Under the pieces are notes generated by a model. It had not been told where the DNA came from. It ran no database searches and worked only from the letters and a program-made list of their open reading frames with translations. Source: Aphrocallistes beatrix (Eukaryota > Porifera > Hexactinellida > Sceptrulophora > Aphrocallistidae). Taken from it: 64,000 bases of DNA. Each line of letters starts with the position of its first letter. Position 1 is the first letter of the stretch. This document shows positions 1 through 64,000 of this stretch, piece after piece. Location of the stretch: assembly GCA_963281255.1 (NCBI GenBank), contig OY725501.1, positions 4,069,674-4,133,673 on the forward strand, in the 5' to 3' direction. The translations under genes and the position numbers were made by a program.

Positions 1-10
1 TGTTTACCAT

Positions 11-56
11 TGTTTGTTTGTTTATTTGTTTGTTTGTTTGTTTGTTTGTTTGTTTG
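11..56. repeat. (TTTG)n microsatellite
   Basis: This is a run of TGTT/TTTG tetramers just downstream of the coiled-coil gene's stop codon. The same tetramer recurs in introns and spacers throughout the window. Confidence 0.9.
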
Positions 57-70
57 TGTCATGTTGTTGT

Positions 71-875
71 TTACATTTTCATCGCGAAGCTGAATTCGTT
101 TCCGAAGCACTGAGTGGCTACATCTCTGTACTTCCTGTTCAACACCTTGACGGACTCCAAATACCTGAGAACAGGTGTGATTCTGTTGAGTTCAGATCTC
201 AGCTGTTCCTCCTCTTCCTCTAACTTCTGGATTTCATTCTGGATATGCAGATGCTCGCTCGACACTTCTAAATACTTGCATTTGATTGGTGCGTTGTGTC
301 GGAATGACTCGTCGAGTTCGCCTCCCGTAGACTCCACCTTCTTGCTCAGCTCTTCTCCTCTCTCCTCCTTTCTCTTCAGCTTCTCTTCCTGCCAAGTGGA
401 TTCTGTCACTCTGCCACCAATTGTGGCTTAGTGGCAGAGGTGACACATCCATTTGGCAGTGGCAAAACCGTACTTTCGATATAGGAAACTTACTTGGTTT
501 ATTCGAAATATCCTTGGTAATTCTAGCCAATGAAATCCAGTTTGTGCCATTATTATTTTCAACGCCACTTGCGTTCTTATTAGTTGGCTTATCGAGTCAA
601 GAATCCATTGTTCGGATAATTGGCTAGTTAGAGGTGTGAAAGTGTCCTACCTTCTCCCTTAGCAGAGCCCGTATGTGCACCTTTTCATCGTTCCTCATCT
701 CCAGATTGTGTCGTACCTCCAGGTCGCCACTTCCCAGCTGACTCTGCAGTTGTCTCTCTAGCCTGGCTATCTCCTGGTCCATCCTCGTGACACACGAGAT
801 GAACTTATGCACCTGTAAGCTGTTGGTGTCGCCTGGAGTGGCACCTGTGAGATATGTGTCCTTCCTCCGCGACAT
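71..875 (-). CDS. small coiled-coil protein, two exons, function unknown
   Basis: Exon 1 is 875-651 and exon 2 is 388-71. The intron is bounded by GTAGGA and ..TTGGCAG and is phase 0. The spliced protein is about 180 residues. The ATG at 875 is the first in frame, and the stop is TAA at 71-73. The first 75 residues contain charged heptads (RMDQEIARLERQLQSQ). Exon 2 is strongly helical, with KLEEEEEQLRSELN, and ends in a short non-coil tail (CFGNEFSFAMKM). No signal peptide, membrane segment or catalytic motif is visible. The ATG lies 474 bp from the first recognised exon of the divergent PTEN-like gene, so the two may share a promoter region. I do not recognise the family. Centrosomal, ciliary or kinetochore coiled-coil subunits of this size are possible but unsupported. 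Confidence 0.6.
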
Positions 876-1348
876 TAGTCACACGTTGAGAATTAGTTGC
901 TAAAATAGAACAAGGTGACAAAATTTGAAGAATTAAATTTTGGAATTTAGAGTTTAGGACTAACGAAATAAAGCTATTACGTGTAAAACCCCGCCATGCG
1001 AAAGCTGTGAATTGATTGGTCAGTGTCTGACTAACAGCTGTGTTTCTCTGTCACTAAATTACTCTACGTATATCTTGTAAACATTTAAATTCCTTAAGTG
1101 TCCTTGTTCTAGATTCTAGAACTATAGAACCATCTCAACAAATAACAAAGTAAACAAACAAACAAACAAGCAAGCGAACGAACGAAAAAGTAAAATATTT
1201 CCCATTTGTTGTATTCTATTTCGCACCACAAGTGTACCTTATTACAACTCTATTTCTGACACCAGCGAGGATTCCTTGAAATTATCCATCAGCTCAGAGC
1301 TTGATACTATTTATAGACTCAAAGCTTGATACTATTTATAGATTCTAG
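876..1348. other. divergent intergenic region / possible shared promoter
   Basis: This separates the minus-strand coiled-coil gene from the first recognisable exon of the plus-strand PTEN-like gene. It should hold both 5' UTRs and the PTEN-like start codon. The only plus-strand ATG I see, at 996, reaches a stop after four codons unless spliced, so that start is unresolved. A short AAAC run lies near 1153-1170. I see no clear TATA box. Confidence 0.45.
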
Positions 1349-4300
1349 GCGGGGATTGCAAGGCGCAAATTGAAGAATTGCGGACTTTAGAATCCAACAA
1401 ACAGGACCCAATTGGCGCTGAAAAACGGGCGCGCTCTTTCATCCACGAAGTGTCTCAGTCCATAGATGAAGACGAGGTGTGTCTCAAACCTCCTAGCATA
1501 GAAGTGGTGCCAGAAGAGGACACTATTCCTGGAATTGAGCCATCGAGTAAGTTCCTCATTTATCACTTTGTTTGTTTGTTTGTTTGTTTGTTTGTTTGTT
1601 TGTTTGTTTGTTTGTTTGTTTATTTGTGTTTATTATTGCTATTTTTAGCTACAAAGACAAAGAGGCATCGGGAAGGAGAATTCGATCTGGACATTTCATG
1701 TATCCTCTTTTGCACTTCTAAAATTAGATACTTTACTCTTAATTAATAACCCCGGAAGACTTGGGGGGGTTTTCTATTTATAGTAAATACCCCGAATTTT
1801 TATGGCTTCCCCGCCCAAAATGGCTTAAACCAGAAATGACGCGACACATTCCAGTGGCAACCTAGGACATAATCCTAAATTCTGATACGTCAGTTGAAAA
1901 TTGAGATTTTCCCCTTAGTAACGATAATAGGTGTTTGGTATGCTAATGCATAATTCTATCAAGATATTTCAAGCCTTGTTTGTTTGTTTTTGTTTACACG
2001 GATATTTTGATCGAAGCCTCGAGTCTATTTTAATAACTAATCTAAATATAGCCTCAATTTGATGAGTAGGATGTGTATACATTGTTTGTTGTTTGTTGTT
2101 TGTTGGCATTGCTTTCTTAAACAACTGTGAAGTCATTACTGACCGCATCCTCGTGATGTCATTCCCTTACTCGACACAAGAACTCTCCACATTCCAAACT
2201 AAAGGCAGGAACCAGATTGACACTGTCGAGAGGTGAGAAGAAGTGGCACGCGGTGACACATTAGTGTCGAGATAGGAGTGTTAATGTGGTAACATTCCTA
2301 GTAATTATGACTTTAAACTCGTTTAAAGTAATGTTAGTGATATATCCATGGTGCAATGGTGTGATGCTATTTCTAGATTCCTGAGCGGGAAGTACAACAA
2401 ATCTTATCGAGTCTACAACCTGTAAGTTACTTAAAATAGACACAATCCCCTTATTTCACACCTCTTAATCCATATTTGACACTTATTGGTTCTAGGTGTA
2501 AGGAGAATAAGTATTCTGACACTCGGTTCAATGGGAACATAGGACTGTACCCCTTTGAAGACCACTGTTCCCCTTCTCTCTCCCTCATCCACGCGTTCTT
2601 GAAAGATATGGTGAGTCTGCCACTACGAGAGGCACTAACACTTGTCAATAAACAAATATATATAAACAAACAAACAAACAAACAAACAAACAAACAAACA
2701 AACAAACGAACAAACAAACAAGCATGAAAACAGCTACTAACAAACAAATACTTATAAACACGAATGAATAAACAAATATAAATGCGATTTCTTTGCACTA
2801 AGTTATTATTATTATTTTGTAATTGAAGAGTATCCGTAGTTCCTATTACGCCACATTCTCTGTAGCAACAATGGATGGGCGCAAGTGGCAGCAATGTGTC
2901 GGTGGTGCACTGCAACTCAGGGAAGGGGAGGTCTGGCTGTATGGTCGCGTCCTATCTCATATACGCCATGTGAGTCTAATTTTAGATATATGCATTTGAT
3001 TGGTTGATTTATTTCGTCAGAATATGTACTTGTTTACTTTTCAGTTTGTTTATTTTTGTTTTTGTTTACTAGGGGCATGTTCTTCAATGAAGCAATCGAG
3101 CTATTCAACACTCACAGAATTAATTTCGGAAGTGTGAGTATTTGCAATGTACAAATTAATAATGTCTATTTTGATGAAAAATCAGATTTGAATATTGAGA
3201 ATTTTCTGAATTCTGTGTTTACAAACTTAGTTATGTAAACAAATCGAAATACTCGAAAATAAAATACATTAACACCTGTGTTGCATGCCACTTTGGGAAC
3301 TTTTAAGTAACAAATCCTCTCTGGCTGATTTGAGTAGTTTCTAACAATACACTGTGGTATTCTATTAATAGGATCTATCCAGGACTAATTATACCTTAGT
3401 TCCAATTGTTAACACCTCTGCTAGGGGCTGAGTTTGCCGAGCCATCTGAGATACATCAAATACATCGACAGAATCCGTCTCAAGCCTGAGTTCTCATTCG
3501 ACAGAGAAGATGATAAAGTGGTGGAGTCCATCCAGCTCCACACCCCCATTCTCTGTGACTCAGAATGGAGTGAGTTGTTTATAGAAGTTGACACCTTGTA
3601 TATATATGGACCTTGTTTTTTATGAATATTTAACAAAAACAACAACAACAATATATATACAGTCGAACCTGCTATAACGGTCACCTGTGTATAGCGGTCA
3701 CCAATGAACAGTCCCGTCCGAAATTCCATATTATTGAACCTGTGTATAGCGGTCACCTGCTCAACGCGGCCAGCGGCCACCCGTTTGTAGTCCCTTACTG
3801 ACCCTAAAACTGTTTATAACGGCCATAACCTTTTTCACCTTTTTATGTGTTTATTACAAGACCTGTAACGAACGATAAAAAAGTTTCATGCAATCAGTAA
3901 TGGATTTCTAAAAACTTGATATTTATTGCACTACGTTGATACCTTTTGGGGATTAAGACAATCACCTGTATATAACGGTCACCCGTGTATAACGGCCAAT
4001 TTTGTCCAGTCCCTTGAGTGGCCGTTATATACAGGTTCCACTATATACAGTCGACTCCGCTTAATAGGGTCACATCGGTCAGAGAACATTTTGGCCCGAT
4101 TAAGCGGAAAACTATGTTAACCGAAAATATTTTGTATTAGCTTCTATGTGTGAGAGCTACTCCGGTCCTGCCAAAAGTGACCCGATTAAGCGGTTGACCC
4201 GATTAAACAGTGACCCTATTAAGCGGAGTCGACTGTATATATATATTTATGTTTATTTGTTTGTTTGTTTCTTTTCCCAGAGCCTTTTATCACGATTGTA

Positions 4301-5026
4301 TCCGTGGAGACTGGAGCTGAGAATTTCAATTCTATGGTTTGTTATGGTTTATTGTGTTTGTTTGTATTTGTATTTTTATGTTTATTTATTTCGTAGAAAG
4401 ATGGCGAAACAGTACAGAATATCAAAACGAGGGTAAGATTTTACGAAACAGTTAATAAACAAATTTAAGTATCTTTTCTTTAAGTTTGTTTATTTATGTT
4501 CGTTTGTTTATGTTTGTTTGTTTGTTTGTTTGTTTGTTTGTTTGTTTGTTTGTTTGTTTGTTTGTTTGTTTGTTTATATTTGTAGACAATAACGATTCGC
4601 AATATTAACCTCCCAGTGAGGAAAGACGTCCAGATCAACTTTTGGAATTTCGAAGAAAATGTCCTCAACGAAGTAAGTTCCAATTCTAAATTTAGAACTT
4701 AGTTCCAATTATATTTTGAGAAATGTTTGTGTTTATTTTTAGCTATCTTTGGTGGCTTATCTGTTTTTTAACGTTTCATTCGTTGGAAATTCGCTCCAAT
4801 TCTCGAAACAGGAGGTGAGTAGATAAAAATAGATTTAATGTTATTTATAGAATCACAGCAACACTCAAATTATGCATGTTTTATGTCAACTTTTGATTTA
4901 TAAATAATTTCTTATATAAACCACACGGACACAATTGAGTGCCACTTTTTTTTTTAGCTGGACAAACTTTTCAAATGCAAAGTCCACAGCTTCTCAATCT
5001 CCATTCAGTTCAAGGAAGGAGACTAG
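1349..5026 (+). CDS. PTEN-like dual-specificity/lipid phosphatase with C2 domain (5' end unresolved)
   Basis: Thirteen exons join in one frame: 1349-1546, 1649-1699, 2133-2232, 2377-2421, 2496-2610, 2866-2969, 3073-3133, 3425-3569, 4281-4336, 4397-4432, 4586-4672, 4743-4814 and 4958-5026 (TAG). They give about 378 residues plus a missing start exon; PTEN has 403. Landmarks in order are a basic stretch (TKRHREGEFDLDIS) like the PTEN N-terminus, FLSGKYNKSYRVYNLCKE, the general-acid loop YPFEDHCSP, the P-loop HCNSGKGRSG with catalytic Cys and Arg, then LSLPSHLRYIKYI in place of PTEN's TI-loop. A C2-like beta region follows and ends ..IQFKEGD. PTEN enzymes dephosphorylate the 3-position of PIP3 at the plasma membrane. 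Here the P-loop has Asn-Ser where PTEN has Lys-Ala, so substrate preference may differ. No voltage-sensor segments are seen. Intron 8 carries two inverted-repeat elements. About 65 acidic residues precede the phosphatase domain. Confidence 0.85.
3660..4042. mobile_element. MITE, family 2 (ends in CAGT(G/C)GAACCTG)
   Basis: This 383-bp non-coding element lies in a PTEN-like intron. Its ends are inverted copies of AACCTGTATATAACGG, and internal blocks repeat TATAACGGTCACC-type words. It is preceded by TA. Other copies are at 22450-22605 (partial), 42403-42731 and 47258-47651. No transposase is encoded. The CAGT-like ends and TA context fit the pogo/Tc1-mariner group. Confidence 0.8.
4048..4235. 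mobile_element. MITE, family 1 (ends in CAGTCGACTCCGCTTAAT)
   Basis: This is a 188-bp element flanked by TA on both sides. Its perfect terminal inverted repeats begin CAGTCGACTCCGCTTAATAG. It is inserted almost directly beside the preceding MITE. Sister copies are at 9786-9973, 20344-20513 and 58537-58690. Confidence 0.9.
4493..4576. repeat. (TTTG)n microsatellite
   Basis: This is a long TTTG/TGTT tract inside a PTEN-like intron, ending about 10 bp before the 3' splice site at 4585. Confidence 0.9.
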
Positions 5027-5193
5027 TCTATTTTTAGCTCATTTTACCATGGCTGTTGTGTACTATATTTAGCTTGGTATGTATATTTAGCTAACTATGC
5101 TATTATTAGAGATTCTATGTGTAAAATATAATGACTATTCTAAAAAGACGTAAGAATTAACTAAACAGCAGCAGTTAGTCTCTATAGTCCGCT

Positions 5194-6369
5194 CTAATCG
5201 TCCATTGGCTCAGGAGGTGCCGCTGCCACTGGCAGAGGTGGCTGAACGAAGGTCTGGATTTCCTCCCAGGACAGTTCCTTCCATTCCTTTTTCGTGAAGG
5301 TCTCCACGTCAATCTTCTCTTCTTTTATGACCTCGTGTCCAGGCGCCAGATCCCCGGGGTTCAGCCAATCACTGAGGTACGGGTGGATCATGGCCTGGTC
5401 CACTTTGATCCGCTTCTCCTCCTCGATCTGCAGCAGCTGATCGATTAAATCGCGGACCAATGGGTTCAGTTCCTTCTCCACCGCCGCTTGGTACTCGAAT
5501 CTCACGTCCGGGAGGAGCTCCTCCATGGGGACGCGTTTGTGTCGGACCCTGCGCCGACAGTATTCCTGTACTGTCGGGACGAGGAGTTTGAAGTACTCCT
5601 CCCCTGGCGTCCCCCTCACCTCACAGACCTTGTTCCATTGATCCACGTAGTCGGTTCCCTTCATGGCTTGGTGTCCCAGGATCAGCTCCGTCATGATGCA
5701 GCCCACTGACCACACGTCCACTGCGCAGCCGTATGGAAGTCCCACGATGATTTCTGGCGCCCGATAGTACCTTGTCACCACGTAAGGTGTCATTGCGCCA
5801 TTCACCATGTTCTCTCGATCCATCACCGATCTGGCCAATCCGAAGTCGAGGATTTTGAGACACTCCACTATCGTGCCTTCTTTGTCGAATTTGACGACAA
5901 TGTTTGATGGTTTTAAGTCTCTATGTGCCACTCCAGACAAATGCATGTACTGCACCCCACACAGCATCTGGTACATCATTCCCTGGAGTGTCCGGTGGTC
6001 AAATGGCTTCCCCTCCACTTTCTTGATAAGCTGTGCAAGGTTGTACCTCGCTAGGTCCATCACTACGTAGATCTCCTCAAGGCTGGCGGCATCTGTATCA
6101 GGTGTGAAGAGGTCCAGCATGGAGATTATGTTCTTGTGCTTGAGGTGTTTCATAAGGTAGATCTCTCTGTAGGTTCGTTTCGCATTTGGGTCGGAAGAAA
6201 ACCCTTTTAAAAACTTTTTAATCGCGACATTTTCGTTTCGGATGTTGTCCTTCGCCGATGCCACATGGCCTTGCGCGCCGAAACCTATTTTCTTCTTAAT
6301 CTCGTATCGCTTAGGGACATTGAAAGGGACATGTCCCACCATATCTATATGATAGCCACTCTCTGCCAT
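5194..6369 (-). CDS. JNK: JNK-type MAP kinase, intronless
   Basis: An uninterrupted frame encodes 391 residues from the ATG at 6369. A GTG lies further upstream in frame, but the ATG gives MAESGYHIDMVGHVPFNV, which aligns with the usual JNK start. Visible kinase parts are the glycine loop IGFGAQG (residues 28-34), VAIKK with the catalytic Lys near 51, HRDLKPSN, DFG, and the activation-loop TPY followed by VVTRYYRAPE, diagnostic of JNK rather than p38 (TGY) or ERK (TEY). The tail TKKEWKELSWEEI matches the end of the JNK C-lobe. JNKs phosphorylate c-Jun-type factors in stress and morphogenesis pathways after activation by MKK4/7 on T and Y. The gene lacks introns while its neighbours have many, so it may be a retrocopy or an intron-loss paralogue. 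All key residues are present, so it should be active. A TATA box lies about 42 bp upstream of the ATG. Confidence 0.95.
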   Translation of the reverse strand: MAESGYHIDMVGHVPFNVPKRYEIKKKIGFGAQGHVASAKDNIRNENVAIKKFLKGFSSDPNAKRTYREIYLMKHLKHKNIISMLDLFTPDTDAASLEEIYVVMDLARYNLAQLIKKVEGKPFDHRTLQGMMYQMLCGVQYMHLSGVAHRDLKPSNIVVKFDKEGTIVECLKILDFGLARSVMDRENMVNGAMTPYVVTRYYRAPEIIVGLPYGCAVDVWSVGCIMTELILGHQAMKGTDYVDQWNKVCEVRGTPGEEYFKLLVPTVQEYCRRRVRHKRVPMEELLPDVRFEYQAAVEKELNPLVRDLIDQLLQIEEEKRIKVDQAMIHPYLSDWLNPGDLAPGHEVIKEEKIDVETFTKKEWKELSWEEIQTFVQPPLPVAAAPPEPMDD

Positions 6370-6410
6370 TACCACTACGTTACTGAGCCATTCTAAACCA
6401 TCCGACACAC

Positions 6411-6417
6411 TTATATA
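6411..6417 (-). promoter_or_regulatory. TATA box of the JNK gene
   Basis: The minus strand reads GGGTATATAAGTG about 42-48 bp upstream of the ATG at 6369. If transcription starts about 30 bp downstream of the box, the 5' UTR would be only about 10-15 nt. Confidence 0.55.
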
Positions 6418-8438
6418 CCCAGTGTGCCTACTGAAACTTGACTCCTCAAGTTCAGTTTATGGTAATTAATAGAGGAATGGTATGTGGCACATGTACTATA
6501 CTATTGTATTTCTTTGTGGGACACTTTGTGCTTACTGCGCCTTTTGATTGGCTATTTGGAGCAGTGGGATTCCACCATCTCTCAGGAGGTTGTTGAGCCA
6601 TTTGTGTGCCACTTAAAATGGATACGAGGCAGTAATTCTGCTAAGAGTGGTTTAATTTGGATGTAGATTAATTTTAATTTTCAAAGTTCCCCAAAACAAG
6701 GCGTGTTTGTTTCTAGTTAGTTTACTAACAGAATTGATTGTGCAACTAATTAAATTTATTTTATTTATCTTACTTTGTAGAATTATTCTGTCGCCTTATT
6801 TGTTGTCTGAAGTTGTATGTGACAATATGTTTACTGATCGTGCCATTTGCACCATCCTAGGGAAATTTGTTGTCCGAACTCAGATGTTATTCCTAACTTA
6901 ATCGATGTTAAAACGAGTTCTTAAGAGTTCATTTTTCTTGCATTTGAAGAATTAGCATAGTTTCCCATATGATGGTATCTTGGTATTCAGCTAATTGTAT
7001 TATTGGGCCTATCACGCGCAAACTCAAGACAATCATTGTAATAATTTGATTACATTAAAACTGACCAATAGACAGTACGAGCTGGACTTCGAATCCGTGT
7101 CATGCCATGTGTGTTCCCTTGGTGGCCAAAATTTCCACTCAAAAAGGCATAATTCATCTTCAGCAATTTTCTCTCTTTGATTAGTACTAAAATAGAACTT
7201 ATATGTCCAAGTCTATTAATAGAAACAACACACTCAGTCCCCAAAATAAACTTTGCATCCTGTGCCACCTTGTGCCACCTTTGCCATCTTGGCATTGGTG
7301 GTTACTGAGTAAGATTACCATTGTCGATGTGGACTATAGTGTTCAATAGCTTTGATAGAGAGTGCATTTGTACAGTTAATTATTCTTGTGTCTAGATGCT
7401 GCATACCATTGAATCAGTATTGTAGTTGAGTAATGCGATATATCAGTAAGTTAGGGACACCTCCACATTCTCGTGACCCACTCTGTTGTGAGGTTATACG
7501 ACTCGGTGGTTTAATTTCCTAATTTCTGACTGGTTGAATCCGTAATTGGATCTAACACACGTTATGGCCAGTATATCATTATGGACTACTTCTCATTGGA
7601 AATATTCTTTAATTGATGGTTTAAGTTGTCATAGTCTCTGCCACTCCTTTTATAGTTCCGCTCTCCCATTTTGACTGAACCTAATCAGGATTATGACCAA
7701 TCAGATTCTAGTTTTGGAGAGAGGAATTTGATTGGTCAGAATAGAGAGGTTGATCTAAGAATTACACTGAAAGGACAGTTCTGTTTTTTGCTGTTATTTT
7801 TGCCAAATTAACCTATGCAATTACCTCATATTTCCTATTATATTGCGTTGGACCATAGCAACTAACAATGAGATATTTTAGTATTGCAGATATCTCACTA
7901 TTTAGTTAAGTCAGCGCATCCAGAGTTCGGCTGTGAAGTGGTTGATAAGAGTGTCACAACTAGTTCTTACTTTAACCAGAATGTTTATGAGAGTTTATCG
8001 TAGTTACAACCATACGAATCGGAATGCTTTGCTTACCATTGAAAGTTTGAACTTAAGATTTTGTTGCACTCATGTCAACAACACACACGATGTCTCCTGG
8101 CTTGTAATCAACCTATCTCAGACTTGCGGTGTCTGAATGCATGTGTGTGATTGGCTGAACTTTGAAGCAGCTGGGGTTCTCTTGAATTTATAGTACGAAT
8201 AATTATATAATAATGGATGTGGATACAAACAGTACCACTGATTTCTCATCATTTTTTAAGGCGAATAAGGGTACAGCTTGAACAGTTATTTAATTATTAT
8301 TGTTCAAACAAAACCCCGACAGGCAAATTCCCCAAAATCCGTTCATGTATATGCTCTAGAGAGTTTGACAATCAAGTTGAGCTACTACACATTTGAGGTA
8401 TCTTTAGTATTGTAAACGTGGTTGAAGCCAAATGTATA

Positions 8439-8905
8439 CTCCCTGGACAAAAGTATTCGTACACCTCAAAGTTTCTATCTAAATTAGTATAATTATAATC
8501 AATTTGTGAAGTCAAAACATTTAATTAGTCACAGATACACTAAATCTGGCTTCAATTTAGTTTTCTTCACATTCAAATTACTCTGTAAGCTTTCAACCTA
8601 ATTACTCTCCTTCAAGATTGTATTTTCAGCATTTGCTATCCTATGCCACATATCACGAGTTTTCACCATTGTATATGATGGCATTGGTGGTACGAGGTGG
8701 CACAGCTTGAGAATGTTTAACCTTGCGGAAGAGTAATCGAGTGGGAAGATTATAAAGTGAGCATTTTGAATGTGGAGAATTCGAATTTGAAGCTAAATTA
8801 AGCGTATCTCTTACAAATTAAATGCCCTTGACTCGCTAAATAGCTCAGTATTATAACTATTTGTATGGTAAGTTTGGGTGTACGAATGCTTTTGTCCAGA
8901 CAATG
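8439..8905. mobile_element. Tc1/mariner-like non-autonomous element
   Basis: The ends are inverted: CTGGACAAAAGTATTCGTAC on the left, and the complement of GTACGAATGCTTTTGTCCAG on the right. TA lies just outside both ends. A TGGACAAAAG start is typical of Tc1 terminal repeats. The 467-bp interior has no transposase frame. Confidence 0.8.
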
Positions 8906-9785
8906 TATGAAATATGTTTAATCTATTCGCATTGTTTGTTTTTGCTGCTTTTTCACCTCGACCAATCAGATTTCAGACTCAGAAAGTCCTAATTAACTGT
9001 TTGTGTCCATCAGTGCTTTAACGATAAATCCCTGGAATCTGATTGGTCAAAACAATATTTAAGTTGTCTCTCTTTGTGCGAAGGTGTGAAATTATTCGAT
9101 CTGATGGTCGCTTCTTAATTTTTCATAATTCCGTAATATATTAGTTATTTATAAACTTGTTGTTAGCTACACTTAGAGTACTAAGGAATGCTTCTTTATA
9201 ATTACTATATGATCATAATGAAAATTTGACTGGTTATAGGTTACACGTGATATCTGTTTTGTCTTTCTAAACAATATATTTGCAATTGCATGGTTACATA
9301 TATGTTGTTGAAGAATGTTACATGTGTCCTGTGGAAACGAGATTAGAATATTCAAGTCAACTCAATTAGTTTAATTAGTTACTATAGTCCAATCACCAAT
9401 CGTCATAGATTGATTTCAATCGTTAGATTGTAGAGACTTTATTTCAGGATGGAAAGAATTGGAAAGGAATTTGAATTCTGATTATTCTAGATAAATAGTT
9501 CTGTGGTTTATTAATAATATTCATTTGATGAAAGTGTCCAGATTGAGTGTCGGGGTAGACAGGATGGTTCAAAAATGGGAAAATATTTCACTGATATGTT
9601 TCAGTAGAAACAAATTCTGCTCATATTTTAGTCTCACAATTGATTGACCAATGAAGTTTAACCGATCCATAGTATGATACTGCTGTTCTATTTTCTCGTT
9701 ATAAATTTGGATAATTCCATTGCATAATAAACCTTGGATGTATCCAATGGATTTCCTTGATCTGAAAAGTGATGAAATTCAATTA

Positions 9786-9973
9786 CAGTCGACTCCGCTT
9801 AATAGGGTCACATCGGTCAGAGGACATTTTGTCCCGATTAAGCGGAGAACCCTATTAACCGATAATATTTTGTATTAGCTTATATGTGTTAGAGCTATTC
9901 CGGTCCTGCCAAAAGTGGCCCGATTACGCGGTTGACCCGATTAAACAGTGGCCCTATTAAGCGGAGTCGACTG
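9786..9973. mobile_element. MITE, family 1
   Basis: This is a 188-bp copy with TA on both sides and terminal inverted repeats CAGTCGACTCCGCTTAATAG, closely similar to the copy at 4048-4235. Confidence 0.9.
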
Positions 9974-11191
9974 TACCTGATACGTGGTTGTGTTTATAAC
10001 AGAGGTCTTGTAGTGACTTTATATCATACATTTATTTTTTTTGAATACATTTTTTATAATTTGGTAAACAAATTCATTTCATATAGTATACATTTTTTCT
10101 GACTTGTTTATTCCATTACTTCACAAACAAATATTTTATTGTCCAATCGAATTAATCAGATACATACTTGAAGGTCTTTGGACAAAAAGGAAAATAAGGA
10201 CAGAAACCCCGACTTTGACTGTATAAACTTGATATTTAGCCATATAGGAATTTGACCATATATGGCAGTAATGTTTCCTAGACGACAAGGTGGTGAACTG
10301 GAATGTGTGCGTGTAATTGCCTCCAACTATTTGAAAACTGATGACTACACACCTGATAACTTGAGTTTCACTTCCAGTGAAAGCTTTCAGATCATTTTTG
10401 AAAGTAAAATTCACTAATAGACAGTTCTGTTTTCGATGTGTCCATCATCATAGCATACTGTTCTATCTGCGTAGATAGCTAGGTTCTGATTGGCTGAGGT
10501 GATACTTGGTTGTGGGTCATTAGTACTGCTATTGCAATTAATCTGCTTATTCAGTCCTGATTGGTCAATTATCAGTTGTGTCCACTTTCGTAACTGTTCA
10601 TTGGTCATTTCCAATTAAAAGTTGCCATCTTTTCAAACACTTTATTTAGGAGGAATTGATTTTAATTAAAGCCCAAATGGAAATAGTTAAATTCAGAATT
10701 GCAGAGGAAACATTTATTTATTCCAAACTATTTCTAATCATCCATGTAAGAATGTGAGTTAAGGTAGGACGTAATCCTCTCTGCCAAAGTTATGGGAACG
10801 AACTCTCATTATTTGTTGTCGTAGTGAGTTATTCAGAGACAGTGTCGCTCTTAATTGTGTCTTTTGCACCTGGACACAATGACTTTCGTAGCGACAACAA
10901 AAAATGCGGGGAACCCCCCACAAAGTTGCAAAGTGATCACCAATGCCACCAGAAGCAATTTGTTTTCAATACCAAATTTGAAATTTATGACTGACGTATC
11001 TAATTTTAGCATCAAATCGTTGACAGCTATTCTCCATGATATCTCTTCACTTAACCTGGAACTGAACTGTTAGTTAGTATCAGTTGCAATTCAATGAAAG
11101 GCAGAGTTACCAGAAAGAAACACTTCTCATTGGCTGAACAGGTGGATTGCATTCCTGGTGTCTTCTGGCCATTTTCTGCCATTTTGTGTCC

Positions 11192-11199
11192 TATAAAAG
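11192..11199 (+). promoter_or_regulatory. TATA box of the thrombospondin gene
   Basis: CTATAAAAGG lies 36-43 bp upstream of the ATG at 11235, with an ATTGGCTG CCAAT-like box near 11130. The spacing implies a 5' UTR of roughly 10-15 nt. Confidence 0.65.
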
Positions 11200-11234
11200 G
11201 AATGGAGAGTGCAAATAAGAAATTAAGTTAGAAC

Positions 11235-14200
11235 ATGAAGAGATTATTTTTATTTATTTTATTCAACTTGTTTACATCTCAAGCATACACGCAAGGTTAT
11301 TTATAGTAACATTTTATTTATTGGTTGTTGTTTTGAAATTTTAAGTTTTGTTTACTTAGAAATATCTGAACTGATCACAATTTGCAATGCATGTATCTCC
11401 AACAAACAAACAAACAAAACAAACAAACAAACAAACAAAAACAAACAAACAAACAACAAACAAACAAACAAACAGATAAAAATAGAGGTAATGCAAGCAG
11501 ATAAAAACATTAACACCTGCAAAGTGAACAACAAGTAAACAAATTCTATCCAACAGATGGGCGCTGTTTGTTTGGGAATCAAATCCTACCGAATGGTTCC
11601 AGCCTCAACATCCAATCAGATCCGGACCTGGACGGCAAGCTCCAGGGGGCAGCTGACTTTCTCTTCGTGGTGGATGAAAGCGCAGCGATGATTCGCGAGC
11701 ACGCGTACCTCCAAAAACTGGCGCCACTTTTAGACTCCAAGCTGCAGGAGAGAGGTGTTGGTGTCACTGAAAGTGGCGCGCGAAACCTCTTCTGTCTCGT
11801 CAGATACGCTTCACGCGACAATTTAGGCGGGAAAGTTGTCGTAAGTGGCGTGGATGCCAACGAGTTCACAGTTGGTATGAGTCAGCTGATCCGAGATGGC
11901 ACCACTCAGGTACAGGATGGATACTCCGCCATGAAGGTATGCTATTAATAGAACACGACACATCCTAATCATTTGGTTGATAGAAACGTAAACTATTGTT
12001 AAACACCATTATTACAACAAACAAACAAACAAACAAATAGTTCTCACTGTATTATTTTAGGTTGCTATTGACAATTGTGACTTCAGACCAGAAACAGCTC
12101 ACATCTTGGTTCTCATCACAGACCAAGATAGAGATATAGTCGACCAATCAGTTACCAGGAATTCCATCCTGTCGCTACTCACACGACACAACTTTGTCCT
12201 GGACACAATCGTAGAGGCTCGTTTTGGGTTCGATGGTCTGCTGGATGGGCCGTATGCCATCGGCATGAGCCACCTAGGTGGTGGCTACTACGGCGACAAC
12301 TCCGGAGAGTGTCAAGAAGTTCCATATTCCATTGTCAGCTTTCCACATCCAAGTGAGTTGTCCAATCAGATCCCAGCTTTCAACACAAACTCTGTATTTC
12401 ATTGACACTGAACCAGTACAAAATGGGACCAATCATATGCAACGAAATACACCCATTTAAGTGGCACAAAGTGGCAGTTTTTGCGACACATAAGTTATTA
12501 TAGTTGCATCATAGGCAACAACGACACGGACACAAACTACGTGGATTTAGCCATAGAGACAAGAGGGAGAGCTTGGGATGTGAGTCAACTCAGAAATGGT
12601 CACATTTCAACTCTTGCATTCACAAACTGCTTTGTTGATGCTAAGGTGACCGAAATAGTATCAATCCTGTCTAGCTGCCGCACCTGTACCTGTGAGGATG
12701 GGAACCTGCACTGCGGAAAGGTCAGTACTCTGATATCTGATTGGTCGATTCATGTTTTATTTACTCTTAAAAGCTTGCGAGTTGAGGTTGTAGGCGGGAA
12801 ATGCGGGGAATTTTAGGCTATGCTTTCGAAATCTTTAACGATAGCATCAATTTGATTGGTTAATTCTAAAGTTCAGTGAGCCAAAGCTAATTTTATTGGT
12901 TATTCGTATATTCATTATTTAATAGATTTGGCCTAAGATTAATTTTGGCTTGTCGTTATCTTGTTAGATTATCCAATCAGAATTTGAGATTGCCTTCTCG
13001 ATCGAGTGTAAATTCTAGTGGTTGCTATGTGGTTATTGATTCTGATTGGCTAGTGAAAATAGTATCTGCGTAAGGACAGCTGGTGTTGATTGAGTTTCTA
13101 CTGCAGCTCAACCAATCAAAGCTTCCAAATGCAATTCCATGTTACATAACCTCGCTCAGAAACTACACGTGGTGGTTATTATTCAACTTCGTGGCACGCC
13201 TCGTATTTTACATACCAAAGTTAAGAGGATGTTTCTAGGCAAACGTTTTATTGCTATTCTATTCGTCTGCATTAATCTGACCTTTTGATTCGTCAGAAAC
13301 TCTGCTCTGTTGCATGGAATAAACATTTCCATTGGTTAGATTAAACATACAAAAATGTTAATTAAATAAATTGCAATAGTTCGTTCTTGCAATAATTACT
13401 CGTAAAATAAGAACAAACCGCATTTACCTTTGTTAGAAAGAAATACACACAAATGCCTGCACCTGATAGTTGGAACATCTGATTGAGCTGTTTTGATTGG
13501 TTAGAAATGCTCTTGATTTTGGTAAGAACTTAAATCTAATTAGCTGACTAGACATGCTAGGTTGGATGAGTAACCCAAACAAACTCCATTTAAGACATAG
13601 GGGATTTTGCTCAAATTCTGATTGGTAGTTTAGAGTTTAACAGATATCACCAATGTATCATCATTTCACAGATGAGTGGAGTAGCTTCAGCATTGACCAA
13701 TCAAAAAACTGTCCCTAAGCTAATCAACACGTGGCATTGTTTCTGTAATTAGAGCTAAGTTTGAATAATTAATAAACTGCACTGATTGGAACTAAGAGGG
13801 TAACTAACGTATCATTGTTGTAGGATGTCTCACAACTGATTTGCGATAAGATTCTCATTCTGATAATTGTGTTAAGTAGGAGCCAATCAAATTGCATTAT
13901 TTATTTTGATTCTCATTGGCTAATCACTAATCAAGGCTTTAAATGAGAATATTCAGTGAATATTTATAAATAATTCTGTTTTCTTTAGCGGGATTTGAGG
14001 GAAGGTGAAGAATGTGACTCTAGCATTCCAATTAACCAAGGTGGTTGTTGTGGTGCGTGTGCATGTGAATCAGGTGCCCTGAGTTGTCCATATGGCAGAA
14101 CAGATTTGTGCGGGGAAAGTTGTAGGTGTGAAAGTGCTGGTGAAGTGGTCTGCGACACAATTCCCACAGTTTGCCCACCCATTCCTATCGGTGAGTTTGA

Positions 14201-17200
14201 CTAACTAACACCTAAACTCAAACTCAGAATTGATTGGTTAAATTATCTATTTTAGACACTCCTGTTTGTGAGGAGGAGTTCACAAGCAATGCCATTCCTC
14301 TGCTACAGAACATATCAGCTGATAATTACGCCACTTGTGGATCAGAATCACAGGATTTTGACACCTTAAGATTCCCGCCTGGCGTCACTAAGACGTATTG
14401 CCTCCTTGAGAGAATCATCGAATCCTTTAACACTCATAAAAAGGTGTGAATTGATTGGTTAACATTAGTTGTGACTACTGTAATTGATTGGTTGTTTGAA
14501 CCTATTTATAGGTCGCCATCGTGACGAGAATCAAGCAGGATCCTAAGAGGGCAGGTGACTTTCTCTCCGTTTCCAGCCCTGGCGGTGAGGACGTGTTCCT
14601 ATTGGTCAGATTGGATGCCACCAACGCCACCTTGATGCTATCATACAAGACTGGAATCGACACAATTCAAACACTCTACTTTTCACACCCTGATGTGTCG
14701 CTGGCAGACGGAGAGTGGCACCGCTTGGTTCTAATAATAGACACGGATAACGCGAAGATATATATAGACTGCGCGCTCATTGGAAGGAAGGCACTGTCTC
14801 CGCCTATTCTCTCCAGCCTGTCTAATTATAGAAATTACGCGCTCACTCTCGGAGACTCGAGGAACATCTTCAGTCAGCTGTTCCATGTAAGTTCAGGCGC
14901 CAATTCATTGGAATGTGTGTGGTCTGAGTTGGTTTGTAACTGCGTGGCTGTTTTAAGCTAGTTTCAAATCCTATTTATGTGCGTCATTAGATTGGCTGGG
15001 GTCTGTCTGTAACGAAGTGGCACTGCATCTGATTGGCTAAAGTTCACTGCCACTGGCTATAATTGAGAATTGTGACATATCACAACTCTGCGGCACATTT
15101 TTGGCTGAAAATGTGCTTTCTAACTTTGAATAATTGCATAATTCATTGTTTTAATGAAGTTAATTATGCCAAGTTTGATCGGTGTTATCACGATTCCATT
15201 GGTCGGATTCAGGCCATATTCCTTTCTATCTAATTTAGCGACGATTCGACCAATCAACCAACTGAATGCATTATTTAATGAATGTGTTGCTTCTAAGAAA
15301 GTGATTTAATTGGTTGGATTCGCATTCACATTTATCGTTAATGACACTGTTACATTTCGCCAGCATTGATAGTTCTTAAAGGTTCGATGACAGCCAATCA
15401 ATGAGCAGCGTTTGCTGTGCTCATTTGAAACTTTCTGATGTTTGTTGTTTATTGTTTACTCTCATTCGTTTAGGGTTGTTTAGAAGATACAAAAATTTTG
15501 CTAGAATTCAAAGACAAAGATATTTTGGATATTTTTGAGGAATTTTGTAAGGAGCCGGAACCACCAAAAGAGGTTTGTTTGTTTATTTCATTTGTAAACA
15601 AGTCTGATTATCCAATCAGATTGCAGGAATAGTTCAGCTCTGTAATCTTGGAACTGATTGGCTGATGTTGACAATTGTGTCTGTATTTAGTGTCCTGAAT
15701 GTGTCCCAATCTGCTACCACAAAGGAAAGCCATTCACCACTTCCATGAGTTGGCCGCTGACAGATGACAATGGGGTAGAAGACCCATGTGTCAAGTGCAG
15801 TTGTGTCCTCAATATACAGGTATGCCACTTAAAACCACTCATAGCGACACTTTTATGAATACTAGACGTGACACAATAATTGACCAATAAACACTGATCC
15901 ATCTGTAATTCACTAATTAGCATACTTCCACATTTACTCAGACTAAATATTTAATTTGATTGGTTGATTCTAGAAAAGGGTGACTGCTTGAACAATTAAT
16001 TCTTCCTTATAATCCACAATTTGATTCGTTAGCACAAGCAGGAGGTTAATAGTCTAATATTACCATACTAGAACTGGAACTGCCACATAGGAATGCCACC
16101 TATTATGCATACATATATGCATACCTATGTTACACCTGGTTACTATGTCTAGTTTCGGTCTCAAGTTCAGCTGTCTGATTTAATACATAATCATCCTAGA
16201 AGTGTGAAAATATGTTTAATTATTGCCACTCGTATAGACCAATGAATATGAGTCTCAATGTGTCTCAACCATCTGTCCAGACCTGGACTGCGAAAATGCC
16301 ACCATGCGGCGCCTCAAGGGAGATTGCTGTCCTCGATGCATGCCACACAGCACAATAGCCCCGACAATCACGCTTACGGAGTGGTCTGAGTGGTGGGACT
16401 GTCCTGTGACCTGTGGCCGGGGTGTCAGACAACGTAGGAGGTATTGCACCAAGCTCCTGAATGGACCCATTGTCCCAGAGACACCTGAAGTGATCTACAA
16501 CTGTTCAGGGACGAGGATTGAATTACAGGATTGCAGCAAGCCTTGCCCCAGTGAGTTATGGAATGTGTAAACAAACAAACAAACAAACAAACAAACACAA
16601 ACAAACACAAACAAGTGAATAAAAAAACAAACAAAAAACGAACAAACAAACAAATAAATGAGTGAAAAACAAACAAATCAGTGTGTGAGTAGTTTCTATT
16701 TATAGTACACGGCGGGTGGAGTTCGTGGGCTGAGTGGAGTGGCTGCAGTGCGGAATGTGGCACGGGGAGCAGAATCAGAGAGAGACAGTGCGACAACCCA
16801 GCGCCACTACATGGAGGTGACAAATGTCCAGGACACAAATCGGAATTGGAGGACTGCTTGGACAAGGAGTGTCCCAGTTAGTTAACCAATCAGATTGTTA
16901 GTTATAATTAGAATAGATCCCACTGTCCATTTCACACCTGAGCTATTAATAGCTATGCCCATATATCGACACTTTTCTCGCCTCTTTTAAAATCTCAAAG
17001 ACTTCTCGATGAAATATATTTAGGATTTATTCTCCTGTAACATGCGGACACATAATGACACAATTGCGACACATCCTGCCAGCTAAGACACGGTATTTCC
17101 ATCTGACCTAGATTCTTGATGTGCCACAATCCACTTTTATTCGTGCCACTAATCAAATGAAAGTTATGCGTCATCTTTTTTGTGAAAAAGGAACAACGTT

Positions 17201-20200
17201 TGATTCTCATTTGAATTTGTTTACATTCTCCAACCTTGTTTACATCTTCCTATTTCTGTTGATAGCTCTCTAGACTCTGTTTACATTTTGACAAGCTTGT
17301 TTACACTCATAACTCTGTTTACATCCTTCAAACTATCAAAACAAAGACAACATAAATATTTCCAACTTTTGAGTGGCATTACTCTTTTGTTCGAGTTAAA
17401 TGGAAGTAACTGAGGTAATGAAATTAGTTCCAACTTAGATTAAACGGATGGATTCCAATAAGTCAGCAAACAAGCGAAACCACCAGAGACCACTTGACAC
17501 ATCTGGGATTCTTTCTTTACGTTACTCAACTTGGCTTCGCGACGAGTTAGATGAAAAGAATTTCACACCTATTTCGTATCTCTCATTGTGTCGGAATCCT
17601 TGCCATGTGTCCATTTGTGGAGCCATTTTGAAGGAAACCTTTTCAGCTGATAGTTTCAAATCGCCATTTTTGAATATTTCGTGAGAGGATGTCACTTTGT
17701 GCCATTTTAACTGCCATTTATCCATTCCATTAATATATTGGAATGCCAGCTTATTATTAGAAGTCCATTAGACGCCTTTTCAAGGACACAATACTTTTTG
17801 GTGGTCTCTGAAAAGTGGGTTTAAACCACTCTACCATCGGACACTTTCATCTCATCTTGTACTAGTTTGATACCTTGTACCATGTTAGGGTTGATTCGGT
17901 TCTAAATTTAGATTCTGTGTCACACTGCTACTAAGAGGACACATTACAAGTGGCAGTGTGACACATTAAGACACATAACAAGTGCCTTATACGGTAACTT
18001 AAGAAAGCGAAAGTCTAAAAAGTAAACCACACCTTTCCAGCCTTATTCCTCTAAACACACCACCTATGCCATGTAATCTATTTATATCTCTCTAGTCGAT
18101 GGCGCGTGGAGTGAGTGGAGCGACTACTCCACTTGTTCGAAGAGTTGTTCCCAGGGAGTCACCACGAGGACCAGGACCTGCGTTGGTCCCTATCACGGAG
18201 GGGAGGAGTGCGATGGACTCTCTAGCCAGACCATACCTTGCAACCTCAGAGCTTGTCCTAGTAAGTTATTGCGCCACTTCTCTTTCAACCAATCAATTTA
18301 GTGCTGTGGTGTTAAGTTTTCATCAAACTTGCGGGGTTGAATTTTAAAAATGCTTCCTTGCGTTTTCAATTCCGCTTAGCTCAAATGATAAGACAGATAT
18401 TAACCAATCAGCAATTGACACAATCGACCACCTGAATCCATTCAGAAAGTATCTTTCATGGTTTAGCTTCCACCCACTGGTTGGAATCGGAACTGAAACC
18501 TGAACTAAGCTGAGTGTAGTAACGTCTCCGCACAGATGGAATGCCATATCCCACATTTGAATATTTATAGCATTCAGTTCTATTTTCAGAATTAACAGGG
18601 AATATACACCATGGATACTTCAATTAGATAAAGTTACTAGATTAGAACAAGTTTAACTCTGAATCTGATTGGTAGTTGATGGAGAGTGGAGTGAGTGGCA
18701 GCGGTGGAGCGATTGCTCTCATGAATGTGGCGCAGGGAAATCTATCCGAGTGAGAAATTGTGTCGCGCCTCAGTTCGGTGGCAAAACTTGTGAGGGAAAT
18801 TCCAGCGAAGAGAAAGAGTGCAACACACACGAGTGTCCCAGTGAGTTCTATTTATAGATACATTAATCCGCTTATGCAGTCAATGGTGTGTTTTCTGGCC
18901 AATTAGATTAATCACCCAAACCTGGAATCTCATTGGTCAGATTAGACATCAAATGCACAAGCCGGATAGAAGTGTAGTTCCTTTATCTAGAATATTGATC
19001 TATCATGTCTATTTATAGTACACGGTAACTGGGCTCTGTGGACTGATTGGTCGGAGTGCAGCAGGACCTGTGGGGAAGGACGAAGGAGTAGGAACAGAAC
19101 TTGCACCAACCCAGCTCCTCAGTTCGGTGGCAGTGACTGTGAAGGCACACATGTGGACATCGACACTTGCTTCCTGGTTGAGTGTCCAAGTAAGTAAACA
19201 TTCTCAAACAAACAAACGAATAAACAAATCTATAATTAGAATAGCACTTTGTTATTATGACGAATTTATATCCGATAACACAAGGCTATTTAGTATTGAG
19301 TCTTGAATAATTCTCCATCAAAATAATGAAAATAGAACTTCTATTAGCGGTAATACATAAAAAGAAAAATTCAATTCTAAAAGGAGATGGCTCTTAATTT
19401 AAGTTAGTTCCAGTTCTTAACACCTCTCCTCTGCAGTTGACGGGGATTGGACGGAATGGGGGGAGTGGAGTGAGTGCTCGGAGTCGTGTGGTGGAGGTGT
19501 TATTGTCAGAATCAGGACCTGTGCCAACCCACCTCCTCAATACGGAGGTAAGGGTTGCCCTGGCAGAGACAAAGACAGATTGGAATGCAACACACATTCA
19601 TGTCCCAGTAAGTCTTAAAATAGCTACAAATATAAATAGAAAGTTCTCATCCAATTCTGGGAAATTGTTATTTGTATTTGTTTACGACACTTTTTTGATG
19701 ATTGTTGACACCTTTATAGTTGATGGTGACTGGTCCGGTTGGACAGAGTGGTCTGACTGCTCCACTACATGTGAAGGAGGTGTCCGTACTCGCAGTAGAC
19801 AGTGTGACGATCCTGTGCCACTTCACAACGGACAGGATTGTGTCGGAAGTGGTCTAGAGAATGACGTGTGCCATCCTGAGCCATGTCCCATCGCCTGTGA
19901 CAGCAATCCGTGCCACCCATTGGCGGAATGCATCACTGATCCTGTGCGGAAACATGTCGCCATATGTAGCTCATGTCGTATAGGGTATGAGGGAGATGGG
20001 TTCAACTGTACAGATGTGGATGAGGTGAGGACACTTTGTGCCACTTCCATTTAAGTAAACCTTCCACTGGTTCTGTACACTATACCAAAGTGCGGCTATA
20101 TATATTTTGATCACACTAAATTTAGACATCATTGCGATATTTAGAAATAATTAATATTATCTCCATTTCTATTTATAGTGTGAAGAAGCAAATCCTTGCT

Positions 20201-22417
20201 ACGAAGCATGTGTCAACCTTGAAGGGTTCTTCTATTGTGAGGAGTGTCCTACTGGGTTTAGTGGCTCAAGCCTAGGTGGCCCTGGGCTCGAATACGCTTT
20301 CAACCATAAGCAGGTAGTTACTCGCTAGTTGAGGGATAATATACAGTCGACTCCGCTTAATAGAGTCACATCGGTCAGAGGACATTTTGTCCCGATTAAG
20401 TGGAGAACTCTACGAACCGAAAATATTTTGTATTAGCTTCTATGTGTGAGAGCTATTTCAGTCCTGCCAAAAGTGTCCCGATTAAGCAGTGGCACTATTA
20501 AGCGGAGTCGACTGTATGTAGAGTTTAAGTTTATAAATAAACAAATATACAAATAAAACAATCGTAACTGAAACTATATCGCAGATCTGTGATGACATCG
20601 ACGAGTGTGAATTGGAACCAAAGGTGTGTGACAGATTCAAGGAATGCAACAACACAGCTGGGAGCTACAGCTGTGGAGAGTGTCCTCGGGGGTACAAGGA
20701 TGTGAACGGGAGGTGTGATGTGGATAATTACTGTGAGACAGACTTGATTTCCTGCAGCAAGAATGGGTATTGTGTCCCCAAGGGTGCAGGTGGAGAGTGC
20801 AAGGTGAGTGCAGTGGGTGATAGGTGGTTTGTGATTAAAATCCAAACAAACAAACAAACAAGCAATTACTCTCCAATACACTACACATGTTACAGCTTGA
20901 ATCCACTAGTGCTACTTTGGATATGAGGGGAACGGGTTCGTGTGCAACAAGGACACAGATCTGGACGGGTTTCCTGACGAGTGCAGTGATGGAGTGGCAG
21001 AGTGCCACCCGGACAACTGTCCGCTGATTCCTAACTCCGGACAGGAAGATTCGGACGGAGATGGACTCGGAAATGCTTGCGATCCAGACGATGACAACGA
21101 CGGAATTCTTGATAACCTCGTGAGTTGATTGGACAGCGACAAACTCTGTAACTTCCTTATATGGTGTGGATTTGTATCTGGAACTGAATATTAATATTTT
21201 CAGGCCATTCCGAAAAGTGGTTGAATAGAAACCAACCAAATGCATACATGCCAACCTGAGCCATGATAAAAGCGGGACGCAGCGTTGAATTTCGCGGGAC
21301 ATGGCGGGACGCCATAGAAAAGTACTATATATAGAACACAAAAAAGCGGGACACAATGGGGAATTTTCATGTAAAAGCGGGACACTCGAGAAAATTAGCT
21401 CAATAGAAAGCGAAAAAAGCGGGACGTCCCGCCAAAAACGGGACATTTGGCAAGTATGCAAATGCTAGCTTTATCAATACAGCTGTTTCACTTAGGATTA
21501 AGGGAGACTGTACTATCAGTGTCTGAATGTTCAGTTAACTATTCACGTGTAGTTATAAGCAAAATCTTGCTGATTTATAATGTACCTATTCCACTGCTAA
21601 ACTGACTCCTGTGTGCATAGGACAACTGCCCGCTCGTGGCCAATCAGGACCAGGCTAACTCTGACTTCGATTTTGTGGGAGACGCCTGTGACAACTGTCC
21701 CGACCACTCAAACGATGGACAGGAAGACTTCGACCAAGATGGAAAGGGAGACAAGTGCGACGAAGATATTGATGGGGACGGAAAGAACAACACTAAGGAC
21801 AACTGTCCCAAACATTCCAACTTTGACCAGAATGATGTTGATGGAGATGGTGTCGGTGACCAATGCGACAACTGTAAAATCCACCCTAACGAATATCAGG
21901 TACATATGGAATGTGTAAATTTATAAAATCACTAATCAGTGCAACTTTTGGAAAATGGTTGCAAAGATCCATCCTCCCGAATAATTTGTTAGAAAAGAGA
22001 GATAGGAGCTCAAGGAAAGCCTTCTGGTAGTATATATCAGGAAAATAGCCAAATGAATACTTCACATAAGAGTGAGAATGAGAACTGAAAATATTTGGAG
22101 AGTTACACCCGTGCCCTGTAGGAAGACAGCGACGAAGATCTATTGGGAGATGCGTGTGACCCAAATCTGGACAGAGACAAGGATGGTGTCGACGACACAA
22201 TCGACAACTGCATAAGTGTGGCAAACCCGAGTCAAGTGGACACTGATAGTGATGGTTTAGGTGACGAATGTGACCCAGATGACGACAACGACGGAATACC
22301 TGACACTTGCAATTCTGTGTTCGGTTGTGTCGTCGACAATTGTCCTAAAGTGTACAACCCGGATCAGCTGGATTCAGACGGTAAGTGTCCAAGAATAACT
22401 GCCACATACCACTATAC

Positions 22418-22453
<36 letters not shown>

Positions 22454-25002
22454 GCCTGTATATAACGGCCACTAAAGGAGACTGGACAAAATTGGCCGTT
22501 ATAGACAGGTGATTGTCTTAATCCCCAAAGGTATCATCAACGTAGTGCAATAAATATCAAGGTTTTAGAAATCCATTGCTTGAAGTAATTACGTGAAGCC
22601 ATAGCATACTGCTTATAAGGTCTGACAGTAACTTACGGATTTGGGACTAGGGATGTGGTAGAAGATGGTTGAATTATACATGAGAAGTCTTAAATCATTA
22701 ACAAAGCAGAATAGAGCTTAGGAGTAGAAAGTCTTATCGTGCCACTTTACAGGAGACGGAGTGGGAGATGCTTGTCAAGGTGACAAGGATAATGATGGCA
22801 TAACCGACACAGAAGATGTGTGTCCTCTCAACCACGAGATCTCCCATACAGATTTCAGTCAGTTCCAAACCATCAGTCTGGACCCTGGACACGATGGAAG
22901 TTCACAGAGTGATCCTGTATGGAAGATATTGGACAGGGTAAGAATGTCACCAACAATCTATAAATAGATTCCGTAATAAGATAGAACTAAAGTAGAAAAA
23001 AATTGAAATTACAGCAGATTTATTGGTTGTCATCAGGGGCCTTATTCACTAAGAAAACTTAAGATTTGCTTAACTTTTGAATCTTCAAAATTAGAAGAGA
23101 TTTTTAAAGAATTCAAATAGATTGCATACTCTATTAATTTTAAGTGGTACAATTGAAATGCTTGACAAATTTTTACTCATTTGTTAAACTTTTCAGAAAG
23201 TTACGTAATATTTTAAGTTAAGTATGACGTCATAATACTTAAGTGTGACATCACGAATATTTCGAGAGTGACTTGGAATATTTCCAGTATTTAGGTAGTT
23301 TATATTTCTATTGGTATCATTGAACATCTATTTACCCAAATCGTAATGCAACTCTTCAAAGTTTCCACTATATAAAGTTATATAAAGTTATATAAAGTTA
23401 AGCAAATCTTAAGTTTTCTTAGTGAATAAGGCCCCAGATCTTTATATTAATATGCCTCATTGAAAATTTTTAATAAATTTTGAAAAGATAGTAAATATGT
23501 CCAAAGGAATAGCATAACAAACGTGTTTTCTTGTTGTTAGGGAAGAGAGATCAGACAAGATTTGAATTCAGATCCCGGGCTTCTGATTGGTTAGTTGTGA
23601 TTATACGATCTTACTCTCTCTCCTTTTGATCCTTAAACATTCGTTTGACTGTCCATTCAACCATCTAGGCAGAGAACGGTTTGGATGTGTCTATTTTGAT
23701 GGGAGTTTTTTCGTGGATACGCGTATAGACAATGACTATGCTGGGTTCGTCTTCTCATTCCAGAGCAACAGGAAGTTCTATCTCATCTCGTGGAAGAATA
23801 AGACAGAAACGTTTTGGCATGGAAACCAGGAAGGAAGAGCAGGTCTCACGATAAAGGTTGGTGTCCTCTACCTGTTGTCTCTGTGACACAATACGACAAT
23901 TTAAGTATAGTAATCTTTAGCAATGTGAACTTTGTGTATTCAAATTGAGCTTACATTCAGGATTAGTTGACTTAATACGAAGTAAATTATATTTATCACG
24001 AAACAAATTTATGCTCCAGTTCTGATTTCATTAATGTAACCGTAGACAAATGACAATCCAGCGTACTAAGTAAGAAAGCGACGTATTGTTTCTCTAATAT
24101 CCCCAAGCTCCCACTGGGTAAATCTGCGGACACGCAGTGTCTGCAAGCTGCGCAGCGCAAGCAAGCGAAACGCGCTAGTGAGCCATGATGCAACTAATTC
24201 CAATTCCTTAGCAAGATAAACACGCACTGGAAATTTGTATTATTGACGAATCATTAAGCGCTGTTTCTGACAATTAACTGTTTTTCTTAGTTGGTGGATT
24301 CCTACACAGGACCAGGACCAGAGTTACGCAACGCTCTCTGGGAGTCAGACAGCACCCCCGGACAAACGAGGACACTCTGGGAGGACCCGAACCACACGGT
24401 GTGGAGGGGACAGTCCTCTTTCTACCGCGTGGAGATCACTCACCTCCCGGAGTGCGACTGCCACTTCCGAGTGAAGGTGCACGACACGGATAGCGAGATC
24501 ATAGACTCGGGATGGATCCGGGACTGCACTCTGAAGGGAGGCAAGCTGGGCACCTATGTCTTCTCTCAGCAGCAAATCATTTGGTCCAACCTGCAGTACA
24601 GGTGTTTAGGTGAGTGGAACCATGGATACACTCAGTGCCAATAGCAATGTTCATCGTACTGTTGGAGCTGTTTCTGTCCAATCAATTCCAGAGCATAGCA
24701 AAAAAAAAGACAAAAGGCACGAACCAAAAAATGGCTTCGAATGTGACTTAATACTGTCATCACCTTGTGTCACGCGGCATAATTTGATGGCAAGCGACAC
24801 AGTTTAGTGGCACATGGCATCATTTGGTTTAGCAAAACCCCATTTTTGTACCACGGATAGAAAATTGCTCTCTACTATGGACTTTTAGACACATCAATTA
24901 ATCCTTCTTTATCCATGGTCCATAATTTATTATTATTGTTCTATTTATTTACTAAATTGTTTGTTTGTAGGTTGCAATTCCTGTCCCAACTTTTCTAACT
25001 AA
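11235..25002 (+). CDS. thrombospondin-superfamily secreted matrix protein (VWA / VWC / TSPN / VWC / 7 TSR / EGF / T3 / CTD)
   Basis: Twenty-six exons keep one frame (about 1755 residues): 11235-11295, 11557-11936, 12061-12352, 12515-12720, 13989-14190, 14256-14443, 14512-14886, 15474-15572, 15691-15819, 16238-16550, 16706-16876, 18096-18260, 18676-18840, 19019-19189, 19437-19607, 19720-20024, 20179-20313, 20585-20803, 20910-21119, 21621-21899, 22122-22380, 22753-22937, 23541-23589, 23669-23856, 24291-24609 and 24971-25002. Order: signal peptide ([13 protein letters not shown]..); VWA-like fold (about 35-240); cysteine-rich VWC-like modules (300-380); TSPN/laminin-G-like domain (385-600); VWC (602-690); seven TSP1 repeats with WSEW..CS..CG motifs (695-1085); four EGF-like modules; DxDxDGxxD type 3 calcium repeats (1265-1545); and the C-terminal lectin-like domain ([24 protein letters not shown]). 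Thrombospondins are calcium-binding matricellular oligomers. Group A vertebrate members have three TSRs and no VWA, so this layout is different. The final exon encodes only [10 protein letters not shown]. Confidence 0.92.
11399..11474. repeat. (AAAC)n microsatellite
   Basis: This is an imperfect AAAC/CAAA tract in the first thrombospondin intron, the same repeat as (TTTG)n elsewhere but on the other strand. A similar tract at 16569-16660 follows exon 10. Confidence 0.9.
20344..20513. mobile_element. MITE, family 1
   Basis: This is a 170-bp, slightly deleted copy with TA flanks and CAGTCGACTCCGCTTAATAG ends. It lies in the thrombospondin intron between exons 17 and 18. Confidence 0.88.
21242..21460. 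mobile_element. inverted-repeat element rich in GCGGGAC words
   Basis: The ends are GCATACATGCCAACC and GGCAAGTATGC, imperfect inverted copies. The interior repeats AAAGCGGGAC five or more times and has a GGGACGTCCCG palindrome. It is non-coding and lies in the thrombospondin intron after exon 19. Confidence 0.6.
22450..22605. mobile_element. partial MITE, family 2
   Basis: It starts GGAGCCTGTATATAACGG right after an (AT)n run and matches the interior of the 42403 and 47258 copies. The second end is missing. It lies in the intron after exon 21. Confidence 0.65.
23036..23435. mobile_element. foldback MITE with GGGGCCTTATTCACTAAGAA ends
   Basis: This is a 400-bp non-coding element in the intron after thrombospondin exon 22. 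The terminal inverted repeats are about 36 bp and nearly perfect (right end reads ..TTAGTGAATAAGGCCCC). I see no convincing target duplication. A short ATATAAAGTT triplication lies near the right end. Confidence 0.8.
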
Positions 25003-25702
25003 ACAACAACACATCCACCTCAACTCCAACTTAATGATCATCTCTTCTACCTTCCTACCTATTTGTGTTGATTCTGTATTCTATTATTAGTAATATGAAG
25101 CTATGACCTTTCTACTCTCTCTAGTAACTGATACTCCCATTGGAATGTAGTACGTGAGACTAAGGGTGTTAGTGTCGTTAAGTCGTGTTAATCCCTGTTA
25201 AACTTACAAAACCTCTCTGATTTATATTTAACAGAAATCTCCATTCAGTCTAGCATCAGTGTATCTTCGTAGCTAGATGCAGTTCATAGTATTTGAGCGC
25301 TATAAATAGTAACAAACTCACCAATGCATTAAGATCTCTTCAGGTAGTAAATAATAAGGTAAAAATCTAGAATATTCGCACAGGTTTTTAGAGGATATTC
25401 GTTCTATTCCATGGTTACGGAAAGAGGATCCTGTTATGCTATACCAGGGGCTGGCAACCTTTTGAAAGAAATGTGTCCTATAATGTCGACATATTTATTG
25501 CCTTGTGTGCCAGTGGCACGTCAGCCTTGAGGTGATGGCTGGTATTCCTTTCCCTTAGATTCAGCCTGGGAACAAAGTAATTGTCGACCGATGAAAGTAA
25601 TGAATTACTAATTCGTAATCTCCAACTATAGTTTTGTTGAAACTTGAAGAAAGCAAATTTTAATAAAAATATAAAAACACATGACTAGACTCTAGATACA
25701 GA
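25003..25702. other. intergenic spacer with hAT-like remnant
   Basis: This holds the thrombospondin 3' UTR and the downstream flank of NHL copy A. From about 25360 to 25560 it carries the block (ATATTCGTTCTATTCCATGG .. CAGGGGCTGGC .. GTCGACATATTTATTGCC) that recurs at 32790-33000 and 40290-40500. CAGGGGCTGGCAACC resembles a hAT terminal repeat. No gene is seen. Confidence 0.6.
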
Positions 25703-27601
25703 TTAGTAACATTGGAATGTAAAGTTAGGATTATATGACACAATAAATATTTTCCCGGAATGGGACACAGCAATACCATAGGGTGAAATGAGGTCTCCTC
25801 TTGACTTCCCTTTCTTCCCTAGTGTGTGTATGAGCTCTCCGGAATGTGTGAATATCTTGATAGTGTCATGTCCCCTGTCACTAATCAAGATATTCATATC
25901 TGGATCTAAACAGAAGAAGAATGGTCTATCAACCAAACAATTCTGTTTATCCCCTTGAGAGACACAGGCAGTAAGCAGGTCTCCACTCCTGGAGAATATT
26001 CTCACGCAGTTAGGACTCCTGTCTAGTACCACCAGTGTATCTGGACTCAGTTTCACGTCTACAGGGAAGTAAAGGATTCCTGTCCCAATACAGGATTTGA
26101 AACGGAGGTTACCTGAGAATACACTCACTCTGTGGTTCCAACAATCTGCTATGAACACATCTCCATTTCTGTCTACACATAATCCTTTAGGACCAAATAG
26201 CTCTCCTTCAGTTCCAGCTCTGTTGATTGGTTGGAGAGTGTCTTTACTGAATTGGAATAGAGAGTGGTGGTCCCAGTCTGTAACGAAGATGAATTCTTCT
26301 GTTACTGCTATCCCATATGGTCTCCTAAGTACATCCTGTCCAAACTGAGTAAGGAACTCTCCTTGGAAGGACAGTACCTTTACACAGTTGTTACCGTAAT
26401 CAGCTATGTAGACTTTCTGACTTATTTCGTCCAATGCTAATCCTCTGGGTTCTTTAAGCTCGTTATTTTCTGTTCCTAGCTTCACAGCTGACACGACGGG
26501 TTTCTTCTTTGCGGTGTAATCGGGACATTTCCAGGTGACGACATCTCCAAACTCAGATATTTGGGATTGGAGGGTTGCTAAGGACGGACATTGGAATGCT
26601 AAGGGTGTGAGTTTGGTTGGTGTCTCTTTCTCCTTCTGTCCCTGTTGGTACAGCTGTTCTGCTTGCTGGTGCAAGGGTAGATTCTCATTTGCCTAAAACA
26701 CAGAATCGAATATATTCATGAAAAAAGAAAAATTGATCAATATTTGCGGACAATCGATGTTAGAAATCCAAAATAATATTAACCAAAGGTGTGAAAATGT
26801 GTAAATATAAGTGTTGATAACACATCCATCTAATCGAAAAATTGGATTTCACATATGAAATAACTAAATTAATTATTGGGGTTCGCTCATAATTTAATTA
26901 TAATTTTAAGCAAAGAAGTAGAATGAACATCCTCTACTCTTATTCAGAATCTGCTCATCATCATAAAGTCAGAGTAGAGTTGGATATATGCATATAGGAG
27001 TTTAGGAAAATATTTGCGCCTTTATGCACGCGCATACGCCTGAATGAAACCCAGAAGGCGTTTACGGAAAATCCGAAAGATTTCAATTCCAAAGTTTTCT
27101 GTTCCACAGTTTGGTGTTTCTGAATAAAGTATTTCAGAAATATCAAACATTTAATGTTACAAATTTGGGTTGAAATACAATTGTTAAAACTACAGAACAC
27201 ATTCACTGTTCTGAGACAGAACAGTGAATGTGAACCGCGAAATGAAAGCGAATAAGCTAAGGTCTCCAGAATCTATTCCAACCGAATGGAGACAACTGCT
27301 ATCATCTCAAATTTCTAAGCTAACACGCAGTCATGAATAGTTAATTGTTAGAGAGACTGACCTTTAAGCTGAGTTCTGCCATGTGTCGCTGTGCTCTGAG
27401 CAACTCTTCCAGAGCTTCAATCCGAGTCTTCTCTTTGTTCAAGAACTCCTCTCGCATCTGGACTACCTTCTGGAGGAGGGCGTCCTTCCTCTGGATCAGC
27501 TGTTCGATCAGCTGATTGAACATGCGTTCTATTTGCTCTGCGACACGGTTGAAGTGTGCCATGGTGTCACTGGGAGCAGGTGGTGGCATATTAGTGGCCA
27601 T
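25703..27601 (-). CDS. coiled-coil/NHL-repeat protein, copy A
   Basis: Exon 1 is 27601-27362 (80 codons) and exon 2 is 26692-25703, joined in phase 0 by a 669-bp intron (GTCAGT..TTTTAG). The protein has 409 residues. Residues 15-78 form a charged coiled coil (IERMFNQLIEQLIQRKDALL..). About 160-405 carry five or six NHL blades of the form xPxGLALDE..VYIADxxNxCVKVLS. There is no RING, B-box or signal peptide, so it resembles only the C-terminal half of TRIM-NHL proteins. NHL propellers bind RNA, peptides or sugars on one face. The other copies (B-F) are near-identical except at the blade-face positions. An X-box at 27706-27719 suggests RFX/ciliary control, and a hairpin lies in the intron. The frame is open and nothing appears broken. 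Function is unknown. Confidence 0.85.
27198..27232 (-). other. intronic 35-nt perfect hairpin, copy A
   Basis: The 15-nt arms CACATTCACTGTTCT and AGAACAGTGAATGTG enclose a 5-nt loop. It lies about 130 bp downstream of the exon 1 donor. The same hairpin occurs in all six NHL introns. Confidence 0.85.
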
Positions 27602-27705
27602 TTCTGTGTTCAGTTTTGTTAGGTTGAATTGAATAGAAAGAATATAGTTTATCCAAGAAACTCTCTCTATTATATGTAATCTGAGAATGCCATTGTACGT
27701 CAATG

Positions 27706-27719
27706 GTTGCTATGGTAAC
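27706..27719 (-). promoter_or_regulatory. RFX X-box, NHL copy A
   Basis: GTTGCTATGGTAAC matches the RFX palindrome (GTNRCC..RGYAAC) and ends about 105 bp upstream of the ATG. A TGACGT CRE-like site is adjacent on the minus strand. Confidence 0.7.
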
Positions 27720-28070
27720 CTGGGAATGTTGTCTTGTTTGCGTGAGTGTAAGGAACTCAGTTATTCCATTTCTTATCATTACTAGTGCTGACATAATCTC
27801 AATCACGTTTCTTAACTTGGAGTACTGATTGGGTGCGAGGATATTCGTAGACTCCAAGTGACCAGCATTTGCAGTACAAAACCAGCGGACCAGTATGGTG
27901 GCTATGAATCCAGCATTCCGCTTAGACTATTTTGACTCATAATGTCCTGTAAACTATCTCTGTTAAGCATACTTATCATTGCGAGGGCTTTGATCTACTT
28001 GAATTGATTCGGTTGCTGGCAAAATATATTTGCTTACCACAGAATACGGCATTTTTCCTTCCCTGTGGGG

Positions 28071-29288
28071 CAGGGGTTTTCAACCTTTTTTAGACCACGA
28101 CCCACTTTCTAAATTTTGCAGTCTTCGCGTCCCACCCCTCAGTGTTGAAATGAAGCTTCGCCAATCAAGACCTTCATTTACAAAGAAATTGTCCACTTTG
28201 TTGAAAATATCTATTCCACGTGTTTGCGAATCAAGTGGCTGACAAAAGAGTAACTCTTCCTTGAAATCACAATTGTGGATATAACGTACATATACCATCA
28301 ACTGAGCACAAGAAGAAACAGCTGTTGACTCTCGTCTAATTGTAAAACATAGCTAGGTGACTGTTTAATTTGCTCCACTACTTGGTTCTTTATATCATCT
28401 GACATTTCTTGTATTCTGCGTTGGATAGTATTATCAGAGAGTGACAAAGAACTTAGTTTTTTCCCTGCATCCGCACCAATCATAAGACGCACAACGTCTT
28501 TCGTGCAAGGCAATACTAGTTCTTCACCAATAGTATGTGGTTTCTTAGATTTTGCAATGCGGAGTGACACAGCATATGACGCTTCAACTGCAGCTTTTAT
28601 GTTTACAAATGTCTGTCCTGTAGTGTCAAGTCTGGATTTCTTTGTAGAATCTGATTTTCTTTGGAAGAAAGAAACATCTCGATCCTTGTATGTTGGATGT
28701 TCCTTCTCGAAATGTCTCCTAAGCTGAAACGGCTTCATGGACTCTGCAGATAAAACTTTAAGACATATCACACATTGTGGCTTTTCAATACCTTCCGTTA
28801 AGATACTGGTAAATCCAAATTTCAGATAATCATCTGAATAGGCTCGCTTAGGAGCACGTTTTGTTGCCATTTAACTGAAAATAAAAGAAGTATTGAAAAT
28901 GTAGATATTTTTAGAAGCTAATGAACACATATGTAATATGTGAATATACATATTACAAAGTTGTGTATACGAGTACTAGGTTTTGACTATCATAGGTTCT
29001 AATAATTAAACAGTTATAATATCACACTTCAATATGTCTTCTCTATTCTTTCATTTATCAATACCTTGGTATATTATTACAATACTGTTTACTAATTCAC
29101 AATTAGACACTAACACCAACCAAATTTGATTGAAATTCAATACTAACTCCAAGACCGAGAGTAGTTAGTTTGTGTAAATGTTTAATAAGAGAATATTCGT
29201 TACTCAAGTAATTTAGTACCCACCTTCCGCGACCCACTGGAAAATCTGTCGCGACCCACCAGTGGGTCACACTGGTTGAAAACCCCTG
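28071..29288 (-). mobile_element. deleted hAT (Charlie/ZBED-like) DNA transposon, copy 1
   Basis: The terminal inverted repeats are CAGGGGTTTTCAACC and GGTTGAAAACCCCTG. The subterminal words ACCCACT..AGTGGGT repeat around them. The 1.2-kb interior keeps only the front of the transposase and lacks the catalytic and dimerisation C-terminus. The right flank ATCTAGAG resembles a hAT target site, but the left flank CTGTGGGG does not match it, so the junction may be rearranged. It sits between NHL copies A and B. A near-identical copy is at 35920-37122. Confidence 0.88.
28080..28870 (-). pseudogene. truncated hAT transposase with BED zinc finger
   Basis: The frame from the ATG at 28870 gives 190 residues: basic start MATKRAPKRAYSDDYLKFGF, a BED-type finger (PQCVICLKVLSAESMKPFQL then RRHFEKEHP), and a helical region ending YVLQLDES. 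Homology then continues in another frame (AQLMVYVRYIHNCDFKEELL) to about 28080, so one frameshift separates the parts. The catalytic DDE region is deleted. The second copy at 36719 has the same structure. Confidence 0.8.
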
Positions 29289-29536
29289 ATCTAGAGAAAT
29301 TATTATATTTGTAGGTTCATCTGAAATTAACCTATAATTTCATTCCTCCTGAACTCACCATTGGGAGATGGATGGTATTCCTTTTCCCTTAGATTCAGCC
29401 TGGGAACAAAGTAATTGTCGACCCATGAAAGTAATGAATGAATAATTCCTAATCTCCAACAAAAGCTATGTTGAAACTTGAAGAAAGCAAATTTTAATAC
29501 AAATATAAAAACACATGACTAGACTCTAGATACAGA

Positions 29537-31708
29537 TTAGTAACATTGGAATGTAAAGTTTGGATTAAATGACACAATAAATATTTTCCCGGAATGGGAC
29601 ACAGCGATACCAAAGGGTAAAATGAGTTCTCCTCTTGACTTCCCTTTCTTCCCTAGCGTCTGTATGAGCTCTCCGGAATGTGTGAATATCTTGATAGTGT
29701 CATGTCTCCAGTCACTAATCAAGATATTCATATCTGGATCTAAACAGAAGAAGTCTGGTCTATCAACCAAACAATTCTGTTTATATCCTTGAGAGACACA
29801 GGAAGTGAGCAGGTCTCCACTCCTGGAGAATATTCTCACGCAGTTAGGACTCCTGTCTAGTACCACCAGTGTATCTGGACTCAGTTTCACGTCTACAGGG
29901 AAGTTAAGGATTCCTGTCCCAATACAGGATTTGAAACGGAGGTTACCTGAGAATACACTCACTCTGTGGTTCCACCAATCTGCTATGAACACATCTCCAT
30001 TTCTGTCTACACATAATCCGCTAGGATCATATAGCTCTCCTTCAGCTCCTCCTCTAGTTCCAGCTCTGTTGATTGGTTGGAGAGTGTCTTTATTGAATTG
30101 GAATAGAGAGTGTTGGTCCCAGTCTGAAACGAAGATGAATTCTTCTGTTACTGCTATTCCCCGTGGTCCCCTAAGTACATCCTGTCCAAACTGAGTAAGG
30201 AACTCTCCTTGGAAGGACAGTACCTTTACACACCTGTTACCGAAATCAGCTATGTAGACTTTCTGACTTATTTCGTCTAAAGCTAATCCTCTGGGATATT
30301 TGAGCTCGTTATTTTCTGTTCCTAGCTTCACAGCTGACACGACGGGTTTCTTCTTAGCGGTGTAATCGGGACATTTCCAGGTGACGACATCTCCAAACTC
30401 AGATATTTGGGATTGGAGGGTTGCTAGGGATGGACATTGGAATGTTATGGCAGGGAGTTTGGTTGGTGTCTCTTTCTCCTTCTGTCCCTGTTGGTACAAC
30501 TGTTCTGCTTGCTTGTGCAAGGGTAGATTCTCATTTGCCTAAAACACAGAATCGGAATATATTCTAAAAATAGAAAAGATTTAGGAAATTCTGATAATGA
30601 ATCAGTGGTGGCATACTCGGTACGGCAGTTTAACTACCGCCGTACCACTTTTCAGAAAGCTCAGCTTTGCTGTAACGTTACAGAGCTGTTCTAAATTTAG
30701 AAATTCACTGTAACTTAATGCATCCATGGTAAATAGATTAAGTGAATTCTCATTGTACCACTTTGCACTATACAATAAACCAGTTTTGAATCTCTACTGC
30801 AAGATATGTGCCGGATATTCCGCCGTAACACTTTTTGAGTGTGTGTTGACCTGTAAATTGTATGATAAATCTCTATGGACACGATCGTTCAATTGCATTA
30901 AAATATTAATAAAGGTGTGAAAATGTGTATATACATAAATGCAAATAAAACATTCATTTATTGTAAAATAAACACACTAAAATAAATTATTCTAGTTATC
31001 GATATTTCAATACATTTGAAACATAATTTTGTTAAATGTAGCATGAACAGCCTCCACTATGATTATTCCGAACTCAGGCTCGTTGGATATATTCATATAT
31101 ACGATTTCAGAAAATTTGCATGCCTAATTTAAATGTAATGCGCCTTTATGAATACGCAAGAATGAAACGCAGAAAGCTTTTTTTTACAGAAAATCCACGG
31201 ATTTCTGTTCCAAAGTTTGGCGTCTCTGAATTAAGTATTTCAAAAATAACGAACATTTAATCTTACAAATTTCGGTTGAAAATACAATTGATAAAACTGC
31301 AGAACACATTCACTGTTCTGAGACAGAACAGTGAATGTGAACCGCGAAATGAAAGCGAATAAGCTAAGGTCTCCAGAATCTATTTCAACCGAATGGAGAC
31401 AATTGCTATCATCTCAACTTTCTAAGCTAACACGCAGTCATGAATAGTTAATTGTTAGAGAGACTGACCTTTAAGCTGAGTTCTGCCATGTGTCGCTGTG
31501 CTCTGAGCAACTCTTCCAGAGCTTCAATCCGAGTCTTCTCTTTGTTCAAGAACTCCTCTCGCATCTGGACTACCTTCTGGAGGAGGGCGTCCTTCCTCTG
31601 GATCAGCTGTTCGATCAGCTGATTGAACTTGCGTTCTATTTGCTCTGCGACACGGTTGAAGTGTGCCATGGTGTCACTGGGAGCAGGTGGTGGCATATTA
31701 GTGGCCAT
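29537..31708 (-). CDS. coiled-coil/NHL-repeat protein, copy B
   Basis: Exon 1 is 31708-31469 and exon 2 is 30538-29537, encoding 413 residues with an open frame. The coiled coil is identical to copy A except ERKFNQ for ERMFNQ. Relative to A, blade positions read KYPRG, ADFGNR, GPRG, SDWDQ, YDPSG, ADWWNH and SDWRH, and four residues (RGGA-type) are inserted before EGEL. The intron (930 bp) has its own sequence in the middle (30600-30900), including words not found in A. The X-box is at 31811-31824 and the hairpin at 31305-31339. The promoter-distal flank (31840-31880) matches the flank of copy F, suggesting F derives from a B-like gene. Confidence 0.85.
31305..31339 (-). other. intronic 35-nt perfect hairpin, copy B
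   Basis: It has the same arms and loop as in copy A, about 130 bp downstream of the exon 1 donor. Confidence 0.85.
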
Positions 31709-31810
31709 TTCTGTGTTCAGTTCTGTTAGGTTGAATTGGATAGAAAGAATATAGTTTATCCAAGAAACTCTCCATTATATGTAATCTGAGAATGCCATAG
31801 TACGTCAATG

Positions 31811-31824
31811 GTTGCTATGGTAAC
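31811..31824 (-). promoter_or_regulatory. RFX X-box, NHL copy B
   Basis: GTTGCTATGGTAAC is intact, about 103 bp upstream of the ATG. Confidence 0.7.
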
Positions 31825-31839
31825 CTGGGAATGTTGTCT

Positions 31840-33381
31840 AGAGACAAGTTCACTATAACTATTTTGGGAAAACTTAGTAGTTTCCATTTATAGAATACAA
31901 GCGCATCGCTTGCTTGAGTTGCGTTGCTGGACAACATTTTTGTGTCGCCGGAGGCGCCTTTGGGCGCATGTGGTCACCATTGATTAATTATATGGGAGAT
32001 AACATCTCTAAATACGTCTGTCCATCGTGAAAAAACCTGTGCAGTGTACCAATTGACACTCTTCCTTGTTGACCTCTTTGGAGAGTTGAGAACTCTGACG
32101 AACGGCTTCGATGACGTCATCAGTACGAATCGACTTCCGTCCTGAGTTGCTCAGACGGTCATCAGACTTAGAGTTGAGTTCTTAACTGTCCCTTCTGTCA
32201 AACTTCTCAATGCAGCCAAATATAACTGATTTGCTGGGAGGTTTTTGCTCGTTGAGTCTTGCAATCATTTCTATACAGAAGTGCAAGAGTGTAGCTTGTA
32301 GTAGAGCTGACACAATAGATCCTCTTCTCTGTGCTACACTGCTAGCTATAAATGCTCCCAGGGTATTATCTACCATATCCTAACTCTGTTCATTAGTTTA
32401 GAACACAGAGACATAATGAACTCGAAATTACTTGGCTTCTGTTTATTTTAGCCCACCCGGTATACGCAACACTAACTGAATTGCCCTATTTTCACCAGGG
32501 AACTAAGTACAAATCTAAATTTAATCTTCACGGGTCTTGTCAATATATTTACACCTTCACTATGGATGTGAATTAATGGATATTATGGATGAGATTTCAG
32601 AGGTAAATGTTAGGAGTTCGCTAAATACAATTTGACACTCAGATGCCATGATGTGAATAAATAAAAAGTTAGCAGCTTAGACTGAAATATTCATAATTTC
32701 ACACCTCTGGTTAGCATGTTAATAGAGCAGTACATTTCATTATGTTACAAAAAGCTATGTTACAAAATACCAATGCAGGTTTCTTCAGGTGACAAATAAG
32801 TTTAGAATATTCGCACAAGTTATTCGAGGATATTCGTTCTATTCAATGGTTACGGAAAGAGGATCCTATTATGCTATACCAGGGGCTGGCGACTTTGAAA
32901 GAAATGTGTCCCATAATGTCGACATATTTATTGCCTGGTGTGTCAGTGGCACGTCAGCCTTGAGGTGTCGCCCCCTAAATTTACAAAAATGTCAGTCTGT
33001 CGACCGACATTTATTTCAACTCCGCTTGCCATCGATTCAATGCTCGTGTGTCATAGAACCCTGTGCTATACTTTCTGCCAATAAGCGACAAATGAGTAGA
33101 ACAATTCTTCTTCGATTGAATTAATACTAAACTCATGGCTTGTCTCTATCTAGAGAAATTGTTATATTTGTAGGTTAAAATCATTCAAAATTAGAGTTCT
33201 ATAAATATCTGGAATTAACCTATCATTTCATTCCTCCTGAACTCATCATTGGGAGATGGCTGGCATTCCTTTTCCCTTAGATTCAGCCTGGGAACAAAGT
33301 AATTGTCGACCCATGAAAGTAATGAATGATTCATTCGTAATCTCCAACTATAGTTTTGTTGGAACTTGAAGAAAGCAAATT
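31840..33381. other. spacer between NHL copies B and C
   Basis: There is no convincing gene. A 64-codon minus-strand frame at 32376-32182 contains TLLHFCIEMIARLNEQKPPS and could be a stray exon or chance. From about 32640 to 33300 the spacer is the L block shared almost exactly with 40145-40760 and more loosely with 25360-25700, including a hAT-like CAGGGGCTGGC remnant. Confidence 0.5.
32640..33300. repeat. L block, tandem-unit boundary (copy at 40145-40760)
   Basis: Both copies read TGCCATGATGTGAATAAATA.. through ..GTCGACCGACATTTATT.. to the CATCATTGGGAGATG word with only scattered changes. This marks the repeat unit of the NHL array. Confidence 0.8.
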
Positions 33382-34928
33382 TTAATAAAAATATAAAAAC
33401 ACATGACTAGACTCTAGATACAGATTAGTAACATTGGAATGTAAAGTTAGGATTACGAACACAAAAAAATTTTTCCCGGAATGGGACACAGCAATACCAT
33501 AGAGTTCAATGAGTTCTCCTCTTGACTTCCTTTTCTTCCCTAGTGCGTGTATGAGCTCTCCGGAATGTGTGAATATCTTGATAGTGTCATGTCCACAGTC
33601 ACTAATCAAGATATTCATATCTGGATCTAAACAGAAGAAGAATGGTTGATAAACCAAACAATTCTGTTTATCTCCTTGAGAGACACAGGAAGTAAGCAGG
33701 TTTCCACTCCTGGAGAATATTCTCACGCAGTTAGGACTCCAGTCTAGTACCACCAGTGTATCTGGACTCAGTTTCACGTCTACAGGGAAGTTAAGGATTC
33801 CTGTCCCAATACAGGATTTGAAACGGAGGTTACCTGAGAATACACTCACTCTGTGGTTCCACCAATCTGCTATGAACACATCTCCATTTCTGTCTACACA
33901 TAATCCTCTAGGACCAAATAGCTCTCCTTCAGCTCTTCCTCTAGTTCCAGCTCTGTTGATTGGTTGGAGAGTGTCTTTATTGAATTGGAATAGAGAGTGG
34001 TGGTCCCAGTCAGTAACGAAGATGAATTCTTCTGTTACTGCTATTCCCCATGGTCTCCTGAGTACATCCTGTCCAAACTGAGTAAGGAACTCTCCTTGGA
34101 AGGACAGTACCTTTACACAGCTGTTACCGTAATCAGCTATGTAGACTTTATGACTTATTTCGTCCAATGCTAATCCTCTGGGTATTTGAAGTTCGTTATT
34201 TCCTGGTCCTAGCTCCACAGCTGACACGACGGGTTTCTTCTTAGTGGTGTAATCGGGACATTTCCAGGTGACAACATCTCCAAACTCAGATATTTGGGAT
34301 TGGAGGGTTGCTAGGGGACATTGGAATGTCAAGGCAGGGAGTTTGGTTGGTGTCTCTTTCTCCTTCTGTCCCTGTTGGTACAGCTGTTCTGCTTGCTGGT
34401 GCAAGGGTAGATTCTCATTTGCCTAAAACACAGAATCGAATATATTCATGAAAAAATAAAAATTGATCAATATTTGCGGACAATCGATGTTAGAAATCCA
34501 AAATAATATTAACCAAAGGTGTGAAAATGTGTAAATATAAGTGTTGATAACACATCCATCTAATCGAAAAATTGGATTCCACATATGAAATAACTAAATT
34601 AATTATTGGGGTTCGCACATAATTTATTTATAATTTTAAGCAAAGAAGTAGAAAGAACATCCAATACTATTATTCAGAATCTGCTCATCATCGTAAAGTC
34701 AGAGTAAAGTTGGATATATGCATATAGGAGTTTAGGAAAATATTTGCGCCTTTATGCACGCGCATACGCCTGAATGAAACCCAGAAGGCGTTTACGGAAA
34801 ATCCGAAAGATTTCAATTCCAAAGTTTTCTGTTCCACAGTTTGGTGTTTCTGAATAAAGTATTTCAGAAATATCAAACATTTAATGTTACAAATTTGGGT
34901 TGAAATGACAATTGATAAAACTACAGAA

Positions 34929-34963
34929 CACATTCACTGTTCTGAGAAAGAACAGTGAATGTG
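34929..34963 (-). other. intronic 35-nt perfect hairpin, copy C
   Basis: The arms are intact. The loop differs by one base from copies A, B, D and E and matches copy F. Confidence 0.85.
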
Positions 34964-35146
34964 AACCGCGAAATGAAAGCGAATAAGCTAAGGTCTCCAG
35001 AATCTATTCCAACCGAATGGAGACAACTGCTATCATCTCAACTTTCTAAGCTAACACGCAGTCATGAATAGTTAATTGTTATAGAGACTGACCTTTAAGC
35101 TGAGTTCTGCCATGTGTCGCTGTGCTCTGAGCAACTCTTCCAGAGC

Positions 35147-35388
35147 TTCAATCCGAGTCTTCTCTTTGTTCAAGAACTCCTCTCGCATCTGGACTACCTT
35201 CTGGAGGAGGGCGTCCTTCCTCTGGATCAGCTGTTCGATCAGCTGATTGAACATGCGTTCTATCTGCTTCAATCCGAGTCTTCTCTTTGTTCAAGAACTC
35301 CTCTCGCATCTGGACTACCTTCTGGAGGAGGGCGTCCTTCCTCTGGATCAGCTGTTCGATCAGCTGATTGAACATGCGTTCTATCTGC
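35147..35388. repeat. 121-bp tandem duplication inside exon 1 of copy C
   Basis: Units 35147-35267 and 35268-35388 both begin TTCAATCCGAGTCTTCTC and end with CGTTCTATCTGC. The length is not a multiple of three. Confidence 0.9.
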
Positions 35389-35555
35389 TCTGCGACACGG
35401 TTGAAGTGTGCCATGGTGTCACTGGGAGCAGGTGGTGGCATATTAGTGGCCATTTCTGTGTTCAGTTTTGTTTGGTTGAATTGAATAGAAAGAATATAGT
35501 TTATCCAACAAACTCTCCATTATATGTAATCTGAGAATGCCATAATAAGTAAATT

Positions 35556-35569
35556 GTTGCTATGGTGAT
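35556..35569 (-). promoter_or_regulatory. decayed X-box, NHL copy C
   Basis: GTTGCTATGGTGAT occupies the place of GTTGCTATGGTAAC about 103 bp upstream of the ATG. The second half-site is damaged. Confidence 0.55.
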
Positions 35570-35919
35570 CTGGGAATGTTATCTTGTTTGCGTGAGTGTA
35601 AGGAACTCAGATATTCCATTTCTTATCATTACTAGTGCTGACATAATCTCAGTCACGTTTCCTAATTTGGAGTACTTATTGGGTGCGAGGATATTCGTAG
35701 ACTTCAAGTGGCCAGCATTTGCAGTACAAAACCAGCGGACCAGTATGGTGGCTATAAATCCAGCATTCCGCTTAGACTATTTGACTCATAATGTCCTGTA
35801 AGGTATCTCTGTTAAGCATACTTATCATTGCGAGGGCTTTGATCTATTTGAATTGATTCGGTTGCTGGCAAAATAGATTTGCTTACCACAGAATACGGCA
35901 TTTTTCCTTCCCTGTGGGG

Positions 35920-37122
35920 CAGGGGTTTTCAACCTTTTTTAGACCACGACCCACTTTCTAAATTTTGCAGTCTTCGCGTCCCACCCCTCAGTGTTGAAAT
36001 GAAGCTTCGCCAATCAAGACCTTCAGCTGCAAAGAAACTGTCCACTTTGTTGAAAATATCTATTCCACGTGTTTGCGAATCAAGTGGCTGACAAAAGAGT
36101 AACTCTTCCTTGAAATCACAATTGTGGATATAACGTACATATACCATCAACTGAGCACAAGAAGAAACAGCTGTTGACTCTCGTCTAATTGTAAAACATA
36201 GCTAGGTGACTGTTTAATTTGCTCCACTACTTGGTTCTTTATATCATCTGACATTTCTTGTATTCTGCGTTGGATAGTATTATCAGAGAGTGACAAAGAA
36301 CTTAGTTTTTTCCCTGCATCCGCACCAATCATAAGACGCACAACGTCTTTCGTGCAAGGCAATACTAGTTCTTCACCAATAGTATGTGGTTTCTTAGATT
36401 TTGCAATGCGGAGTGACACAGCATATGACGCTTCAACTGCAGCTTTTATGTTTACAAATGTCTGTCCTGTAGTGTCAAGTCTGGATTTCTTTGTAGAATC
36501 TGATTTTCTTTGGAAGAAAGAAACATCTCGATCCTTGTATGTTGGATGTTCCTTCTCGAAATGTCTCCTAAGCTGAAACGGCTTCATGGACTCTGCAGAT
36601 AAAACTTTAAGACATATCACACATTGTGGCTTTTCAATACCTTCCGTTAAGATACTGGTAAATCCAAATTTCAGATAATCATCTGAATAGGCTCGCTTAG
36701 GAGCACGTTTTGCTGCCATTTAACTGAAAATAAAAGAAGTATTGAAAATGTAGATATTTTTAGAAGCTAATGAACACATATGTAATATGTGAATATACAT
36801 ATTACAAAGTTGTGTATACGAGTACTAGGTTTTGACTATCATAGGTTCTAATAATTAAACAGTTATAATATCACACTTCAATATGTCTTCTCTATTCTTT
36901 CATTTATCAATACATTGGTATATAATTACAATATTGTTTAAATTCACAATTAGACACTAACACCAACCAAATTTGATTGAAATTCAATACTAACTCCAAG
37001 ACCGAGAGTAGTTAGTTTGTGTAAAAGTTTAATAAGAGAATATTCGTTACTCAAGTAATTTAGTACCCACCTTCCGCGACCCACTGGAAAATCTGTCGCG
37101 ACCCACTGGTTGAAAACCCCTG
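35920..37122 (-). mobile_element. deleted hAT (Charlie/ZBED-like) DNA transposon, copy 2
   Basis: It has the same terminal repeats, the same 190-codon front part (36719-36147) and the same left flank as the copy at 28071. It lacks a few bases (ACCAGTGGGTCAC) near the right end. The shared left flank shows that it arose by segmental duplication rather than a second insertion. Confidence 0.88.
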
Positions 37123-37133
37123 ATCTAGAGAAA

Positions 37134-37524
37134 TTATTTTTGAATACCAAGACTTAGGTCGCGGGTTCTAACCTCACTCTAGTCATTTGCATTTTACTCT
37201 CAATTACATTGCTTCGGTAATGTAATCTGAGCCTACACTCTTGCAGAACCTTAGTGAGCTGAAAGCACTAAGGATGTCATCTCGTTTAAAGGTAAAGTTA
37301 GGTCAGGTGCTATCTTTCTTGCCTACTGTTAGCCGAGTTTTTCTCTGTAACACGCCATCATATGCACACAGACATGCCATCATATGCATACATACACGCC
37401 GCATGCACACATTCAGCAACTATCAGTAGGTTTAGCACCTCACCCAGATTGTAAACCCCCTGAGAACATATTAGCATGGATTCGGGGGGTATATAAATCT
37501 ATAAACTTTAACTTTAACTTTAAT
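37134..37524 (+). mobile_element. SINE-like retroelement with (ACTTTA)n tail
   Basis: The 5' part contains GGTTCTAACCTC, a match to the tRNA B box, but no clear A box, so the head looks truncated. The element ends GGTATATAAATCTATAAACT followed by repeated ACTTTA, a typical SINE/LINE 3' tail. It abuts the 3' end of NHL copy D and changes its C-terminus. Confidence 0.6.
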
Positions 37525-39851
37525 GTAAAGTTTGGATTAAATGACACAATAAATATTTTCCCGGAATGGGACACAGTAATACCATAGGGAGCAATGAGTT
37601 CTCCTCTTGACTTCCCTTTCTTCCCTAGTGTGTGTATGAGCTCTCCGGAATGTGTGAATATATTGATAGTGTTATGTCCCCAGTCACTAATCAAGATATT
37701 CATATCTGGATCTAAACAGAAGAAGAATGGTTGATAAACCAAACAATTCTGTTTATCTCCTTGAGAGACACAGGAAGTGAGCAGGTCTCCACTCCTGGAG
37801 AATATTCTCACGCAGTTAGGACTCCAGTCTAGAACCACCAGTGTATCTGGACTCAGTTTCACGTCTACAGGGAAGTAAAGGATTCCTGTCCCAATACAGG
37901 ATTTGAAACGGAGGTTACCTGAGAATACACTCACTCTGTCGTTCCACGAATCTGCTATGAACACATCTCCATTTCTGTCTACACATAATCCTCTAGGACC
38001 AAATAGCTCTCCTTCAGCTCTTCCTCTAGTTCCAGCTCTGTTGATTGGTTGGAGAGTGTCTTTATTGAATTGGAATAGAGACGGGTGTCTCAAGTCTGTA
38101 ACGAAGATGAATTCTTCTGTTACTGCTATTCCGCATGGTCCCCTGAGTACATCCTGTCCAAACTGAGTAAGGAACTCTCCTTGGAAGGACAGTACCTTTA
38201 CACACCTGTTACCTAAATCAGCTATGTAGACTTTCTGACTTGTTTCGTCTAAAGCTAATCCTGTGGGATATTGAAGCTCTTTATTTCCTGTTCCTAGCTT
38301 CACAGCTGACACGACGGGTTTCTTCTTAGCGGTGTAATCGGGACATTTCCAGGTGACGACATCTCCAAACTCAGATATTTGCGATTGGAGGGTTGCTAGG
38401 GATGGACATTGGAATGTTATGGCAGGGAGTTTGGTTGGTGTCTCTTTCTCCTTCTGTCCCTGTTGGTACAGCTGTTCTGCTTGCTGGTGCAAGGGTAGAT
38501 TCTCATTTGCCTAAAAGAGAGAATCGAAATTTATTCTAAAAATAGAAAAACATAAAAATTAATGAATATCTGTGGACAATCGATGCTAGAAATCCAAAAT
38601 AATACTAACCAAAGGTGTGAAAATGTGTAAATATAACACATCCATCTAATCGAAAAATTGGATTCTACATAGTGAAATAATCTAAATTAATTATCGGTGT
38701 TCGCATATAATTTTGAGTAAAGAAGTAGAAAGAACATCCAATACTATTATTCAGAATCTGCTAATCATCATAAAGTCAGAGTAGAGTTGGATATATGCAT
38801 ATAAGAGTTTAGGAAAATATTCGCGCCTTTATGCACGTTCTTACGCCTGAATGAAAACCAGAATGCGTTTTATATGGAAAATCCACGGATTTATCTTGTA
38901 TGGTTCTTTGAACTAAAGTATTTCAGAAATATCAATCATTTAATGGTAAAAATTTCGGTTACTTCTCTTGAAAATATCCTGAGGAGTGAAATCGCTGGAC
39001 GTTTTTCTATTTTAAATTTTAATAGCTATATTGGTATGAATCAATAGACTTAAGTTTCAAAATTTGCGATCAGGGAATTTCCTGTCAATTAAAAAAAGGT
39101 CGAATATTTGTAATTAAAGATTTAGAAATGGACAAGTAAACTATTTAGGAAAAGTACATCATATATAAACTCATCAACGCGTTAAATAATCACATAATTA
39201 AAATTCTAGAACAATTTTCGAAATTCGTGATCAAGGAATTATTCCTGATTTCCTGAAGACTTGTTAAATAATGAGAAACATAAAATACTTCAATAAATTC
39301 TAGAAAATATATTATTATCTATTATAGACTAGTTAAAAGCTCAAAATCCCTGAACTGCTGGATCATAATCCATTTCCTTGGATAATTTAGGGATCCCTGA
39401 GGGTTGGTAAGTATTCGGTTGAAAATACAATTGATAAAACTACAGAACACATTCACTGTTCTGAGACAGAACAGTGAATGTGAACCGCGAAATGAAAGCA
39501 AATAAGCTAAGGTCTCCAGAATCTATTTCAACCGAATGGAGACAACTGCTATCATCTCAACTTTCTAAGCTAACACGCAGTCATGAATAGTTAATTGTTA
39601 GAGAGACTCACCTTTAAGCTGAGTTCTGCCATGTCTCGCTGTGCTCTGAGCAACTCTTCCAGAGCTTCAATTCGAGTCTTCTCTTTGTTCAAGAACTCCT
39701 CTCGCATCTGGACTACCTTCTGGAGGAGGGCGTCCTTCCTCTGGATCAGCTGTTCGATCAGCTGATTGAACATGCGTTCTATCTGCTCTGCGACACGGTT
39801 GAAGTGTGCCATGGTGTCACTGGGAGCAGGTGGTGGCATATTAGTGGCCAT
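37440..39851 (-). CDS. coiled-coil/NHL-repeat protein, copy D, with altered C-terminus
   Basis: Exon 1 is 39851-39612 and exon 2 is 38510-37440, encoding 436 residues. The coiled coil and blades are intact. Blade positions are QYPTG, ADLGNR, GPCG, TDLRH, FGPRG, ADSWND, SDWGHN and IAPYG. The family's usual end (..NPNFTFQCY) is replaced after NPNFT by about 29 residues encoded by the SINE-like insertion (LKLKLKFIDLYTPRIHANMF..). The intron has a 460-bp insertion (38961-39420) shared only with copy E. The exon 1 donor is GTGAGT instead of GTCAGT. The X-box (39954-39967) and hairpin are intact, so it may be functional. Confidence 0.8.
38961..39420. mobile_element. 460-bp insertion in the copy D intron, flanked by TTCGGTT
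   Basis: Copies A-C read straight through this point. Here TTCGGTT occurs on both sides (38954-38960 and 39414-39420) as if duplicated on insertion. The interior is AT-rich and non-coding. The matching insertion in copy E spans about 43010-43465. The family is not recognised. Confidence 0.6.
39448..39482 (-). other. intronic 35-nt perfect hairpin, copy D
   Basis: The arms and loop are the same as in copy A. Confidence 0.85.
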
Positions 39852-39953
39852 TTCTGTGTTCAGTTTTGTTTGGTTGAATTGATTAGAAAGAATATAGTTC
39901 ATCCAAGAAACTCTCTGTTATATGTAATCTGAGAATGCCATATTACGTCAATG

Positions 39954-39967
39954 GTTGCTATGGTAAC
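39954..39967 (-). promoter_or_regulatory. RFX X-box, NHL copy D
   Basis: GTTGCTATGGTAAC is intact, about 103 bp upstream of the ATG. Confidence 0.7.
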
Positions 39968-41233
39968 CTGGAATGTTGTCTAGTTTGCGTGAGTGTAGGG
40001 AACTCAGATTTTCCATTTCTTATCATTACTCGTGCTGACATAATCTTACTCACGTTTCCCAACCTGGGCTACATACACCCGTAGGGGTGCGTGGATGTTC
40101 ATAGTTCCCAAGTGACTGGCCAAATGCTGAGGTATTAAAGAGTCCATGCCATGATGTGAATAAATAAAAAGTTAGCAGCTTAGACTGAAATATTCATAAT
40201 TTCACACCTCTGGTTAGCATGTTAATAGAGCAGTACATTTCATTATGTTACAAAAAGCTATGTTACAAAATACCAATGCAGGTTTCTTCAGGTGACAAAT
40301 AAGTTTAGAATATTCGCACAAGTTATTCGAGGATATTCGTTCTATTCCATGGATACGGGTAGAGGATCCTATTATGCTATACCAGGGGCTGGCGACTTTG
40401 AAAGAAATGTGTCCTATAATGTCGACATATTTATTGCCTGGTGTGTCAGTGGCACGTCAGCCTTGAGGTGTCGCCCCCTAAATTTACAAAAATGTCAGTC
40501 TGTCGACCGACATTTATTCAACTCCGCTTGCCATCGATTTAATGCTCGTGTGCCATAGAACACTGTGCTATACTTTCTGCCAATAAGCGACAAATGATTA
40601 GAACAATTCTTCTTCGATTGAAGTAATACTAAACTCATGGCTTGTCTCTATCTAGAGAAATTGTTATATTTGTAGGTTCAAATCATTCAAAATTAGAGTT
40701 CTATAAATATCTGAAATTAACCTATCATTTCATTCCTCCTGAACTCATCATTGGGAGATGTCTGGTGTTCATGTTGCCCTATTTTCACCAGGGAACAAAG
40801 TATAAATCTAAATTTAATCCTTCATAGATCTTGTTAATATATTCACACCTTCACCATGGAGGATATTATGGATGAGATTTCAGAGGTAAATATTAGGAGT
40901 TCGCTTAATACAATTTTTACATTAAGAATCTATGATGTAAATAAACAAAAAGTTATCAACTTACGTAGACTGATATATTCATATTTTCACACCTCTGGTT
41001 AGCATGTTAATCGAGCTGCACATCTCGTTCTGACGAAAAAATAATCAACTGCCCTACGGTTATTACTAACTCAGTTTCAAGAATTTAAATGACATTATGC
41101 CTTTGGGAACAAAATAATAATTTAACCAATTTGGCGCAAAAAACTGAATTCGTGATCGCTAACTTTGTTGAAATTTGAAGGAAGAAAATTTTAATAAAAA
41201 CATAAAAACACATGACTAGACTCTAGATACAGA
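39968..41233. other. spacer between NHL copies D and E
   Basis: It contains the L block (40145-40760) and its hAT-like CAGGGGCTGGC remnant, then about 470 bp of unassigned AT-rich DNA. No gene is seen. Confidence 0.6.
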
Positions 41234-43896
41234 TTAGTAACATTGGAATGTAAAGTTAGGATTACATGACACAACAAATATTTTCCCGGAATGGGACACA
41301 GCAATACCATAGGGTGAAATGAGTTCTCCTCTTGACTTCCCTTTCTTCCCTAGTGCGTGTATGAGCTCTCCGGAATGTGTGAATATCTTGATAGTGTCAT
41401 GTCCCCAGTCACTAATCAAGATATTCATATCTAGATCTAAACAGAAGAAGAATGGTTGATAAACCAAACAATTCTGTTTATCTCCTTGAGAGACACAGGA
41501 AGTGAGCAGGTCTCCACTCCTGGAGAATATTCTCACGCAGTTAGGACTCCAGTCTAGTACCACCAGTGTATCTGGACTCAGTTTCACGTCTACAGGGAAG
41601 TAAAGGATTCCTGTCCCAATACAGGATTTGAAACGGAGGTTACCTGAGAATACACTCACTCTGTCGTTCCCCGAATCTGCTATGAACACATCTCCATTTC
41701 TGTCTACACATAATCCGCTAGGAAACCTTAGCTCTCCTTCAGCTTCTCCTTCAGTTCCAGCTCTGTTGATTGGTTGGAGAGTGTCTTTACTGAATTGGAA
41801 TAGAGAGTGGTGGTGGTAGTCTGTAACGAAGATGAGTTCTTCTGTTACTGCTATTCCCCGTGGTCTCCTGAGTACATCCTGTCCAAACTGAGCAAGGAAC
41901 TCTCCTTGGAAGGACAGTACCTTTACACAGCTGTTATCTGAATCAGCTATGTAGACTTTCTGACTTATTTCGTCTAAAGCTAATCCTGTGGGTTCTTTAA
42001 GCTCGTTATTTCCTGTTCCTAGCTTCACAGCTGATACGACGGGTTTCTTCTTAGCGGTGTAATCGGGACATTTCCAGGTGACGACATCTCCAAACTCAGA
42101 TATTTGGGATTGGAGGGTTGCTAGGGACGGACATTGGAATGCAAAGGGTGGGAGTTTGGTTGGTGTCTCTTTCTCCTTCTGTCCCTGTTGGTACAACAAT
42201 TCTGCTTGCTGGTGCAAGGGTAGATTCTCATTTGCCTAAAACACAGAATCGAATATATTCTAAATATCGAAAAGTTAATCAATATCCGTGGATTATTATT
42301 ATGGTTACCAAAGGTGTGAAAATGTGTAAAAATAACTGCAAATAACACATCCATCTGATCGAAAAATTGGATTCTACATAGTGAAATAACCTATTTAAAA
42401 TACAGTGGAACCTGTATATAACGGCCACCCAAGGGACTGGACAAATTGGTCGTTATACACAGGAAGTTTTTAAAAATCTATTACTAGAAATAATTCCATG
42501 AAACTTGTTTATCGTTCGTAACAGGTCCTGTAATAAGCACATAAAAAAGTGAAAAAGGTGATGGCCTTCCGTTATACACATTTTTACGGTCAGTAAGGGA
42601 CTACAAACGGGTGGCCGCTGGCCGCGTTGAGCAGGTGACCGCTACACACAGGTTCAATATTATGGAATTTCGGACGGGACTGTTCATCGGTGACCGCTAT
42701 AGACAGGTGACCGTTATAGCAGGTTCAACTGTGTTGAGATTTCGCGCATAATTTCAATACAATTTTAAGCAAAGAAGTAGAATGAACATCCAATACTCTT
42801 ATTCAGAATCTGCTCATGATCATAAAGTCAGAGTAAAGTTGGATATATGCATATAGGAGTTTAGGAAAATATTCGCGCTTTTATGCACGTTCCTACGCCT
42901 GAATGAAACCCAGAAGGCTTTTTATATGGAAAATCCACGGATTTATCTTGTATGGTTCTTTGAACTAAAGTATTTCAGAAATGTCAATCATTTAATGGTA
43001 AAAATTTCGTTACTTCTCTTGAAAATATCCTGAGGAGTGAAATCGCTGGACGTTTTTCTATTTTAAATTTTAATAGCTATATTGGTATGAATCAATAGAC
43101 TTAAGTTTCAAAATTCGCGATCAGGGAATTTCCTGTCAATTATAAAAAGGTCGAATATTTGTAATTAAAGATTTGGAAATGGACAAGTAAACTATTTAGG
43201 AAAAGGTACATCATATATAAACTCATCAACGCGTTAAATAATCACATAATTAAAATTCTAGAGCAATTTTCGAAATTCGTGATCAAGGAATTATTCCTGA
43301 AGACTTGTTAAATAATGAGAAACATAAAATACTTCAATAAATTCTAGAAAATATATTATTATCTATTATAGACTAGTTAAAAGCTCAAAATCCCTGAACT
43401 GCTGGATCATAATCCATTTCCTTGGATAATTTAGGGATCCCAGGAAGGTTGGTAAGTATTCGGTTGAAAATACAATTGATAAAACTACAGAACACATTCA
43501 CTGTTCTGAGACAGAACAGTGAATGTGAACCACGAAATGAAAGCGAATAAGCTAAGGTCTCCAGAATCTATTCCAACCGAATGGAGATAACTGCTATCAT
43601 CTCAATTTTCTAAGCTAACACGCAGTCATGAATAGTTAATTGTTAGAGAGACTGACCTTTAAGCTGAGTTCTGCCATGTGTCGCTGTGCTCTGAGCAACT
43701 CTTCCAGAGCTTCAATCCGAGTCTTCTCTTTGTTCAAGAACTCCTCTCGCATCTGGACTACCTTCTGGAGGAGGGCGTCCTTCCTCTGGATCAGCTGTTC
43801 GATCAGCTGATTGAACATGCGTTCTATCTGCTCTGCGACACGGTTGAAGTGTGCCATGGTGTCACTGGGAGCAGGTGGTGGCATATTAGTGGCCAT
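41234..43896 (-). CDS. coiled-coil/NHL-repeat protein, copy E
   Basis: Exon 1 is 43896-43657 and exon 2 is 42235-41234, encoding 413 residues with an open frame. Blade positions are KEPTG, ADSDNS, RPRG, TDYHH, RFPSG, ADSGND, SDWGHD and ISPYG. The 1.4-kb intron carries a family-2 MITE (42403-42731) and the 460-bp insertion also found in copy D. The X-box (43998-44011) is intact and the hairpin is at 43493-43527. The coiled coil is identical to copy A. It is the most upstream member of the tandem array. Confidence 0.85.
42403..42731. mobile_element. MITE, family 2
   Basis: It begins CAGTGGAACCTGTATATAAC after TA and ends with the inverted counterpart ..AGCAGGTTCAACTG. It lies in the intron of NHL copy E only, so it inserted after duplication. 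Confidence 0.82.
43493..43527 (-). other. intronic 35-nt perfect hairpin, copy E
   Basis: The arms and loop are the same as in copy A. Confidence 0.85.
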
Positions 43897-43997
43897 TTCT
43901 GTGTTCAGTTTTGTTAGGTTGAATTGGATAGAAAGAAATAGTTTATCCAAGAAACTCTCCATTATATGTAATCTGAGAATACCATAGTACGTCAATG

Positions 43998-44011
43998 GTT
44001 GCTATGGTAAC
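43998..44011 (-). promoter_or_regulatory. RFX X-box, NHL copy E
   Basis: GTTGCTATGGTAAC is intact, about 102 bp upstream of the ATG. Confidence 0.7.
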
Positions 44012-44279
44012 TTTGGAATGTTATCTAGTTTGCGTGAGTGCAAGGAACTCAGATATTCAATTTCTTACCATTACTAGTGCTGATATAATCTGTTCTAACA
44101 CTGACGTTATGTCTGCACTTATTCTTGTGTGAATAATCATTTCTTAGAAGTCATGCATTTCATAAAAGTTCCTCACAAATGGATGGGAGTGTCTCTGATT
44201 CTAGGATATTGCATTGGTGGAATACTAAATTTAGGTATGACTATGTCCACATTCTTAACATCATATAGTCTAACACATA

Positions 44280-44447
44280 CAGTTAGGGTCGCTTAATATG
44301 AACATTCGTTTATTATGAACTAACCTCCTGGTCCCAATTTCATTTTTAGATAGGATTTGTATTGAACCAAGTTCGCTTAATATGAACTATCTCTATTATG
44401 AATATATTTTTGGTCCCCTGGTGGTTCACAATAAGCGACCCTGACTG
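44280..44447. mobile_element. MITE, family 4 (ends in CAGTTAGGGTCGCTTA)
   Basis: This is a 168-bp element with TA on each side. The left end CAGTTAGGGTCGCTTAATAT is matched by the inverted right end ATAAGCGACCCTGACTG. It is non-coding. Confidence 0.8.
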
Positions 44448-44971
44448 TAATATAAACTCAATATAGCTTCAAATAGACAGACACATGACAAGCTAGTGAG
44501 TAGCTTGATTGTTCTGTATTATGCTAATAAGAGTTCAGATATTCTATTTAAATTTGCCCAACAACTCGGATTAATATCAAAACAAAACTACGACAAACTT
44601 ATATTATCAGTTTACACCAATCATAAGAAGTGTTCGTCATTCCAAACACTGTGGACCTTTTCGGGCTAGGTTTAGTTCACCATTGCTAATACAGGGAATT
44701 AGCTAGGAACGTGAGGTACTCCTTTAGGCGAATGGTTTGGAGTTCTGAGTGTTTAGAAGTGCGAAAATTAGAAACATTCTCCGACACTACAATGTTATTC
44801 ATCGATTTAGGCATATTTAATTTGAGTGGATTCGAGATTCGGAGCCGCATAATGCCATGCCCTGAAATGATCAAACTGTCAACTCTAGGCCTGAAGAAAA
44901 AAGAGCGAACATTTCTAAATGAGTTTAGGACAATCCTGAATTATAATAATCAACTCGGTTGTATTAACTCC

Positions 44972-45092
44972 TACTCTACTACTACACTGCACTACACTAC
45001 TACACTACTACACGACTCCTACTATACTACATCACTACACTGCACCACTACACTACACTACACGACTACACTACACTATATACTACACTGCA
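44972..45092. repeat. (ACTAC)/(CACTA)n microsatellite
   Basis: This is about 120 bp of irregular CTACTACACTAC units. Confidence 0.9.
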
Positions 45093-45323
45093 GTCCAACA
45101 ATGGATTCTGGTGGATGGATGTTATAAGAGAGATGGATTCACATTTCACCAATCAGCTGTTCCAATGCACCGGAAGTAGAACTGAAACTTATTAGTTCCG
45201 ATTCAAAATACACTGAATACATACACATCCGACACAATGGTCGCTTATTTAATTAGTCACATAAATGGGAATAACTTATTCAAAACAACCAATCAACTCA
45301 ATGCAAAATATAAACAGCTGTTT

Positions 45324-47935
45324 TCACGCCATATCATCCAGTACTGCTAACTCGTCTTTGTCTCCTTTAGGCTTGGAGCTGAGCTCTCGGATCTGTCCGA
45401 CCACGAACTTGTACCACGCGTCGAACCTAGAAATCCTATCGTACTCGTCCAGGAACTCATTCACCTGCTCAGTTTCTCCCTCCTCGATGGCAGACAAGAC
45501 GTCCGAGATCAGTTTAAGCTCCCGCGTGTCTTGAAAGCTGGGGTTTAATTGGATGTATCCGTCTATCTTCTGAGTCACCTGCTCTCTGTCCAAGATGAGG
45601 AGGCAGAGGAGAGACTTGAACATGTACTCCTTAGCCGAGTAGGAGAGCAGCCTGGGAGAATAGCTCAGTCAACTCCACTCAAATAAGCATGGACCATGGA
45701 TTTCATAGTTATTCGATATTTACTCTTAATACTAGAGTCATTGGGAGATAGAAGGACTAACTTTATACCCTCCATAGTTCTTGAAAGTATATATATATAT
45801 AAGCTATTAATGTTTACATATGGATATTTTCACACCTCTGGTTGGTACTTTGGTGTCATTTTTGAAATATCAAAAACTTTACTAATTCAACTAGCCAATC
45901 AGTTCGCTTAAAAGTAGTAGTAAAATACCTGGTCTTGACAGAGGTGTCGATGACTCTGTCGAACAGCTGGATGGCTTCGTTCCAGCGGGACAGCTTGGCG
46001 TAGAGACTGGCGGCTCGGAGCAGGACCTTGGTGCAGGCACTGGGACTGTCCTCAGCGACGTAGATGTCTCCGGCCTTCAAGTACCTCGAAATGGCGGCGG
46101 AGAGATCGTTCAGAGATTCTAACACCTCTGCTAGCGCTGTGCTATATTTAGCTGCCATGTTGAACCTGCCCATCTCCAGGTAGATCTACACATAACACAG
46201 TGGAACCTCCGTAACCATAGCAGACACCATTTCCTCCACAAATACACACAAATGACCACATAATCCTAGTGTTTTAGTTCTCTACGGGTGTGGGGATTAT
46301 TCTGTGGGATTCTCTAAGAGTATTCCTGACTACCAGATTGGAATGTTCACATTCTCTTCCTCCGAGTCACTTACTGTAGCCCACATAATTGTATGTGATC
46401 TGTCAGCTAACATACTTTATTCATGAAACAATGGAGTGTGCAGATTCTCAATTATTAAATAAGGGAAAATGAAATTTTAAATCAGAGTCGGACTAAGGAG
46501 TTTGCTACTCATTCCAAGCTAAGTCATTTTGGGCGGGGAAACCTTAAAAGTGACTATAAATAGAATTGAACCTTGGGCAAAATCGAATTTTAAAATACAG
46601 TGGTGTTCGCTTAATAGCAAGTCGATTTTAGCTCGAATTTTGATTGCTGATAAGCGAACTTGCTATAGAGAAACGAAATTAACATAATAAGCACGCTTGG
46701 GACCTGGAAATAACTTGCTAATAGACGAATATTGCTATTAGAGCAATTGCTAATAAGCGAACACCACAGCAATAGGTTACTTCAATATGCTCGGAATGGA
46801 AAGCTCAGCAATGTCAGTTGACGTAACCAATATAAACCACTTTCACACCTCGATGGACTTGACGTAGCAGTCTGCGGCCTTGCGGAGGTGGCACTTCTTG
46901 TAGCAGGTGGCGGCGTCTGTCAGAGTGGTGGCGGTCTCGTGTCTGCTGTCCAGCTGCTGCTGCACCTCCGACGCCCGCACGTACGCGTCCCCGGCCAACT
47001 CCCAGTTCTTGTTCAGCTTGAAGAGGTTCCCTGCCAGACGAGAGAAATGATTGGCTCTCCTCACTCCGAGCAATTAGACGGAGTACAATGGTAGACATTT
47101 TTGTCCCAATTGAGCAGAGTTGAATATAATTTCCTGTAACAACGACTAATATTTTAAATATTTGATTCGTTAACTAAGTTATTTTCTCAGAATTTTCAAT
47201 AATTTTTGGCTTGAAATCGTTCCAAAAATTCACTTGGGCAGTTTTCGTTTTTAAATACAGTGGAACCTGTATATAACGGTCACCCAAGGGACTGGACAAA
47301 ATTGGCCGTTATACACAGGTGACCGTTATATACAGGTGATTGTCTTAATCCCCAAAAGGTATCAACGTAGTGTAATAAATATCAAGTTTTTAGAAATCCA
47401 TTACTTGAAGTAATTACATGAAACTTGTTTATCGTTCATAACAGATCCTGTAATAAACACTTTAAAATGTGAAAAAGGTGATGGCCGTTATAGACAGTTT
47501 TAGGGTCAGTAAGAGACTACAAACGGGTGGCCACTGGCCACGTTAAGCAGATGACCGCTATACACAGGTTCAATATTATTGAATTTCGGGTGGGACTGTT
47601 CATTGGTGACCGTTATATAGAATAGAGTAGCAGTTATAGCAGGTTCGAATGTATTCGTTACATCTGTAGGAAAGCCATTATCCATGGTCCGACTGAGACT
47701 CACCAGCCCTGTGGAAAGCTTCAGCTGCCTCTTCCACCTTCTGGACGCCGCCGAATATCTTCCCCAGGAAGCCCCGGCTGCTGTTCAGCTTGGTCTCTGC
47801 CTCGGAGACCAGTTTCTGTCCGGAGGGGTCTGGCACGGAGTTGTTGTAGTTGGGGTCTCTCAGACGCTTCTCCAGTTCTCCAGCCCCTGGCAGCTCCTCG
47901 TCCGGACTCTTCTCACTCTTGTCGTTCTCTGCCAT
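45324..47935 (-). CDS. NAPA: alpha-SNAP (soluble NSF attachment protein)
   Basis: Four exons are in frame: 47935-47704, 47030-46849, 46185-45929 and 45651-45324, giving 332 residues. TPR-like helices include GFLGKIFGG, NLFKLNKNWELAGDAY, YLEMGRFNMAAKYSTALAEV and LLSYSAKEYMFKSLLC, matching alpha-SNAP block by block. Alpha-SNAP binds SNARE complexes on the cytosolic face and recruits NSF to disassemble them after membrane fusion. The N-terminus has about 45 extra polar residues before the first helix (family length is about 295). The C-terminus ends ..ELAVLDDMA, so the leucine near the end that alpha-SNAP uses to stimulate NSF is not in the usual penultimate position. Introns carry two MITEs. 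A typical housekeeping gene; beta/alpha-type rather than gamma-SNAP. Confidence 0.9.
46598..46768. mobile_element. MITE, family 3 (ends in CAGTGGTGTTCGCTTAATAG)
   Basis: This is about 171 bp in an alpha-SNAP intron. The right end reads TAAGCGAACACCAC, the inverse of the left. The interior holds further short inverted words (TTGCTA/TAGCAA). Confidence 0.8.
47258..47651. mobile_element. MITE, family 2
   Basis: This is a 394-bp full-length copy after TA, starting CAGTGGAACCTGTATATAAC and ending ..TAGCAGGTTCGAATG. It lies in the first alpha-SNAP intron. Confidence 0.85.
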
Positions 47936-48954
47936 TGACACGCTAGACAACTGACAGGGCTGTAAGCTATAGGCCTAGACACGGTATGCTGTCAGGTTTC
48001 AACCGGAGTTTTAACCAGTTTAACACCAAGAGGACAATATTGTACGGTCGGAGCGGTTTCAACCTGACCACTTCACACCTGGGGTCTACGACCTTGCAGT
48101 ATAATACATACATTTGAACCACATGATATATACACATTTTAAGATGTTGGGATGGAACAGCCAATCAACTTTCTCCTATACTATATCCCTCCCCTCATTA
48201 CCCCAATGGCCCGGAATAATGCAATTCCTGGTGCTACATTAGCAGTATGGATATTTGGACATAATATAGTGTCATTGGATAGAGTGAGTGTACAGAAGAT
48301 ATTTCAAATAACTAGCGGGTATTATCAGTTCCATCTGAAGCAGAGGAATGTAATGTAGATTCCCGTGCTCGTAGCATTGCCAATCTCACTGATAGATATC
48401 TCGTACAGAGTCTAGACTCATTCCTCAGAGATAGGAAAGGATGGCTGTTATATTGTGTCGCAGAGTGCCACTGCATATGAGGACAAATACTATGGAAGTT
48501 TAAATCTATAATTAAATGCATTCTTAGCTGCATATTTATATTTACTGAATATAAGCATCCGATTTCTCTACCTATCTTCAGTGAGGTGGAAGCTTTGGAG
48601 TAATCCAATGGACGTAGCTAAGAATAACTAATACTTGCAACATTCTAAATATAGACACTTGACTATGGTTGTAAGAGTCATTGTTATGACGCGACCACTC
48701 ATAAGAATTGCTGAAGTCTACGAACTCTACTGAGTCTAGACTAGTTAACATTACAGGAGAGTTTGTAGGATGAAGTATAGTATCAGTATCACAGAAAGTG
48801 GAGTGTCTGTCGTTTATAAGTATATTTACTAAAAGTATTTGTGTAAACAAATGCAGGAAAAACAAACAATCGAGAAAAATCTAAAAAATCGCATGAAAGT
48901 GAATCAGGAAATCGAACAATTGAAATAACAGCAAATCTATTTATATAATTGAAT
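47936..48954. other. intergenic region upstream of alpha-SNAP
   Basis: It lies between the alpha-SNAP start and the CCDC62 stop. A 68-codon plus-strand frame (48152-48358) starts with ATG but has no recognisable similarity or exon context. Nothing else stands out. Confidence 0.5.
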
Positions 48955-51900
48955 TCAGTTGTTAAGTGGTTTGTGTGTGTCAAGTGTGTCATCTTCTTCT
49001 GGAATAGCAGAGAGAGGTGAGAGTTGCCTTGGAGATGGAGGAGGCTCGATGGAATGTAGAATATTATCTAATTTTAGCTCAAAAGAAGCAGTCACCCTAT
49101 CGACTTCCTGAGTGATGTCTCCGTCTGTCTCGTCCTCTACGTCCGGGATTATCCCGAGGGAACTGGGACGGAGGAGAGAGGGGGACACTGGGCTGGGGAG
49201 TGGCGGGAAGGGTTCGTCCCGGATACGGGCGGGGTTGGTGGGGGATGTGTCGCGAGTGGGACGCTGTGGGGACAAGAGGACCGTGGTGGGTTGGATCTAA
49301 GAACACATTCTCTTATCCAATCAATTCTAACTTATTCCTGAACCAAATTATGATACTAGAGTATATAAAACAAAATGACAAACATTTATTTCAAAACAAA
49401 CACATCATTAAGAGATATATTTTTGAGTTAATTATGAGGTGAAATCCGATAAGGATTCATTCACCGTAAGATGAGGAAGTTTTCCCAAAATAGTTAGAGT
49501 GAACATGTCTCTAGACAACATTCCCATGCTACCATAGCAACCATTGACGTACTATGGCATTCTCAGATTACATATAATAGAGAGTTTCCTGGATAAACTA
49601 TATTCTTTCTATTCAATTCAACCTAACAAAACTGAACACAGAAATGGCCACTAATATGCCACCACCTGCTCGCAGTGACACCATGGCACACTTCAACCGT
49701 GTCGCAGAGCAGATAGAACGCATGTTCAATCAGCTGATCGAACAGCTGATCCAGAGGAAGGACGCCCTCCTCCAGAAGGTAGTCCAGATGCGAGAGGAGT
49801 TCTTGAACAAAGAGAAGACTCGGATTGAAGCTCTGGAAGAGTTGCTCAGAGCACAGCGAGACATGGCAGAACTCAGCTTAAAGGTCAGTCTCTCTAACAA
49901 TTAACTATTCATGACTGCGTGTTAGCTTAGAAAGTTGAGATCATAGCAGTTGTCTCCTCCATTCGGTTGGAATAGATTCTGGAGACCTTAGCTTATTCGC
50001 TTTCATTTCGCGGTTCACATTCACTGTTCTTTCTCAGAACAGTGAATGTGTTCTGCAGTTTTATCAATTGTCATTTAACCTAAATTTGTAGCATTAAATG
50101 TTTGAAATCTCTAAATACTTTACTCAGAAATCACAAACTTTGGAACAGAAATCCGTGGATTTTCGTAAAAAAGACTTCTGGTTTTCATTCAGGCGTAAGA
50201 ACGTGCATAAAGGCGCGAATATTTCCCTAAACTCCTATATGCATATATCCAACTCTACTCTGACTTTATGATCATGAGCAGATTCTGAATAATAGTATTG
50301 GATGTTCTTTCTACTTCTTTACTATGCAGAATCCAATTTTTGATTAGATAGATGTGTTATTAGCAGGTATATCTACACATTTTCACACCTTTGTTGGTAT
50401 TGTAATGGATTTCGAATATCGATTGTCCGAAAAAAATTATTATTTTTCTATTTCATGATTGTACTTCGATTTTGTTTTTTAGGCAAATGAGAATCTACCT
50501 CTACGCCAGCAAGCAGAACAGTTGTACCAACAGGGACAGAAAGAGAAAGAGACACCAACTAAAGTCCTACCCTTTGCATTCCAATGTCCGTCCATAGCAA
50601 CCCTCCAATCCCAAATATCTGAGTTTGGAGATTTCGTCACCTGGAAATGTCCCGATTACAACGCTAAGAAGAAACCCGTCGTGTCAGCTGTGGAGCTAGG
50701 ACCAGGAAATAACGAACTTCAATATCCCACAGGATTAGCTTTAGACGAAATAAGTCATAAAGTCTACATAACTGATTTAGGTAACAGCTGTGTAAAGGTA
50801 CTGTCCTTCCAAGGAGAGTTCCTTACTCAGTTTGGACAGGATGTACTCAGGAGACCATGGGGAATAGCAGTAACAGAAGAATTCAGCTTCGTTACAGACT
50901 ACCACCACAACTCTCTATTCCAATTCAGTAAAGACACTCTCCAACGAATCAACACAGCTGGAACAGAAGGAAAAGCTGAAGGAGAGCTAGCTGGCCCTAA
51001 AGGATTATGTGTAGACAGAAATGGAGATGTGTTCATAGCAGATTCGGGGAACCACAGAGTGAGTGTATTCTCAGGTAACCTCCGTTTCAAATCTTGTATT
51101 GGGACAGGAATCCTTTACTTCCCTGTAGACGTGAAACTGAGTCCAGATACACTGGTGGTACTAGACAGGAGTCCTAACTGCGTGAGAATATTCTCCAGGA
51201 GTGGAGACCTGCTCACTTCCGGTGTCTCTCAAGGAGATAAACAGAATTGTTTGGTTGATAAACCATTCTTCTTCTGTTTAGATCTAGATATGAATATCTT
51301 GATTAGTGACTGGGGACATAACACTATCAAGATATTCACACATTCCGGAGAACTCATACACACGCTAGGGAAGAAAGGGAAGTCAAGAGGAGAATTCATT
51401 GAACCCTATGGTATTGCTGTGTCCCATTCCGGGAAAATATTTGTTGTGTCACATAATCCTAATTATACATTCCAATGTTACTAACCTGTATCCATATTCT
51501 ATTTATGTTGTTAATAAGCTTTATTGTAATCTGAAATAATTCTGATTAGTTTAGTGTTAAGTGTATGCTAACATAATAAACATAGTCTACCATTATAAGT
51601 CGATGCTAGCATCTACTTAGGGCGGTCAGAAAGTTATAATCAGTGCTATCATATACTCTTATTGTACCTTATTGGATCGATATTGAAGCTTGAATTTACT
51701 TCTTAACACATTCACAAGTGATACCAATTTACAGAATCTGTATACCACGTCCTATATATTGTGTCGCTTGAGCCACCGTGTAAAATTATGGCCACAAATC
51801 ACCCGTTCACCACTCCTCCTTCCCTAAAAAGTAGGCTCCATTATCAGATATTTGAATCTGAGAGAGTATCATTCCCATCAACTTCCTAAGATTGATTTGT

Positions 51901-53520
51901 ATTTGAGCATTCGTATCGCTTATTAATGCCCTTGTAATGTCGTTACTCTTGAGGGAAGGTCGGGTGGTTTGTGGCCATAATTTTACACGGTGGCTCAAGC
52001 GACACAATATATAGGAAGTGGTATACAAAGAGTTTTCTCTAGATTTTGATTTTGTAAATTGGTATCACTTGTGAATGTGTTAAGAAGTAAATTCAAGCTT
52101 CAATATCAATCTAATAAGGTACAATAAGAGTGTATGATAACACTGATTAGAACTTTCTGACCGCCCTAAGTAAAATAAGAATATATTCTATTTCAATGTG
52201 TCTGACCTGAAGTTGCGTAGAGAGTCCATTCATGGAAGGTTTACATCCCAGTGTCAAATTCCTGTCCGCCACTTCCCTCGACAGTCTGAGTTCCCTCTCC
52301 ATCCTCTCCTGCTTCCCTCTGCAGGAAGCCAGCAGCTGGGACTTCCTCTCTTCAGCCGTGCGGTACACCGCCAACTTCCCTTCCAGCGTAGACACAGAGC
52401 TACGACAAATATAGTAACATTCTATTTCCGGATACGTACCCATACTGTCTCATACGATCGTAGATAACATTAGTAATCTCTAGAACTGTCACAGTGAGAT
52501 TCTCACTAGCAATCGTGCCTCCATGATATTAGTACAAGACAGAACTAATAGTGATGAGTGCACTTCTTCACAGTGTGAGTAGAACTAACAATTCATTCCA
52601 GAATTCTGGTATACCGTTTTGGTGGATGTTAATATTGAGCATCGATCACACAATTGAGCTAACTGCTTAGTTCATAGAGACACACCTCTGTAGCTTGGCC
52701 TGAGTCTCTCTGGACACCTCCTTCTCCCTCTCCACTTCCCTCCTACTGTCCTCCAGTTGATGGGAGAGAAGGAGAATCTTATCTCTACTGGCGTTAGACT
52801 CCTCTCTCAGCTGTTCGTTCTCTCCGCGTATCACGCCTATCTCCTCCAGACAGGAGGCATTCTCTTGGATCTCCTGCTCCACAGCCTCGCTACCTACGAG
52901 GATTGCTAGTGAACAGAGAGATTCCCAGATAAATGAAAATTATGTTTAGACGGAGTTAGAATGTAGAAACTGTGAATGTAGAAAGCGGAGTCTTCGCAAT
53001 GATAATCTTAATTACTTTGCAAAGCTTGTGCAAGTGCATTCCTGAGTTTTGCTTCGTTGCTAGCGAGTTCGTCTGCCCTATTATCAGCTGTTCTCAGTGA
53101 AGTGTTCAGGAGTTGGTTCTCTGCTCTCACCTCTCCTAGCTCCCTCTCCACCTCTGCCACTCTCTCTTTCTCCCTCTCCACCTCACTCTCACGCCTCCTC
53201 ACCTCTTCCCTCACGCCCTCCAACTCTCTCTTGCTGCGTTCAGCAGATTCCTAAGCACTCAAGTTAGATCTGATCCGCGATAAGGAATCTTAAACTCATA
53301 CCTGTGCATGCCTTAGCTCCATTTCTGTTGCTACACATCGCTCCTCCGCACGAGTCAGCTGATCGCGCAGCAGCAGCAGAGACTCCCTATCCCTGGTCCA
53401 GTAGGACAGCTGCTGCTGGTGGGACAGCACCATGCTGTTCAGCTCTCTGTCTCGCTCCTGGAGCTCCCGCACCAGCAGAGACAACTCAGACTCTAGCTTC
53501 AGAACCAGGGATTGGTTCAT
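48955..53520 (-). CDS. CCDC62: CCDC62-like coiled-coil protein
   Basis: Five exons are in frame: 53520-53302, 53250-53016, 52893-52686, 52399-52207 and 49296-48955, giving 398 residues. The opening ELSLLVRELQERDRELNSMV then HQQQL matches the start of CCDC62 (ELQLLIGELKDRDKELNDMV then HQQQL), which is why I name it. The next three exons are continuous heptad coiled coil. The last exon is proline-rich and disordered (PRQLSPLSAIPEEDD). CCDC62 is known in vertebrates as a testis/acrosome-associated coiled-coil protein and nuclear receptor co-activator. The protein is shorter than the human one (about 680). The first ATG is at 53520; a further 5' exon cannot be excluded because an AG precedes it at 53526-53525. 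The 2.9-kb last intron contains NHL copy F on the other strand and a foldback MITE. Confidence 0.78.
49528..49541 (+). promoter_or_regulatory. RFX X-box, NHL copy F
   Basis: The complement reads GTTGCTATGGTAGC, one base away from the array consensus, about 103 bp upstream of the ATG. Confidence 0.65.
49644..51484 (+). CDS. coiled-coil/NHL-repeat protein, copy F, nested in a CCDC62 intron
   Basis: Exon 1 is 49644-49883 and exon 2 is 50483-51484, encoding 413 residues with an open frame. It is the only copy on the plus strand and lies wholly inside the last CCDC62 intron. It keeps the intron, hairpin and X-box of the array, so it moved as DNA rather than through mRNA. The coiled coil is the same except PPARSD for PPAPSD and RDM for RHM. 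Blade positions are QYPTG, TDLGNS, RPWG, TDYHHN, AGPKG, ADSGNH, SDWGHN and IEPYG. It is the most divergent copy at background positions too (QRINTAG, TSGVSQ), suggesting an older split. It appears functional. Confidence 0.87.
50016..50050 (+). other. intronic 35-nt perfect hairpin, copy F
   Basis: The arms CACATTCACTGTTCT and AGAACAGTGAATGTG are intact with loop TTCTC, about 133 bp downstream of the exon 1 donor. Confidence 0.85.
51616..52170. mobile_element. foldback MITE with CTTAGGGCGGTCAG ends and TA flanks
   Basis: This is a 555-bp element. The left arm (about 51616-51806) reappears inverted at about 51954-52170, leaving a roughly 150-bp loop. TA lies just outside each end. It could form one long hairpin. 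Non-coding, it lies in the CCDC62 intron downstream of NHL copy F. Confidence 0.85.
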
Positions 53521-54002
53521 CTCACTGCAGTTGTGGAGTATTCTAATTGCTAAGTCTGGACATTATATCAGAATCCATGGTTTTCTAGATCTAATTTAAC
53601 CACATTATTCTATTTTTAACTTTCTTCCAAATTTAGCCTTTCGTTACGAGAGGTGTTAAACAAATCTTATTTTCGAATTGCTCGTAATCAGGACTTAACA
53701 CTACATTCAGGCTAGGATCTGAGAAATGCTAGAAGATCTCCAATTCACAAAACGGCTGTGAATTCGTCTCATAAATCTACACTTCCCTGTAGAAACTACT
53801 TTATGCCATCTGATAAGCTTGACAGTTAGCGTCGAGTGACTCATTCCACAGTGGATATCCCGTTGATAGGGAGAGAGCTATCCGGCCGCACAGTAAAGTA
53901 GACGGTTATTGTAAACAAATTCAACAGAACGTATCCCGTGTCAGACCACAATAAATAGTATCAGAATTGAAACTTCAAATTCACACCTGTCGATTAAATC
54001 TA
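53521..54002. other. spacer between APPBP2 stop and CCDC62 start
   Basis: This 482-bp spacer, between same-strand genes, should hold the CCDC62 promoter and the APPBP2 3' UTR. A TTCACACCT word lies at about 53980. No TATA box or X-box is seen. Confidence 0.5.
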
Positions 54003-55734
54003 TTATTTTTGAGACAAGATGTAGGTGAGAATGCTCTCTGAGGTGTCCATTGGGCTCTCAGTGTCCTGTGTTTGTTGTCCTGTCTGCAACACCTCCAAGG
54101 TGTCCAGGAGTGTCAGGGGTTCGCTGTCCTCGCGAGTGGCTCCCTTGTCCGACACCTGGTTCCGTTTGAAACGGTACTGATCGAACTTGCGCGTAAACTT
54201 CACTTGGCTGCTGTGGTTGTCTAGAGGTGTGAAATAGTCACGTCGGAGTAACCTAGGGGGCCGGGGGGAGACAGGGGGCACAGGGGGGTACAGAGGAGAG
54301 GGGGTTGAGGGATAGGGAGCGTCTCCTGTATAATAGTTTTTAGTTGGATCGAATTTAAGAACGTGGAAATCCGTTTTATTTCCTCTGCACTAGAAATAGT
54401 TTTTTATTGATTCAATGGAATGGCACTTATTGGATTGGATATTCATAACTGTGAAATGATTGGGCGAGATTCATGTTATATCTCCAAATCCATCTCAGAA
54501 TCATCCGAGTCAACATCCATAGTACTAGTCTCACTCAAACTCATTTCTATAAATATCCTTTATTTGATTTTCAAAAGTATGTCTTAGAGCATGAATGTCT
54601 CCCAAAGATGGCATATATGGCATAGGTGGGATAGATGACATAGGTGGCATAAGTGGCATATATGGCATAGGTGACATAGGTTCAGAGAGAGCTGACCTGT
54701 CTTCTTGTAGAGGTGGATGAGTCCTCTGTAGTCGAACTCCAGTCCGGAGAATCCCTCCCCGAACAGCTTCAGTCCGATCTGGATGGAGCGGAAGTAGAGC
54801 GGCTCTGCCTTGCTGAACTCCTCCATGTCGTAGCAGTAGAGGGCGGCCAGGTGTCCCACCGACAGACCCACCTCGTAGTCCTACACCGGATGAGGGGCCA
54901 GGTCACTCTATGGCGTCTTGTAACCTCTTAAATATGGCATTTTCCTTAGAGGAATATCACGTTGGTTAAATTCTTGTTTGTTTGTTTGTTTGTTAGTTAG
55001 TTAGTTTATTTGTTTGTTTGTTTGTTTGTTTTTGTTTGTTTGTTTGTTTGTTTGTTTGTTTGATGGTTGGTTGTCTGTTTGTTTGTTTGTTTGTTTGTTT
55101 ATGTATGTGTGTTCGTCTCTTAAGTTAAAGGTTTTAGATTTTGAAATGATCTTCCACATTTTCATCCCACAAAGCACTTTTAGATTTGACCAATGAACTT
55201 CGAGCTCCATAGCTTGATCTTAGCCACTAATTTTACCGGGACTGTAGATCCATATAATACTGTTAATAACTCACATCTGCTCCCAGGTGTTTCTCTTTGA
55301 TGCGTATTGCATCCTGGTGGTACTTCTCAGCCTCCTACGAACTGACACAATAACAACACAAACCGTAAATGGAATGTATGCATATGTCCTTATAAGGATA
55401 CACACTACAGCACTACGTAAGAGTAGAGCTATAGAGGTGATGACGTCACACTACCTTAAATTCCTTCAGGCTCTGGTACAGTCTGCCTAGGTTCCCGTAG
55501 TGCTTAGCTGTGGGCACAGAATCCTCTCCGAAGGCCTTCCTACAGAGCGACACAATTATAACACCTCTAAACGCTCACAATTATAATGATAAAACTTCTA
55601 ATAATAGCACAGCACTGACACAGTGAGTTCCAAGGATCCTTTGTGCAGCTTGAGAGCTCCCTGCAACAGCTGATCCCTCTTCCTCTCCTCCTTGCTGTCT
55701 ATGGCGATCTCCTCCTGAATCAGAGCTACAGTGG

Positions 55735-55807
<73 letters not shown>

Positions 55808-58429
55808 CAACTTCTAGGTCAGGTAGAGCACAGGGTTACAAGTAGGACATAGGATTCTCACCTTTCACTCTCCTGGCAGAGGCAGTGATGAGGTGGTCTG
55901 TGCCCAGAGCTTTGGTGAATGTGTCTATCGACACCTCTGCGTGGTTTCTAGAAATTTTAAATTTTAACCCTAAGGATTTTGGTTCAGAAATGTGATCTGA
56001 ACTATTGAATCAACGTGCAATGTCTCGTTGAGTCTATCCATATAAGGAAGTAAGAACTCACAGCGCATCTGTGAACTTTCCCTCGAGGTAGTTCTTGACG
56101 TAGAGAGAGTAGGCCAGGTCTTCGTGGCAGTAGGCAGACTGGACGCAGCTCTCCCCGAAGATCTCCCTGCGGATGGTGTGAGCTCTCTACAGCAATCAGC
56201 TGGTAAAGTGGCGCAAGCTCTTAACAACCACTAAGTGGCACTGCTAAACTATTGTCTGACAGTAACACTCTCAAATTGAAAGTTAAAGTTCTCTACACAA
56301 TCTAATATCCTAGCTGCATTCCAGCAGGGGGAAGTGGTTACCTAGCTACATTCCAGCAGGAGGGAGTGGTTACCTGGAAGCAGGTGACGGCGGCAGCTGT
56401 GAGGTCGATGGAGAGGTTGCAGTAGCCCAGGTGCATCAGGGCGTCAGAGTAGACTGGATCGTTCGTGCCGCAGTAGAGACTAGAAGTGGAGGAAAGTGGC
56501 ACAATGTGTCGAGTTCGTAGGACAACTGGTTATTAACGAATATTATTGATATGGCGAGGAAAGTAGAAAATTCTTATTCTTGATCCTTTAAACTGAGACA
56601 TATGACACTCAATTTTCTATTAAACAGTATCACTACCATAGAAATGTAATAAACCCGCAAATATTTATATATAGAAACTATCGTCTGTTTGTATTGGAAT
56701 TGGCCTGGCTACAGGACAGCCACTAAGTCCCAATCCCTGGTCCACTAGCACTAGCTACCTGGCGATGTTGACGGCTCCTCTCGCAATGGCTTCCGCCTTC
56801 TTGAACTTCTTCGCCACGATGCAGGACTTGGACGCCTGTCCGAACACGAACACGATGGACTTGACCGGCAGCTGCAGGCTCACCGACTCGAACGCACTCA
56901 GCGCCCACTTCTTAGCAACCGAGTAGTTGCAAAGAATGTCGTTTAAAGCGGCGAATCTGGCCTGTATGATGGCTATGTTGGGGATCTCTGTTCCCTCATT
57001 GGTCAGCTGCTCGATATACTCCAGACACCTCTTCTCTAACAGCTGAGCTTCTGTGAAGTGGCAGTCGCAAGACAACGCATGCATCAGCCTAGAGACGAGA
57101 ACGGAGTGATGGAATGTAGATATATAAAAGCTGTAGACTGACAGTATGAGACCTGGATCCGGTGTCTATAAATAGGAGTCTGTGAGCGGGGAGAGTTTCC
57201 GGTTTGAGGAGATCGAAGACGATTCTCATCACTTCACTCGCAGCTGTGTACCAGCCCATCTCCTGGATGAATTTACCTGTTGACACAAGTAAACAACAAC
57301 AACAACAACAACAACAAGAAGTTAGCCAACCAATGAGAACACAGCTACCCTACCTAACCGGATACCCATCGAGTTCCAGTAGTCTATCCGTGAGATGACG
57401 TCATCAGGATTGAGTTTGTTAATCAAGGCGCGGAATGAGCATACCAGTTTGTCTGTGTAGTTGCTATGCTGGTTACGGAGGAATTGTAGCGGTCCGTAGA
57501 GGATGCTCCTATAACACAACAGGAACTATGGATACTGTAATACAACATTAACAATGGATACTGATTGGTCCCCCCTCTCTTGATTCTAATCAAAATCAGA
57601 GCTCAGTAATATTGTGCCCTATGGCAGCATGGTCAAGTCGAGACTATATTTTGATCAGAAAATAAGAAGAATTTTGATCAGGAATGTGGAATTTGTATTG
57701 AAGTTTCACATTTCCGATAAAATTGGATTCTAGTCTTCTGATCAAAATACGCAGTCTCATCCTGTCCACTATTGGCTGTACCTCCGATGTTCCGCTGACA
57801 GCAATCGGTTGAGAAGTAACACATCTGAGAACTCTGAAAGAAGCATCCGACTCCATTCCTTCTGCTCGTACGCTCTGTAGCACTGGTATAGCTACACACA
57901 CGGAGCATTGGAATCAGGGTTTCATCCAGCTTTCCCAAGTCATACGCCTAAATGGGCGCCACCATTTTTCTACGCGCCTAGACTCTGCATTTTTATATAT
58001 GTTTTATGCCACGCGCCTAAATCATACGCCTAATTAAATCCATGGGATTAAATATGCGCCTCTAGGCGGGCCCAGTACGCCTGGATGAAAGCCTGATTGG
58101 AATACAGCGAGTAGCTAAATATAGAACAGAAGTACACTCACAGTTCCGTAGAAGTCACACATGATGGCCTCGGGGAGTTTTCTGATGTGAGAGATCTGCT
58201 TCTTGGAATGCAGGACTAGATTCAACAAGCACATCTCGTACAGCGCACGGTTAGCTCGGTCCTTCTGCAGCACCGGCACACTCTCCCCTTTCTGCTTCTT
58301 CACAGACCGGATTGTGTCCCCTGGGGACCGGCTTTTCGGGCGGGTGTTGTCAACGGTAGGGTTGGAATGGAATGTATCATTGGGCCTATAGAAGTTGATG
58401 CGGGGCAGGCACTGTAAGTCTATACTCAT
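54003..58429 (-). CDS. APPBP2: APPBP2 (amyloid protein-binding protein 2) homologue
   Basis: Thirteen exons join in frame: 58429-58142, 57891-57782, 57508-57366, 57276-57153, 57088-56759, 56479-56374, 56186-56062, 55947-55862, 55725-55620, 55539-55455, 55334-55275, 54880-54697 and 54325-54003 (689 residues; human about 585). Matches to APPBP2 run the full length: GKFIQEMGWYTAASEVM, LPVKSIVFVFGQASKSCIV, CHEDLAYSLYV, ALIQEEIAIDS, TAKHYGNLGRLYQSLKEFK, DYEVGLSVGHLAALYCYDM and LFGEGFSGLEFDYRGLI. These are TPR/kinesin-light-chain-like repeats. APPBP2 binds the APP basolateral signal and microtubules, and acts as a substrate receptor of CUL2 ubiquitin ligases. The first 60 residues are a lineage extension; the last exon is proline-rich and disordered and ends TYILSQK. 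The exon 3 donor is GTATCC, chosen because it alone keeps the frame. Confidence 0.93.
54975..55101. repeat. (TTTG)n microsatellite
   Basis: This is a long imperfect TTTG tract in an APPBP2 intron. Confidence 0.9.
55738..55805. repeat. (AAC)n microsatellite
   Basis: About 22 uninterrupted AAC/CAA units lie in the APPBP2 intron between exons 8 and 9, a few bases from the exon 9 acceptor. On the transcript strand this is (GTT)n. Its pyrimidine-poor content next to a splice site is notable. Confidence 0.95.
57910..58098. mobile_element. small MITE with AATCAGG(G/C)TTTCATCCAG ends
   Basis: The left end GGAATCAGGGTTTCATCCAG and right end CTGGATGAAAGCCTGATTGG are inverted copies. The interior repeats TACGCCTAAAT/GCGCCT words. 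It lies in APPBP2 intron 1, starting about 20 bp from exon 2. Confidence 0.65.
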
Positions 58430-59069
58430 TTCTCTAATTGAAACCTGTAACCTGATTGGTCAGTTCTGTTAATAGTGCAAATCTACAGCATTCTAAGCAT
58501 GAAAGTTGCATTAGCATTTCTTTGAAAAAGGATATACAGTCGACTCCGCTTAATGGGGTCACATCGGTCAGAGGATAGAGGATGTCCCGATTAAGAGGAG
58601 ATCCCTATTAACCGAAATATTTTGTATTAGCTTTCATATATGAGAGCTATTCCGGTCCTACCAAAAGTGGCCATATTAAGCGGAATCGACTATTCTATGT
58701 AAATAACTTTGAAGATAAGTACGTATCCCCTAGACCCTAGCGGAATATCTATATTAAGGCTCTGTTGATGCGTTCTTTTAAGCCAATCAGATTCCAGCAT
58801 TAATCATGTGAGAATGCACCGTCTTTCAACCTATTTCAATGCAATGATTCTATACTCGAAACCGTGGAAATTGATTGGTTAGCACAACTTGTCACCTTTG
58901 TTTGGAAGGGCAAATTATGAAACTAATAACGGATCTGAAGTTTCCAAAACTCCTTAAAAGGAAATAAAGGGGTTTACAAACAAAATAAACTAACAATAAA
59001 CAAAAACTGTTCAGCATCTGTACAATTGGAAGTAAACAAACAAACAAACAAACAAATGACGAAGTATTA
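58430..59069. other. spacer between the SAM-domain gene and APPBP2
   Basis: It contains a family-1 MITE (58537-58690) and an AAAC-rich tract near 59035-59055. No gene is seen. Confidence 0.55.
58537..58690. mobile_element. MITE, family 1, decayed
   Basis: It begins CAGTCGACTCCGCTTAATGG after TA. The right end AAGCGGAATCGAC has lost its last bases. It is shorter and more diverged than the other three copies. Confidence 0.8.
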
Positions 59070-60403
59070 TTAACTCGACTCGGGCTTGACAGGAGGCATT
59101 TCTGGAGTGCATATGGGTATCATGGTGATAGGGCACTGCAATGGAATGCCTGAGAATGTGGACGAAGAAGTGGCGTTGACGGTGTCGCAGGTGGAAGTGG
59201 CACACACGAGGGACTGAGTGTAGCGGGACTGCGGACACGTTATACTGCTGTAGTTCGTCACGTAGGGCGTGAAGCGCTTCTGGGAGCACATTATGTAGTC
59301 TAAAAATAGAAAGTGTAAGAGAACTGTCTCATAAACAGTGGAGAGGAGACCAATAGGCCACTTCTAACCCCACTCTGATAGAACGAATGGAATCTGCATT
59401 CTACAAATTCCTTTGCAACGTTTCATCTCTATGAACACAACTCACGTCTATCGAAGTTCTCCATACAGCGAAGATTGTTCAGTTTAATAATCTTCTGACA
59501 AATAGAACACTTTATGTTCATCTCATTCACCACCTCACACCCTTGGTAGGATTGTGTCACACCTGCATGCATGCACGGGTAAATAACAACAAAACAAACA
59601 AACAATCAAACAAACAAACAAACAATCAATCACACATGCTGACTCACGGGACATGAAGGCCTCTAGCTTCATCTGTTGCATATCGTTCCTCTGCACTGGC
59701 CTATCAGCTCTCAGGTCTAGTCGCAGCTGGAAATCATTCGTGCTCTTGTCAGTCTTTTTAGGCTTCATTTTACATTCCTGAGGGTAGGAGCCGTTGATAG
59801 TACAGACAGCGCCCGGGAATTCCAGATGTTCGCATCCGTTGTCAAGGTCTATCATGCAGGGAACTAGAGGAGAGAGTGTCAGATGGCGCAATGGAATGTG
59901 TGAAGTGTGAAGTGGTACAACCTGTAGTGGACATTGACAAGTTAGAGATGGCACTCTGCAGCAGCCTCCGGTGTCCCAATTTCATCTTGAGTTCAGACTT
60001 CAGGTCTTCGTCGGAGAGGAGGTTCAGGATCCTGGGAGAGGTGACCCCCTCCCGAGAGAACATGCAGATGTACCTCTGTATCTCCTCCTGCACGTAAACA
60101 AACATAAACACAAACATAAACATAAACAGGTCCAAGAGAATGCAGTTCTAGCAATTTAAACTGGAAATGAGTATGCGTAAGCGAATTTTGACATCGTAAC
60201 CTGGATACCGTAATGGACATTAGGCATTCCTAGCTGCAGCCACTCACCTCGTCTGCATCGTCTAGGAAAACCATCCTGAGCCACTCCTGCAGGTCGAACT
60301 TCTCCTTGGCGCCTTCCCCTCGATCCGTCTGGGACTGGGGGCTGTTCTGTGAGGCGGAGGGGATAGCGGTGTAAGCTCCTCCTGACGTCATCTCGCTGGC
60401 CAT
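59070..60403 (-). CDS. SAM-domain, cysteine-rich protein of unknown function
   Basis: Five exons are in frame: 60403-60248, 60087-59922, 59863-59648, 59562-59446 and 59299-59070, giving 294 residues. Residues 1-35 are polar. About 36-105 resemble a SAM domain (EWLRMVFLDDADEEEIQRYI..MKLGHRRLLQSAISNL), with the closing K-x-G-x-R helix typical of SAM. The remainder is cysteine-rich (NGCEHLEF, ECKMKPKK, IKCSICQKIIKLNNLRC, MCSQKRF, CATSTCDTV) with a possible CxxC zinc site, and ends in a proline/serine tail. I see no signal peptide. SAM domains oligomerise or bind partner SAMs or RNA. An X-box-like site lies about 76 bp upstream, hinting at ciliary expression. I do not recognise the family. Confidence 0.72.
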
Positions 60404-60478
60404 TTAATTCTAGCACACAACACAATGGACCAATCAGGTCACTGCCTTGCATACCACGGTAAGCTAGCATGGAGCTAG

Positions 60479-60492
60479 GTTGCCATGGTAGC
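60479..60492 (-). promoter_or_regulatory. X-box-like RFX site upstream of the SAM-domain gene
   Basis: GTTGCCATGGTAGC differs from the ideal X-box palindrome GTTGCCATGGCAAC at two positions. It lies about 76 bp upstream of the ATG at 60403. Confidence 0.65.
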
Positions 60493-61096
60493 ACAAGAGG
60501 AGTATAGTAATGCAGTTAAGTAAGTTTAATTTCGAACAGCGGGAGGGGAAATATTAGTCTCACAGCCCCTTCAAGTGTCTCACTGCTCCTGTGTTCTTTC
60601 TTAATTCTATTTCTGGAAATAATACATGCGTATAGAAGCTAGTACTATAATTAGATTCTGATGCAGGTTGAATAGTGTGTCTGTCTGTCTGTTTAAGAGT
60701 GTGAATTAAAATGCAATATTACAAACACTGAAAGAGAATTCCAAAAAGGATTGTGTTGTCAAGGTCTGCTGAGGGAACTGGGACTGGACTAGAGGACCTG
60801 AACTTCTGTGGAGTGATCAGCTGACTGAGTGTGATGGCGCCTAAAAAAGTAATTAACACTTCTCAGTAAAAACCAACAACAATAGTTAAATACACGATTT
60901 TATTATCAAAACATCAATATACAGAACTTTCACACCTCCAATTTAGGCAACAGGATTAAGACTAATTCATGATCCACTTCACACCTCAATTAGTGGAGTT
61001 ATGACAGGAGCCATAAAGGCTGATCGTTCATTGGTCTACTCGACAGAGATAGTGTGTCCTTATCCCAGCTGTCCTAACACATTCCATTGCACCAAC
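60493..61096. other. spacer between the right-end gene and the SAM-domain gene
   Basis: No gene is seen. It should hold the 3' UTR of the right-end gene and upstream control sequence of the SAM gene. Two TTCACACCTC words lie at about 60930 and 60980. Confidence 0.5.
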
Positions 61097-64000
61097 CTAG
61101 TCCTCGTAGTGCTCCAGCAGTGCGTACAGGTTCACGTTGTTGGCCATCAGGTTGCTATGCACCTCTCCCAGCAGCTGAGTGCCACCTGTCACGCCCAGGA
61201 CCCCGGAATGGGAGCTTAGGAATGTCTGTGCGAATATCAGAAGCAGACACTCCATGTTGTCCTCCGGTCCCGCGCCCAGCTGGTCCGAGTGGAACTTGGC
61301 GCGCGCCTCGGTCAAGGTGTGAACTGCGTCCGGAATGAGATGTGAAGTCAGCTGATCTGAGATGAGGGAGAGTGCCTCTTGCAGGGAGGAGAGCTCACTC
61401 TGTGTCCGAGGGTCTAGTGGCAGAGATGATAAGAATGAGCCACCTGCATACACGAGTACGCAATTAGAAATCTATATTTCCGCTGGTTGATTGGGAATAG
61501 TGTCAGATACGATGTGAAATTAAGTATACTGTAATAATCCCGGTTTGTACCGCACTGCTGCTATTAATAGCTACACACATCTCACCTGATTGCTATTAAT
61601 AGCTACACACATCTCACCTGACTGCTGGCTGTACTTGGTGGGGTACTTGGTAGGGGACTTGGGAGGGGACCTGGGGGGGACCAGGAGGGGGTAGGAGCTC
61701 GTCTCCATGGACTTGTTCCTCTTCACCCCCGTGTCCTCTCTGTCCAGCTGGTACATGCTCTTGCTGGCTCCGTGGGACTTCCTCCTCTCCACTCGAGTCA
61801 GCTTCAGCCCCCTCTCCACGTCCGATGACGTCACGGAGCCCAGCTGTTTGCGGGACTTGCCGGGGGAGCCAAACATGATCTTCTTCTCCAGGACCACGCC
61901 CTCGCTCTTGGGAGTGGAAGTGGGAGATAGGAATGTGCTCAGCTGACTGCTGATTGGCTCGATTTCTGAGGAGATGTCGTGCATTCCATCCACACACCTC
62001 CAGCCCTCCACGATACCTAGCAACCAGACAACACCATTGGAATGAGATAACTTGATATCATTCCACTACAGTGCAATTGGGTGGTTCTATATTTAGCAAC
62101 TCTACCGAGCAGTTTGTTGTAGGAACCGAGGAAGACGAGGAACTGGAAGTGCATGCGGTAGAGCGCGCGACAGAGCACCAGCGCCTGGGGGGACAGCTTC
62201 CCTGGGGGGGAGAGGTCCAGGGAGAGGGTGCTATCTGCCCCCTCCTCCCCTCTGCCGGGCTGAGAGCTGAAGGAGCGCTTGAGGAGGTCGAGGGACTCGT
62301 GGGACTGCCTCCTCTTGGTGTTGTATTGGATGAAGTCGTTCTTGATCTCCATCAGGAAGAACTGGAACTTGTCCATGTGTCCGCTCACCAGCCCGCTCAC
62401 CACCTAGAACATGACCATATAAGGTAAGTGGTAGATGCCATGGCCATATAAGGTAAGGTGGGAGGTGGCGTGACATATGATGAAACCTCACCTCCTCATC
62501 CATGAAGACGTGCGGACACTCCCAGTCATTCATGATGATCTCGATCACGACGATGAGTTTGGAGGCGATCCCCTTGTGCGCCTCTGTGAGGTAGTTGCAG
62601 GCCTCTGTGGTTAGATCCACGAACCTGTCCCTCGCCTCCCTGAACAACTTGTTGAACAGATGGAATGTGTGCACCGCCTGCTTCTTATCTCCTGACACGT
62701 CTAGCGAGTAAACACAAACATAAACAACTGAAGAGCTGGCCTTAAGAGAACAACCAATAAACATTCAGGATTTGTGCTGCGAGCCACTATGCCACTAACC
62801 TGAGGTGTGATTGAGCCACGCGTCCTCCACGTCTTCCCTCTCAACCATCAGGAATGTGGTGTGGGCTGTGGGCGGGAGGAGGAGGAGACTGCTCCCGTCG
62901 TCCTCTCCGAACCCTCCCGTCTCCGAGTCGGATAGAGAGGGGCTGCACTCCCTGGTTTCCTTCCTGGGCTAATGGAATGTACATTCACAACTCAACTCTT
63001 CTCACTGACACTAATGCTATCACTCATCCAGACTCACGAGTAAAGTTACCTTGATTTAAGCACAACTCCTTATAAGGAAGTGCTATAGAATACTATGGCA
63101 GTACCACGTACGTCATAAACGGAGAAATCTAAGGACTTAATTTGCTCATTCCCTTATAAGGATATGAACTCACCGATTTGTCGACACCCTCAGTGGAGTC
63201 AGTGGAGGGGATGGAGCTGTCCTCTCGGGTTAGAGAGGTGTCGCTAGCTCCTGTTGTCCAAGTGTCGCTGGGAGGGAGTGGGTTGTCCGGGTCTGGTCCA
63301 GTGGTCCCTGCGTCCTCATTCGGAGCCACCAGGATATCTACTGGATCTAAATATAGAACAGAACAGCTGATCAGAAATAGATCGAAATGCCACATCTTAA
63401 AATCACTGTTAAAATTTGAGTGTAGAAGAAGAAAACAAACAAACAATTCCTCTCACCTTGCTCGTGTTCCCAGGTCTGCAACTCATCTAGAAAACTCCTA
63501 CCGATGATTGGTTCTCCAGCCTTGTAGTGAGGAGATTCCTGAGAGCCAGGCTGGTCGTTAGGGGGGTAGAGTCCACTCTCTGCATCCACAGAAGGTTTCC
63601 TCAGCTTCACACCCCAGGGCAGACCCACCGTGCTGTCCACTAAACGACACATCAGTAAGAACATAATTCCACAGCGACGGATATGGAGCAATGGAATGCA
63701 CGTATCGAGTAGTATAAACCTGTGTTGACGTCATGGTCGCTGATGTCCTCTTCGTCCAGGAAGTTGAACGCCTTGTACAGCATGAGGTCCACGTCCACAG
63801 GGGACCCCTCCTCCCCTGTGTCCGCCGGCCCCTGCTTGAGGGCGGGGGAGTCCAGGGGGGAGGGGGAGGTGTAGGGGTTGTAGAAGGCGGAGATCCCGCG
63901 GTCCGCCTCCGAGTTGAAGAGGACGGAGGAGGTGCGGGACAGCTGCGGGGAGTCTGACGTCATCACGGCGATGGCCCGCGTGAGCAGGTCCTGCGTGGCG
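61097..64000 (-). CDS. large conserved-looking protein, C-terminal ~685 residues, 5' end outside the window
   Basis: Eight exons are in frame: 64000(edge)-63720, 63639-63457, 63346-63174, 62968-62800, 62700-62492, 62403-62106, 62016-61618 and 61443-61097. The first half is disordered and Pro/Ser/Asp-rich (FYNPYTSPSPLDSPAL, PDPDNPLPPSDTWTTG). A helical, conserved-looking core follows (AVHTFHLFNKLFREARDRF, YLTEAHKGIASKLIVVIEII, NDWECPHVFMDEE, MDKFQFFLMEIKNDFIQY, LVLCRALYRMHFQFLVFLGS). Then comes a basic Ser/Pro linker (GSPGKSRKQLG, PPRSPPKSPTKYPTKY) and a final helical segment (LSSLQEALSLISDQLTSHLI..LYALLEHYED). No membrane segment or catalytic motif is evident. The pattern suggests a scaffold or trafficking/signalling regulator, but I do not recognise the family. 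The KSPTK-type sites look like proline-directed kinase targets. Confidence 0.7.
61556..61619. repeat. 32-bp tandem duplication containing a splice donor
   Basis: Two copies of TGCTATTAATAGCTACACAC followed by ATCTCACCTGA lie end to end. On the minus strand each carries a CAG|GTGAGA donor, so the exon ending at 61618 has a second identical donor 32 bp downstream. Confidence 0.85.

Follow-up and report, generated by a model that had tools for sequence, protein, structure and literature searches.

Array of NHL genes in the window

The window, as the whole stretch of DNA analysed here is called, is 64,000 nucleotides long (C15:4069674-4133673) and belongs to the 100.5-Mb genome of the sponge Aphrocallistes beatrix, assembled in 28 contigs. 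It carries six copies of a gene whose first exon codes for a coiled-coil-like helix and whose second exon codes for an NHL propeller. The minus-strand units repeat with a period of about 3.8 kb, one of the six copies is inverted, and a seventh copy is located about 7.6 kb beyond the window. The features are as follows (window positions):

25703..26692, minus strand: copy 1 exon 2, NHL propeller (ORF; Pfam NHL, E 3.7e-25)
27362..27601, minus strand: copy 1 exon 1, 80 aa, coiled-coil-like helix, donor GTCAGT (predicted helix 10-79, mean pLDDT 91.5)
29537..30538, minus strand: copy 2 exon 2, NHL propeller (ORF, protein alignment)
31469..31708, minus strand: copy 2 exon 1, coiled-coil-like helix
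33382..34422, minus strand: copy 3 exon 2, NHL propeller, C-terminus altered (ORF, alignment)
35093..35332, minus strand: copy 3 exon 1 region, broken up by an internal duplication that contains stops
37440..38510, minus strand: copy 4 exon 2, NHL propeller with changes in the last residues (ORF, Pfam, alignment)
39612..39851, minus strand: copy 4 exon 1, coiled-coil-like helix
41234..42235, minus strand: copy 5 exon 2, NHL propeller, on which the numbering and the structure model are based (ORF)
43657..43896, minus strand: copy 5 exon 1, coiled-coil-like helix (41 genome-wide matches to exon-1 DNA)
49644..49883, plus strand: copy 6 exon 1, coiled-coil-like helix
50483..51484, plus strand: copy 6 exon 2, NHL propeller in opposite orientation to copies 1-5 (ORF, Pfam, alignment)

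Other open reading frames of the window resemble a JNK-type kinase (5194-6456) and an alpha-SNAP-like protein, both judged by eye, as well as TSP1/EGF and Furry. Elsewhere in the genome, six protease loci inspected out of 32 matches lack a silicatein-type serine, and the sole match to a Hedgehog signal domain is weak (E 2.3e-5).

An earlier note on this DNA had described six exon-2 reading frames with variable xPxG and DxxN motifs; ORF coordinates and alignment bear out both the frames and the quoted variants, and the stretch GLCVDRNGDVFIAD, which the note held to be invariant, is identical in all six window copies. Protein identity to copy 5 is 87-91% for the other five exon-2 ORFs. The NHL family (PF01436) was recognized above its cut-off in the three window copies scanned, with E values from 1.3e-18 to 3.7e-25, and the proteins have the six-bladed closed architecture of NHL-repeat propellers.

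The 80-residue exon-1 region is found 5' of each exon 2 and ends with ...SLK, followed by a GT donor; exon 2 starts directly after TTTTAG. In a single-ORF relative of 415 aa (L025), SLK is joined to SNINLP without interruption, and variants of this join occur in nine other relatives, which lends support to the two-exon gene model. Exon 1 is intact in five of the six window copies, with the exception of copy 3, which is probably a pseudogene.

The exon-1 product is predicted to form one helix, with the extent and pLDDT listed above, and the heptad pattern of this N-terminal segment was reached by 23 of 2000 shuffled sequences; single-ORF relatives likewise start with a coiled-coil segment. No leader or membrane segment was seen by eye in the N-terminus, where the helix starts at the methionine. 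Among the ORFs scanned with Pfam (three from the window, five from paralogues and one exon 1), neither RING nor B-box was detected, and the window and paralogue proteins among them showed no effector domain; further upstream exons may exist.

Copy number in the genome

The closest subfamily comprises 16 members with protein identity of 79-100%. Contig C15 carries seven of them, C1 eight and C12 one, and in 14 the match is free of stops. In the whole genome, at least 334 distinct NHL places were counted on 20 contigs after merging of starts at most 1.3 kb apart; these places are matches unchecked as genes, some of them truncated or with stops. The count combines three protein searches, each of which scored about 100-120 candidates, with an NHL family search; 121 of 121, 100 of 100 and 54 of 101 matches from the protein searches and about 74 of 150 from the family search entered it, places already listed being skipped. 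As each protein search had about 2000-3400 first-look candidates, the true number may exceed 334.

The entire genome has only 24 matches to B-box, so that the expansion concerns coiled-coil/NHL proteins and not full TRIM-NHL genes; judged by eye, none of these 24 matches lies inside the analysed arrays. One of them, at C15:415300, is located 3.7 kb from two NHL matches and is perhaps part of an ordinary TRIM-NHL gene.

Sets of copies were defined for further analyses. Family A is the 16-member subfamily (A16), in which two members with one stop each (L018 and L023) were kept with their longest open part; counts for 14 copies omit these two. Paralogue loci L025-L076 form, at 80% nucleotide linkage, a 40-member (B40) and a 5-member (B5) cluster, which together cover 45 of the 52 loci; the remaining seven (one pair, five single) were left out of the counts. 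C3x8 consists of the eight analysed copies of the C3 cluster; B40 is a set of distant paralogues, and C3x8 is more distant still. L001-L003, L005, L007 and L008 stayed outside the selection tests, and partial subfamily-like pieces at C1:10484663, C1:10200100, C12:3756866 and C1:10465108 were left out as well.

Distribution of differences along the propeller

Two conserved residues of each blade served as anchors: the proline of the D-A connection (P) and the aspartate that ends strand B (D). Positions P-2, P-1, P+1, D+1, D+2 and D+4 of the six blades constitute a mask of 36 codons, 13.4% of the propeller (268 codons), further referred to as the face. The mask follows the description given in the earlier note, according to which the differences pile up at a few positions of every blade.

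This description proved accurate, also for paralogues outside the window. The mask contains 57.5% of nonsynonymous pairwise differences in the six window copies and 50.3% in A16, two figures that are not independent of the mask, which was fixed after the values for single sites in A16 had been viewed. The share is 46.9% in the seven C1 and C12 copies and, in the three independent sets for which the mask was fixed beforehand, 48.4% (B40), 47.9% (B5) and 47.3% (C3x8), the mask being about 13% of codons. Its share of synonymous differences is 13-21% across sets (19.9% in the window six). When the mask was slid, its best placement held 43.0% (window six), 35.1% (A16), 32.2% (B40), 35.3% (B5) and 24.8% (C3x8). 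Chance clustering is rejected by this comparison, in which the true mask held 47.3-57.5% in the same five sets.

The pattern is sharp at the level of single positions. In A16, mean nonsynonymous divergence is 0.34 at P-2, 0.44 at P-1, 0.01 at P, 0.41 at P+1 and 0.01 at the following G; around the second anchor it is 0.41 at D+1, 0.18 at D+2, 0.07 at N and 0.17 at D+4, and the next few neighbours do not exceed 0.09. In C3x8, the increase at P-2 (0.12) and D+4 (0.09) is only weak.

Introns of the six copies differ at 417 of 7309 locally aligned bases, that is 5.7% in the alignable parts, vs a face piN of 26.8% in the same copies. The statement that the copies are near-identical even in introns thus holds for these alignable parts and has to be qualified elsewhere, as insertions set the copies apart too. 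They account for the value of 0.285 obtained when 260 intron bases of the six copies were aligned globally.

Selection on the face

Tree-free piN/piS ratios of the face are 2.08 (1.20-4.25) in the window six, 1.50 (1.06-2.24) in A16, 1.77 (1.13-3.18) in the seven C1 and C12 copies and 1.37 (1.10-1.76) in B40. An excess over neutrality was not reached with confidence in B5 (1.29; 0.79-2.55) and C3x8 (1.00; 0.62-1.79). In the rest of the propeller, the ratio is 0.38-0.60 across sets. Within A16, the D-A half of the mask has 2.32, the B-C half 0.94 and blade 6 0.86; the excess therefore originates mainly from the D-A half.

A codon model with two partitions, one tree and one time scale gave omega of 6.5 for the face and 0.50 for the rest in the window six, 4.9 and 0.48 in the 14 copies, and 5.8 and 0.50 in a sample of 14 of the 40 family B members. 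Fixing face omega at 1 cost 82, 190 and 249, respectively, in twice the log-likelihood. Equal rates at face and other codons, which the earlier note had named as an outcome against its reading, are thus contradicted by all three data sets. Tree-based omega values are inflated by recombination; the tree-free ratios and the comparison of fourfold sites given below use no tree. In families A and B, the 36 face positions are under diversifying selection, and positive selection is concentrated on these putative ligand-contact residues.

Probable exchange between copies

Mosaic sharing of variants, as expected from gene conversion, had also been suggested. When the longest runs of polymorphic sites shared between copies are summed, the total is larger than in any of 300 permutations of site order, both in the seven C15 copies and in the 14 copies; such permutation leaves the clustering of variable sites uncontrolled. 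The suggestion is thus supported, though short of proof. The single longest run was reached by 23 of 300 (seven C15 copies) and 10 of 300 (14 copies) permutations. Moreover, 45-61% of pairs of informative sites in the C15 set are incompatible with one tree, also outside the face. On the grounds of the runs and the incompatible site pairs, sequence exchange between copies is likely, and recurrent mutation may contribute on the face.

Position of variable sites in the propeller

The D-A and B-C connections of a propeller lie on one face. In the predicted structure of copy 5 (pTM 0.71, mean pLDDT 67.5, five models spanning 41.9 to 67.5), pLDDT is 82-95 in the ten-residue blocks between residues 81 and 200, and blades 4-6 are weaker. 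Of the 36 mask positions, 16 belong to B-C and 8 to D-A connections of this model; strand A accounts for 10 and strand B for 2. Judged from the model placement and general propeller geometry, the variable sites are on one face, formed by the two connections and the adjoining strand ends; the three-dimensional scatter that would speak against a binding face is not what the model indicates. The A-B and C-D turns on the opposite face are conserved, with piN of 0.044 and 0.049 in family A and 0.083 and 0.036 in family B, and the possibility of generally tolerant loops is rejected on this ground.

The face is rich in W, Y, R, N and H, a composition that recalls antibody loops and resembles binding surfaces. 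Net face charge has a mean of +2.1 in family A and of 0.0 in family B, with a range from -7 to +4. The charge being mildly positive in A and neutral on average in B, the data do not point to a repertoire in which all copies bind phosphate alone.

The nearest solved folds are Thin, LIN41, TRIM71, TRIM2/3 and Brat. The text of one structural study names 14 residues of LIN41 in contact with RNA (PMC5908797). Placed on the TRIM71 chain with one offset and with 14 of 14 letters matching, all 14 of these named contacts fall on P-2, P-1, P+1, D+1 or D+2, which agrees with the label of ligand face used in the earlier note; D+4 is part of the mask and absent from these 14 contacts.

Possible function

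The earlier note read the array as a possible recognition repertoire, starting from the letters of the sequence. The explanation that we favour, and consider somewhat probable, is that the array represents part of a large germline recognition repertoire, probably for foreign (microbial or viral) ligands, whose face is diversified by selection. Each gene product would consist of a long helix, likely dimerising, followed by a six-bladed NHL propeller, and would probably reside in the cytosol. Purifying selection preserves the propeller frame and its lower face, and positive selection drives apart the 36 mask positions, which lie around the D-A and B-C connections and form the upper (ligand) face, with neighbouring copies probably swapping sequence through unequal exchange or gene conversion. 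Each propeller would most likely bind a different foreign ligand, and the coiled coil may cluster the bound proteins or present them to a putative partner.

Two alternatives do without selection for new ligands. Targeted mutation of face codons would agree with the elevated NG86 piS of these codons (0.217 vs 0.111 in A16, 0.291 vs 0.183 in B40). Fourfold third positions, however, are hardly raised in the face as compared with elsewhere (0.089 vs 0.083 in A16, 0.167 vs 0.145 in B40), the interleaved P, G, D and N codons show only a slight increase (0.127, 0.169), and the bootstrap ranges of piS for these interleaved codons overlap with those of the rest. Because fourfold sites at face codons are hardly raised, selection fits better: local hypermutation is rejected on this comparison, and we find targeted mutation scarcely credible. 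Relaxed constraint, under which loops of redundant copies drift freely, is in line with the broken copies (two of 16 subfamily members with a stop, exon 1 of copy 3), with the face ratio of 1.00 in the C3 cluster and with that of 0.94 in the B-C half of the 16 copies. Yet in the window six, A16, the C1/C12 copies and B40 the face ratio is above 1 even at its lower bootstrap limit, face piN also lies above fourfold divergence in A16 and B40, and the turns of the opposite face are conserved; free drift is thus disfavoured for the A and B sets and, on the whole, very improbable.

The other two alternatives concern the ligand. Each propeller could bind a different RNA, such as a transposon or viral transcript, in analogy to the KRAB zinc-finger repertoire but at the post-transcriptional level. 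In favour of this RNA-directed repertoire, which seems rather unlikely, are the presence of two RNA binders, LIN41/TRIM71 and Brat, among the most similar solved structures, the average net charge of +2.1 of family A faces and the position of all 14 named LIN41 contacts on variable phases. An argument against it is that other propellers bind proteins on the corresponding face. Family B faces, with their neutral mean and wide range, are moreover unlike the LIN41 cavity, described as basic in the text of the structural study (PMC5908797). Alternatively, the copies might act in allorecognition or partner matching, with variable self molecules (such as the other copies) as ligands. The many paralogous places, which run into the hundreds, the mosaic sharing and the diversifying face are as compatible with this explanation as with defence; on the other hand, the N-terminal 80 residues appear as one long helix from the methionine, with no leader or membrane segment seen by eye, and we regard a self/non-self function as improbable. 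Our tentative ranking of functions would therefore place recognition of foreign ligands first, RNA-directed defence second and allorecognition third.

In a more specific picture, for which we see an even chance, the fixed six-bladed propeller would serve as an antibody-like scaffold, with hundreds of germline genes, up to 36 variable contacts on one face, and shuffling within arrays, directed at foreign proteins or RNA; the fold so used is otherwise known from the control of RNA in development. The NHL propeller would then join the short list of scaffolds of hypervariable germline repertoires, and the RNA-binding face known from development would have been turned into a fast-evolving recognition surface. 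The defined set of about 36 positions makes it testable how animals without antibodies recognise many targets.

Comparison with known systems

In comparison with TRIM-NHL proteins (TRIM2/3, TRIM71/LIN-41, Brat, Mei-P26), the sponge proteins scanned are without RING, B-box and filamin domains. In the sponge copies no part varies more than the face, whereas it is the better-conserved part between TRIM2 and TRIM3: 373 of 756 residue comparisons at the face and 363 of 4842 elsewhere differ among the seven C15 copies, vs 2 of 36 residues at the face and 47 of 229 outside it between the TRIM2 and TRIM3 chains from PDB (Fisher p 0.036), a small control consisting of one pair.

TRIM5-type SPRY, NLR, SRCR, FREP and plant LRR proteins form tandem arrays with mosaic sharing and positive selection at ligand contacts. 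These traits of lineage-expanded immune receptors are common to the sponge arrays, and the fold differs. To our knowledge, there is no example of a diversifying immune receptor based on NHL, and no report of a diversified NHL repertoire was found among the open-licence papers listed. In KRAB zinc-finger proteins and PRDM9, regularly spaced contacts of the repeats evolve fast on a fixed scaffold, and DNA is bound by open arrays. The sponge proteins are alike in their fast contact positions and fixed scaffold, but their unit is a closed propeller with a fixed number of blades.

Variable residues and copy 3

Residues 162, 164 and 252-253 of the NHL propeller, numbered on the reference copy (copy 5, exon 2 at 41234-42235), are also variable in both the 16-copy subfamily that includes the window copies and the set of 40 distant paralogues; they fall outside the mask of 36 codons on the putative ligand face. 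They precede blades 3 and 5, and perhaps form a rim of that same face. At its 5' end, copy 3 is probably a pseudogene, as seen in its first exon:

35075-35519, (-), copy 3 exon 1, internal duplication and disrupted frame

NHL loci elsewhere in the genome

Two further loci were located, on contig C12 and on the window's own contig, C15:

G000:C12:4250346-4265143, five NHL copies, head-to-tail, spacing 3,380 bases
G000:C15:410071-415407, two NHL matches, with a B-box match at 3.7 kb from them on the same strand

Four of the five C12 copies have identical scores and each match contains one TAG; either the array was amplified very recently or the assembly produced it as an artefact. The C15 locus may be an ordinary single TRIM-NHL gene.

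Repeats, a predicted tRNA and BED-like ORFs

3657-4046 and 47255-47654, inverted repeat, 400 bases, 89.5% identity, arms 43 kb apart
61915-62005, (+), tRNA-Ser(gct), in the region of Furry ORFs
28298-28870 and 36147-36719, both (-), near-identical 190-aa ORFs with BED-like zinc-finger start

The inverted repeat is probably a mobile element. The tRNA was predicted by ARAGORN; Rfam at gathering threshold gave no match across the window. The BED-like ORFs, lying within the array, have been copied along with the NHL units. In Pfam, the 28298-28870 ORF matched zf-C2H2_12 only, below threshold; the pair resembles hAT/ZMYM transposon-derived proteins.
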